Below are positions 1 to 38,700 of a stretch of 38,700 nucleotides of DNA, piece after piece (the first letter of the stretch is position 1; each line of letters begins with the position of its first letter). The stretch spans positions 1 through 38,700 of the forward strand of contig CALKXD010000071.1 of the NCBI GenBank assembly GCA_938003855.1. The letters are read 5' to 3'. This stretch comes from an uncultured Granulosicoccaceae bacterium (GTDB lineage: Bacteria; Pseudomonadota; Gammaproteobacteria; Granulosicoccales; Granulosicoccaceae). Under the pieces are notes generated by a model. That model was given only the letters and a program-made list of their open reading frames with translations. It was not told where the DNA came from and made no database searches. The position numbers and the translations under genes were made by a program.

Positions 1-189
1 GTCATCTATATAGGCGCCAGCCCTGACTGCTCCAAAAACCGAACCTACGCGCAACGACAGGCGCAGGCCTTTTTAAAAGGCAGCAGTGCACCCGATTTCG
101 CCGCTGAAGACTATGAGATCGACTATAAAAACAGAGCAACGGTGGCGGATTTAACGGACCTCGGAAAGCGTCAGATGGCGGTAAGCTAA
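1..189 (+). CDS. DUF1479 family protein, C-terminal fragment
   Basis: The frame is open from the first base and ends at TAA 187-189, giving the last 62 residues of a protein whose start lies outside the window. The visible tail has the pattern YIGASPDC, then KNRTYAQRQ, then a DFAAEDYE stretch and a final DLTDLGKRQM. I recognise this from memory as the C-terminus of DUF1479 proteins (YbiU-like, cupin/2-oxoglutarate-oxygenase fold). The reaction is unknown. The stop codon is only 23 bp before a palindromic repeat. The family call rests on a short tail, so it is moderate. Confidence 0.55.
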   Translation, partial: VIYIGASPDCSKNRTYAQRQAQAFLKGSSAPDFAAEDYEIDYKNRATVADLTDLGKRQMAVS

Positions 190-212
190 TGGCTAAAACC
201 CGCCATGGATTG

Positions 213-376
213 TTAGTGCCTATCCAGAAACAAGCGCTACTGCGTACCACTCAGGCACGCAATCTTTTGCCGACCACAGGTAGTTACTTAAGAACAACTA
301 AGCGCCTACATGGGGTAGGCAAAATCTCACGCACCTGAATGATCCTCGCGACACCCTGTTTCCGGATGGGCACTAA
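213..376 (+). repeat. 164-bp palindromic MITE-like repeat, copy A
   Basis: The element is bounded by imperfect terminal inverted repeats: TTAGTGCCTATCCAGAAACA at 213-232 and, inverted, at 357-376. Almost the whole element folds on itself as a long imperfect palindrome, with its centre near the TTACTTAAGAACAACTAAGC segment. A second copy of the same length lies in opposite orientation at 38091-38254. Alignment by eye gives about 12 mismatches and no gaps over 164 positions. It encodes no protein. It resembles a non-autonomous MITE or a REPIN-type element. I could not define a target-site duplication with certainty. Confidence 0.88.
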
Positions 377-399
377 TTGGCAGCGCCTGTTGCGGGCTC

Positions 400-1269
400 T
401 TAGCCGGTTGGTCGGCGGAACACGATAAAAGCACCGGAAAGGGCGACCAGCACCCCGGCGGTGGTGGTCAGCGTCCAGGCATAGTCTTCTGCAATACCTG
501 ATACGGTCAGCGCGATCAGCGGAAAAAGTATAGTGGCATAGCTTGCGCGGGCAGCGCCTTGTTTCTCGACCAGTGTCAGGTAGGCGATAAATGCCACCAC
601 TGATGCACCGATAGCCAGATACAGCAGCGCGCTAAGGTATACGATGTCCAGCGGAATCATCAGGCTATGGCCTGTGGCGATGGCGGCGGTGGCACACAGC
701 GCAGCGCCGAACAACATTGCAACGGTTATAACGCATGGCAGGTGGTTATCTCTAGATAGTGACGCCGAGATCAGATTGCCCGCCGAAAAAAAACAAGTGC
801 CAAGGATCGACAGCGTCAGTCCTTTAATTGTTGCCGTTGTTGAGCCGCTCGATTCCCCGAGTACCGATGGACCAAAAACCAGAGCGATACCGCAGACACC
901 CACCAGAGCACCGAAGATCGTTTGGCGATCCGGCTTGATGCGAAGCCAGATCCATTGATTTAGTACGTTAAAAAATATTGCCATGGCAAACACAATTGAA
1001 ACCAGTCCACTGGGTATGAAGCGGGTTGCATGGTAAAAGCAAATAAAGTTGGCGCAGAACAAACAAGTGCCCAGTAGCGCGACTCGCGGGAGTCGCTCCG
1101 TTGGAGGCAGCTTAAAGTTCCCGCGAATTGCCAGCCAGGCGGCCAGCACGACGCCTGCCAGTCCGAACCGCCAGGCGATCGAAACCAGCGGTGATACCTC
1201 TGCGACCTGCAGAGCGATGGCGTACCAGGAGAATCCCCAGGCGATGACGACGATGGCTAGTAAAAACAT
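400..1269 (-). CDS. EamA/DMT-family exporter
   Basis: The 289-residue protein is almost entirely hydrophobic, with about ten predicted membrane segments arranged as two EamA repeats (roughly residues 1-130 and 145-285). This is the usual length and architecture of drug/metabolite transporters such as RhaT- or YdcZ-like carriers. The start MFLLAIVVIAWGFSWY places TM1 at the very N-terminus, as expected for the family. The gene is divergent from the AraC-type gene at 1411, with 141 bp between them, and that regulator is the likely controller. The substrate cannot be read from sequence; members export amino acids, metabolites or drugs. Its stop lies 24 bp from repeat copy A. Confidence 0.85.
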   Translation of the reverse strand: MFLLAIVVIAWGFSWYAIALQVAEVSPLVSIAWRFGLAGVVLAAWLAIRGNFKLPPTERLPRVALLGTCLFCANFICFYHATRFIPSGLVSIVFAMAIFFNVLNQWIWLRIKPDRQTIFGALVGVCGIALVFGPSVLGESSGSTTATIKGLTLSILGTCFFSAGNLISASLSRDNHLPCVITVAMLFGAALCATAAIATGHSLMIPLDIVYLSALLYLAIGASVVAFIAYLTLVEKQGAARASYATILFPLIALTVSGIAEDYAWTLTTTAGVLVALSGAFIVFRRPTG

Positions 1270-1410
1270 TGGGGTTCCGCAAAAAAACCAGAGCAGCGTT
1301 GAGTATCAGGCCACAATCAGTGGAAGTCTTGCACAATACGGACGCAGTTAACACGGACAGGACACACCAAATGCTTGCCAGAAGGGCAGGCAGGCAACGT
1401 ACAATAACGG

Positions 1411-2253
1411 ATGAAAACTGATCCGGCTGAAGTAGCGAAGACCATGGCCACCCATGGCGGTCAGGCGCTGCAAATGACAAGCAATCTAAAGTGTGTCCGT
1501 GGCCTGGCTTTCTGGAGCCGCGACGGTGGTGGCGACATTCACTATGTGAAGCCCGCTCATCATACGCTGAGCATCTACCTGCAGGGCGGTCATGGCGTAA
1601 GTGAGATCGGCCAGCCGGATGTGAATGGCGGACCCGGGGCAATCTGTGTACTGCCGGCCGGTCACGAAAGCCATTGGTACAATACTGCCCACGTCGGTGT
1701 GCTGCATGTGTACTTTGATGACAATCATCTGCAGGCACTCGGTGTAGACCCGGTCAATGCACTGCGGCAGGTGCATTTCGGGCGCGATCCGTTGTTGCGG
1801 ACGCTGGGCAATGGGCTGATCACCGATCTACAATGGTCAGCCGTGTCGGATGCTATGGTGCTTGAGTATATGGTGTCCAGTATGTTGGCGCGGCTCATGG
1901 CGCAGCCGGTATCGGGACGCTCCGGGCGTGGTTTATCCAGAGCTCAACTGGGTTGTATAGAGCGTCGTCTGCAGTCGTATACAGAGCAGCAATGCCGTCT
2001 TACCGATCTTGCCGCTGAGGCTGGCTTGAGCGTCAGGCAGTTTTCCAGAGCTTATCGCCTATCAACCGGTATCACGCCGGGTCAGCGCATGCTGGATATT
2101 CAGACTGATCGGGTTAAGGCGATGATCGGTCAGGGTGTGCCGTTGGCAGAGATCGCACTGGCGACTGGTTTTTCGTCGCAGAGCCATATGAGCAGACGTT
2201 TCCGACAGCAAACCGGTGTCACACCGGGGGCCTGGCGTCGCGAGAATCGCTAG
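1411..2253 (+). CDS. AraC-family transcriptional regulator
   Basis: The protein has 280 residues. An N-terminal cupin-like sensor region (about 25-130) carries a PAGHESHWY segment, and the C-terminal AraC DNA-binding domain (about 175-278) has two helix-turn-helix units. The second ends in the diagnostic pattern IALATGFSSQSHMSRRFRQQTGVTPGAWR. It probably binds DNA as an effector-responsive activator. It is divergent from the DMT exporter at 400-1269, a common regulator-exporter pairing. Its stop codon is three bases from the stop of the convergent RDD gene. The effector is unknown. Confidence 0.9.
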   Translation: MKTDPAEVAKTMATHGGQALQMTSNLKCVRGLAFWSRDGGGDIHYVKPAHHTLSIYLQGGHGVSEIGQPDVNGGPGAICVLPAGHESHWYNTAHVGVLHVYFDDNHLQALGVDPVNALRQVHFGRDPLLRTLGNGLITDLQWSAVSDAMVLEYMVSSMLARLMAQPVSGRSGRGLSRAQLGCIERRLQSYTEQQCRLTDLAAEAGLSVRQFSRAYRLSTGITPGQRMLDIQTDRVKAMIGQGVPLAEIALATGFSSQSHMSRRFRQQTGVTPGAWRRENR

Positions 2254-2256
2254 TGC

Positions 2257-2949
2257 TCAGTCGGCGGCGGGGCGTCGATAATAGGCCCCGGGAAGTTTGC
2301 ACAGACAGCCTGCAATCACATAGAAAATGACTGACGCTATAAGCACCAGCGCGAGTCCGGCAAGTATTGCGTCTTCGTTTTCCGTACAGAGGTTTTTCAG
2401 GTGGCATGATGGCGATACCAATAATTGTGACACCAGGCCGATTGCCACAGCGGTAAGTGCGTTATAGACGAGAATCACCAGTATCCGGCGCAGCACAGAC
2501 GGTTTTCTGGTTTCGTCAGTGGCGGTTCGCTCAGTCAGTGTGTGATGCTGTTTTGCACGTGATTCGTTTTTAAATACAACCACCGATCCGGAGAGAAGAT
2601 CGTGCAGGGACTGGTGCTTTCTGGTCAGGAGCATTGTCACAACGGAATAGATACCGAACAGTGTTTTTACAATAAATCGAACCAGACCGTTAAGCACGAA
2701 CAGGTTTTTGCCGGTGGTTTTGCCAATGACCTTAATGCCGGAGTAGTGATGGCCAATGGTGCCACCGGTCAGCCAGATGAGCATGGGTTCGAGGAATAGC
2801 ATCGGCGTAACAATGCAAACCACTTTGATCCATGTATCAGTGATACCTGAGATCGATGCAATATAAGTTAACAAGATCAGTAGGCAGGCAAAGATTATAG
2901 AATCAAGCATCATGGCTTTGATTCTTAACAATATAACCGGATACAACAT
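2257..2949 (-). CDS. RDD-family membrane protein
   Basis: The 230-residue protein contains an RDD domain. Its N-terminal LRIKAMMLDSIIF supplies the R and D of the first helix, and QSLHDLLSGSVVV supplies the last conserved D. Two more membrane helices follow in the C-terminal third (about 155-225). I place the start at ATG 2949 rather than the upstream TTG at 3015, because the extra 22 residues are polar and the family begins just before the RDD helix. RDD proteins are poorly characterised; some act as Na+/H+ antiporters or osmoprotection factors. The gene is convergent with the AraC gene and divergent from the serine hydrolase. Confidence 0.8.
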   Translation of the reverse strand: MLYPVILLRIKAMMLDSIIFACLLILLTYIASISGITDTWIKVVCIVTPMLFLEPMLIWLTGGTIGHHYSGIKVIGKTTGKNLFVLNGLVRFIVKTLFGIYSVVTMLLTRKHQSLHDLLSGSVVVFKNESRAKQHHTLTERTATDETRKPSVLRRILVILVYNALTAVAIGLVSQLLVSPSCHLKNLCTENEDAILAGLALVLIASVIFYVIAGCLCKLPGAYYRRPAAD

Positions 2950-3108
2950 GGCACTAACCTGTTCAGTGTCTGGAGAAGGATCAATGGCGTCGGTCCGACC
3001 CGAATGACAAGCCAAAAACCGTGCGACGGATTATTTACCTTTAAATCGGCAGCGCTGGTAGTACATCGATAGAAAGGTGTGGCCGTACAGTGGAATAACT
3101 TACCCGAT

Positions 3109-3133
3109 AATAGCAAAGAAATCCGCTGCTATT
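3109..3133. promoter_or_regulatory. Inverted repeat in divergent intergenic region
   Basis: A perfect 7-bp inverted repeat, AATAGCA and TGCTATT, is separated by 11 bp. It lies about 60 bp upstream of the preferred start of the serine hydrolase and about 160 bp from the RDD start. The position fits an operator or a leader hairpin, but no regulator is adjacent. Confidence 0.25.
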
Positions 3134-3191
3134 GACTCAGCTGTGTCGGGGGTTGATCGCATTATTCTATTTAGCGCGTCATGCAGGTAAA

Positions 3192-4409
3192 ATGACCATT
3201 CGCAACTTGCCGGCCCGAATCGTCATGAAAACTGATAAAACCCGACTGCAGCGCCTGAATGCCGTCGCAGAAAAACACACACGCGCCGGCGAGTACAGCA
3301 GTATTGAGTGGGCTGTCTCTCATCAAGGCGAACTCGTCAGTAAGGGGATATGCGGTATGGCTGACGCCTTACAGTCAACGGCGTTGCCGGTTGATCCCAT
3401 CTACCGCATTTATTCGATGACAAAGCCGATTTTGTCGGTGCTGACGTTGCAATTGATTGAGGAGGGACTGCTGGCACTGGCATCACCGGTGGCGCATTTT
3501 CTTCCTGCGGTTGCCACGATGCATATTCTCGATGGCAGTGACACCCGACCGGCGCGTCAGGTGATGACTGTTGAGCATTTGCTGACTCACAGGGCCGGAT
3601 TCTCATACGATTTTCTACCTGACTGCCCTGTTGCCGGGTTGTACCGGTCCGCTGGACTGGCCGAGAACGGCACACTAAGCCTGCAGCAGCTGGTCGATGC
3701 GCTGATTGATCAGCCCCTGTGCGCGGAACCTGGTACCACCTGGAGATACAGCTACTCGATCGACGTACTGGCGCGTGTGCTGGAAATTGCCACCGGCAGT
3801 AGCTTGTCAGAGTTGTTAGTGAGCCGGATATTCAAACCTTGCAGGATGATCAGCACCGGTTTTTCGGTGTCGAGCTCGGGGCAGCATCGCTTGTTGCCGA
3901 TGTTCGGTCAGCGACTGCTGGGCAGTGAGATGACTTTAATCACTGACCCGCAAAGGCTACACCCTCTTAATGTGGATTCCTCGCATCCGGTGCACAGCAG
4001 TACGTTTGAGCGTGGTGGTCATGGCCTGTATTCCACCACCGACGACTACATGCGATTTCTACCTGTACTGATGACAGGTAAAACAGCCGACGGTGAAGCG
4101 CTGCTCTCGGCGCCTATGGTCGATATGATGTGGAGTAACCGGATACCACAAATACAGTTGCCGCTATCGATTGGTCCGAATGTACTGGCGGGCTATGGCT
4201 GGACACTATTCGGCCGCGTGATGATGAATCCCGGTCAGGCGATGTTTTTGACGGCCACCGGCGAGGGGGGTTGGGCAGGGGCGGCCGCCACCTACTTCTG
4301 GGTCGACCGTGAAGCCGAACTGAGTGGCGTGGTGATGACCCAGTATCTGGGGGCGACTGTGCCGATTGGCGACTATTTCCGTACCGCAGCGTACCAATCT
4401 CTGGTTTGA
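3192..4409 (+). CDS. Serine hydrolase, class C beta-lactamase/esterase family
   Basis: With the start at ATG 3192 the protein has 405 residues. The class C/family VIII esterase fold is shown by the nucleophile motif SMTK (residues 75-78), a downstream YSYS segment with Tyr about 186 as the second catalytic element, and a GEGGWAGA segment near the C-terminus in place of the KTG box. LTHRAGFSYD is also typical. I prefer ATG 3192, which has an AGG ribosome site eight bases upstream, over the TTG at 3132; ATG 3225 remains possible. No clear signal peptide is present, so a cytoplasmic esterase or amide hydrolase is more likely than a beta-lactamase. The substrate is unknown. Confidence 0.85.
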   Translation: MTIRNLPARIVMKTDKTRLQRLNAVAEKHTRAGEYSSIEWAVSHQGELVSKGICGMADALQSTALPVDPIYRIYSMTKPILSVLTLQLIEEGLLALASPVAHFLPAVATMHILDGSDTRPARQVMTVEHLLTHRAGFSYDFLPDCPVAGLYRSAGLAENGTLSLQQLVDALIDQPLCAEPGTTWRYSYSIDVLARVLEIATGSSLSELLVSRIFKPCRMISTGFSVSSSGQHRLLPMFGQRLLGSEMTLITDPQRLHPLNVDSSHPVHSSTFERGGHGLYSTTDDYMRFLPVLMTGKTADGEALLSAPMVDMMWSNRIPQIQLPLSIGPNVLAGYGWTLFGRVMMNPGQAMFLTATGEGGWAGAAATYFWVDREAELSGVVMTQYLGATVPIGDYFRTAAYQSLV

Positions 4410-4709
4410 CCATACCGGGAATGTTACTTTTATCTTGAGCCCACCACCTGCGTTGTTGCTCTGATTACCCTCATTGGCTGGTGCAGACTCTGTGTTACGG
4501 GTGATCATCACTGTGGCAGAAGGGTTATGCCCGCAGTGCGTCGATTGATGCACTGCGACACCGGTCGTAGGAGTATGCTGGCTGCTCGTGGTGCCGGCTT
4601 CAGACGCTCTACCGCAGGCGTAGTTTGCGATGTGCCATTATGATGAGTTTAGCTGTGACAATAACGATGTGCCTTAATGCTGTGAAAAAGTATGTGCGGA
4701 GGAAAGTAA
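4410..4709. other. Intergenic region with one hairpin
   Basis: No convincing gene lies in these 300 bases. The main structure is a perfect 8-bp inverted repeat, CGCAGTGC at 4532-4539 and GCACTGCG at 4550-4557, with a 10-nt loop and no following T-run. It could be a processing stem between the serine hydrolase and the MFS gene. The end of the region carries a strong GGAGGAA ribosome site for the MFS start. Confidence 0.5.
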
Positions 4710-6002
4710 ATGATTAATGCGATACGCTCGCAAGTTGCGGCGGCCGCTGGTGATCGTTTTTTTTATGGCTGGGCGATTGTGGCGGTGGCGGCGGTCACCA
4801 TGTTTTCCAGTGGCCCGGGCCAGTCCTATACCTTCTCTGTATTCCTTGATCCCATCGGTGTTGATCTGGGTATCTCAAACACCACCATCGCCACGGCGTA
4901 TGCGTTTGCTACCTTTGCGGCGGCGTTCCTTTTACCGCGAACTGGCAAACTACTCGATAAATTCGGTCCCAGGCGAGCGCTTATTGCCACAGCATGCCTG
5001 CTGGGTATCGCTTGTTTGTTTTTTGGTGCTGCTGCCAACTTTCTGTGGTTAGCGCTGGGCTTCGGGCTGCTGCGATTTATGGGGCAAGGGGCCACCATGA
5101 TGTGCTCAGCTAATCTGGTATCGCAGTGGTTTTCGCGCCGGCGCGGCTTTGCCATGAGCCTTATGGCGCTGGGCTTTGCAGCGTCAATGGCCATTCATCC
5201 TCCGCTCGGCAGCTATTTGATTGAGCACTATGGCTGGCGCACTGCCTGGGTGATGCTGGGGATCATGACCTGGCTTGTTATGCTGCCACCAATTGTTCTT
5301 CTGGTGTTTGACAAACCTGAGTCCATTGGCCTGACTCTCGACGGTGATGCTGCAGTGACTGAAAACCCCGCCGGCACCGCCGCAGTCGAGGGACAAGACG
5401 GGTTGACTTTGCCGGAAGCCAAAACACATCGGGCATTTTATTTACTGTGTGGTGTGTGGTTTATCATTGGCGGGTTGGTGACCGTGCTGCACTTTTATCA
5501 GGTGTCTATTCTGAGTGACCGTGGGTTCAGCAGTCAGGCCGCCGCTCAGCTATTCACTATTTCAGCAATTACGATGGTTGTCGCCATGCCGCTGGTCGGG
5601 CGCTGTATGGACGCGATACGCAGTCGCTTTGTCATAGCGGCTGCATTAACCTTCAACGCCCTGGCACTCATCGGCATTACGCTGGTGGCAAGCTATGCCA
5701 GCGCGGCCCTGTATGCGGTTATCTTTGGAATCACCAATGCTTTTATGATGACCATGTTCGGCTACATCTGGCCGCGCTACTTTGGTCGAGCGCATCTCGG
5801 TTCGATACAGGGTGTGGGTCAGATGTTCGGTGTCGTGGGTGCGTCGGTGGCGCCAGTGCCGGTCGGCTACGCTATAGACACCTTTAACAGTGCCACTGGT
5901 GTATTGCTCGGCTTGTCCGCTATTGAGATCGCAATGGCGGTGATCGTGGTGGTGTTTTTGCGCACGCCACCGGGGGTAACTGTGCCCGAAGGGCTGGAGT
6001 AA
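4710..6002 (+). CDS. MFS transporter, OFA/monocarboxylate type
   Basis: The 430-residue protein has twelve predicted membrane segments in two six-helix halves, joined by a polar loop around residues 205-235. The first loop carries GKLLDKFGPRRAL, the MFS signature between TM2 and TM3. The N-terminal YGWAIVAVAAVTMF start and the overall pattern match the oxalate/formate antiporter and monocarboxylate group. Substrates in that group are small organic acids; the actual one is not visible here. ATG 4710 is backed by a GGAGGAA ribosome site six bases upstream. It is a single gene, with long non-coding stretches on both sides. Confidence 0.88.
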   Translation: MINAIRSQVAAAAGDRFFYGWAIVAVAAVTMFSSGPGQSYTFSVFLDPIGVDLGISNTTIATAYAFATFAAAFLLPRTGKLLDKFGPRRALIATACLLGIACLFFGAAANFLWLALGFGLLRFMGQGATMMCSANLVSQWFSRRRGFAMSLMALGFAASMAIHPPLGSYLIEHYGWRTAWVMLGIMTWLVMLPPIVLLVFDKPESIGLTLDGDAAVTENPAGTAAVEGQDGLTLPEAKTHRAFYLLCGVWFIIGGLVTVLHFYQVSILSDRGFSSQAAAQLFTISAITMVVAMPLVGRCMDAIRSRFVIAAALTFNALALIGITLVASYASAALYAVIFGITNAFMMTMFGYIWPRYFGRAHLGSIQGVGQMFGVVGASVAPVPVGYAIDTFNSATGVLLGLSAIEIAMAVIVVVFLRTPPGVTVPEGLE

Positions 6003-6404
6003 ATCCGCTCAGCGGGAAGCGCGAGCGTGACAACTGATAGCCTGGTGTGCGTGGTACTCGATACCGCCTGGCAGACTGTCTGTTTTTTTCAGCTTGTGTT
6101 GATTCTCGCGACGTAGTGGCCGTTGAAGCTCAATAGCGGGCAATGCAACAAGCTACCACTGTGCAGACTCGTCGTTGCTTGCGTGTGAGACCTGCTGCTG
6201 CAACCAACCAGTGTACTGCGGGCTGTCGTGCAACGGTCCGGTCAGTTTCTATGTACCGTCCGTCAGGCTTTCTAAACGTCCCCCGGCCAATGCAGTGCTG
6301 CTTAGGTAACTACGGGCATGTGTCAGACGACGCGCGAAATTATCCGTAAGTGCTACTCGCCAATTCCACGGTAGGGTGGGTATAAGTGTATTACCTGGCT
6401 ACAG

Positions 6405-6433
6405 GCTAACCCTGATTTGCGCTTCGGGTTAGC
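6405..6433. other. Hairpin, 8-bp perfect stem
   Basis: GCTAACCC at 6405-6412 pairs with GGGTTAGC at 6426-6433 across a 13-nt loop. No T-run follows on either strand, so it is not a classical intrinsic terminator. The function is unknown. Confidence 0.35.
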
Positions 6434-6535
6434 AGCGTGTTCGGGAAGCAGCGGCCCACGAAAGCGGTAACGATGCCGGTGCGCGTCGATGGACCAGGGC
6501 TGACGGGTCGGGTCAGGTTTTTGTGTGGCGATGTT

Positions 6536-6558
6536 CCCGCCGGTCGCTGACCGGCGGG
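6536..6558 (-). terminator. Strong GC hairpin, possible terminator of the TRAP operon
   Basis: CCCGCCGGTC and GACCGGCGGG form a perfect 10-bp stem around a 3-nt loop, 26 bp past the dctM stop codon. The distance and stability suit a transcript end or 3' protective structure. There is no U-tract after the stem on the minus strand, so intrinsic termination is uncertain. Confidence 0.45.
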
Positions 6559-6583
6559 GCTGTTGAGGGTGCGTGTAGGCGGA

Positions 6584-8191
6584 CTAGCGTCCGAAGACTA
6601 TTTCCGGTAGCCAGAGTGCCAGTTGTGGAAACATGAGCACAATTAAAATACCGACTACCTGCAGCATGACAAATGGAATAATACCTTTGTAGATATCCTG
6701 CATTTTCACCACCGACGGAGCAACGCCCTTCATATAGAACAACGCAAAGCCGAACGGCGGAGTCAGGAACGAGGTTTGTAGATTGACTGCCACCAGTATC
6801 GCAAACCAGTAGGTGACCTGTGCCTCTAGAAATTGCCTCGCTGCCATGTTCGTAGGTTGTTCCAGCCCCAGGTGTGAGGCAAATTCAGGGGCGAGTGCAC
6901 GAATAACAGGAGCAAACACCGGCAGAATAATAAGAATAATCTCCAGAAAGTCGAAGAAGAAACCCAGTAGGAAAATGACGCCCATCAGTAGCAGCAGTAA
7001 CATCCACGGACCCAGTTCGAGGAACTCAATGAACTCGATGATAAGGTCTTCACCATAGACATTTCGGAAGATGGTTGAAAAGGCGGTCGCACCGACGAAG
7101 ATAAAGAAAATCATTGCGGTGGTAAGAGTCGTTCTGTCGACCACGCTTTTCAGGACTTTGAAATTTAGTGTGCCGTTAAACGCGGCAAGAACCATCGCAC
7201 CGAATGCGCCAACACCAGCGGCTTCCGTGGGCGTTGCCCAGCCACCGAAGATTGACCCGAGCACCATAACGATTAGAAAAATCGGTGGTACAAAGCCCAG
7301 CAATATGCCACCCCAGAGGGTGTTTCCTTCCATTTTACCGATCACCATCGAAGCGGTGAAAATTGCCAGAAAGCCCAGCAGTCCCCAGTTAAAGCTTGGC
7401 AGAATACCCGCTTTGGTCAGATACCAGGCGCTAATGACAACAAGGGCACTGACTGCGGCAAACAAAACGACGTTGCGTTTATTCACCGGGTCCAGAACGA
7501 TTGCGTCGGCTGGCAACGGTGGAGCCAGTGATGGCTTTATCGAGCACGCCGTAATGATGTAGGCAAAGTACAGGCCGGATAAAATAAGCCCCGGGATGAT
7601 CGCGCCGATAAACAGGTTACCAACGGATACGGCCAGCAGGTTGGCCATTAGTACCAGCATAATACTGGGTGGGATCAGAATACCGAGTGTGGCGCTGGAT
7701 GCGATAGTCCCCGTTGCCAGTGCCGGGCTGTAGCCGCGGCTTAACATGGTGGGTAGAGCCAGCAGGGTCATCATTACCACCGATGCCCCGATGATGCCGG
7801 TGGTTGCTGCCATAATGGTGCCCATGACGGTTACCGCCAGTGCCAGTCCGCCGGGGATTCGCCGTAGCATCACCTGCAATATATGCAGCAGGTTCTCAGC
7901 AACTTTTGATTTCTCGAGCATGGTTCCCATAAAGATAAAACAGGGAATTGCCACAAGGATTGGATTCTGCACCGCGCCCGATCCGCCATCCCCCCCCCAG
8001 ATGCGTTGCACCACCTGGTAGAAGACAGCAAAATCGATGAAATCCAGCTGCCAGGCAACGATTCCGAAGATCGTTGATATCCCGCCCAGTGCAATGGCGA
8101 CAGGCAGGCCGGTAAAAAGGGTAAGCGCCAGTGCCAGGAACATATAGGCACCGATGAACTCATAGAGATGATCGTAAACAGTTTCCCACAT
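6584..8191 (-). CDS. dctM: TRAP transporter large permease (DctM)
   Basis: The 535-residue, highly hydrophobic protein is the 12-plus-helix carrier subunit of a tripartite ATP-independent periplasmic transporter. It uses an ion gradient to import the ligand delivered by the DctP-type protein at 8986. It has the DctM pattern LTLFTGLPVAIALGG near the N-terminus and GIIGASVVMMTLLALPTML in the middle. At 535 residues it is longer than classical C4-dicarboxylate DctM (about 425) and fits the TakM/FcbT3 subgroup linked to 2-oxoacids and aromatic acids. It is the last gene of a dctP-dctQ-dctM operon and begins 15 bp after the dctQ stop. Confidence 0.92.
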   Translation of the reverse strand: MWETVYDHLYEFIGAYMFLALALTLFTGLPVAIALGGISTIFGIVAWQLDFIDFAVFYQVVQRIWGGDGGSGAVQNPILVAIPCFIFMGTMLEKSKVAENLLHILQVMLRRIPGGLALAVTVMGTIMAATTGIIGASVVMMTLLALPTMLSRGYSPALATGTIASSATLGILIPPSIMLVLMANLLAVSVGNLFIGAIIPGLILSGLYFAYIITACSIKPSLAPPLPADAIVLDPVNKRNVVLFAAVSALVVISAWYLTKAGILPSFNWGLLGFLAIFTASMVIGKMEGNTLWGGILLGFVPPIFLIVMVLGSIFGGWATPTEAAGVGAFGAMVLAAFNGTLNFKVLKSVVDRTTLTTAMIFFIFVGATAFSTIFRNVYGEDLIIEFIEFLELGPWMLLLLLMGVIFLLGFFFDFLEIILIILPVFAPVIRALAPEFASHLGLEQPTNMAARQFLEAQVTYWFAILVAVNLQTSFLTPPFGFALFYMKGVAPSVVKMQDIYKGIIPFVMLQVVGILIVLMFPQLALWLPEIVFGR

Positions 8192-8206
8192 AGCCTCTGC
8201 TCTTTT

Positions 8207-8902
8207 TTAAGTCTGTTGTTCTGAGGCTCTGGCTGCATCTTTAGCAGCCTGTTCCTGTTCTAGTAAAAGTTCAGCCTCGCGACGCGCGTCCGCCAGAGCT
8301 GTTGATTGATCCGAGAATATTTCAAGCCCGTCGATGGCTTCATCCTGATGTTCCTGTGACCCGAACAAGTAAGCCCAGAGCCGGAAGATGGTCGCGACGA
8401 TTGCCGCCAGTAACACGAGGAAACCCAGCACCATAAAAGATTTGGGGATGTAGCGCATCGGGATGCCGGTCATAGAATCTGATCCTTCTCCCTGTGACCA
8501 GGACAGCGCGACCATATCGAATGAGAACATGATCATGAGTACTAAAAACGGCACGCCAAAAACAAGCAGACCGATAAGCTCCATCCAGCCTTGTTTGCGT
8601 CGGGGGAGCATCTCGCGAAAAATATCCACACGAACGTGTGCGTTGGCCAGGTAGCCGATACCAAACGAGAACATTAACAGCAGCGCATGAAAATGCCACT
8701 GTAAGTCCTGCAGAATGGTGGATACGGAAAAGCCGTATTCAACGGTGTATTCCGAAAAGTACAGACGGGTGTAATCAATCTTTCGGGTGACTACGTCAAA
8801 CATAATCACCAGTATTAACGGAATGATGACCCACCCAACCCAGAGACCGATTTTTCTCGCCAGTCTGTCGAGGGCGTTTGCTACTTTAAGGAGATTTTTC
8901 AT
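8207..8902 (-). CDS. dctQ: TRAP transporter small permease (DctQ)
   Basis: The 231-residue membrane protein has four hydrophobic segments and the DctQ-type arrangement around residues 15-190. A charged, Glu/Ala-rich tail follows (about 195-231), longer than in classical DctQ but usual when the partner is a TakM-type large subunit. It sits between the binding protein and the large permease. I chose ATG 8902; a GTG at 8929 would add nine residues, and neither start has a strong ribosome site. Its job is to join the large permease in the membrane complex. Confidence 0.88.
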   Translation of the reverse strand: MKNLLKVANALDRLARKIGLWVGWVIIPLILVIMFDVVTRKIDYTRLYFSEYTVEYGFSVSTILQDLQWHFHALLLMFSFGIGYLANAHVRVDIFREMLPRRKQGWMELIGLLVFGVPFLVLMIMFSFDMVALSWSQGEGSDSMTGIPMRYIPKSFMVLGFLVLLAAIVATIFRLWAYLFGSQEHQDEAIDGLEIFSDQSTALADARREAELLLEQEQAAKDAARASEQQT

Positions 8903-8985
8903 TGATTCATTACTGAAACTGGTTGCCACAATACAAAACAGCGCACCTTACGATGCGCTGTCAGTTAAAGAAAAAAACGTGACAT

Positions 8986-10041
8986 CTATTTCAGATAACC
9001 ACGATCACCCCAGACCGCATACTTCTCACGGAACTCCTGAAGGCTTGCCCAGATTTTCTGAGCATCAGGGTTGGATGCTGTTTCTTCAGCAACTACTTCG
9101 TCCCAGGCACCTCGAAGTTGATCGAGGATTTCATCGGGCCAGGTCATGTTCTTAACGCCATCGGCTTCGTTGTCGAGCATAGCCTGGAACTGTGAGGCTT
9201 CACCGTCAGCGACTTCCTGGGCGATGTTTGCATCACAAGCGGTTTCCAGCATGGCCTGGTACTCATCAGGCAGCTCGTTCCACTTGTCCATGTTGATCAG
9301 CAGTTCGTTAGACGTTGACTGCTGGTGCCAGCCTGGGAAGTAGTTGTACTTAGCGATCTGATAGAAACCGTAGGAGCGATCAATAGAAGGCATGGAAAAT
9401 TCAGTCGCATCGATGGTGCCCAGCTCGAGTGCAGGATAGATATCACCACCTGCCAGCTGTTGGGTAGATACGCCAAACTTCTGCATTACCTTGGCACCCA
9501 TGCCAAAGAAGCGCATTTTCAGGCCTTTGAGTTGATCGAGAGATTCAATAGGCTCACGGAACCAGCCTGAAGTCTCTGGTGCGATAAAGCCACACAGCAG
9601 GAACTTGATGTTGTCGCGGGCATAGATTTCGGAGACGAGTTCGTTACCACCGCCATACTTGTACCAAGCGAGGAATTCACCAACACCGGGACCGAAAGGG
9701 AAGGCTGAGGCAAATGCCAATGCAGAGTTTTTGCCCTGGTTTGCACCTGAGGTACCAAACGCTGCCTCGAAACCACCCTGGCTGATCGGATCGTAGTAGG
9801 CATAACCCCCGGCAAGTGCGCCTGGCTCGAATACTTTGATGTCGAAATCACCACCAGACATGCGATTCACTGCTTCAGCGATTCGTGGTCCCGGCGGGCC
9901 TATGACCGCAACGTTGGTGGCATAAGCCATGTGCAGTTTCCAACGGACTTTCTTTGCAGCGTGTGCCGGTGAGGCAATTGCTGCTGCCAGTGCCGCAGTA
10001 CCGGCCAGTAGACAGGCACGCTTGAATAGATCTTTCTTCAT
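8986..10041 (-). CDS. dctP: TRAP transporter substrate-binding protein (DctP/TakP type)
   Basis: The 351-residue periplasmic protein has a Sec signal peptide (residues 1-28, ending SPAHA) and the TRAP binding-protein fold. ESLDQLKGLKMRFFG and ALELGTIDATEFSMP are typical of the TakP/FcbT1 branch, whose members bind 2-oxoacids or related carboxylates, sometimes with a metal. The start at ATG 10041 is fixed by a GGAGG site seven bases upstream; the longer frame from 10110 would bury the signal peptide. It is first in the operon, as expected for the subunit needed in excess. The ligand is unknown; a phosphonate-derived organic acid is possible given the neighbours, but this is inference. Confidence 0.92.
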   Translation of the reverse strand: MKKDLFKRACLLAGTAALAAAIASPAHAAKKVRWKLHMAYATNVAVIGPPGPRIAEAVNRMSGGDFDIKVFEPGALAGGYAYYDPISQGGFEAAFGTSGANQGKNSALAFASAFPFGPGVGEFLAWYKYGGGNELVSEIYARDNIKFLLCGFIAPETSGWFREPIESLDQLKGLKMRFFGMGAKVMQKFGVSTQQLAGGDIYPALELGTIDATEFSMPSIDRSYGFYQIAKYNYFPGWHQQSTSNELLINMDKWNELPDEYQAMLETACDANIAQEVADGEASQFQAMLDNEADGVKNMTWPDEILDQLRGAWDEVVAEETASNPDAQKIWASLQEFREKYAVWGDRGYLK

Positions 10042-10109
10042 AATTCCTCCAGTGTTTAGAATCCTCGACGTCGACGCCTGTTGCATGGACGAAACCCGGA
10101 CCGGTATCA

Positions 10110-10138
10110 ATAATGATAATTGAGGTATCAGAAGTCAA
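10110..10138 (-). promoter_or_regulatory. Candidate sigma-70 promoter of the TRAP operon
   Basis: On the minus strand, TTGACT (10138-10133) and CATTAT (10115-10110) are separated by 17 bp and lie about 70 bp upstream of the dctP start. A small inverted repeat, TCAAT and ATTGA (10107-10123), overlaps the -10 and could be an operator. Confidence 0.5.
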
Positions 10139-10486
10139 ATAATAAATAGCCAAAGTTATTTCGCCACTTCACTTGCGGACTGCCTGAAGGCAATCCGGTC
10201 CATGGTTCTAAACGGTGGGAAACGGGGTAATGGGCTGCTTTAGTGGAAGATTTAGTGAGTCGCGCTGAGCCTTCTTGCGACGCCCTGTTTTTTAAGTGTC
10301 GAGCTGAGCAACGCCGTAAAGATCAGATAGGCTAATGTCGTGGAGCACATCAGCTGATGATGTTGGTCGTTCGCGCGCGGGTCTGGCGCAGGGCGATGGC
10401 TGGCTTGCTGACAACAGTCGCCAGGTCACAGAATGTGCCGATGACGTGGTCAGCGGGACAACCTGACCGAGAGGCTCCTGCGATTA
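10139..10486. other. Intergenic region, nothing further seen
   Basis: This stretch lies between the TRAP promoter and the stop codon of the sulfotransferase-like gene. I found no credible gene, strong hairpin or repeat. A 67-codon open frame at 10357-10560 overlaps the real gene end and has no support. Confidence 0.5.
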
Positions 10487-11242
10487 CTACACCGCGTGCC
10501 TGCGCAGTTTTTCGTAGTAGGGCCAGTGATGAGCAAGGTAGTCGGTCAGGTGCGGGGTAGTTGCGGCCGCCGCGTAAAAGCGCTCACGCTGTTGATCTGT
10601 TTCACCGGGAGTTAACGGCTGGATTGATGTTGATGCCATCACGTCGCGGTGCCAGCCACTGACCTGCTGCCAGTCCTCGGGGGATGAATTGCGCCACTCG
10701 AAAGCATGTTCGCGGTGGTCCAGACCAACAGCATCCCAGAGCTTACGCACTGTTGCTGTGGGTTGGTTTCTTATCGATTCTGCCCTGATAATGGTCGGTT
10801 TTCTGCCGGACTGGACCAGCGCGCAATAGTGGTTCCACTGTGCCTGCAGGCCTATTTCCTCGAGTGATACATCGGGGTCGAGCTTGTGGTACGACAGTAT
10901 GGACGCAAACGGATTGCGGATTAAAAAACAGTGTGTGATCTGATCGCAGAACAATTTGTCGTCGAGAAGACGCGGCACTACGTAGTAGCTCATATCCTTA
11001 AGGAACACCGGTCCGCTGCGGGCATGGTGCAGGATCATGTCGCGAACGTCTTCGTAGGTTGTCGGGTGATCTGGTTTGCTGTCAAAGTGCGGCATCCTGC
11101 GGACCGCTCGATTAATATAGTAGTCGTACATGAATGGTTCATGCAGGCAGTGCAGATCGCCGCGTTCGCGCATGATTCGCTCGAGTGCGGTCGACATTGA
11201 GCGCGGGTGCGCCCATAGCGCGATGATTTTATGGTTGGCCAT
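10487..11242 (-). CDS. Sulfotransferase-family P-loop protein
   Basis: The 251-residue protein has the two PAPS-binding elements of sulfotransferases: a P-loop-like HPRSMST at residues 12-18 (5'-phosphosulfate site) and IRNPFASILSYHKL with Arg109 and Ser117 (3'-phosphate site). The AHPRSMSTALER variant belongs to a bacterial subgroup of unknown acceptor. It is the third gene of a minus-strand set after the FAD oxidoreductase and the SDR, starting 51 bp after the SDR stop. I place the start at ATG 11242; GTG 11251 is possible. No sulfate-activation genes are nearby, so the acceptor and even true sulfotransfer are open. Confidence 0.75.
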   Translation of the reverse strand: MANHKIIALWAHPRSMSTALERIMRERGDLHCLHEPFMYDYYINRAVRRMPHFDSKPDHPTTYEDVRDMILHHARSGPVFLKDMSYYVVPRLLDDKLFCDQITHCFLIRNPFASILSYHKLDPDVSLEEIGLQAQWNHYCALVQSGRKPTIIRAESIRNQPTATVRKLWDAVGLDHREHAFEWRNSSPEDWQQVSGWHRDVMASTSIQPLTPGETDQQRERFYAAAATTPHLTDYLAHHWPYYEKLRRHAV

Positions 11243-11293
11243 TGTCGACACAATATCGGGGTACGTTGCAGCAAGCCAGATTGCCGGTCGGCC

Positions 11294-12040
11294 TCACCAG
11301 TGGGCTGCAGCATTAATCTGGATGTCTTCCATGGTAATTCCAGCGGCCGCATCACTACAAAGGAAGCTGACTAACGCGCCTATTTCCTGTGGTTGCACCA
11401 GCCGGTTCTGCGGGTTTGACTGCGCGATTCCGTCGAGCACCTCGGCCACCGGTCGACCGGATTGAGCGGCAATTTCACGAGCGCTGTCATGCAGCATTTC
11501 AGTCGCCACCCAGGTCGGGCTGATGGTGACGCACGTAACACCAAAAGGGGCTCCTTCAACGGCTGTCGCCCGGCTGAGTCCCAGCAGTCCGGATTTTGAA
11601 GCACTGTAGGCAGCGCTGTCAGCCACGGCGGTGTTTGCCGCTGTGGAGGCGATGTTGATGATTCGTCCCCATTTGCGTTGCTTCATCGATGGCATCAGTG
11701 CGCGGGTGGTGCGAAACGCACCGGACAGATTGGTGTCTATGACATTCAGCCAGTCTTCTTCGGTGTGCTCTGATACCAGCTGGTGAACACAGACACCGGC
11801 ACAGTTGACCAGAATATCTGCCGGCCCCGCCAGCTGCCGTGCGGACCGCGCAAACTCATTGACAGAGGCCATTGAACGCACGTCCAGCGGCAGACAGTCG
11901 TGTCCAGCGGACTGCTTGTTGTCAGCCTGACGTGAGCCCGCCACAACGCGCACGCCTGATTCCTGCAATGAACGGCAAATGGCCAGGCCAATGCCACGTG
12001 ATCCGCCGGTGACGACGGCGACCCGATCTGTGTCTGTCAT
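11294..12040 (-). CDS. Short-chain dehydrogenase/reductase
   Basis: The 248-residue protein is a classical SDR. The cofactor motif TGGSRGIG is at residues 11-18, NCAG at 79-82, and the catalytic Ser132, Tyr145 and Lys149 are in IASTAANTAVADSAAYSASK. The first strand is followed by GSRQ, and an Arg at this position often favours NADP(H). The start at ATG 12040 puts the Rossmann motif at the usual distance; the longer frame from 12124 adds an atypical leader. The gene follows the FAD oxidoreductase by 124 bp and precedes the sulfotransferase-like gene. It may reduce or oxidise a carbonyl or alcohol produced in phosphonate breakdown, but the substrate is not readable. Confidence 0.88.
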   Translation of the reverse strand: MTDTDRVAVVTGGSRGIGLAICRSLQESGVRVVAGSRQADNKQSAGHDCLPLDVRSMASVNEFARSARQLAGPADILVNCAGVCVHQLVSEHTEEDWLNVIDTNLSGAFRTTRALMPSMKQRKWGRIINIASTAANTAVADSAAYSASKSGLLGLSRATAVEGAPFGVTCVTISPTWVATEMLHDSAREIAAQSGRPVAEVLDGIAQSNPQNRLVQPQEIGALVSFLCSDAAAGITMEDIQINAAAHW

Positions 12041-12164
12041 TGTACGGCCCTTGAACGGTTGTGTAAGGCAGAGTGCGGCAATGCCCGATGCCACTGTCGG
12101 TTTGTTACTGCCGGTCCTGTACACCGGTGCTAATCGGGGGTAACTGTAAACCGGGTAGCGGTCA

Positions 12165-13283
12165 CTAGCGGATTAACTCACGGATAGTATCTTCTGCAAC
12201 CGCCAGTCCGTGAGTCATGCCTTGTCCATTGGTGACGGTAACAGCGGTGACGCGGTCGGCGGGTGATAACCGCAGCAAAGCGCTGTCAGGCAGAGAGGCG
12301 TAGTGTCCAAGCCAGCGCTGCTGAATCTGCAGATCGGGCAGCGCTATCATTTCGTTGAGTTCGTGCAGGATTAATGTGTCAATGTCGTCCATGCGGCTTT
12401 CTGCAGAGTGTTGCTGGTAGCGATGTGAATCGCCAATGGTAATACTGCCATCGGCTTCCTGAGCGGCGACCACATGAATGCCGTGGTCGAGTTGCGACCG
12501 GTAATGCCGTTGCTGGTAGTCGATCAGGTTGGCCAGACTGGCGCAGTCGGCAAAAGCGTTGTAGCGGGTCAGACTAAGCCCGCCGAGAATAAAGGGTCCA
12601 ATGGTGCATTTTTGCGGTTGCGTGCGCAGCATCTGCAGCACACACTGAGTGACGCCACTGCGTTTGAAGGCGTCTGGAAAAAGCGTCGAGAATTCACTAC
12701 CGCCGCAGACAACGGCCTGGTCGCAGCGAAAACCGCCAGTGCGTGTTTCTATTTCCGGTGGTGCGATGGCGGTGACTTCGGTGTCAAAATGAAAAGTGAC
12801 CCCGTACTCGCGCTGCAACCACAGCGCCAGTTTGTCTGCGGCGGCACGCTGATCAACCTTCCAGGCGTCGGCATTCCACAAGGCGGCCAGGATCGACCCG
12901 GTGTTCAGGCCATCGCTGTAGTTGGCCAATTGAGCGGGTTTGATGATGCGGTTGCCGGGAGCCGATAAGCGGGCGGCATACTCTTCAATGACGTCAAGTT
13001 CTTCTGCAACGCGCGCCAGAAACAGGCAGCCTGATTGTTTCAGGCCGATGTCTGCCTGTGCTGCAATAGTTTTCCAGTGATCGAGGGTTCGAAGAGCGCT
13101 GGCGGATTCTTCGCCATCGGCCTGTGCCGCAATGGCCAGCATGCCGAAATTGCGAGTGCTTGCCCCATTGGCACGTCCGGAACGTTCAAACACTGCTACT
13201 GACAGCCCGGCGCGTGCGGCGTGGTAGGCATGTGCCAACCCTAGAATACCTGCCCCGACAACCGCTAGATTGACTTGCGTCAT
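12165..13283 (-). CDS. FAD-dependent amine oxidoreductase, phosphonate-associated (TIGR03364/PbfC-PbfD type)
   Basis: The 372-residue protein is a DAO-type flavoenzyme with the dinucleotide motif GAGILGL (from Gly10), followed by FERSGRANGASTRNFGM. This GAS-x-RNFGM pattern is characteristic, as I know it, of the clade found beside phosphonate genes (TIGR03364). Members of this clade have been reported to deaminate AEP or N-methyl-AEP oxidatively to phosphonoacetaldehyde. That would feed PhnY and PhnA encoded at 19-21.8 kb. The gene is divergent from the AEP-type ABC transporter across 332 bp, so the two units may share control. The substrate preference among AEP, N-methyl-AEP and others is inference. 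Confidence 0.8.
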   Translation of the reverse strand: MTQVNLAVVGAGILGLAHAYHAARAGLSVAVFERSGRANGASTRNFGMLAIAAQADGEESASALRTLDHWKTIAAQADIGLKQSGCLFLARVAEELDVIEEYAARLSAPGNRIIKPAQLANYSDGLNTGSILAALWNADAWKVDQRAAADKLALWLQREYGVTFHFDTEVTAIAPPEIETRTGGFRCDQAVVCGGSEFSTLFPDAFKRSGVTQCVLQMLRTQPQKCTIGPFILGGLSLTRYNAFADCASLANLIDYQQRHYRSQLDHGIHVVAAQEADGSITIGDSHRYQQHSAESRMDDIDTLILHELNEMIALPDLQIQQRWLGHYASLPDSALLRLSPADRVTAVTVTNGQGMTHGLAVAEDTIRELIR

Positions 13284-13615
13284 TGTACCCCGGTCAGACC
13301 AGCCAACGCGTCAGCGTGGCGGTATTGCTGTTAGTGAGACAACGCCTGCGTGCTGTGTTTTCAGGGTTGCTGTTTTGACGTACCACCGCTGCGACTCCAC
13401 AGGCGACATAGCCTTGACCAGTGTGCCGGGTTGAACCCGTGGCGGTGTTGGTTTATGTATAGGATAAGCCGCTGGCTGCCGTGGATGTATTGTTTATTGT
13501 TATAAACTAGTAGGTATTATCGATTTGATTTCTTTTTGATAATCGTGAAACTAAAGGGGCTCGATAGCTGGGCGAACAAACATTGACGAACATTTTCAGT
13601 CGAGGAAAACCAATT
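13284..13615. promoter_or_regulatory. Divergent control region between FAD gene and ABC transporter
   Basis: This 332-bp region must hold promoters for both directions. Near the transporter side are two inverted repeats: GTTTAT and ATAAAC at 13492-13507 with a 4-bp spacer, and ATTATC and GATAAT at 13516-13543. A sequence at 13459-13470 (ATAGGATAAGCC) resembles one half of the LysR operator proposed at 18942-18964, but its other half is poor. I see no CTGTCAT-type Pho box. A GAGGAAAA ribosome site precedes ATG 13616. Confidence 0.45.
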
Positions 13616-14635
13616 ATGTTGCGAAAATTGTTATTGGCTCCGGTAGCGGTATCACTACTGGCGGCAACATCGCTTGCTGGTGCGGCTACTGAGCTCACTG
13701 TCTATACCGCTGTCGAAGCTGAAGATCTCAAGCGTTACGCTGAGACTTTCAACGAGGATCATCCCGATATAACCATCAACTGGGTGCGTGACTCCACCGG
13801 CATCGTGACCGCGAAACTGCTGGCAGAAAAAAACAACCCCCAGGCCGATGTTGTCTGGGGACTGGCAGCAACGTCGCTGCTGTTATTAAAAAGCGAGGGG
13901 ATGCTCGAAGCCTATGCACCGGCCGGTGTGGAGAAGCTTGACCCTAAATTTGTCGATAAATCCGATCCGCCAACCTGGACTGGAATGGATGCCTGGGTGG
14001 CATCGGTCTGCTACAACACTGTGGAGTCTGAAAAACTGGGTCTTAGCCCGCCTGCATCGTGGAAAGACCTGGCAGATCCCATGTACAAGGGTCATGTAAT
14101 TATGCCGAACCCGAATTCATCAGGTACCGGCTTTCTGGATGTGTCCAGCTGGCTGCAGATGTTTGGTGAAGAAGACGGCTGGAAATACATGGACGCCCTG
14201 CATGAGAACATCGCCCGCTATACACACTCGGGATCGAAGCCATGCAAGCTCGCCGCTGCTGGTGAGATACCCATTGGTGTCTCGTTTGCGTTTCGTGGTG
14301 CTAAGTCAAAGGCAGCGGGCGCGCCGCTTGACATCATCGTCCCCTCTGAAGGCGTGGGCTGGGATATGGAAGCTACCGCTATTGTTGCCGGTACCGCAAA
14401 CCTTGACGCTGCAAAGACACTGGTCGACTGGTCGATCACAGAAAAAGCCAACAAAATGTACAACGTTGGTTATGCCGTTGTCGGGATGCCCGGCATAGCG
14501 CAACCGGTCAAGTATTTCCCCGAAGGCCTGCTTGATGCCATGATCGACAACGATTTTGAATTCGCCGCCAATAACCGCAAGCGCATATTGGCCGAATGGC
14601 AGAGCCGGTACGACTCCAAGTCCGAAGCAAAATAG
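13616..14635 (+). CDS. aepX: 2-Aminoethylphosphonate-type ABC substrate-binding protein
   Basis: The 339-residue periplasmic binding protein has a signal peptide (about residues 1-23, ending SLAGA) and begins the mature part with TELTVYTAVEAEDLK. The segments WVRDSTGIVTAKLLAEKNNPQADVVWGLA and the iron-binding-protein-like fold match the PhnS2/AepX group of AEP binders (TIGR03261). ATG 13616 has a good ribosome site and sets the signal peptide correctly; the TTG at 13583 does not. It heads an operon with the ATPase and the fused permease. AEP is the likely ligand, and N-methylated analogues are possible given the neighbouring enzymes. Confidence 0.85.
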   Translation: MLRKLLLAPVAVSLLAATSLAGAATELTVYTAVEAEDLKRYAETFNEDHPDITINWVRDSTGIVTAKLLAEKNNPQADVVWGLAATSLLLLKSEGMLEAYAPAGVEKLDPKFVDKSDPPTWTGMDAWVASVCYNTVESEKLGLSPPASWKDLADPMYKGHVIMPNPNSSGTGFLDVSSWLQMFGEEDGWKYMDALHENIARYTHSGSKPCKLAAAGEIPIGVSFAFRGAKSKAAGAPLDIIVPSEGVGWDMEATAIVAGTANLDAAKTLVDWSITEKANKMYNVGYAVVGMPGIAQPVKYFPEGLLDAMIDNDFEFAANNRKRILAEWQSRYDSKSEAK

Positions 14636-14650
14636 CTGCACAGCACCAGC

Positions 14651-14711
14651 AGCGGATGTTCCATCCGCTCGCTACTACCGGCCCGGTTACTGTCGCGATC
14701 TGCGCGACAGT
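14651..14711 (+). other. Tandem hairpins between binding-protein and ATPase genes
   Basis: Two perfect stems lie in the 108-bp gap. AGCGGATG and CATCCGCT (14651-14669) form 8 bp with a 3-nt loop. ACTGTCGCG and CGCGACAGT (14689-14711) form 9 bp with a 5-nt loop. Such stems after a binding-protein gene commonly protect its mRNA or reduce read-through, so that the binding protein outnumbers the membrane complex. No T-run follows, so this is not a full terminator. Confidence 0.55.
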
Positions 14712-14743
14712 GGATCGTGTCTGTTTAACATCGGGCAGCAGTC

Positions 14744-15844
14744 ATGAGTAAATCTAAAAGCTATCTACAGATAGACAATCTCTGGAAGGCATTTGGCGAT
14801 TTTGTCGCCTTGCAAGACGTATCACTGGATGTTTTTGAGGGCGAGTTTGTCTGCTTTCTAGGACCGTCAGGGTGTGGCAAAACAACCTTGCTCAGGGCCA
14901 TCGCCGGGCTCGACCTGCAGAGCCGGGGCAGCGTTATTCAAGATGGCGTTGATGTGTCAGAGCTACCTCCGGCGCAACGCGATTTTGGTATTGTTTTTCA
15001 GTCCTACGCTCTGTTTCCCAATCTGACTATTCGAAAGAATATTGCCTTCGGGCTGGAAAATGCCGGACGTGACCGGGCCTCTATAAACAACCGTGTCGAA
15101 GAATTGCTGCAACTGGTGGGGCTGCCGGAGCAGGGCGATAAATATCCGGCACAGCTGTCCGGTGGTCAACAGCAGCGAATAGCGCTGGCACGTGCGATTG
15201 CCACCTCACCCGGGTTGTTGCTGCTCGACGAACCACTATCAGCGCTCGATGCCAAAGTGCGGGTGCGGCTTCGGCATGAGATAAAAGCGCTGCAACGTGA
15301 GCTCGGTGTTACCACTATCATGGTCACGCACGATCAGGAAGAAGCGCTGGCCATGGCCGACCGTATTGTGGTGATTAATGAGGGACGCATTGAGCAGGTC
15401 GGCACGCCTACAGAGATCTACCAGAATCCTCAAACGCTGTTTGTGGCGGATTTCATCGGTGAAATGAATCAGTTTGAGGCAACCATAGACGATCAGCGGC
15501 AATTGCAAATAGGCAGCAGCCGGTTTAGCTGCAGGTCACATGAATTTACCAGCGGCGCGCAGGTCATTGCGGCGATACGTCCCGACAACATCGTGCCGCA
15601 ACCGCTCGACTACAAAGCAGCGGGTGAAGTCAATTGTCACCGGGTGGTGCTAAAGGATATGGAGTTTCTTGGTTCATTCTGGCGCTGTCGCCTGCATAAC
15701 GAGAATTTTAAGGTAAATCATCTGATTGCTGATTTCTCGGCCAATGCGGTGCGCCGCCTCAATCTCCAGCCTGATCAATCGATGATGGTGCAGCTTCCCG
15801 AAGACACCATGATCATCTATGCCCGCGATGAAGCCCGCGTATGA
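14744..15844 (+). CDS. aepV: 2-Aminoethylphosphonate-type ABC transporter ATPase
   Basis: The 366-residue cytoplasmic ATPase shows Walker A GPSGCGKT (40-47), the Q-loop Gln86, signature LSGGQ (138-142), Walker B with DE at 162-163 and the switch His in MVTHDQEE. A C-terminal TOBE-like domain (about 240-360) follows, as in the PotA/FbpC/PhnT group. The start ATG 14744 gives the usual N-terminus before the first beta strand. Its stop overlaps the start of the permease gene by four bases (ATGA), which indicates translational coupling. It powers import of the ligand bound by the product of 13616-14635. Confidence 0.9.
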   Translation: MSKSKSYLQIDNLWKAFGDFVALQDVSLDVFEGEFVCFLGPSGCGKTTLLRAIAGLDLQSRGSVIQDGVDVSELPPAQRDFGIVFQSYALFPNLTIRKNIAFGLENAGRDRASINNRVEELLQLVGLPEQGDKYPAQLSGGQQQRIALARAIATSPGLLLLDEPLSALDAKVRVRLRHEIKALQRELGVTTIMVTHDQEEALAMADRIVVINEGRIEQVGTPTEIYQNPQTLFVADFIGEMNQFEATIDDQRQLQIGSSRFSCRSHEFTSGAQVIAAIRPDNIVPQPLDYKAAGEVNCHRVVLKDMEFLGSFWRCRLHNENFKVNHLIADFSANAVRRLNLQPDQSMMVQLPEDTMIIYARDEARV

Positions 15845-17862
15845 ACCCTGCGGCTAAGGGTAAGCTCTCACTGCCGGCCGGCCGCGATATCAAAGCGGTC
15901 GTCAGCCGTGACGATCACATGATGCGTTGGTGGATGGCGCTGATCGGGGTGTATTTGATCGTCACGTTGGCAATGCCGCTATATGCCATGCTGTCGAAGT
16001 CAGTATCAACGTATCGCTTTGACCTGCAGCAATTTGAGTTTCAGGTAAGTGATGAGGCTGGCGACTTTACCTCCCCGCCGGTGCTGGCCAGCAGCCTCAA
16101 CCAGACGTTGGGCGCAGTCAGTGCTCAAGCACTCAATACCAGCGCCGATGGCAGGCTTGCCGCTACCGAATTCTTCCCTGACTTCAGTTTCCGCAGTCCG
16201 GTAAATTACCGTATTCGGGGGACCTCGGAGCAGGCTGCGTATCTGGTTGGTTCGTCGTTAACCACCGGTACCGAATGGACGGAAATCGACTCCAATACTT
16301 TCCGGCGGGTGCAACTGCGACCGGTTGCCAGTACCGGTCTGGGTAATTTCAGCACCTACTTCTCGACGCCGGCATTGATGGGCTCGATCCGCAACTCGCT
16401 GTATATTGCGGTTATCAGCACGCTGATTACCGTGACACTGGCGTTTGGCTTTGCCTACGCGCTCAGTCGCAGTTGCGTTCGATATAAATCGACGTTCCGC
16501 TTAATTGCAATGATCCCGATTCTGGTGCCATCACTGTTGCCGGGTATTGCACTTATTTACCTGTTTGGCAATCAGGGTATGCTTAAAGAGCTTATGTTCG
16601 GTGGCACCATTTATGGCCCGACCGGTATTGTTCTGGGCTCGGTGTTTTTTACTTTTCCACATGCGTTTTTGATTATCTCAACGGCATTGAGTATTTCCGA
16701 TGCCCGTTACTATGAAGCCGCTGTATCACTGCGGTCATCGCCTTGGCGAACATTCCGGGTGGTGACGTTACCCGGCGCGCGATATGGCATTATCTCTGCG
16801 GCTTTTGTGGTGTTCAATCTGGTTATTACTGACTTCGGACTGCCCAAAGTGATCGGCGGTCAGTTTAACGTACTGGCGGTGGATATCTACAAACAGGTGA
16901 TCGGACAGCAGAACTTTGAGATGGGAGCGGTGGTGTCGGTCGTGCTGATCATCCCGGCTATCCTGGCTTTCACTATCGACCGCATTGTGCAGCGCAAGCA
17001 GGTAGCCTTATTGTCGGCCCGCGCCGTGCCGTACCAGCCGTCACCGGATAAAAAAGCCGACTCGATCTGGCTGGTGTATTGTGCAATGGTCAGCGTGTTT
17101 ATTGTGGGTCTGATAGCTGTTTGCCAGTATGCGGCGCTGGTGAAGTTCTGGCCTTACAACTTAACCTTAAGCCTGAATAACTATCAGTTCGATCAAATGG
17201 ACGGTGGTGGCTGGGCCAGTTACTTCAACTCGATTAAGCTTGGCCTGCTCACCGCCGTCGTGGGTACTTGCATCGTTTTTTTCGGCGCCTATCTGGTGGA
17301 AAAATCCAACGGTTTTAACACCGGGCGAGGTTTGTTCCAGATGGTAGCGATGTTACCAATGGCGATACCCGGCATGGTGCTCGGGCTTGCCTATATTTTC
17401 TTTTTCAATAGTCCGGCCAACCCGTTGAACGTGATTTACGGCACCATGACCATCCTGGTGGTGTGTACCGTTACGCACTTTTACACGGTGTCTCACCTGA
17501 CGGCAGTGACCGCACTTAAGCAGATGGACCGCGAGTTTGAAGCGGTGGCCGCATCGTTGAAGCAATCGGCACTGAAAGTATTTACCCGCGTGACGATTCC
17601 CGTCTGTCTGCCGGCGATACTGGATATATCGATTTACCTCTTTGTGAATGCAATGACAACCGTCTCGGCGGTGGTGTTTCTGTATTCGCCGAAAACCACA
17701 CTGGCGTCTATTGCCGTACTGAACATGGACGATGCTGGTGATATCGCACCGGCGGCGGCGATGGGTATGATGATTTTCTACACCAATGCCGGCGCCCGTA
17801 TCCTGCATCTTTTTGCGTCGCGTAAAATTCTCAAACGCACCCAGGCATGGCGGCAACGCTGA
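15841..17862 (+). CDS. aepW: Fused two-domain ABC permease, AEP type, with periplasmic insertion
   Basis: The 673-residue protein joins two BPD permease domains (about 175-390 and 445-670), each with an EAA loop (about 291-311 and 565-588) that docks the ATPase. This is the PhnU2/AepW-type fused permease, so one polypeptide replaces the usual permease pair. After TM1 (about 30-52) there is an insertion of about 110 residues (58-170), rich in Ser, Thr and Phe, which should face the periplasm; family members I recall are nearer 560-580 residues. The gene overlaps the ATPase gene by four bases. Transport of AEP or a related aminophosphonate is inferred from the whole operon. Confidence 0.85.
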   Translation: MNPAAKGKLSLPAGRDIKAVVSRDDHMMRWWMALIGVYLIVTLAMPLYAMLSKSVSTYRFDLQQFEFQVSDEAGDFTSPPVLASSLNQTLGAVSAQALNTSADGRLAATEFFPDFSFRSPVNYRIRGTSEQAAYLVGSSLTTGTEWTEIDSNTFRRVQLRPVASTGLGNFSTYFSTPALMGSIRNSLYIAVISTLITVTLAFGFAYALSRSCVRYKSTFRLIAMIPILVPSLLPGIALIYLFGNQGMLKELMFGGTIYGPTGIVLGSVFFTFPHAFLIISTALSISDARYYEAAVSLRSSPWRTFRVVTLPGARYGIISAAFVVFNLVITDFGLPKVIGGQFNVLAVDIYKQVIGQQNFEMGAVVSVVLIIPAILAFTIDRIVQRKQVALLSARAVPYQPSPDKKADSIWLVYCAMVSVFIVGLIAVCQYAALVKFWPYNLTLSLNNYQFDQMDGGGWASYFNSIKLGLLTAVVGTCIVFFGAYLVEKSNGFNTGRGLFQMVAMLPMAIPGMVLGLAYIFFFNSPANPLNVIYGTMTILVVCTVTHFYTVSHLTAVTALKQMDREFEAVAASLKQSALKVFTRVTIPVCLPAILDISIYLFVNAMTTVSAVVFLYSPKTTLASIAVLNMDDAGDIAPAAAMGMMIFYTNAGARILHLFASRKILKRTQAWRQR

Positions 17863-17910
17863 ACCAGGCAGGGTGTCGTAAAAGCCGCTGCTGTCAGTGA
17901 CCTGGCAGGG

Positions 17911-17930
17911 ACGAAGCTTCGCTTTGTTTG
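17911..17930 (+). terminator. Possible weak terminator after the ABC operon
   Basis: ACGAAGC (17911-17917) and GCTTTGT (17921-17927) form a 7-bp stem with one G-T pair and a 3-nt loop, followed by a short T-rich stretch. It lies about 50 bp after the permease stop. The T-tract is short, so confidence is low. Confidence 0.3.
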
Positions 17931-18028
17931 GTCATGTGGTGTGCGGCCTTGCTCACGCTGCGGGGTTCCCTTATGCGGCAGGCTCCTGACGGGGGCGGGA
18001 AAAAGACGGATCGGTGCGGCAATGGGGG

Positions 18029-18047
18029 GCAGCAAGATTATTGCTGC
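18029..18047 (-). terminator. Hairpin directly after the LysR stop codon
   Basis: GCAGCAA (18029-18035) and TTGCTGC (18041-18047) form a perfect 7-bp stem with a 5-nt loop, two bases past the lysR stop. On the minus strand it is followed by a C-run rather than a T-run, so it is a 3' end structure more than a proven terminator. Confidence 0.3.
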
Positions 18048-18049
18048 GC

Positions 18050-18925
18050 TCAGCCCGGTGTGGCGAGCTCGGTTTGTAGAAAGTCGACAAACGTTCGAAT
18101 CAGGCGCAGATCGGCGCGTTGTGCCACATAAAACAGTGTTTCCTCCATTTGCAGGTCGGTGTCGTTTATTGGCAGCCGGATCAGCCGGTCATCATTACCG
18201 AACTCGGCATCCGAAACAAAACCGATTCCGGCACCGGAGCCGACCATATCGCGCATGGTTTCGCGGCCCTCGACTTCCATCACCGGGGTCAGGGTGATGT
18301 TGCGCTTTTTGGCTTCCTTTTCCAGCAACTGACGGGTTTTGGAGCCTTGCTCGCGAAACACAATGGGCAGATCTGCTAATTCGGCAAGACTGATCGATTT
18401 GGTATCAGCCGGCAGATAGCCCCTGGCTGCAATGGCGATAATCGGCGTTGATCCGAGCGTCACCTGTTTGAGGTCGGCGCTGGTCGCGATACTGCCGCCA
18501 ATGGCGAGTTCGGCATTGTAGGCGCGCAACTCGGTAATCATGTCGTCAGTGTTGGCGGTGCGCATGGAGACAAAGACGTCGGGATACTGAGCCTGAAATT
18601 TTCCCAGCACCTCGGAGATGTGACTGGCGGAATCCACAATGATGCGCAGCACGCCTTCAACCACCGAGCGTTTTTCGTGAAGAAAGTCATTGATCTGATG
18701 CTCAACCTCGAAAAGATGCTTGGTCAGTTCGAACAACTGAGCGCCTTCGTCGGTCAGGAAAACGCGCTTTTTCTCGCGCCGGAACAGCAGCACATCGTGA
18801 TCCTGCTCGAGTCGTCGAACATGCTCCGACAGCGCCGGCTGGGTGAGAAACACCTTCTGCGATGCGCGCGAGAACCCGCCGTGAAGCGCTACGCTGTGGA
18901 AGGCTTTTAACTGACTGTAGCTCAC
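18050..18925 (-). CDS. LysR-family regulator of phosphonate catabolism
   Basis: The 291-residue LysR regulator has the N-terminal winged helix (SYSQLKAFHSVALHGGFSRASQ, then TQPALSEHVRRLE) and a C-terminal effector domain (about 90-285). It resembles the LysR clade that accompanies AEP catabolic genes (TIGR03339). I choose GTG 18925, because GGAG lies six bases upstream; GTG 18937 would add four residues. It is divergent from phnA across 120 bp containing a clear T-N11-A palindrome, so it probably activates phnA-phnY-pbfA and represses itself. AEP, phosphonoacetaldehyde or phosphonoacetate is the likely inducer (inference). Confidence 0.85.
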   Translation of the reverse strand: MSYSQLKAFHSVALHGGFSRASQKVFLTQPALSEHVRRLEQDHDVLLFRREKKRVFLTDEGAQLFELTKHLFEVEHQINDFLHEKRSVVEGVLRIIVDSASHISEVLGKFQAQYPDVFVSMRTANTDDMITELRAYNAELAIGGSIATSADLKQVTLGSTPIIAIAARGYLPADTKSISLAELADLPIVFREQGSKTRQLLEKEAKKRNITLTPVMEVEGRETMRDMVGSGAGIGFVSDAEFGNDDRLIRLPINDTDLQMEETLFYVAQRADLRLIRTFVDFLQTELATPG

Positions 18926-18941
18926 CGCGGTCTCCACACAA

Positions 18942-18964
18942 TTCCATAGGAAGTGCCTATAGAA
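18942..18964. promoter_or_regulatory. LysR-type operator (T-N11-A palindrome)
   Basis: TTCCATAGG and CCTATAGAA flank a 5-bp spacer, matching at eight of nine positions. T18947 and A18959 satisfy the T-N11-A rule. The centre (18953) is about 64 bp before the start point predicted for phnA and just upstream of the lysR start. That is the classical position of a LysR recognition site. Confidence 0.75.
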
Positions 18965-18981
18965 TAATTTAAATTAATGAT

Positions 18982-19010
18982 TTTACATATGTATTAATTC
19001 ACTGGAGAAT
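18982..19010 (+). promoter_or_regulatory. Candidate phnA promoter
   Basis: TTTACA (18982-18987) and GAGAAT (19005-19010) are 17 bp apart. The -10 is weak, as expected for an activator-dependent promoter. The expected start point near 19017 puts the palindrome at about -65. Confidence 0.45.
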
Positions 19011-19045
19011 ACACCGTTTACAGCTTGCACCTACGGAATATTCTC

Positions 19046-20296
19046 ATGCCAATAGAGTCGCCCATAGAAGCGAACAATCGCACCTATCAGGCCCCGCACG
19101 CACCGGCCGTGGTTATCTGCCTCGACGGTTGTGAGCCCGCTTACCTGGATGCTGCCATCGCTGAAGGCCTGATGCCACATCTGAAACGCATACGCGAGAC
19201 CGGCACCGACCGGCAGGCGCACAGTGTTATTCCATCATTTACCAACCCCAATAATCTGTCGATCGCCACCGGGCAGCCGCCACGCGTCCACGGTATTTGC
19301 GGTAATTATCTGTTTGATCCGGAAACCCGCGAAGAAGTCATGATGAATGACGTGCGATTTCTATGGGTACCAACAGTGTTCAGGCGGTTTCAGCAGGCGG
19401 GAGCCAAAGTGGCTATCGTCACCGCAAAAGACAAACTGCGAGCGCTGCTCGGTGCCGAACTTGAATTCGTCGAAAACGGCGCCTGCTGTTTTTCGGCAGA
19501 GCGGTCAGACACCTCGACCCAGGCAGAGCACGGCATGGACAAAGCATCCGCATGGCTTGGCATGGCGCAGCCGGAAGTCTACTCGGCTGACTTGTCAGAG
19601 TTTGTTTTTGCCGCCGGCGTTAAGTTGCTTGCTGAACGCCGTCCCGACCTTATGTACCTCACCACGACAGACTACGTGCAGCATAAGCATGCTCCGGGCT
19701 CACCTGATGCCAATAGCTTTTATGAGATGTTCGATAAATATCTGGGTCAGCTCGACGACATGGGTGCGGTGATTGTGACCACCGCTGATCACGGCATGAA
19801 GCCCAAGCACAAAGCGGATGGCTCTCCGGATGTCATCTATGCGCAGGAAATACTCGATGAGCTTTGCGGCAAAGGCAATTCGCGGGTGATACTGCCGATA
19901 ACCGATCCCTATGTGGTGCACCACGGTGCGCTCGGCGGTTTTGCGACAGCGTATCTGCCATCCGATGCCAATGTCGCCGACATCATCGCTACTCTGGCGG
20001 CCACCAAAGGGATGTTGCAGGTGCTTACTAAAGCGCAGGCCGTCGAGCAATTCGATCTCCCCGAGGATCGCATCGGCGATATCGTCATGATCTCCGACGA
20101 AAACCAGGTGATAGGGACCAGTGAAGAAGGGCACGATCTCGCCGCATTGACCGAGCCACTGCGTTCGCACGGAGGCCTGACAGAGCAGGTGGTGCCGTTT
20201 ATTGTCAACCGCAGGATCGACATCCCCGACGCACCGCAACTGCGAAACTTTGACGCCATCTTTTACTCAACCACAGCGGCGAGCTCGACATCATGA
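19046..20296 (+). CDS. phnA: Phosphonoacetate hydrolase PhnA
   Basis: The 416-residue enzyme belongs to the alkaline phosphatase superfamily and hydrolyses the C-P bond of phosphonoacetate to acetate and Pi with two metal ions. The expected metal-site residues are visible: Asp27 ([10 protein letters not shown]), nucleophile Thr66 (PSFTNPNN), Asp209 and His213 (TTDYVQHKH), Asp248-His249 (TADHGM) and His375 (RSHGGLTEQ). ATG 19046 gives the usual N-terminus; the TTG at 19025 is less likely. It opens the operon phnA-phnY-pbfA-dehydrogenase, and its last four bases overlap the phnY start. The substrate is made by the neighbouring PhnY. Confidence 0.93.
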
Positions 20297-21756
20297 ACGG
20301 GTCTATAAAAGGTAAGGTCGAGGTTCGACACGAAGGCATGCGCATCGGTGGTGAGAAAGTTTTCACCGATAATGTCATTGAAGTGATCTACCCGTATACC
20401 AGAGAGTGCATTGGCACCGTACCGGCCGGTGATGCGTCACACGCAGCACGTGCGTTTGAGATTGCCGCCGCCTATAAGTCGACGCTGACCCGTTATGAGC
20501 GCCAGAAAATACTGCTGCGCACCGCTGAGCTGATCGGCGAGCGGCGTGAAGAACTAGCCTACTGGCTTACTCTTGAACTTGGTATCAGTCAGCAACACGC
20601 TTTATATGAAGCAGGCCGTGCCTGCGATGTCTTTACCTTTGCCGGACAAATGGCCATTGTTGATGATGGTCAGATATTCTCCTGTGACCTGACTCCGCAT
20701 GGCAAGGCGCGTAAAATTTACACAAAGCGCGAACCGGTGCGTACGATCTCGGCGATCACGCCGTTTAATCATCCGTTAAATATGGTCAGTCATAAAATTG
20801 CACCGTCTATCGCCACCAACAACTGCCTGGTATGTAAGCCCACAGAACTGACACCACTGACGGCTATCGCGCTGGCGGACATCCTCTACGAAGCCGGTTT
20901 GCCGCCTGCGATGTTCCAGGTAGTAACTGGTCTGCCGCAGGATATCGGCGATGAAATGGTCACCAACGAGAATATAGATATCATTACCTTTACCGGCGGC
21001 GTGCCAGTGGGTAAATTGATCGCCGCCAAGGCCGGTTACAGACGTACCGCTCTGGAGTTGGGCGGTAACGATCCATTAATCATACTCAACGATCTCAACG
21101 AACAAGACCTCGAAAAAGCCGCCACGATTGCGGTGGCTGGTGCGACGGGTAATTCCGGCCAGCGCTGTACTGCGGTCAAGCGGATACTGGTGCAGGAATC
21201 CGTCGCAGACAAGTTTGTGCCGATGGTACTGGAAAAAGCCAAGGCACTGAAGTTTGGTGACCCCATGGATCCTGATACCCAGTTGGGTTGTGTCATCAGT
21301 GCCGAGGCGGCAGAACTGTTTGAGCAGCGAGTACTCGATGCTGAAAAGCTCGGCGCAAATATTCTCTATCACCCGGAACGTCGCGGTGCCCTGTTGCCGC
21401 CGATAGTGGTCGACCATGTGCCGCACGGCTGTGAACTGGTGATGGAAGAAACCTTCGGCCCGATTGTGCCCATTGTCAGAGTGCCCGACGATGATGAGCA
21501 GGTCATGGCAATTTCCAACAGCACGCAGTTCGGGTTGTCGTCAGGGGTGTGCACCAATAACCTGCACCGTGCGATGGCCTTCATCGAAGGTCTTGATGTC
21601 GGTACCTGCAACATCTGGGAGCAGCCGGGGTACCGCATAGAAATGTCGCCGTTTGGTGGTGTTAAAGACAGTGGCAACGCGGTCAAGGAAGGTGTGCTCG
21701 AAGCAATGAAGTTTTTCACCGTAGTGAAAACCTACTCGCTGCCGTGGCCGTCGTAG
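20293..21756 (+). CDS. phnY: Phosphonoacetaldehyde dehydrogenase PhnY
   Basis: The 487-residue aldehyde dehydrogenase has the nucleophile Cys292 in [12 protein letters not shown] and the general base Glu255 in ALELGGNDP, at the positions expected for PhnY. It oxidises phosphonoacetaldehyde to phosphonoacetate with NAD(P)+, the substrate for PhnA. Its ATG overlaps the phnA stop (ATGA), so the two are translationally coupled, as expected for consecutive steps. The assignment rests on this context together with family features; the ALDH family is broad. It should not be confused with the oxygenase PhnY* of the PhnZ pathway, which carries the same symbol in the literature. Confidence 0.92.
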
Positions 21757-21778
21757 CCATGCAGGTGGCAATAAACCG

Positions 21779-21797
21779 GGGCTGAATAAAACAGCCC
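21779..21797 (+). other. Small hairpin between phnY and pbfA
   Basis: GGGCTG (21779-21784) and CAGCCC (21792-21797) form a 6-bp stem with an A-rich 7-nt loop, followed by TTTG. It ends about 18 bp before the pbfA start, close to its ribosome site. It could lower read-through or affect initiation. Confidence 0.3.
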
Positions 21798-21815
21798 TTT
21801 GAAAAAGGATTGCTT

Positions 21816-23195
21816 ATGCCGGGCAAGCTGACACATACCGAGGGAGAATCGAACACATCTTCGGTACGTGCTGAATGGCAGCAAAGGACACACAAGCCGG
21901 CATCGGCTCCGCTACTGGCGCGCGATGCCAAGGTATTTCTGCACCAGAGTCTGTCCAGTCCCTGTGTCTCGAGCATCGCCCGGGCTGAAGGCAGCTGGAT
22001 CGAGGATCACGACGGAAATCGCTACCTTGATTTCCATGGCAATTCGGTGCATCACCTGGGTTACGGGCATCCGCGGCTGGTCGCCGCGATAAAAAAACAA
22101 CTCGACGATCTATCCTTTGCGCCGCGTCGCTTCACCTGCGACCCGGCGGTTGAGTTAGCCGAGAAGCTGGTCTCAATTACCCCCGGTGATTTGAGCAAAG
22201 TTCTGTTTACCACCGGTGGTTCAGATGCCAATGAAGTAGCGCTGAAAATTGCCCGTGCCGCCACCGGCCGTTTTAAAACCGTGTCGTTCTGGGACTCCTT
22301 CCACGGCGCCGGGTTCGGTGCTGCCAGTGTCGGCGGTGAAGCGACTTTTCGGTCTCATATTGCCGGTCCGTTGTTGCCGGGAGCCGAGCACGTCGCACCG
22401 TTCAATTGTTATCGATGTCCCTATAATCACAGCGGTCCGGACACCTGCGGGCTGGCCTGTGCGCAGATGGTGGACTACGTGCTGGGCCGCGAAACCGATG
22501 TGGCCGCGGTTATTGCCGAGCCGATGCGAGCCGTCCCTTTTGTGCCGCCCCCGGGATTCTGGACGCAGGTCAGAGAGGCTTGCCACCGACACGGTGCCCT
22601 GTTAATTATGGACGAAATCCCGACGGGGCTCGGTAAAACCGGCCGCATGTTTGCGTTTGAGCACGACCATGTGATTCCCGATATCGTCACAGTCGGTAAA
22701 TCACTGGGGGGTGGCATACTGCCGATTGCAGCGGTAATCGCCAGGTGTGAGCTTGATGTCTGCGGTGATTTTGCCATAGGGCACTATACCCACGAAAAAA
22801 ATCCGGTGACCAGCCGGGCGGCGTTGACCACACTGCAGATAATCGAGGATGAGGGTCTGGTCGAGCGCGCCGAACGACTCGGAAACTACGCCATGAGCCG
22901 ACTCAGGGATACCCTGCGGAGCTGCTCGATTGTCGGCGACATTCGTGGTCGGGGTGTGATGTTCGGTGTCGAAATCGTCCATAATCGCGACAGTAAAACC
23001 GCCGGCAACGATCTGGCTGAAGAAATCTACTACCGGTGTCTGGACGGGGGGCTCAGTTTTAAGATATCGCAGGGGTGTGTATTAACCCTGTCGCCGCCAA
23101 TGACAATCTCCGAGGCCGACCTCGATCAGGCATTAGATGTGGTGGAAGCGGCAATTCAGCAGGTTGCAGAATCCAAAAGAGAAAAGCAAACATGA
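21816..23195 (+). CDS. pbfA: PbfA-type (R)-1-hydroxy-2-aminoethylphosphonate ammonia-lyase
   Basis: The 459-residue PLP enzyme has the class III aminotransferase fold, with Lys295 in TVGKSLGGG as the cofactor lysine and a DEIPTGLGKTGRMF motif. Its N-terminal FLHQSLSSPCVS, the LDFHGNSVHHLGYGHPR segment, SPRRFTCDP-like region and YTHEKNPV pattern match proteins encoded beside phosphonate genes. These are now known to eliminate ammonia from (R)-1-hydroxy-AEP, giving phosphonoacetaldehyde. Its position after phnA-phnY supports this. ATG 21816 has AGGA upstream; the TTG two codons earlier is less likely. A true transaminase acting on another amine remains possible. The gene overlaps the next one by four bases. 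Confidence 0.85.
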   Translation: MPGKLTHTEGESNTSSVRAEWQQRTHKPASAPLLARDAKVFLHQSLSSPCVSSIARAEGSWIEDHDGNRYLDFHGNSVHHLGYGHPRLVAAIKKQLDDLSFAPRRFTCDPAVELAEKLVSITPGDLSKVLFTTGGSDANEVALKIARAATGRFKTVSFWDSFHGAGFGAASVGGEATFRSHIAGPLLPGAEHVAPFNCYRCPYNHSGPDTCGLACAQMVDYVLGRETDVAAVIAEPMRAVPFVPPPGFWTQVREACHRHGALLIMDEIPTGLGKTGRMFAFEHDHVIPDIVTVGKSLGGGILPIAAVIARCELDVCGDFAIGHYTHEKNPVTSRAALTTLQIIEDEGLVERAERLGNYAMSRLRDTLRSCSIVGDIRGRGVMFGVEIVHNRDSKTAGNDLAEEIYYRCLDGGLSFKISQGCVLTLSPPMTISEADLDQALDVVEAAIQQVAESKREKQT

Positions 23196-24202
23196 AGGTA
23201 GTACGAACGGATTCTGAACTACAAACACCGCAGATTGACCAGGGCTTGTTAGCTCTGGGTCATCAGCTTGTACTGCTGCCCGACGGCGTGTCGGAATCTG
23301 ATCTGATCCACGCAGTGGCTGATGCCGACCTGCTACTCATGTGCTATACACCCATAACAGATAAGGCGATTGATGCAGCCGTGAAGTTGAAGGGAATCGT
23401 TAAATATGGTGTGGGTATAGATGCGATTGATATTGATGCCGCCAGGCGACGCGGCATTGTGGTAGTCAATGTGCCGGAGTACGCAGAGGAAACCGTGGCA
23501 GAGGGAGCATTTACCCTGATGGCCGCATTAGCAAAGAAACTGCTGCCGCTGGACCGGCAGATGAAAGCCCACGGCTGGGCCTGGCCGGAACCCGACTGGC
23601 TATCCTCTGACATCGCCGGTAAGACTGTCGGGCTGATCGGTTTTGGACGAATCGGCAAAAGTATGGCGCGCATGGCCGGTAACGGTTTCCGCGCACGCGT
23701 CATTGCCTACAGTCCGCACACACCACCAGAAGAAATGTCGGCACTGGGGGTTGAGCAATTTACCGACCTTCAGGCACTGATGCGGGAGAGTGATTTTGTG
23801 TCGGTGCATTGTGTGCTGAATCCGGAAACCCGTCATCTGATAGCAGAGCAGGAACTGCGTGCGATGAAGCCGACGGCATTTCTGATCAACGTCTCGCGTG
23901 GTGCCATCGTTGATGAGCAGGCCTTAGTCAAGGTTCTCTCTGAAGGTGGCATCGCTGGTGCAGGGCTTGATGTATTCTCGAATGAGCCGCTAACGCTCAA
24001 GGATCACCCCTTGTCGGGTTTATTTGATCACCCCGGTGTCATACTGTCACCGCATCTGACTTTCTACACCCGTGAGGCCATGCAACGGCTGGAGACTGAA
24101 ACGCTGCAACGCTGTCGCGAGATACTTGAAGACCGGCCGGTGCTGGTTAAGTCGGCCGACAGCCGACTGGCGGCGCAAACTGGACTGGCGCACTACCCGT
24201 GA
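23192..24202 (+). CDS. D-isomer-specific 2-hydroxyacid dehydrogenase in phosphonate operon
   Basis: The 336-residue enzyme has the NAD(P) motif GFGRIG (150-155) and the catalytic Arg236, Glu265 and His288 of D-2-hydroxyacid dehydrogenases. The acidic residue that usually ends the second Rossmann strand is replaced by Ser174 (IAYSPH), which suggests NADP rather than NAD. The start ATG 23192 overlaps the pbfA stop (ATGA), so it is translationally coupled to PbfA. A hydroxyacid step is not part of the known PhnW-PhnY-PhnA or PbfA routes. Phosphonolactate/phosphonopyruvate, glyoxylate or hydroxypyruvate are candidate substrates. A phosphite dehydrogenase function is conceivable, but no phosphite-specific signature was recognised. 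Confidence 0.85.
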   Translation: MKVVRTDSELQTPQIDQGLLALGHQLVLLPDGVSESDLIHAVADADLLLMCYTPITDKAIDAAVKLKGIVKYGVGIDAIDIDAARRRGIVVVNVPEYAEETVAEGAFTLMAALAKKLLPLDRQMKAHGWAWPEPDWLSSDIAGKTVGLIGFGRIGKSMARMAGNGFRARVIAYSPHTPPEEMSALGVEQFTDLQALMRESDFVSVHCVLNPETRHLIAEQELRAMKPTAFLINVSRGAIVDEQALVKVLSEGGIAGAGLDVFSNEPLTLKDHPLSGLFDHPGVILSPHLTFYTREAMQRLETETLQRCREILEDRPVLVKSADSRLAAQTGLAHYP

Positions 24203-24281
24203 CAGAGTTCTCCGGTAAAGCGGTGCCTGCGGGTATCGGCGGTAAGATTATTTTTCACCATGGTGCACTGGTGAGTGCCGG

Positions 24282-25964
24282 GTGGTGCGCACAGTGACGT
24301 TGCTCGGTTTTTTTGTGCAACTGGCTGGTGCCACCATGTTATTGCTGTACGCGGTACGCATGGTGCGTACCGGGATTGAGCGCGCGTTCGGCGCATCGTT
24401 CAGACGCCACGTCACTACCACTTCCAGTGCCACCGCCGCCGCCTCTACCGGATTAGTACTGGCCATTGTGCTTCAGAGCTCTGCAGCGGTAGCGCTGCTG
24501 GTAGCCGGTTTTGCCGGTAGTGGCGCACTCGGCTTTGCACCGGGCCTGGCTATTATTCTGGGTGCTGACCTGGGCTCAGCGCTGCTGATTCAAGTGCTGT
24601 CCTTTGATCTGGAGTGGCTGACACCGGCGCTGCTGGCTATTGGCGGCGGATTTTTTATTAAGTCAGACCGACGTCAGCTGAAGCAGGCCGGGCGCATAAT
24701 CCTCGGGGTGGCGTTTATCCTTATCTCGCTACGCTTTCTGCGTGAAACCATGCTGCCGATTCGGGAGAGTGACTTCCTGCCAGCGGTGGCCGCCTATCTG
24801 GAAAAAGATCTGCTCACGGCATTTATTGCCGGAGCAATTCTTACCTTTGTCATGCATTCATCTGTGGCCACTATATTGATGTGCGTCACTATAGTTTCGA
24901 TAGATGCGCTGCCGGTTTATGCGGCCACCGGTCTGGTGCTGGGTGCCAACCTGGGGTCAGCGCTGATCCCGGTATGGCTGAGTCGCGGGATGAAAACCGA
25001 GGCACGGCGTCTGCCGCTGGCCAACCTGCTGGTACGCGGCAGCTTTGCGGTGCTGGCGCTGTTAGTGGTATCGCGGTTTGGCCTGCCACAGTGGTTACTC
25101 GGTTTCGGCAACGCCCAGGCTCTGATTACCGCGCACGTTGCGTTTAACTGCCTGCTGATGCTGGTGGTGCCGATCTGTGCGATGATGGATAGACCGGTAT
25201 CAATATTGTTGCCAACCGCACCGGCGTCAGTCATTGAGAACCCGATCCTGCGCCCGGCGCTCGATGAATCAGCGCTCGACAAACCAACCCTGGCTATTGC
25301 GAGCTTACGCCGTGAGGTGCTGCGCATGGCGCAGGTGGTGGAGAGCATGGTGACTCCAGTGATGGCGCTTTACACAAACTTTGACCTGGCTCGCATGAAT
25401 GCAATCAGAGCACAGGATTCCATTGTTAATTCGGCCCTCGACGAGATCAAGCACTACGTCGCCTCTATGCCAAATGATGGTATGTCGGCGGAACAGCGCA
25501 ACCAGACCAGAGAGCTTACCGAATATGCAATTGCGCTTGAGACCGCTGGCGATATCGTTGGCAAGCAACTGCTGATACTGGCTCAGGAGAAAGCCGACGA
25601 TGGCGTGCTGCTGTCACGCGACGGTACCGATGAGCTTGCCAATATGCACGAGCGCTTGCTGCAGAACCTGACACTGGCCATGAACCTGCTGATATCCAAT
25701 GATCTGGAAAGTGCCCGGTTACTGCTGGAAGAGAAATCAGAAATGGTGCGCCTGGAACGCGCCAGTCGGAAAAAACATCTCAAGCGGTTGAGTAATGGTT
25801 CGGCGGTCAGTTTTGATTCCAGCAATATACATCTCGAGACGCTGCGCGCACTCAATGAATGCAACAGTCGTATCGCAACCCTTGCGTACCCGATTTTATA
25901 CCGGGGTGGCCAGTTGCTGGAAACCCGCCTGATCGAAAACCTCGATAAAGTCGACAGAGGCTGA
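24282..25964 (+). CDS. Na+/phosphate cotransporter with PhoU-like C-terminal domain
   Basis: The 560-residue protein has two Na/Pi-cotransporter repeats, marked by LQSSAAVALLVAG near residue 63 and MHSSVATILMC near residue 190, with about eight or nine membrane segments up to residue 310. A cytoplasmic PhoU-like helical domain follows (about 345-550). It belongs to the NptA/YjbB group, members of which move phosphate with Na+ and can act in export. In this operon it may dispose of the excess Pi from PhnA or TmpB. The GTG start at 24282 is uncertain; another GTG lies four codons later. It begins 79 bp after the dehydrogenase stop and may be co-transcribed. Confidence 0.87.
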   Translation: MVRTVTLLGFFVQLAGATMLLLYAVRMVRTGIERAFGASFRRHVTTTSSATAAASTGLVLAIVLQSSAAVALLVAGFAGSGALGFAPGLAIILGADLGSALLIQVLSFDLEWLTPALLAIGGGFFIKSDRRQLKQAGRIILGVAFILISLRFLRETMLPIRESDFLPAVAAYLEKDLLTAFIAGAILTFVMHSSVATILMCVTIVSIDALPVYAATGLVLGANLGSALIPVWLSRGMKTEARRLPLANLLVRGSFAVLALLVVSRFGLPQWLLGFGNAQALITAHVAFNCLLMLVVPICAMMDRPVSILLPTAPASVIENPILRPALDESALDKPTLAIASLRREVLRMAQVVESMVTPVMALYTNFDLARMNAIRAQDSIVNSALDEIKHYVASMPNDGMSAEQRNQTRELTEYAIALETAGDIVGKQLLILAQEKADDGVLLSRDGTDELANMHERLLQNLTLAMNLLISNDLESARLLLEEKSEMVRLERASRKKHLKRLSNGSAVSFDSSNIHLETLRALNECNSRIATLAYPILYRGGQLLETRLIENLDKVDRG

Positions 25965-26114
25965 AGCTTCACCGCAAACGGGTCGCTTCTGAGTATCCAC
26001 AACGTCTGCTATTGCAGAATGTTATCACTTTATCGGGATATTCAATTTTACAGAAAAAAAACGCAGATTTATCATCGCTGTAACATCATAGATACTGACG
26101 GATACGGTTGGTAA

Positions 26115-27320
26115 ATGAGTAACTTCAGCGTGAATGAAACTATCCTGCCACCCGTTGGCGGTGAGCCCTATTTACTGACTCCGGGGCCGCTCACCACAGC
26201 GGCCAGTGTCAAGCAATCGATGCTGGTGGACTGGGGGTCGTGGGACGAAGATTTCCGCGCCATGACGCGACAGTTGCGATCAGAGCTGTTAGCGATGATC
26301 GAAGATACTCAACACCAGTTTGAGTGTGTACCCATGCAGGGCAGCGGCACCTTTGTGGTTGAAGCCATGCTGGGTTCTCTGCTGCCACCGGCAAGCAAGA
26401 CGCTGGTGCTGGTCAATGGCGCTTATGGTCAGCGCATGGTTAAGACCTTACAGCGCATCGGCCGCGACCATGTTTTTATCGACAAGGGCGACTACCTGCC
26501 ACCGCGCGCCACTGAGGTGAGCGCGGCGCTGGCTGCCGACCCGGCCATCAGCCATGTAGTGGTGGTGCATTGTGAAACCAGCTCCGGCATCCTAAATCCG
26601 ATCGAAGAGATTTCCGAGGCCGTCTATCGTGCCGGTCGCAAGTTATTGATCGACTCCATGAGCGGCTTCGGTGCGCTGCCTTTGACTATTGACGGTGTAC
26701 GGTTTGAAGCGATCGTCTCATCGGCAAACAAGTGTATAGAGGGTGTGCCTGGTTTTGGCTTTGTGCTGGTGCGACGCGATGCACTACAGCAGTCCGAAGG
26801 GTGCTGCCATTCGCTGAGCCTTGATCTCTACGATCAGTGGCAGCAAATGGAGAACACCGGACAATGGCGCTATACGCCACCAACGCATGTGATCGCGGCA
26901 TTTATGGAAGCGCTGCGCCTGCACCGGGATGCCGGAGGGGTGCCGGCGCGGCTGGCCCGTTATACGCAAAACCGTGATGTGCTTGTCAGCGGGATGCGCG
27001 CACTGGGCTTTGAAACGCTTTTACAGGAGCGTTGGCTGTCGCCGGTTATCGTGACCTTTTTTAATCCCGCCGACGCCGCTTTTGAGTTCAGTAAATTCTA
27101 TGAACTAATGAAAACCAAAGGGTATATTATCTACCCTGGCAAGCTCACAGTCGTCGACAGCTTCCGCGTTGGATGCATCGGTCAGCTTGATGCAGACGTG
27201 ATGCGAGGTGTGGTGGCCGCTGCTAAGCAGTCCCTGGCAGAGATGGGGGTGGTCAGTGCCCGCGCCCCCCGTGCAGCGTATGATGAGCGCAGCAAAATTC
27301 CGGTGGATGCCTGGCAATAG
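26115..27320 (+). CDS. phnW: 2-Aminoethylphosphonate-pyruvate transaminase PhnW
   Basis: The 401-residue class V PLP transaminase starts with the signature YLLTPGPLTT and has its PLP lysine at Lys206 in SSANKCIEGVPGFGF. Other PhnW features are MQGSGTFVVEAML and a C-terminal RVGCIGQL segment. It transfers the amino group of AEP to pyruvate, giving phosphonoacetaldehyde and alanine, the entry step for PhnY and PhnA. A 30-residue C-terminal tail beyond the usual end of about 370 is present. The gene starts 150 bp after the Na/Pi carrier, so it may have its own promoter, and the phosphonate ester hydrolase gene follows 69 bp later. Confidence 0.93.
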   Translation: MSNFSVNETILPPVGGEPYLLTPGPLTTAASVKQSMLVDWGSWDEDFRAMTRQLRSELLAMIEDTQHQFECVPMQGSGTFVVEAMLGSLLPPASKTLVLVNGAYGQRMVKTLQRIGRDHVFIDKGDYLPPRATEVSAALAADPAISHVVVVHCETSSGILNPIEEISEAVYRAGRKLLIDSMSGFGALPLTIDGVRFEAIVSSANKCIEGVPGFGFVLVRRDALQQSEGCCHSLSLDLYDQWQQMENTGQWRYTPPTHVIAAFMEALRLHRDAGGVPARLARYTQNRDVLVSGMRALGFETLLQERWLSPVIVTFFNPADAAFEFSKFYELMKTKGYIIYPGKLTVVDSFRVGCIGQLDADVMRGVVAAAKQSLAEMGVVSARAPRAAYDERSKIPVDAWQ

Positions 27321-27353
27321 CATGACAGCGGGTGACTGAAGCAGATAAGCCTA

Positions 27354-27369
27354 CCTTTAAATATAAAGG
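27354..27369. promoter_or_regulatory. AT-rich palindrome upstream of the ester hydrolase gene
   Basis: CCTTTA and TAAAGG flank a 4-bp spacer 20 bp before the pehA start. It may be an operator or a small hairpin that affects initiation. No binding factor is evident. Confidence 0.25.
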
Positions 27370-27389
27370 CAGCCAGACAACCGAACCCC

Positions 27390-28940
27390 ATGAAATCACA
27401 CACTGAACAACCCAATATCTTGCTGATCACCGCTGACCAGTGGCGGGGTGATTGCCTGTCAGCCATTGGTCATCCTTTGGTACGCACGCCAAACCTCGAT
27501 GCGCTGGCAGAGCAGGGCGTGTTATTTGAACGCCACTACGCCGGTGCTGCGCCCTGTTCACCGGCGCGTGCCTGTCTGTACACCGGCTTGTATCAGATGA
27601 ACAATCGAGTGTGCATCAATGGCTCGCCGCTTGACCGGCGTCACGACACCCTGGCACTGGCATTTCGACGGCTGGGCTATGACCCGACGCTGTTCGGTTA
27701 TACCGATCAATCTGAAGACCCGCGTGTACTGCACCCAAATGATCCAAAGCTGCGTAGCTACGAAGGCATGCTGCCGGGTTTTAACTGGCGGGTCAGTATT
27801 CCCGATCACCAGTATCCGTTTTTGTCGTGGTTGCATGAAAGAGGCTATAGCGATGCGCTCAGCGGGGTCAATATGTGCATCCCCGAAGCCGGCGTTGATG
27901 ATCCGCCACAGGGTAAAGTGCCACGGTACCGTGCAGAGCACACCGAAACCGCGTATCTGGTCGATGAATTCAAGCGCTGGCTCAATGAGCAAACCCTGCA
28001 TACCTCGCGGCAGCCCGACAATCGCTGGTTCGCGCACGTGAGTTTTCTGCGCCCTCATCCGCCGTTTACGGTGCCGGCGCCCTACGACACCCTGGTGTCC
28101 GCCGATGAGGTTGCCGACTTTAACGGCGCCACCGACCCCGCTGTTACCGCCGCGATGCACCCGTTGCTCGACTGGATCGTTGAGTCAAACCCGAAAGACC
28201 GCTTTATACCGGGCGCCGAAGGATTAGCGCGCGACTGGACCCAACACGACCTCAAGCAGATTGCTGCTACCTACTATGGCATGGTGGCTGAAGTTGACGC
28301 GCAGATCGGACGCATGATCGATGCCCTCAAAGCGACAGGCAGCTACGACAATACCCTGATCGTTTTCACCTCCGATCACGGAGAGCAACTTGGCGATCAC
28401 ACGCTGCTGGGTAAGCATGGGTTCTTTGACAGCAGTTACCATATTCCATTGATCATTCGTGATCCCGCCGCCACCGGTGGTAAACGTGTCAGAGACTTTA
28501 CCGAGAGTGTCGATATATTCCCCACACTGATGGACAGAATGGGGGCTGAAATCCCGGTCCAACTCGATGGTAAATCGTTGCAGCCGATTATAGACACCGG
28601 CGTAACGCCGGCGCACTGGCGCACGGCGGCGCATTGGGAGTACGACTTCCGTGGCCTGCCGGAAGGCGATGCCGAGAAGCGCTTTAATCTAGGTTCTGTG
28701 CGCTGCAACCTCAGCGTGTTGCGGCGCGATAATATCAAGTACGTACATTTTGCCGGCCTGCCGCCGTTGTTGTTCGATCTGACTGCCGATCCACACGAAA
28801 CGCATAATGTTGCCGGTGATCCAGCCTATCAGGCAATACAGCTGGAGTGTGCAGAGGCGCTGCTGAGCTGGCGCGCCGAGCATCTGGACAGAACACTGAC
28901 GATGATGGTGCTGACAGAGGACGGTGTGGTTGCGGGTTGA
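27390..28940 (+). CDS. pehA: Phosphonate monoester hydrolase, PehA/PMH type (formylglycine sulfatase superfamily)
   Basis: The 516-residue enzyme belongs to the sulfatase superfamily with the formylglycine motif CSPAR (Cys56) and metal residues Asp16 and Asp329-His330 (DHGEQLGDH). Length, motif position and many segments (LYQMNNRVC, LDRRHDTL, GYDPTLFGYT, RPHPPF, KYVHFAGLPPLLFDLTADPHE, ALSWR-like end) follow the rhizobial and Burkholderia phosphonate monoester hydrolases as I remember them. Those cleave phosphonate monoesters and phosphodiesters. Here it could free phosphonates from ester-linked glycans or lipids before PhnW. No signal peptide is visible, so it acts in the cytoplasm. A formylglycine-generating enzyme is not encoded in the window. 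A plain sulfatase or phosphodiesterase is the alternative. Confidence 0.82.
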   Translation: MKSHTEQPNILLITADQWRGDCLSAIGHPLVRTPNLDALAEQGVLFERHYAGAAPCSPARACLYTGLYQMNNRVCINGSPLDRRHDTLALAFRRLGYDPTLFGYTDQSEDPRVLHPNDPKLRSYEGMLPGFNWRVSIPDHQYPFLSWLHERGYSDALSGVNMCIPEAGVDDPPQGKVPRYRAEHTETAYLVDEFKRWLNEQTLHTSRQPDNRWFAHVSFLRPHPPFTVPAPYDTLVSADEVADFNGATDPAVTAAMHPLLDWIVESNPKDRFIPGAEGLARDWTQHDLKQIAATYYGMVAEVDAQIGRMIDALKATGSYDNTLIVFTSDHGEQLGDHTLLGKHGFFDSSYHIPLIIRDPAATGGKRVRDFTESVDIFPTLMDRMGAEIPVQLDGKSLQPIIDTGVTPAHWRTAAHWEYDFRGLPEGDAEKRFNLGSVRCNLSVLRRDNIKYVHFAGLPPLLFDLTADPHETHNVAGDPAYQAIQLECAEALLSWRAEHLDRTLTMMVLTEDGVVAG

Positions 28941-29084
28941 GGGTAGCGCGGCAGTGACTGCGTAGCGTTAATCGTCAGAGTAACTGCGGGCACAGGCTTG
29001 CAGTGATCCTGCGGACGATTCAGGACAAAACAACATAGAAATACAGCGCCGGATTATCGACCACCGTCGCCGGTTTAAGTGCTG

Positions 29085-29675
29085 CTAGACGTTAAAATTA
29101 CGATCAACGACGCGTTGTACCATTGGTGCAAAGTGCGCAAAGGACTGTGTCTGCATATTACTGTGCTTGCCACCATCATCAAGGTAGCGCACCTGAATAA
29201 TTTTCGCCAGGTTCGGTTTTTTCTCGAAGTCGGTTACCTCGTCGGGGCTCATCGGTCCACCCTGCAGATTTAGTGAATGCACCGATGCCTCTGACAACTG
29301 ATCGAAGTAGTCCGGAACGGTGGCGCAAAGATAGCGTTTGGCTGCGACATGGTGGCGAACGCAATCGGTCACGACGGTCGGGAAAAAACCGGACAACACA
29401 TCGGCGCCGGCGTCTTCGTGATAGCGGTCTTTGGTGTCCTGCAGGGTGAAGGTGCCGAACTCACTGGTAAAGTGGCCAATGTCGTGCAGCAGCGCCGCAA
29501 CGATGATTTCTTCGTCCATTCCGTCGCGTTCTGCCATCGTTGCACCCTGCAGCATGTGTTCGGCCATGGTGACGGGTTCGCCCAGGTATTCTTCGCCGCC
29601 ACGGCGTTCAAAGATATCCTGCAGGAACGCGACAATAGTGTGCTGATTGAGGGTAGGGATCGGGGGCTTGGTCAT
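29085..29675 (-). CDS. tmpB: TmpB/PhnZ-type mixed-valence di-iron oxygenase
   Basis: The 196-residue HD-domain protein is of PhnZ/TmpB type. It has the active-site Tyr30 and Glu33 (YLGE), His40 (AEHMLQ), His64-Asp65 (LLHDIGH), His86 (YHED), and His109 with Lys113 (RHHVAAKRYL), the set used to hold two irons and the 1-hydroxyphosphonate. Such enzymes cleave the C-P bond oxidatively. Coupled to the TmpA-like gene 22 bp upstream, the expected reaction is (R)-1-hydroxy-2-trimethylaminoethylphosphonate to glycine betaine and Pi. ATG 29675 gives the usual length; the longer frame overlaps tmpA. PhnZ activity on (R)-1-hydroxy-AEP, giving glycine, is the alternative. Confidence 0.87.
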   Translation of the reverse strand: MTKPPIPTLNQHTIVAFLQDIFERRGGEEYLGEPVTMAEHMLQGATMAERDGMDEEIIVAALLHDIGHFTSEFGTFTLQDTKDRYHEDAGADVLSGFFPTVVTDCVRHHVAAKRYLCATVPDYFDQLSEASVHSLNLQGGPMSPDEVTDFEKKPNLAKIIQVRYLDDGGKHSNMQTQSFAHFAPMVQRVVDRNFNV

Positions 29676-29697
29676 GCGGTGCGTTCTCGCTGTTAAA

Positions 29698-30819
29698 CTA
29701 TGCCGCTGCGTTGAGGCAGGCCAGGGTGGATAACAATCCGTCCTTGTCGGCATAGCATCCTTGCAGCCAGCGCTTGCCGGTGCCGGAATAGGCTTTGCGG
29801 GCATGCAGGACACGGGTATTGTCGACAATGAAGCACTCACCGGGTTGCAAGAGGAAACTCACTTCCAGTGACGCGTCGTCAACCAGTTCGCTCATACGAC
29901 GGTAGGCGGCATAGTAAGTGGTCATTTTATCGAATGGCACATCGGTAAAGGCAGTGGCAGAGCGGTTATTAAAATGTATAGCGCGCAGTTCGCCATTGGC
30001 GGCCAGCTCGATCATCGGATGGCTGGCGCGCAGGCACACGCCGGATTCACCACGGTATTCAAACTGAGCGGGATAACGGCTGAGCACATCAAACCACTCT
30101 TGGTTTTCGTCGCGCAGGCGTTGTGCCACGCGAAAACCGTCGACTACCATGTTCTCGCCACCGGCGGCGGAGCTTTCGAGGCAATACAATATCTGCAGGG
30201 TCGGCACCGGGTCGCGGTAGGGGTTGTCGGTGTGAGCCTGCAGCCCCAGGCCGGTGTAGGCGAGGTTGCTGGCGTTGACTTCGGTGCGGACCTCAAAATG
30301 CCGGCCGTAGTTGGTTTCCCTGACGTAGCCGAACAGATCAACGACCTGCATCAGTGCCTGATCTTCAACGGGTCCGTTGCGCAGCAAGCCAACCCCATAG
30401 CGCGCGACATTGGCCAGCCAGTGTCTGAGTGATTCAGGGTTCTGCTGCACGTCGAAAAAATCAGCGCGCGGTGCACTGAGCTCGCCGCCCCAGGGCTCGA
30501 TACCGTTTGCCGTGCGACCGTGCAGTCCTGCCGCAGGTTGGTCGTAGGCGTGCAGCAGCAGCCACGGGATCGGGTAGCTTATAGTTTTATCTTCCGGTTG
30601 AAACGTGATGTGCGCGGCCTGGTCATCAACCTGTACAGCCGACATGCTCAGTTGTTCGGGAATATCACCAAGGCCGATCAATCGCTGGCCGTTGTGAGTG
30701 GAACGTGTCTCTGCATCGTGAGCGTTATCACGCAACCAGATGGCGTGATAGCGGGTGGTACTGTCGGCGGATGAAATAGCGACGTGCTGCCCGTCGTCAC
30801 TCAGAACAGAGGTGTACAT
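29698..30819 (-). CDS. tmpA: TmpA-type 2-oxoglutarate oxygenase (trimethylaminoethylphosphonate hydroxylase)
   Basis: The 373-residue protein resembles gamma-butyrobetaine hydroxylase. An N-terminal DUF971-like domain (about 10-95) is followed by a TauD domain with the iron triad His196-x-Asp198 (LQAHTDNPYRDP) and His339 (VLHARKAY), and a 2-oxoglutarate arginine about 350. The cysteines that bind zinc in the N-terminal domain of true butyrobetaine hydroxylases are absent after WLRDN. Next to a PhnZ/TmpB-type gene, the likely substrate is 2-trimethylaminoethylphosphonate, hydroxylated at C1. I take ATG 30819; a TTG at 30879 would add 20 residues. It is the first gene of the tmpAB unit. Confidence 0.85.
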   Translation of the reverse strand: MYTSVLSDDGQHVAISSADSTTRYHAIWLRDNAHDAETRSTHNGQRLIGLGDIPEQLSMSAVQVDDQAAHITFQPEDKTISYPIPWLLLHAYDQPAAGLHGRTANGIEPWGGELSAPRADFFDVQQNPESLRHWLANVARYGVGLLRNGPVEDQALMQVVDLFGYVRETNYGRHFEVRTEVNASNLAYTGLGLQAHTDNPYRDPVPTLQILYCLESSAAGGENMVVDGFRVAQRLRDENQEWFDVLSRYPAQFEYRGESGVCLRASHPMIELAANGELRAIHFNNRSATAFTDVPFDKMTTYYAAYRRMSELVDDASLEVSFLLQPGECFIVDNTRVLHARKAYSGTGKRWLQGCYADKDGLLSTLACLNAAA

Positions 30820-30873
30820 GTGGTTGCCTGGACTCGGTTGAAAGGGGGGTATCGTTCCACGAAGCGGGTTTGA

Positions 30874-30897
30874 ACACAAACAAGTTATGCTTTGTGT
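30874..30897. promoter_or_regulatory. Candidate operator upstream of tmpA
   Basis: ACACAAA (30874-30880) and TTTGTGT (30891-30897) form a perfect 7-bp inverted repeat with a 10-bp spacer, 55-78 bp upstream of the tmpA start. It differs from the LysR palindrome near phnA, so another regulator would be involved. Confidence 0.4.
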
Positions 30898-31112
30898 ATG
30901 ACTTAATTCCGCCAGAGGTTAGCTGCCTTGTGATGGTAGCTTAAAACTTCTAGAAACAACACAGCATCAGCTGACCCAACCGGTACCGTCAGAGTGTGGG
31001 TGTGTTCGGCAAACAGGCGGCTCCACGCGGTCGGGTGACCGGTTTGCGTGGCATTTCTCGACTGATGTATTCTGGCTTGCCATTCTATTGATTCGCAAGG
31101 CTGGCAAACCTC

Positions 31113-32315
31113 ATGACCATTTGTGCCATCGAAACACTGAGACTCGACGAGTTCCCGAACCTTATCTGGGTGATCGTCGAAGATTCCGATGGAACTCGCG
31201 GCCTTGGAGAAACCTTTATGGGCGCTGAGGCAGTCGAGGCCTACCTGCATGAATCCGTGGTAGCGAAACTTATCGGTACCGATCCGCTTGCTATAGAAGC
31301 AACCCGCATGGCGTTGCGTCCGTATGTGGGTCATCAGGCAGCTGGCATTGAGCAGCGTGGTAATTCTGCCGTGGATATCGCGCTTTGGGATTTGTGGGGG
31401 CGTAAAACCGGCCAGCCGGTCTGGCAGTTGCTGGGCGGGCGGGTACGTGACTCGATCAGAACCTATAACACCTGTGCCGGTTATCAATATGTACGTGCCG
31501 CGACCGGTCAGCACACCGAAAACTGGGGAATCGAAGGCGCGAAGCAAGGCCCATACGAAGATCTTCAGGCTTTTTTAACAGAAGCCGGAGAACTTGCCGA
31601 GTCCTTGCTCGACAACCAGATAAGCGGCATGAAAATCTGGCCGTTCGATGCCTATGCAGAAAAATCCCATGGTGCGGCAATCACACCGGCAGAGTTACTG
31701 GAAGGTTGCGAACCGTTTCGAAAAATTCGCGAAAAAGTCGGCCAGCACATGCAGATCATGCTCGAGTGTCACTCGCTCTGGTCGGTGCCGGCGGCGCGCG
31801 ATATTGTGCGAGCGCTGGCACCGTATAATATTTACTGGATAGAAGACCCGATCAGCATGAACAACCTGGCTGCGCTGGCGGATCTGCGACGCTGCATTGA
31901 TGTTAAAGTCACGGCCTCTGAAACGCTGGCAACGAGGCAGCAATTCGCCGCTCTGATGCAGGCCGGTGCGGTGGATATTGTCATGCTCGATCTCGCCTGG
32001 TGCGGAGGGCTGACAGAAGCCAAGGCGATAGCCAGTCTTGCAGAGGCGCATAACCTGCCGATTGCACCACACGATTGCACCGGCCCGGTGGTGTGGGCGG
32101 CGAGTTGTCATTTGTCAGTCAATGCACCTAACACTCTCATTCAGGAGAGCGTCCGGGCTTTTTACACAGGCTGGTACACGGAGCTGGTTGATAATCTGCC
32201 AGAGCTCAATAACGGCGAGCTCGCACCCCCGACCGGTGATGGTCTGGGGATGAATTTAAAGGACTCCCTGTTCCAGCGGTCTGATGCACATCATCGACGT
32301 TCCGTGGCGCGCTAG
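31113..32315 (+). CDS. Enolase-superfamily (mandelate racemase/muconate lactonising) enzyme
   Basis: The 400-residue protein has the capping N-terminal domain and a barrel with metal ligands Glu218 (MLECHS), Glu244 (WIEDPIS) and Glu270 (TASETLA), and His320 (APHDCTGP) as a possible base. Lys174 in MKIWPF and His220 are further catalytic candidates. These enzymes abstract a proton next to a carboxylate and then eliminate or racemise, often sugar-acid dehydration. It is divergent from tmpA across 293 bp and precedes a PhyH-type dioxygenase by 103 bp. Its role in a phosphonate island is not explained by known pathways; an acid sugar from a phosphonate-bearing glycan, or a phosphonocarboxylate, is possible. 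Confidence 0.83.
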   Translation: MTICAIETLRLDEFPNLIWVIVEDSDGTRGLGETFMGAEAVEAYLHESVVAKLIGTDPLAIEATRMALRPYVGHQAAGIEQRGNSAVDIALWDLWGRKTGQPVWQLLGGRVRDSIRTYNTCAGYQYVRAATGQHTENWGIEGAKQGPYEDLQAFLTEAGELAESLLDNQISGMKIWPFDAYAEKSHGAAITPAELLEGCEPFRKIREKVGQHMQIMLECHSLWSVPAARDIVRALAPYNIYWIEDPISMNNLAALADLRRCIDVKVTASETLATRQQFAALMQAGAVDIVMLDLAWCGGLTEAKAIASLAEAHNLPIAPHDCTGPVVWAASCHLSVNAPNTLIQESVRAFYTGWYTELVDNLPELNNGELAPPTGDGLGMNLKDSLFQRSDAHHRRSVAR

Positions 32316-32330
32316 TTTTTGCCGGTGTTT

Positions 32331-32358
32331 TTGTCGGCAAGTGCTTCTGGATTATACT
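32331..32358 (+). promoter_or_regulatory. Candidate promoter of the PhyH dioxygenase
   Basis: TTGTCG (32331-32336) and TATACT (32353-32358) have a 16-bp spacer, and the predicted start lies about 55 bp before ATG 32419. The -35 overlaps a stem formed by TTGCCG (32319-32324) and CGGCAA (32335-32340). Confidence 0.45.
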
Positions 32359-32418
32359 GTGCGTTCCAGACGATAATCACATGATGGCAGGGTGCTTACA
32401 CATCCTCGGAGAAATCTC

Positions 32419-33273
32419 ATGACACTGCAAACGTCAACCACCACCGTAAACATCGCCGGTAGCTACGAGCGCGACGGTTTTTTCCTGCCCTATGATGTAT
32501 TGAGTCACGGCGAAGCAGCAGAATTGCGAGCTGATTTTGAAGCGGCGGAGCAAGAACTCGCCGGGCGCCCTGAAGATCTGGCCATCCTGCGTTCCAGCCC
32601 CGACCGGGTATTGCCTTCATTCGATAAACTGGTACGTCACCCGCGTCTGATCGAGGGCGTGTCGGAAATTCTCGGGCCGGATCTGCTGGTCTGGAATGGC
32701 GGTACTTTTATCAAAGAAGCCAATTCAACGCATATTGTCAGCTGGCATCAGGATCTGACCTACTGGGGGCTGTCCGATGCAGAAGAAGTAACGGCGTGGG
32801 TGGCATTGTCACCGTCGACACCTGCAAGCGGCTGCATGAAGTTTATTGCCGGCAGTCACAAGCACAGTGTGGTTGAGCACGTCGACACCTTCGATGCTAA
32901 TAACCTGTTGTCACGCGGTCAGGAGATCGCTGTCGATGTTGACGAGGATGATGCGACCGACGTGCTACTGAGCCCGGGGCAAGCGTCTTTGCATCATGGT
33001 CATCTCTTTCATGCGTCGGGTCCCAACACCACCGGCGAGCGACGAATTGGTGTTGCGATACGTTATATAAAACCGTCATTGAAGCAGAAAGACGGCCAGA
33101 AAACACTGGCGCGGCTAGCCAGTGGCACAGACAATTTCGGGCATTTCAGGCTGGCCGATGCACCCAATGGCAGGTTGTCTGAGGTGGATCTGGCACGTTG
33201 CCGCGACGATGCAAAACTGCGTCGCGAGGTGTTGTTTAAAGGTGTTGAGGATCAAAAGGGCCAGCGCTACTGA
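32419..33273 (+). CDS. PhyH-family 2-oxoglutarate dioxygenase, possible phosphonate hydroxylase
   Basis: The 284-residue protein is a phytanoyl-CoA dioxygenase-like enzyme with iron ligands His110 and Asp112 (SWHQDLTYWGL) and His198 (LFHASGPNTT), and Arg209 for 2-oxoglutarate. ATG 32419 has GGAG eight bases upstream; the GTG at 32392 is less likely. The family includes PhnY* (AEP 1-hydroxylase) and hypophosphite dioxygenase HtxA as well as many others. In this island, hydroxylation of AEP to (R)-1-hydroxy-AEP, the PbfA substrate, is an attractive inference. The sequence alone does not fix the substrate. The gene ends convergent to the peroxidase. Confidence 0.82.
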   Translation: MTLQTSTTTVNIAGSYERDGFFLPYDVLSHGEAAELRADFEAAEQELAGRPEDLAILRSSPDRVLPSFDKLVRHPRLIEGVSEILGPDLLVWNGGTFIKEANSTHIVSWHQDLTYWGLSDAEEVTAWVALSPSTPASGCMKFIAGSHKHSVVEHVDTFDANNLLSRGQEIAVDVDEDDATDVLLSPGQASLHHGHLFHASGPNTTGERRIGVAIRYIKPSLKQKDGQKTLARLASGTDNFGHFRLADAPNGRLSEVDLARCRDDAKLRREVLFKGVEDQKGQRY

Positions 33274-33301
33274 ATAATTGATGTATGACTTGCTGTCATT
33301 G

Positions 33302-33319
33302 CCCCGGTGTTTGCCGGGG
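33302..33319. terminator. GC hairpin between convergent genes
   Basis: CCCCGG and CCGGGG pair around a short loop (33302-33319), 28 bp after the dioxygenase stop and 80 bp from the peroxidase stop. A short GTTATAT follows on the plus strand. A bidirectional weak terminator is plausible. Confidence 0.4.
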
Positions 33320-33398
33320 GTTATATTGCAATGCACGATCGGCCTGTATAGAGATACGGCGTGTGGTAAATAAGGCGTTTGATCTGGCGTGCAGGCGA

Positions 33399-35264
33399 TT
33401 AGTTGGCCTTATAAAACACACGACTTTGTAGTTCATCACCAATATCTGTGTTGTTTCTAATTACCGTTGCCAGTGTTACGCCGCGAACCCGCTTGAGTTC
33501 ATCCTCGGAGAGATAATTCTCGTACCAGAATCTGTCGCCGTCACGCAACCCGGTGAATTGTCTGGCCACAATTGCGTGGAATAACTCGCCCAGTTGTGAG
33601 CCCTGGTCATAGAGTGGTGTTTCTGCAAGGCCGCCAATCCACAGGTCTATTTTTTCCACCTCGCCATAGCTGTCCTGTAGTGATTGCTGCAGTATCGGAT
33701 CGTTGCCGATTTGCTGAAACGATGTGACTGGACTTAAGCCCATCGCAATTCTCATATCGTTATAGTAGGGCAGACCGTGGTCACGTCCGCGCTGGATATT
33801 GAGCGCCGTGAGATCCAGTCCGCCGGAACCGGGCTGACCGAACAGCAGGTTGCGCAGTGGATGAACGACCATGACATCAATGGACTGATGAACCTGTGTC
33901 GCCAATCCTCGTAGGATCGGATCAATATCGGTTTCACTAGTGATGATCTGCGGAGCGCGAAAGAAGGCGTCTTCCAGATTGAGTGCACCCCCGGCTGTGG
34001 TGTTGCCGTTCGCATCAATCCGCAGCAGCTGCTCGCTGACCATACTGTGTCCCAGGCGATAGGCGGCCGCCGAAAACTCATTATAGATGGTCGGGTTTAC
34101 TGAGGGGTTATAGCCGCTGTAGCGTTGAATAGCGTTGTTGCCGATGAGTGCCGGCAGGTGCTCGTTATAGGTAATAATCTGTATTTCGGCCACCACCAGG
34201 CGCCGGGCTGCCTGAAATAGTGTCTCGGCACTGGCCTGTGGATCAGCGCTTTGGAGCTGCTGTGCCAAACGGTTGTGTTCTCTGACAAACAGTGTATGCA
34301 GGGCGGTAAGGCCGACCTGCTCATTGGCTCTGACGTCGCCGGCCAGAAACAGCGTTGTCGGGTCGCTGACCGGACCGTTCGCATTGGTCAGGCTGTCGGT
34401 GTTAAACGGCAGTAGATTGCCGCTGCTGGTTTTTAGAAACGGGCTGTCTGGTCCCTCTCTCAGCATTGCGGCTCTTTCGTCACTGGACCCATATACCATA
34501 GAGCCATCTATCCAGCTGCTTATCTCGTTTTCCTGCTCACGCGGATTGGATGCGTCGGTGCCGGTTTGCGGGTCGTACAGTGCCCGGTTAAACGGTATGA
34601 CAACAGTGCCGGTGGCAGCGGGATCAAAGTAGGCGTCACCGGCGGGTACTGGAATATTCTGTGGCTCGCTGGTACTGCCGTCTGTCAGATCGATATCGTG
34701 ATCAATAAACTGGCCCCATTGCCACGAGAAATCGGTGGTGGCAAATACATTCGGGATACTCTGTCCGGGGAGCTGGTTAACAATGGTATTACTGATCTGG
34801 CGTGGACCGGATCTGTCGGTGAAGACCATGCTTGCCGTACCATCGCTGTAGCTGTTCGGGCCAAGTCGCTGCAGCCGGGTGAACGACGCACCCCAGTCGT
34901 TATTGCTCAGGTTGTTACCACTACCGTCGTAACTTCGGACTTCACTATCATCGGTATCGGGCCCACGCTGCTGCGATGCCACACGTGCGTCGCGTGCGTC
35001 GTTACGACGACGGTTCCGATCGTCATCCGGGATGCCCTGAGAGGAACCGGAGTTGCGGTTACGGTCTGGATTATTCGTGCCGTTGCGCCGGTCACCGCGA
35101 TTGCCAGTGGCGTCTGGATTGCCGTCAGCGGCAATGGTGTTGATCGTGCGATCTGCGATGGTTTGCTCGATGGTCGGAGCATTGGCTGATTCTTCAGAGC
35201 CACCACAAGCCACCAGTCCACAGGTTACCGTGATTGCAAGATAAAATTGACATGAGTTGTTCAT
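33399..35264 (-). CDS. Lipoprotein animal-type haem peroxidase
   Basis: The 621-residue protein has a lipoprotein signal with lipobox LVAC (Cys20), a disordered Asn/Asp/Arg-rich linker (about 45-110), and an animal haem peroxidase domain (about 115-615). The distal His189 with the calcium Asp190 is in WGQFIDHDIDLTDG; LFVREHNRLA (about 325-334) and the proximal His406 in AAYRLGHSMVS are also present. It should oxidise halides or phenolics with H2O2 at the cell surface or periplasm. Bacterial peroxidases of this type (peroxicins) are usually secreted rather than lipid-anchored. The position at the edge of the phosphonate island suggests an unrelated cargo gene. Start ATG 35264 is set by the signal peptide. 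Confidence 0.88.
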   Translation of the reverse strand: MNNSCQFYLAITVTCGLVACGGSEESANAPTIEQTIADRTINTIAADGNPDATGNRGDRRNGTNNPDRNRNSGSSQGIPDDDRNRRRNDARDARVASQQRGPDTDDSEVRSYDGSGNNLSNNDWGASFTRLQRLGPNSYSDGTASMVFTDRSGPRQISNTIVNQLPGQSIPNVFATTDFSWQWGQFIDHDIDLTDGSTSEPQNIPVPAGDAYFDPAATGTVVIPFNRALYDPQTGTDASNPREQENEISSWIDGSMVYGSSDERAAMLREGPDSPFLKTSSGNLLPFNTDSLTNANGPVSDPTTLFLAGDVRANEQVGLTALHTLFVREHNRLAQQLQSADPQASAETLFQAARRLVVAEIQIITYNEHLPALIGNNAIQRYSGYNPSVNPTIYNEFSAAAYRLGHSMVSEQLLRIDANGNTTAGGALNLEDAFFRAPQIITSETDIDPILRGLATQVHQSIDVMVVHPLRNLLFGQPGSGGLDLTALNIQRGRDHGLPYYNDMRIAMGLSPVTSFQQIGNDPILQQSLQDSYGEVEKIDLWIGGLAETPLYDQGSQLGELFHAIVARQFTGLRDGDRFWYENYLSEDELKRVRGVTLATVIRNNTDIGDELQSRVFYKAN

Positions 35265-35461
35265 AGGTAAAGTGTCTCTACGTTTAATAATAGAAAGATG
35301 CGTGGGGTAAACCGTACTTACGCTTGTTTTAGTGTGGCGTGTGTGTAGCTGACGCGTTCAAGGCGTTCGCAGGCAACAGCACGGCTGGATGTTGGTTGGT
35401 GAATATAGTGTCAGTCGGGGTCCGCTGACGTGGGCCATAATAATTAATCGCTAATCGGCTT

Positions 35462-35554
35462 CTAGATGCTGTGGTGTGTGCGTAGTGGAAGTGTCCGATA
35501 CAGTAACGGCATGTAAAACACAGCGGTCACCAGCACGGAACCGACGAACAAACC
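35462..35554 (-). pseudogene. In-frame extension of the truncated membrane protein
   Basis: This is the untranslated remainder of the frame above, read directly after the amber codon. It encodes about 20 hydrophobic residues followed by RTLPLRTHHSI and then a stop. The hydrophobic pattern suggests recently lost coding sequence, but 30 open codons could also arise by chance. Confidence 0.4.
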
Positions 35555-36037
35555 CTAGCCGGAGATCAGTGTTTTAAACGGTAGTTGTCCGGGCTCGTTT
35601 GATATCCCCACGAAGGCTGCCAGCATCCAGTGGCAGGTACTGATGGCACCCGTTGTGACCAGCAGGACTGATTCCTTCACGGTGATCCCGGCGGGGTCTC
35701 TGGTTAGCACAGGCAAAGACAGGTGATGCAGCACCAGTCCGTTCAACGTCAGCGTGGTCACACAGACCAGCTTTAATAGCAGTTTCGACCGGGTGGGTAG
35801 TGTTTCAAGAGTAAAACCGGTGTCGATATAGATGATCGCCACAGCGCTTGTCCACAATGCCAGTAGCAGCATAGAGATTGTTTTCGATGCGGTGTTAATG
35901 GCGTTGCGGTCGATCTTTGCGGTTACGATAGCGATATCGGTTTTTAATACTGTCGAGAGTGCAAACGCACACAACACAAGGTAGCCGTACACCAGCACGG
36001 CTTGATGCCAGTCGAGTGTTGTTATCAGACTAAGCAT
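35555..36037 (-). CDS. Four-helix membrane protein, probably truncated by an amber codon
   Basis: The 160-residue protein has four predicted membrane helices (about 10-30, 50-72, 85-108 and 122-145). I do not recognise the family. After the TAG at 35557-35555 the same frame stays open for 30 codons and encodes GLFVGSVLVTAVFYMPLLYR plus a short basic tail, ending at TAG 35464-35462. That extension looks like a fifth membrane helix, so the gene appears cut short in frame. It is upstream of the peroxidase on the same strand, with about 290 bp between, and may once have been co-transcribed. Whether the short form works is unknown. Confidence 0.6.
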   Translation of the reverse strand: MLSLITTLDWHQAVLVYGYLVLCAFALSTVLKTDIAIVTAKIDRNAINTASKTISMLLLALWTSAVAIIYIDTGFTLETLPTRSKLLLKLVCVTTLTLNGLVLHHLSLPVLTRDPAGITVKESVLLVTTGAISTCHWMLAAFVGISNEPGQLPFKTLISG

Positions 36038-36413
36038 AAGGTTGTCACCAGAGTTTTATGAAAGACAATGGATACAACGCAGGTATTAAAAATGGGTTGA
36101 CAATCGCTTCTGGAATACTGGAGTCGCTCACACAGTGATGACTTCGCCGCTTGTAATGTGCTGCGGTGCACCGCTAGCGCAGCCAAGTACAACCGTTACC
36201 TATCGTGCCGCTGGAGTTAAGCGCTGCTGCGGCCACACGGCTGGTGGCATAGGTAGCCCCGGCGGCTTCACGAGCAACCGGTCGTTACTGCATTTGCGCA
36301 GATTGCATAATCGATAGATACAGGGGCAGGTCGAATCCGACAGTGCGGTAACAGTGGGCTTTGATGATTGACCGTGTGATTATGTCGCGCGGGTCAAGAG
36401 CCTCCCGACCGGC
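36038..36413. other. Intergenic region, nothing further seen
   Basis: These 376 bases lie between the end of the LytTR gene and the start of the membrane protein, both on the minus strand. A 60-codon open frame at 36135-36317 has no ribosome site or recognisable content. I see no strong hairpin or repeat. Confidence 0.45.
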
Positions 36414-37241
36414 TCAGGCCGGGTTCAAAGCCTGAATTTTTTCTTCTACTTGCTGCCGAAAAGACCGGCTGACCGGGATTAGTTCACCGGACCTGAGTTT
36501 CAGTTTCAGGTTCTGACCATCGCGCTGCAGCTCTTTGAGGTCAGCGTACGCTACCCAGTGAGACCGATGCACTTGCATGCCGGTAGATGCCGGTAGCTCC
36601 CGAACCGCGTCTGAGAAGCGCAGCAATACCATTCTGCTTTCACTGCTGGTGGTGACTCTCACATAATGTTCCTGCGCCTCGACCCAGTAGATTCGGCCTG
36701 TCAGCGGCGGATCAATGGTGTCGAAGAAACCGGCTGTTTCGGCAGTCTGCACGACCGGGAGTGGTTCTGTGGCGGCTGCGGTTTCGGTGGGCGGTACCGA
36801 TTCGACGTGTTGGAAAAGGCGAGGCAACAGCAACAAAGCACACAGCGTTGCATGGTTGTCAGACAGGTAAATCAGTTCTCTGCCAAAGGCGGGCAGCCGG
36901 GACCCGGACGGGCCGGCCACACTATTAAGACCCAATTCGGGAAGACCAATGATCAGGTCGAAGCTGGTGATCGCCAGTGCAAAAGGGAGCAGGCTGATCA
37001 CTATGGCTGACGCGTAGATGAGCGGTCCTGCCAGTTTATCCCTTGCGAAGTTTTCGACGCTGTACAGTGCGGCCATGAACAATGACGCTTCGATGAGAAT
37101 ACGGGTAATCCAGTAGGCATAGCTACCAGCCCAGCCGGTGAACCCGCCTTCGGTGATCTCATTTGCCGCAATCACACACGCAATCATCATGGCGAGTACG
37201 CCAATCCGTATTTCTTCGTGTGGGGGTTTTGAGTGATTCAT
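36414..37241 (-). CDS. Membrane-anchored LytTR transcriptional regulator
   Basis: The 275-residue protein has about four membrane helices in residues 12-145, a Pro/Thr/Ala-rich linker (about 148-172), and a C-terminal LytTR DNA-binding domain (about 178-270) with IYWVEAQEHYVRV, QVHRSHWVAY and LIPVSRSF. It lacks a receiver domain, so the membrane part may be the sensor. LytTR proteins bind DNA through beta-strand loops and often regulate extracellular factors. It is divergent from the secreted lectin-like gene at 37456 across 214 bp, so that gene is a likely target. The signal sensed is unknown. Confidence 0.85.
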   Translation of the reverse strand: MNHSKPPHEEIRIGVLAMMIACVIAANEITEGGFTGWAGSYAYWITRILIEASLFMAALYSVENFARDKLAGPLIYASAIVISLLPFALAITSFDLIIGLPELGLNSVAGPSGSRLPAFGRELIYLSDNHATLCALLLLPRLFQHVESVPPTETAAATEPLPVVQTAETAGFFDTIDPPLTGRIYWVEAQEHYVRVTTSSESRMVLLRFSDAVRELPASTGMQVHRSHWVAYADLKELQRDGQNLKLKLRSGELIPVSRSFRQQVEEKIQALNPA

Positions 37242-37455
37242 GTAATATTTTCGTGCTTCTTGAATGGGTTTTTGTTTTTATCTCTTTGAATTTAAAGGTT
37301 ATATGTTATTAATTTCAGAAATGATTGCGAGCGCGGATGTCATTGATGAATTGTCTCTTGTGAGCGTATTGCGAGTGGCTGCCAGTACTGCAGAATAGCG
37401 GCAGGGTGTTCGACACGGATACTCGGGATTCTCTCAACCAGAGCGAGATTTTATC

Positions 37456-38094
37456 ATGAAAAAATCACTTCTTATCGCCGCCGGTCTGGCAGCTGTAATC
37501 AGCGTGCCAACCGTCGCCCAGGACACGTCGATGAGCTTTTTTATCACCAGCGTAGGGTCTGGCAAGGGCGCCGACCTGGGTGGACTGGAAGGCGCTGACG
37601 CGCACTGTGGCAAGCTGGCAGAAGCGGCAGGCGTGACCGGCAAGCAATGGGCTGCCTATTTGAGTACACAGGAAGAAGGTAAGCGCGGCGTCTCTGCCCG
37701 GGACCGCATCGGCGCTGGTCCGTGGCATAACGCTAAAGGGACGCTGATTGCTGACAATCTGGATCAGTTACACCTCAACCCGAATATCGTTATGGCAACT
37801 GCCTTGAACGAAAAAGGTGAGTTGGTAAACGGCCGTGGCAGCAAACCAAACCAACACGATATTCTGACCGGCAGTATGTCTGACGGCACGGCGTATTTCC
37901 CGCGTGAAGAAAATGACCGCACCTGCAGTAACTGGACAAGCTCAAGTGAAGGCAGCGCCACTGTGGGTCATCACGACCGACACGGTGGCGGTAACACCTC
38001 CTGGAATGCTGCACACAACTCACGTGGGTGTTCTCAGGAAGCGTTGGCGATGACCGGCGGGGCCGGCCTTTTCATGTGCTTTGCCACTAATTAG
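37456..38094 (+). CDS. Secreted lectin-like protein (endostatin/NC10-like fold)
   Basis: The 212-residue protein has a signal peptide (about residues 1-21) and one globular domain. GADLGGLEGADAHCGKLA, then WAAYLST, RDRIGAGPWHNAKG, NGRGSKPNQHDILTG, and DRTCSNWTSS are typical of bacterial secreted proteins annotated as lectin-like with a collagen NC10/endostatin-type fold. Four cysteines could form two disulfides. A carbohydrate or surface-binding role is expected but not shown. The stop codon TAG 38092-38094 lies inside the terminal inverted repeat of repeat copy B, so the original C-terminus may have differed. It is divergent from the LytTR regulator. Confidence 0.75.
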   Translation: MKKSLLIAAGLAAVISVPTVAQDTSMSFFITSVGSGKGADLGGLEGADAHCGKLAEAAGVTGKQWAAYLSTQEEGKRGVSARDRIGAGPWHNAKGTLIADNLDQLHLNPNIVMATALNEKGELVNGRGSKPNQHDILTGSMSDGTAYFPREENDRTCSNWTSSSEGSATVGHHDRHGGGNTSWNAAHNSRGCSQEALAMTGGAGLFMCFATN

Positions 38095-38254
38095 TGCCTA
38101 TCTAGAAACAGGGCGTAGCGAGGATCATTCAGGTGCGTGAGATTTTGCCTACCACATGTAGGCGCTTAGTTGTTCTTAAGTAACTACATGTGGTCGGTAA
38201 AAGATGGCGTGCCTGAGTGGTACGCAGTAGCGCTTGTTACTGGATGGGCAATAA
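38091..38254 (-). repeat. 164-bp palindromic MITE-like repeat, copy B (inverted)
   Basis: This copy is the same length as copy A at 213-376 and in the opposite orientation, with the terminal repeat TTAGTGCCTATCTAGAAACA at its left end and a degenerate partner ending GGGCAATAA. The internal palindrome is better preserved than in copy A (CTACATGT arms are intact). It overlaps the last base of the final codon and the stop codon of the lectin-like gene, and ends 27 bp before the next gene, where it may also carry that gene's upstream signals. Confidence 0.88.
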
Positions 38255-38281
38255 TTAGCCCAAGGGCGCGCCCCGTCTTCT

Positions 38282-38700
38282 ATGCATGAGGCTCTGCAAA
38301 AGCTGACAGCCGCCAGAACCCGCTTGATTCTGGACAAGCCGTTTCTAGGCGCACTGGTTTTGCGTCTACCGCTGCATGAAGCACACCCCGGCTGGTGTCC
38401 AACCGCCGCCACTGACGCTCGAGCCTTTTACTACAACCCTCACTACATCAACTCCCTGCCGCTGAAGCAGGTTCAGTTTGTACTGGCCCATGAGGCCATG
38501 CACTGTGCGCTGTCGCATTTCGCAAGGCGCGAGCACCGCGACATCAATCGCTGGAACATCGCCTGCGATCATGCGGTCAACCTGCTACTGCTCGAGGATG
38601 ATCTGGAACCGGTCAGCGGTGCGCTGTGTGACGATTGCTACAGCAACTTGAGTGCAGAGGAAATATACCCGCTGATTAAAAACGACACCGACGAAAAACC
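38282..38700 (+). CDS. DUF2201-type putative metallopeptidase, N-terminal part
   Basis: The frame begins at ATG 38282 and runs off the window after 139 codons. The visible part matches the N-terminal domain of DUF2201 (VWA-like putative metallopeptidases): LTAARTRLILDKPFLGALVLRLPL, then WCPTAATDAR, and the zinc motif HEAMH within VQFVLAHEAMHCALSHF, followed by RWNIACDHAVN. Such genes often follow a MoxR-type ATPase, which would lie outside this window or have been displaced. The frame is closed at 38252 inside the repeat, so no longer start is possible. No clear ribosome site precedes the ATG. Confidence 0.8.
   Translation, partial: MHEALQKLTAARTRLILDKPFLGALVLRLPLHEAHPGWCPTAATDARAFYYNPHYINSLPLKQVQFVLAHEAMHCALSHFARREHRDINRWNIACDHAVNLLLLEDDLEPVSGALCDDCYSNLSAEEIYPLIKNDTDEK

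Follow-up and report, generated by a model that had tools for sequence, protein, structure and literature searches.

In the window, as we call the whole stretch of 38,700 nucleotides analysed here from an uncultured Granulosicoccaceae bacterium, the genes between positions 12165 and 30819 constitute, with a probability of roughly two in three, an aminophosphonate catabolic island whose host would use aminophosphonates in various states of methylation, hydroxylation and esterification. The parts of this island are known; their combination is unusual and includes a pairing, pbfA with an HD-domain oxygenase, that is absent from one published census.

Gene content and layout

Seven genes form a single run on the plus strand from 19046 to 28940, with stop/start overlaps at phnA-phnY and at pbfA-pbfF, and tmpB-tmpA lies on the opposite strand facing this run (Table 1). 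The families named in a sequence-only reading of the same DNA are all present near the positions it gave, as judged from NCBIfam and Pfam models and from the closest solved structures. Curated NCBIfam models, whose bit scores were set against their curated cut-offs, exceed them for eleven island proteins, and for PhnA, PhnY, TmpA, TmpB and PehA the nearest solved structures have a matching function. That reading overlooked the PbfF-type gene, and the island edges it gave, 11294 and 33273, seem too far apart: the SDR gene, the enolase-family gene and the PhyH gene probably lie outside. The substrates it listed, AEP, hydroxy-AEP, N-methyl-AEP, trimethyl-AEP and esters, find support in the curated models and solved structures, and PbfF may widen the list to S-HAEP. 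Both of the C-P cleavage chemistries that it saw in one locus are represented, but as such their conjunction was already known, from PMC8154272 and from HD oxygenases near phnA in our phylum sample (see below).

Table 1. Features of the aminophosphonate island, in order of position in the window
Feature	Position	Strand	Basis
FAD-dependent oxidoreductase, PbfD-type, predicted N-methyl-AEP oxidase giving phosphonoacetaldehyde	12165..13283	-	TIGR03364 362.2 bits, cut-off 285.1
PhnS2, substrate-binding protein, AEP-type ABC transporter	13583..14635 (likely ATG 13616)	+	TIGR03261 507 bits, cut-off 392.8
PhnT2, ATPase, AEP-type ABC transporter	14744..15844	+	TIGR03265 520.4 bits, cut-off 457.7
PhnU2, permease, AEP-type ABC transporter	15841..17862	+	TIGR03262 772.1 bits, cut-off 593.3
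LysR-type regulator, aminophosphonate-catabolism type	18050..18937	-	best model TIGR03339 283.3 bits, below cut-off 341.1
Perfect palindrome ATAGGN5CCTAT, putative LysR operator	18946..18960		between lysR and phnA
PhnA, phosphonoacetate hydrolase (predicted activity)	19046..20296	+	TIGR02335 512.5 bits, cut-off 407.6; 3szy 652 bits
PhnY, phosphonoacetaldehyde dehydrogenase	20293..21756	+	TIGR03250 746.8 bits, cut-off 635.7; 4i3t 763 bits
PbfA, (R)-HAEP ammonia-lyase	21810..23195	+	NF049939 674.4 bits, cut-off 525
PbfF-type gene, predicted NAD-dependent HAEP racemase (S-HAEP to R-HAEP)	23192..24202	+	pfam02826
Na/Pi carrier with PhoU domain	24282..25964	+	PF02690, PF01895; NF037997 106.2 bits, cut-off 50
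PhnW, AEP:pyruvate aminotransferase	26115..27320	+	NF010006 549.3 bits, cut-off 296
PehA-type ester hydrolase, Asp-type phosphonate monoester hydrolase (D-PMH) class	27390..28940	+	4uph 618 bits, 2vqr 399 bits
TmpB, HD-domain di-iron oxygenase for hydroxy-trimethyl-AEP (predicted)	29085..29675	-	NF049941 340.7 bits, cut-off 300
TmpA, Fe(II)/2-oxoglutarate trimethyl-AEP hydroxylase (predicted)	29698..30819	-	NF049936 552 bits, cut-off 400

The hydrolytic branch and its accessory genes

The locus holds phnW, phnY and phnA together, all three above the cut-offs of their models, the combination that marks a PhnWAY hydrolytic cluster. Directly next to pbfA, with its ATG overlapping the pbfA stop, stands the PbfF-type gene, and it is as a pfam02826 protein in a pbfA-containing cluster that its product is recognized, no NCBIfam model scoring it above cut-off. 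It is 59-60% identical to the products of pbfA-adjacent genes of Shinella zoogloeoides and Sinorhizobium sp. RAC02, the remaining plasmid matches being below 40%; S. zoogloeoides, whose gene gives 59%, is one of the species in Table 1 of the M. plurifarium PbfF paper. In our survey of 74 phnA clusters PbfA is present in all 12 that bear PbfF as against 34 of the 74 overall. The flavoenzyme, a TIGR03364-type FAD oxidoreductase within an AEP cluster, is probably of the PbfD type rather than PbfB or PbfC on account of that family membership, A. baumannii PbfD1 being annotated as TIGR03364 (PMC10590968).

The match to PhnU2 begins at residue 165, and its real start is probably 3' of the listed ATG. 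The Na/Pi carrier, which does not reach the cut-offs of TIGR00704 and TIGR01013, has counterparts in 22 of the 74 phnA clusters and is predicted to handle released phosphate, possibly as an exporter. The palindrome upstream of phnA is the sole perfect match to its pattern within the window, and related sites were seen by eye at the same location in G006 (the sister species), G007, G009 and G016. The tmpA promoter region contains neither this palindrome nor a Pho box, and the idea that a shared LysR operator or a Pho box acts there is rejected.

PehA carries the D-PMH fingerprint, which, in the part of PMC5488252 available to us, comprises a formylglycine CxPxR motif, a Tyr in place of Lys and an Asp or Thr in place of His near the nucleophile. 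The CxPxR motif is CSPAR at 56, and at the PMH signature there is Tyr-Thr-Asp, with Y104 and D106 aligning with the Tyr-Thr-Thr of 2vqr. This motif, the Tyr plus Asp signature and full-length similarity are common to the phosphonate monoester hydrolases of PDB 4uph, 2vqr and 2w8s. The curated PehA model, NF045661, gives 525.2 bits against a cut-off of 900. PehA is probably cytosolic, since no signal peptide was seen by eye.

TmpA and TmpB

Both proteins are far closer to the trimethyl-AEP enzymes than to their better-known relatives: TmpB scores 312 bits with 6npa versus 108 bits with PhnZ, and TmpA 493 bits with 6npb versus 166 bits with gamma-butyrobetaine dioxygenase. TmpA has HTD at 216 and His 359 (393-aa frame), in keeping with the HxD...H pattern whose residues we take to be the iron ligands; the aligned histidines and HD of TmpB are conserved with 6npa and are presumably the ligand set of HD oxygenases. 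As in Leisingera caerulea (Rajakovich 2019, as given in a review), tmpA and tmpB are in tandem and both proteins highly similar to those of PDB 6npa/6npb; there they are described as a two-gene operon, whereas in the window they abut a PhnWAY cluster and have no adjacent LysR. No quaternary-amine transporter or regulator adjoins tmpA in the window (G006 has an OpuAC-type one), and a search of viral contigs for TmpA confirmed no relative.

Proposed pathway

From gene families and order we infer the following flow. The PhnSTU-type transporter would bring aminophosphonates into the cell, where PehA would liberate the acid from their esters. PhnW acting on AEP, the PbfD-type flavoenzyme on N-methyl-AEP, PbfA on R-HAEP and PbfF followed by PbfA on S-HAEP would all lead to phosphonoacetaldehyde, to be turned by PhnY and PhnA into acetate and phosphate. 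Trimethyl-AEP would follow a separate route in which TmpA and TmpB yield glycine betaine and phosphate. The LysR regulator may govern the phnA-pehA run via the palindrome, and the Na/Pi carrier may balance, and perhaps export, excess phosphate.

Are the two branches one unit?

The gene order of the window recurs in G006, where one contig corresponds to 472-28892 and a second to 29103-33269, apart from additional genes that there separate TmpA, the enolase-family gene and the PhyH gene from one another. Both G006 contigs end at the PehA-TmpB junction (chance about 2e-4 by a simple post hoc count), without an exact overlap between the two ends. In the distant genome G518, of the Rhodobacteraceae, PhnW-PhnA-PhnY-TmpA-TmpB-PbfA-EamA-NaPi are all on one strand, TmpA (513 bits) and TmpB (326 bits) both exceeding their cut-offs, and the run adjoins a PehA homologue, the same PhnSTU transporter and a LysR gene. 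A quick TmpA tree, in which the window groups with G006, G040 and G038 (98% SH-aLRT) apart from G518, suggests that the two unions may have arisen independently; this is short of proof because G518 is a long branch, weakly placed with the Granulosicoccaceae rows G021, G004 and G005.

The functional integration put forward in the sequence-only reading draws support from G006 and G518; against it are the rarity of the union and the lack of a shared control element at tmpA. A rival reading is that two independent neighbours have been taken for one system: an operon from phnA to pehA under LysR control, and a tmpB-tmpA pair that stands by itself with a promoter of its own, the two being neither used nor regulated jointly. 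The convergent orientation of the pair and the run, with no operator common to both, is what such neighbours would show, and in nearly all genomes examined TmpAB is apart from phn genes. Among the 80 best named TmpA loci, of which 59 have complete flanks of 10 kb and one, L067, is G006, truncated where its contig ends, none has PhnA, PhnW, PbfA, PbfF or PehA near it at the filters used. The 398-genome phylum sample has TmpB above cut-off in 14 genomes, with PhnA adjacent in one, the window itself; for 295 Rhodobacteraceae PhnA adjoins TmpAB in 1 of 38, and in 8 of the 9 genomes of the family with TmpA and PhnA both above cut-off the two genes are on separate contigs. Contig ends may conceal some unions. 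With G006 keeping the order up to both contig ends and G518 placing TmpAB between PhnY and PbfA on one strand, the union is found in two lineages, and we consider mere neighbourhood unlikely. That the junction is an artefact of assembling a genome in 312 contigs, with the homologous G006 junction itself at a contig break, is barely credible given the even G+C across it, the G006 gene order on either side and the similar union in G518.

It might instead be the substrates that are misassigned. PehA could act on phosphodiesters or sulfate esters, its location here being unrelated to aminophosphonate esters: PMH-class enzymes are promiscuous (PMC5488252, the part available), its score is beneath the cut-off of the PehA model and, in 25 other genomes of the 398-genome sample with a PehA match (E 1e-60), 7 of them with PhnA, the two genes are close in none. 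We hold this somewhat unlikely, as PehA-type genes occur in 12 of the 74 phnA clusters, CxPxR being present in 12/12 of their products and Gly-Tyr-Thr-Asp in 8/12 by the pattern used, which makes no call for the other four, and as pehA comes after phnW in the window and likewise in G006 and G009. A shift of TmpA towards hydroxylating AEP to R-HAEP, or of TmpB towards oxidative cleavage of R-HAEP, feeding or competing with the PbfA branch, has in its favour that phnZ-family genes occur where pbfA is absent in the published census (PMC8154272), so that an HD oxygenase could replace PbfA. It is highly improbable in view of the far higher scores to the trimethyl-specific references, and TmpA is reported to have high specificity and TmpB to act poorly on HAEP (PMC10574752, PMC11203657, in the parts available).

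Relation to published clusters

With published PhnWAY clusters carrying ancillary pbfA, pbfD or pbfF (PMC8154272, PMC10590968, PMC12366243) the island has in common phnW, phnA, phnY, pbfA, pbfF, a PbfD-type gene, LysR and a transporter, and in both pbfA and pbfF are adjacent. It differs in adding a D-PMH and tmpAB, and in belonging to a gammaproteobacterium, pbfF having been listed from Alphaproteobacteria only. Genes for hydrolytic and for putative oxidative cleavage of the C-P bond also occur together in phnWX/phnWAY clusters that contain an HD oxygenase of the phnZ family (PMC8154272 Table 1; PhnHD in Achromobacter, PMC11203657). Of the 20 PhnA genomes in the phylum sample, 7 have an HD oxygenase, scoring below threshold, at most 4 kb from phnA; the window is a further one of these 20. 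However, the census clusters with phnZ, 24 of 75 phnWAY clusters, lack pbfA, the two co-occurring in 0/75 (PMC8154272), while the window has pbfA together with TmpB and its TmpA. From the published tables this exclusion has P ~5e-4 for phnWAY and 0.11 for phnWX. In our own 74 phnA clusters pbfA and an HD oxygenase coincide in 2, and the exclusion is not significant (P ~0.07), becoming 0.026 once a decayed copy in G451 is dropped. Window and G518 both depart from the census pattern, probably because TmpB serves a trimethylated substrate.

A broader proposal, which we advance tentatively and think quite unlikely as a whole, is that the island salvages aminophosphonate headgroups of lipids and glycans: the D-PMH would free AEP and its N-methylated forms from their esters, and the acids would be sorted by methylation, those with no or one methyl group going to the hydrolytic branch and the trimethylated ones to TmpAB, with pbfA excluding only HAEP-using HD oxygenases. 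If so, an intact HD oxygenase occurring together with pbfA would be predicted to use another substrate. For Sulfitobacter such a hydrolase has already been proposed to act on phosphonate esters of marine polysaccharides (PMC5649143); ester release is likewise envisaged there, tied to C-P lyase and alkylphosphonates instead of an aminophosphonate pathway. Hydrolytic and predicted trimethyl-specific oxidative aminophosphonate pathways are joined in two distant lineages, a departure from the published co-occurrence pattern that sharpens it; pbfF-type genes reach beyond the Alphaproteobacteria from which publications list them, and a promiscuous class of phosphonate ester hydrolases gains a candidate natural role, all of relevance to the bacterial recycling of reduced phosphorus.

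Genes at the edges

The SDR gene (11294-12124) is set aside as an island member, its counterpart being absent from the collinear G006 contig. The enolase-family gene (31113-32315) is near TmpAB in G006 too (85%) but not adjacent, and is rejected as a phosphonate enzyme on the sugar-acid-type neighbours of its plasmid relatives: the three viewed of 153 records, 53-55% identical, are beside GntR and gluconolactonase/SDR or TRAP genes. For the PhyH gene (32392-33273) no model of a PhnY*-like AEP hydroxylase matched, and this role too is set aside, if only provisionally. Six stretches around its close relatives hold no PhnA, PhnW, PbfA or PbfF; its best solved relative is 6zyk, and relatives occur in 36 of 48 genomes of the family. 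In G006 its neighbours are a kinase of the APH type and a nucleotidyltransferase; a plasmid relative, the only one viewed of 7 records, lies among polysaccharide genes.

The aminophosphonate island

Made up of known enzymes (Table), this locus is a genuine aminophosphonate island, well placed and unusually complete. It belongs to a genome of 6.8 Mb and 312 contigs from the family Granulosicoccaceae (Gammaproteobacteria), and it yields testable predictions on PehA-type enzymes and on HD oxygenases coexisting with the (R)-HAEP ammonia-lyase PbfA. The families that the sequence-only reading had placed in one locus were borne out, though pbfF had been overlooked and PehA and LysR scored under curated cut-offs; in the curated-model scan PbfF reached no model over cut-off. 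No description of such a union, TmpAB beside PhnA/PhnW/PbfA-type genes, was found in the accessible text of the open-licence papers searched.

Features of the window and of compared loci
Feature	Location	Strand	Remark
Island	12165-30819
TIGR03364 flavoenzyme, PhnS2-T2-U2 transporter, LysR	start of island	-, +, -
phnA-phnY-pbfA-pbfF-NaPi-phnW-pehA	in island	+	run of seven genes
tmpB-tmpA	ends island at 30819	-	faces the phnA-pehA run
Enolase-superfamily and PhyH genes	31113-33273		next to tmpA
Haem peroxidase-domain protein	33399-35264
166-nt element	213-378; 38089-38254		inverted pair near both window ends
C201 of G006 (sister species)	472-28892 (window coordinates)
C1 of G006, reversed	29103-33269 (window coordinates)
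G451 TmpB-like frame (Rhodobacteraceae)	L232:7202-7699		shortened
275-aa frames (two Rhodobacteraceae)	L230:18090-18917; L232:9047-9874		between pbfA and Na/Pi carrier, the pbfF position in the window
G055 TmpA and HD protein	L235:11843-13554		after PhnWAY, LysR
Labrenzia plasmid phosphodiesterase-like protein	L243:11673-12518		directly after tmpA-tmpB

TmpA and TmpB beside PbfA

The window TmpA best matches structure 6npb (493 bits, against 166 for gamma-butyrobetaine dioxygenase) and TmpB best matches 6npa (312 bits, against 108 for PhnZ), with histidines and HD motif aligned. These comparisons assign both proteins to the trimethyl-AEP enzymes and not to PhnY*/PhnZ, in keeping with the oxidative pair proposed from sequence.

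Among published clusters pbfA and phnZ were reported together in 0 of 75 phnWAY and 0 of 1,186 phnWX cases (PMC8154272). The count used PhnZ as query with an E limit of 1e-5, a search that should catch TmpB too. Of our own 74 phnA clusters (14 Granulosicoccaceae, 39 Rhodobacteraceae and 21 from the phylum, several cut by contig ends, with the window excluded and phylum locus L281 left out for a PhnA under the 45% identity filter), 34 hold PbfA and 10 an HD/TmpB-type gene; two, G518 and G451 of the Rhodobacteraceae, hold both, and the window adds one more such case. This is most simply explained if the exclusion is limited to R-HAEP-using oxygenases, TmpB and its TmpA using the trimethylated compound.

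Rarity of the union

TmpA is over cut-off in 20 of the 48 Granulosicoccaceae genomes surveyed and PhnA in 15. Among the regions taken there, on often short contigs (around TmpA in 19 other genomes and in sub-threshold G030 and G009, around PhnA in 14 other genomes), none besides the window has the two together; in G002 a TmpB-like gene (278 bits, cut-off 300) adjoins PhnWAY, with the TmpA of this genome on a separate contig. For the best 80 of 573 named TmpA relatives, 59 with full 10 kb flanks, TmpB is close to TmpA in 79. With an E limit of 1e-15 and minima of 30% for identity and 40% for coverage, PhnA, PhnW, PbfA, PbfF and PehA are near TmpA in none of the 80, one NaPi and one remote aldehyde dehydrogenase match clearing this filter. 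This sample overlaps the family survey: eight of these 80 loci are identical to family loci, the records being titled Granulosicoccaceae (six) or Chromatiales (two); L067 is that of G006, ‘Chromatiales bacterium (ex Bugula neritina AB1)’. Five plasmid TmpA loci lack PhnA, PhnW, PbfF and PehA, one having a PbfA-like aminotransferase at 33% identity.

In a 398-genome phylum sample TmpB is over cut-off in 14 genomes and PhnA in 20, linked in the window alone, with sub-threshold HD oxygenases at most 4 kb from phnA in seven of those 20. The family of genome G114 is called Rhodobacteraceae because, among 20 of its loci that were compared, two are identical to loci of Frigidibacter sp. RF13 and Rhodobacteraceae bacterium EL53; PhnA and TmpB are each over cut-off in 38 of its 295 genomes and linked over cut-off in one, G518. 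A union of this kind recurs in G518; in most of the genomes sampled TmpAB lies away from phn and pbf genes, though contig ends may conceal some cases.

Proposed integration of the two branches

Gene order in G006 and G518 supports integration of the two branches. G006 is collinear with the window through C201 and then C1, both of which end at the PehA-TmpB junction (chance about 2e-4 by a simple post hoc count); the two ends have no exact overlap, so we infer the join in G006. On C1 additional genes separate TmpA from the enolase-family gene and the latter from the PhyH gene; those of the first interval include an OpuAC-type transporter, a PLP enzyme and, at 26% to the window LysR, a LysR-like gene. 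The enolase-superfamily and PhyH genes are retained near TmpAB in G006 (85% and 80%), non-adjacent, and probably serve unrelated functions.

G518 reads PhnS2-PhnT2-PhnU2, PehA(-), LysR(-), PhnW-PhnA-PhnY-TmpA-TmpB-PbfA-EamA-NaPi, with no PbfF or flavoenzyme match in the 20 kb taken. G451, of another genus, has PhnW-PhnA-PhnY, the TmpB-like frame, then PbfA and NaPi; the frame misses one aligned histidine region, has no TmpA beside it and probably reflects decay of an arrangement like that of G518. In a quick TmpA tree the window groups with G006, G040 and G038 (98% SH-aLRT), and G518 forms a long branch in another part of the tree, weakly joined to Granulosicoccaceae rows G021, G004 and G005, so that independent origin of the union in the window lineage and in G518 is likely, not proven. 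The TmpA of G055 (470 bits, over cut-off) is paired with a PhnZ-type HD protein (TIGR03276 215 bits, TmpB model 169 bits), possibly an oxidative pair with another substrate.

The pbfF-type gene

The overlooked gene encodes a pfam02826 dehydrogenase-like protein, its ATG overlapping the pbfA stop. PbfF is described as an NAD-dependent racemase converting S-HAEP to R-HAEP, its gene invariably accompanied by pbfA and listed from Alphaproteobacteria alone (PMC12366243). The closest plasmid relatives (59-60% identity), of Sinorhizobium sp. RAC02 and of Shinella zoogloeoides, a species in Table 1 of that paper, both adjoin PbfA and LysR; the remaining 15 plasmid matches are under 40%. Seven of the 14 Granulosicoccaceae phnA clusters, window excluded, have a PbfF-type gene. 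The L230 275-aa frame is EamA-type (TIGR03340 phn_DUF6, under cut-off).

The ester hydrolase

The claimed PehA-like hydrolase misses the strict NF045661 cut-off, and its nearest structures are 4uph, 2vqr and 2w8s; its fGly motif is CSPAR, and the positions reported to separate phosphonate monoester hydrolases from arylsulfatases (PMC5488252), two in number, carry the Tyr and Asp of the D-PMH state, a fingerprint in line with the claim. In 12 PehA homologues by other phnA clusters CxPxR is present in all, and Gly-Tyr-Thr-Asp...Asp-Pro-Arg in eight under the pattern used, which gave no result for four. Release of phosphonates from marine polysaccharide esters was suggested earlier for a Sulfitobacter phosphonate monoester hydrolase (PMC5649143), so ester release already had a precedent as a proposed role; the addition here is the genomic link, by sequence class, of a D-PMH gene to aminophosphonate clusters. 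The Labrenzia protein, type I phosphodiesterase-like (alkaline phosphatase superfamily), is another possible ester hydrolase tied to the trimethyl-AEP pathway.

Phosphate, regulation and window edges

The window Na/Pi carrier contains a PhoU domain, the architecture of E. coli YjbB, an exporter, and by this analogy it may export phosphate. Cells with AEP as nitrogen source are reported to do so (PMC8316502).

The lysR-phnA interval contains a perfect palindrome, ATAGGN5CCTAT, with related forms, judged by eye, at the same place in four relatives and a two-mismatch copy before phnS2. The window has eight two-mismatch matches against 8.8 by chance and five Pho-box-like matches against 3.4, no clear excess, and neither kind is near tmpA; joint control is therefore without sequence support.

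The 166-nt copies, with no Rfam match in the window, are 93% complementary; at least 44 full-length matches in the genome (93-100% identity, the window's first copy included; 40 of 99 candidates scored) are sometimes in tandem, G006 has a single match, and the fold is very stable (z -6.7). The bacterial peroxidase-domain protein carries the animal haem peroxidase domain PF03098 at 512 bits.

Follow-up and report, generated by a model that had tools for sequence, protein, structure and literature searches.

Phosphonate monoester hydrolases (PMHs) serve as models in the study of catalytic promiscuity, and we know of no natural substrate assigned to them. Four have solved structures: RlPMH (2VQR), BcPMH, also called PehA (2W8S), SpPMH (4UPK) and the PMH of Agrobacterium radiobacter (4UPH). 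The gene considered here encodes a new member of this known family. It is located within a window of 38,700 nucleotides, the whole stretch of DNA that was analysed, from an uncultured Granulosicoccaceae bacterium of the Gammaproteobacteria, where it occupies positions 27390..28940 of the + strand and encodes 516 amino acids from an ATG start. The protein belongs to the alkaline phosphatase superfamily and is built on the Pfam Sulfatase domain. Among solved structures, the four PMHs named above are the closest relatives, with E values of 1.6e-184 to 4UPH (55-56% identity), 2.9e-118 to 2VQR and 1e-115 to 2W8S. An AlphaFold model, generated from the window PMH and 35 homologues from the compared loci (mean pLDDT 93), superposes on 4UPH with a Z score of 57.5 and a deviation of 1.2 A over 499 aligned residues, followed by 2VQR (53.7), 2W8S (52.9) and 4UPK (49.9), and then by the arylsulfatases SpAS2 (43.2) and SpAS1 (42.9). 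The fold, the metal and formylglycine residues and the Tyr at position 105 are common to the window enzyme and the known PMHs. A short C-terminal β-hairpin tail is a feature of tetramer-type PMHs (PMC5870055), and the hairpin of the solved enzymes also appears in the model at residues 506-515, with strands at 506-509 and 512-515.

The active site is conserved as well. The predicted formylglycine nucleophile is C56, within the CxPxR motif C56-S-P-A-R60, which agrees with the position given for this residue in the initial annotation, and the metal site is composed of D16, Q17, D329 and H330. Ten of the 11 active-site residues compared with RlPMH are identical (D16, Q17, C56, R60, N77, Y104, H223, D329, H330 and K342), and nine of the RlPMH residues (D12, Q13, C57, R61, N78, H218, D324, H325 and K337) are identical in the window PMH and invariant across 90 homologues. 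The sole difference is at RlPMH T107, which is D106 in the window PMH; Asp occupies this position in 85 of the 90 homologues and is the state found in most PMHs. A formylglycine-generating enzyme is also encoded in the same genome, as judged by a PF03781 match and E values of about 1e-93 to solved enzymes of this type. An Asp or Thr at the position of RlPMH residue 107 marks PMHs, whereas His marks sulfatases, and those with Asp, the majority, have been termed D-PMHs (PMC5488252). The window protein carries this signature, having Y104 and D106 where arylsulfatases have Lys and His (PMC5488252). The name PehA-type, used when the gene was first annotated, is a loose one, since the protein reaches 525 bits against the cut-off of 900 for the NCBIfam PehA equivalog (NF045661). 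D-type PMH is more exact.

The Sulfatase domain and the CSPAR sulfatase motif would both be expected of an arylsulfatase-like enzyme that acts on a sulfate ester and lies among its present neighbours incidentally, and sulfatase-type relatives do occur near some 2-aminoethylphosphonate (AEP) or oligopeptide-type (Opp) importer clusters (loci L189, L193 and L194). The Lys/His pair of the superfamily's arylsulfatases, at positions 101 and 103 of SpAS1, is nonetheless replaced by the Y104/D106 of PMHs, while a sulfatase from the same genome, included as an outgroup, retains it. The nearest structures are likewise all PMHs, at Z scores of 50-57 for the four of them against 43 for SpAS1 and SpAS2. 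Sulfatase identity was rejected on this signature and structure ranking, and an incidental arylsulfatase is most improbable. Owing to the Y104/D106 signature, a preference for sulfate esters, which would have counted against the initial annotation, also appears unlikely.

The genomic setting of the gene is best compared with the described AEP catabolic clusters, namely those of the phnWX and phnWAY types with pbfA and pbfF (PMC8154272, PMC10590968, PMC12366243). The window likewise contains phnW, phnA, phnY, pbfA, a pbfF-like gene, a LysR regulator and an AepXVW importer, but differs in the inclusion of a phosphonate-ester hydrolase. On the + strand, phnA (phosphonoacetate hydrolase, 19025..20296; TIGR02335, 512 bits, cut-off 408) is followed by phnY (phosphonoacetaldehyde dehydrogenase, 20293..21756; TIGR03250, 747 bits, cut-off 636), pbfA (21810..23195; NF049939, 674 bits, cut-off 525), a pbfF-like gene for an NAD-dependent HAEP racemase of the 2-hydroxyacid dehydrogenase families (23192..24202, with a likely ATG at 23192 that overlaps the pbfA stop), a gene for a Na/Pi cotransporter-like protein (24282..25964; NF037997, 106 bits, cut-off 50), phnW (2-aminoethylphosphonate:pyruvate aminotransferase, 26115..27320; NCBIfam PhnW models at 464-549 bits, above cut-off) and, as the last gene of this co-directional run, the PMH. 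With phnW, phnA and phnY all above their NCBIfam cut-offs between 19025 and 27320, the locus is a hydrolytic AEP cluster of the phnWAY type. The PMH gene directly follows phnW on the same strand, as first annotated, after a gap of 69 bp in which no terminator-like site was found.

Upstream of the run, also on the + strand, lie the three genes of an AepXVW-type AEP ABC importer (PhnS2, PhnT2 and PhnU2, 13583..17862; three NCBIfam models, all above cut-off). The - strand carries a LysR regulator of the AEP-catabolism type, divergent from phnA (18050..18937; TIGR03339, 283 bits, below the cut-off of 341), and a Pbf-type FAD-dependent aminophosphonate oxidoreductase (12165..13283; TIGR03364, 362 bits, cut-off 285). 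Convergent with the PMH gene is tmpB, for the (R)-1-hydroxy-2-trimethylaminoethylphosphonate oxygenase (29085..29840, - strand; NF049941, 341 bits, cut-off 300), along with tmpA, for the 2-trimethylaminoethylphosphonate dioxygenase (29698..30879, - strand; NF049936, 552 bits, cut-off 400). The region is one of AEP, HAEP and trimethyl-AEP catabolism.

Several neighbouring features deserve mention in their own right. The Na/Pi cotransporter-like gene is also found beside phnW in loci L092, L178, L197, L198 and L201, and its product may serve phosphate movement tied to AEP mineralisation. PbfF has been reported from two alphaproteobacterial orders only (PMC12366243); the pbfF-like gene here follows pbfA in a gammaproteobacterium, is 62% identical to the gene right behind pbfA in a Mesorhizobium plurifarium cluster, and is present at loci L089, L092, L098, L099 and L193 as well. 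Divergent from tmpA, an enolase-superfamily dehydratase-like gene and then a gene for a PhyH-type dioxygenase (31113-33273, + strand) could be part of the phosphonate region. A large protein with an animal-haem-peroxidase domain is encoded on the - strand adjoining the cluster (33399-35264), and a TRAP transporter set with a sulfotransferase-domain gene lies upstream of it on the same strand (6584-10110 and 10487-11251).

The association of PMH with AEP genes recurs well beyond this window, with some ten gene orders spread over at least two classes. The order oppABCDF-phnW-phnX-PMH occurs in six genomes. Others include oppABCDF-FAD-phnX-PMH, FAD-phnX-PMH, PMH beside a convergent phnX-FAD pair, phnW-phnA-phnY-PMH, phnA-phnY-oppABCDF-PMH, pbfA-pbfF-oppABCDF-PMH-aepXVW, phnW-PMH-metE and the window type itself, together with FAD-phnX-ABC importer-PMH on a Pararhizobium plasmid. 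In another gammaproteobacterial family (L193), PMH-oppA-oppBC is divergent from phnW-phnA-phnY-pbfA-pbfF. When linkage to AEP genes is mapped on the PMH tree, at least nine changes are needed, and linked enzymes fall in both main branches, one of which holds SpPMH and RlPMH. The association is thus a repeated one and not a single inherited block. The known enzymes themselves differ in this respect, as the RlPMH gene adjoins an Opp/Dpp importer without AEP genes and the SpPMH gene is apparently solitary, whereas the window PMH gene is situated inside an AEP-catabolic cluster.

Co-occurrence across genomes points the same way. Among 48 genomes of the window's order, with PMH called at E values below 1e-60, PMH is present in 14, phnW in 14 and both in 13 (Fisher P of 1e-9; about 1e-7 when stratified by genus). 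Among 297 genomes of Hyphomicrobiales, PMH is present in 63 and phnW in 69, and 33 genomes have the two together, against 14.6 expected. The relationship is sharpest for the phnW subfamily of the window type, since PMH is present in 23 of the 26 Hyphomicrobiales genomes that have it (odds ratio 44, p 1e-14), while choline sulfatase, a control from the same superfamily, reaches an odds ratio of 2.3 (p 0.04) with that phnW set. The two genes lie within 10 kb of one another in 7 of the 33 Hyphomicrobiales genomes having both, where 0.15 would be expected by chance, although the P value for this adjacency treats genomes as independent and overstates the case, since six of the operons (L111-L116) are related. 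In a class-wide survey of Gammaproteobacteria, 6 of the 369 genomes had PMH, a number too small for a statistical test. A common genome size or lifestyle as the sole cause of the co-occurrence is weakened by the genus stratification and the choline sulfatase control. The linkage of phnW and PMH that the initial annotation proposed to look for in other genomes is thus recurrent and the co-occurrence strong, and adjacency to phnW is not peculiar to this genome, being seen also in Hyphomicrobiales and at L193.

The link is not universal. AEP-catabolic genes lie within 10 kb of 15 of the 65 PMH loci of Hyphomicrobiales, at least three Opp/Dpp importer genes lie near 20, and both accompany eight. 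Nearly all of the remaining 50 loci without nearby AEP genes belong to Mesorhizobium, which supplies the commonest PMHs of the Hyphomicrobiales sample, and a universal PMH-phnW link was rejected because nearly all of these are located elsewhere. Since 50 of the 65 are not near AEP genes, the PMH family may have several roles. These PMHs without AEP neighbours would suit a general phosphodiesterase for phosphorus scavenging, acting for example on glycerophosphodiesters, with the AEP genes nearby as a common phosphorus-acquisition neighbourhood. Characterised PMHs are promiscuous and also cleave phosphodiesters (PMC5649143; PMC5488252), and Ugp or Glp glycerol-phosphate genes are close to PMH at L111-L115 and L108. 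The partners, however, are specifically AEP-catabolic and stand in tight co-directional runs, through all the gene orders and classes described above, and the presence of PMH follows the window-type phnW subfamily, which another hydrolase of the superfamily does only weakly. A general scavenging role is accordingly rather doubtful.

The reading preferred here is that the window PMH opens the AEP pathway, as a formylglycine-dependent hydrolase of phosphonate monoesters in the cytoplasm; to this we assign a probability of roughly 70%, from sequence and genomic context. The enzyme is probably cytoplasmic, as no hydrophobic signal stretch is apparent at its N-terminus. An importer would bring into the cell a small monoester, either of AEP itself or of its hydroxy- or N-methyl form, and PMH would cut the P-O-C bond of this ester to yield an alcohol and free AEP. 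The latter would then be turned into phosphonoacetaldehyde by PhnW or the TIGR03364 flavoenzyme, and phosphate would be released by PhnY and PhnA, or by PhnX elsewhere. Such a monoester is the simplest substrate because an ester hydrolase that appears cytoplasmic has its gene placed between those for an importer and those for AEP enzymes. For free AEP, the affinity of AepX is in the nanomolar range and its specificity is high (PMC8316502). At L098 the PMH gene has an AepXVW importer on one side and an Opp importer on the other, and since the importer specific for free AEP is already present there, the cargo of the Opp importer is probably a different one. Small AEP monoesters, such as glyceryl-AEP from phosphonolipids, may be taken up by a dedicated Opp/Dpp-type ABC importer and de-esterified by PMH inside AEP-degradation operons, a so far unrecognised module towards which the evidence leans slightly. 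Against an entry-step role, the window cluster itself has no Opp importer; none was found there, the remaining upstream genes of the window being of the EamA, AraC, RDD, beta-lactamase-fold, MFS and TRAP types. The nearest homologue of an Opp binding protein in this genome is on a different contig, where oppBCDF and the gene for a sulfatase-type hydrolase accompany it.

The alcohol part of the ester may be glycerol, the glyceryl ester being the deacylated head of a phosphonolipid, which is plausible but weakly supported, and a guess. Glycerol is suggested by the GlpR and UgpBAEC genes 3' of PMH in L111-L115 and by glpD and glpK adjoining PMH in L108, which amount to two lineages, five related genomes and a plasmid, and the Ugp genes may form a separate operon. 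BcPMH, for its part, reportedly cleaves glyceryl glyphosate, the glyceryl ester of an aminophosphonate.

AEP-decorated glycans or lipids had been proposed as the true substrates when the gene was annotated. The functional link to AEP catabolism is well supported and a natural ester as substrate is supported by context, while glycans and lipids as direct substrates are weakened. AEP does occur on glycans and lipids (PMC6697681), and PEH has been proposed to free phosphonates from marine polysaccharides (PMC5649143), as would befit an enzyme that strips AEP directly from such material outside the cytoplasm. PMH is unlikely, however, to act directly on intact lipids or polymeric glycans, because it appears cytoplasmic; the importer-binding protein from the same operon type has a signal peptide and PMH has no apparent one. 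An importer is also repeatedly encoded alongside PMH, and extracytoplasmic action is thus very unlikely. The Opp/Dpp-type importer in many clusters points instead to the uptake of small esters that stem from such polymers or lipids. The proposal of Sosa et al. 2017 (PMC5649143) is the same in idea, in that PMH frees natural esterified phosphonates, but was founded on presence in genomes with C-P lyase and on polysaccharides, whereas the present case is built on operons in which PMH accompanies AEP enzymes and an importer.

The main texts of the AEP-cluster papers (PMC8154272, PMC10590968, PMC12366243) contain none of the words sulfatase, alkaline phosphatase or monoester. No published report of PMH in AEP operons was found, the literature on esterified-AEP catabolism and glyceryl glyphosate included; coverage of subscription journals was thin, and a prior mention is possible. 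The recurrence of PMH in differently arranged operons for AEP uptake and breakdown suggests that its long-unknown job is the freeing of AEP from imported esters. Much of the AEP in biological material is tied up in lipids and glycans, and entry through PMH would account for bacterial access to part of this esterified pool, which present schemes of phosphonate cycling leave as a gap. If true, enzymes long studied for their promiscuity would gain a native substrate class, one that the repeated operonic tie to AEP enzymes and an importer makes testable.

Two further features of these loci may be noted. A MetE-like (Meth_synt_2) methyltransferase gene is repeatedly found beside PMH (L092, L093/L017, L095, L096 and L126) or beside an Opp importer (L189:7448-8500). 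A sulfatase-type (GKTH) hydrolase is encoded near the oppABCDF set on contig C113 of the window's own genome (L189:5550-7166, - strand), and in L193 and L194 distant relatives of PMH are encoded close to AEP genes; these are possibly a second ester hydrolase for the same substrates.
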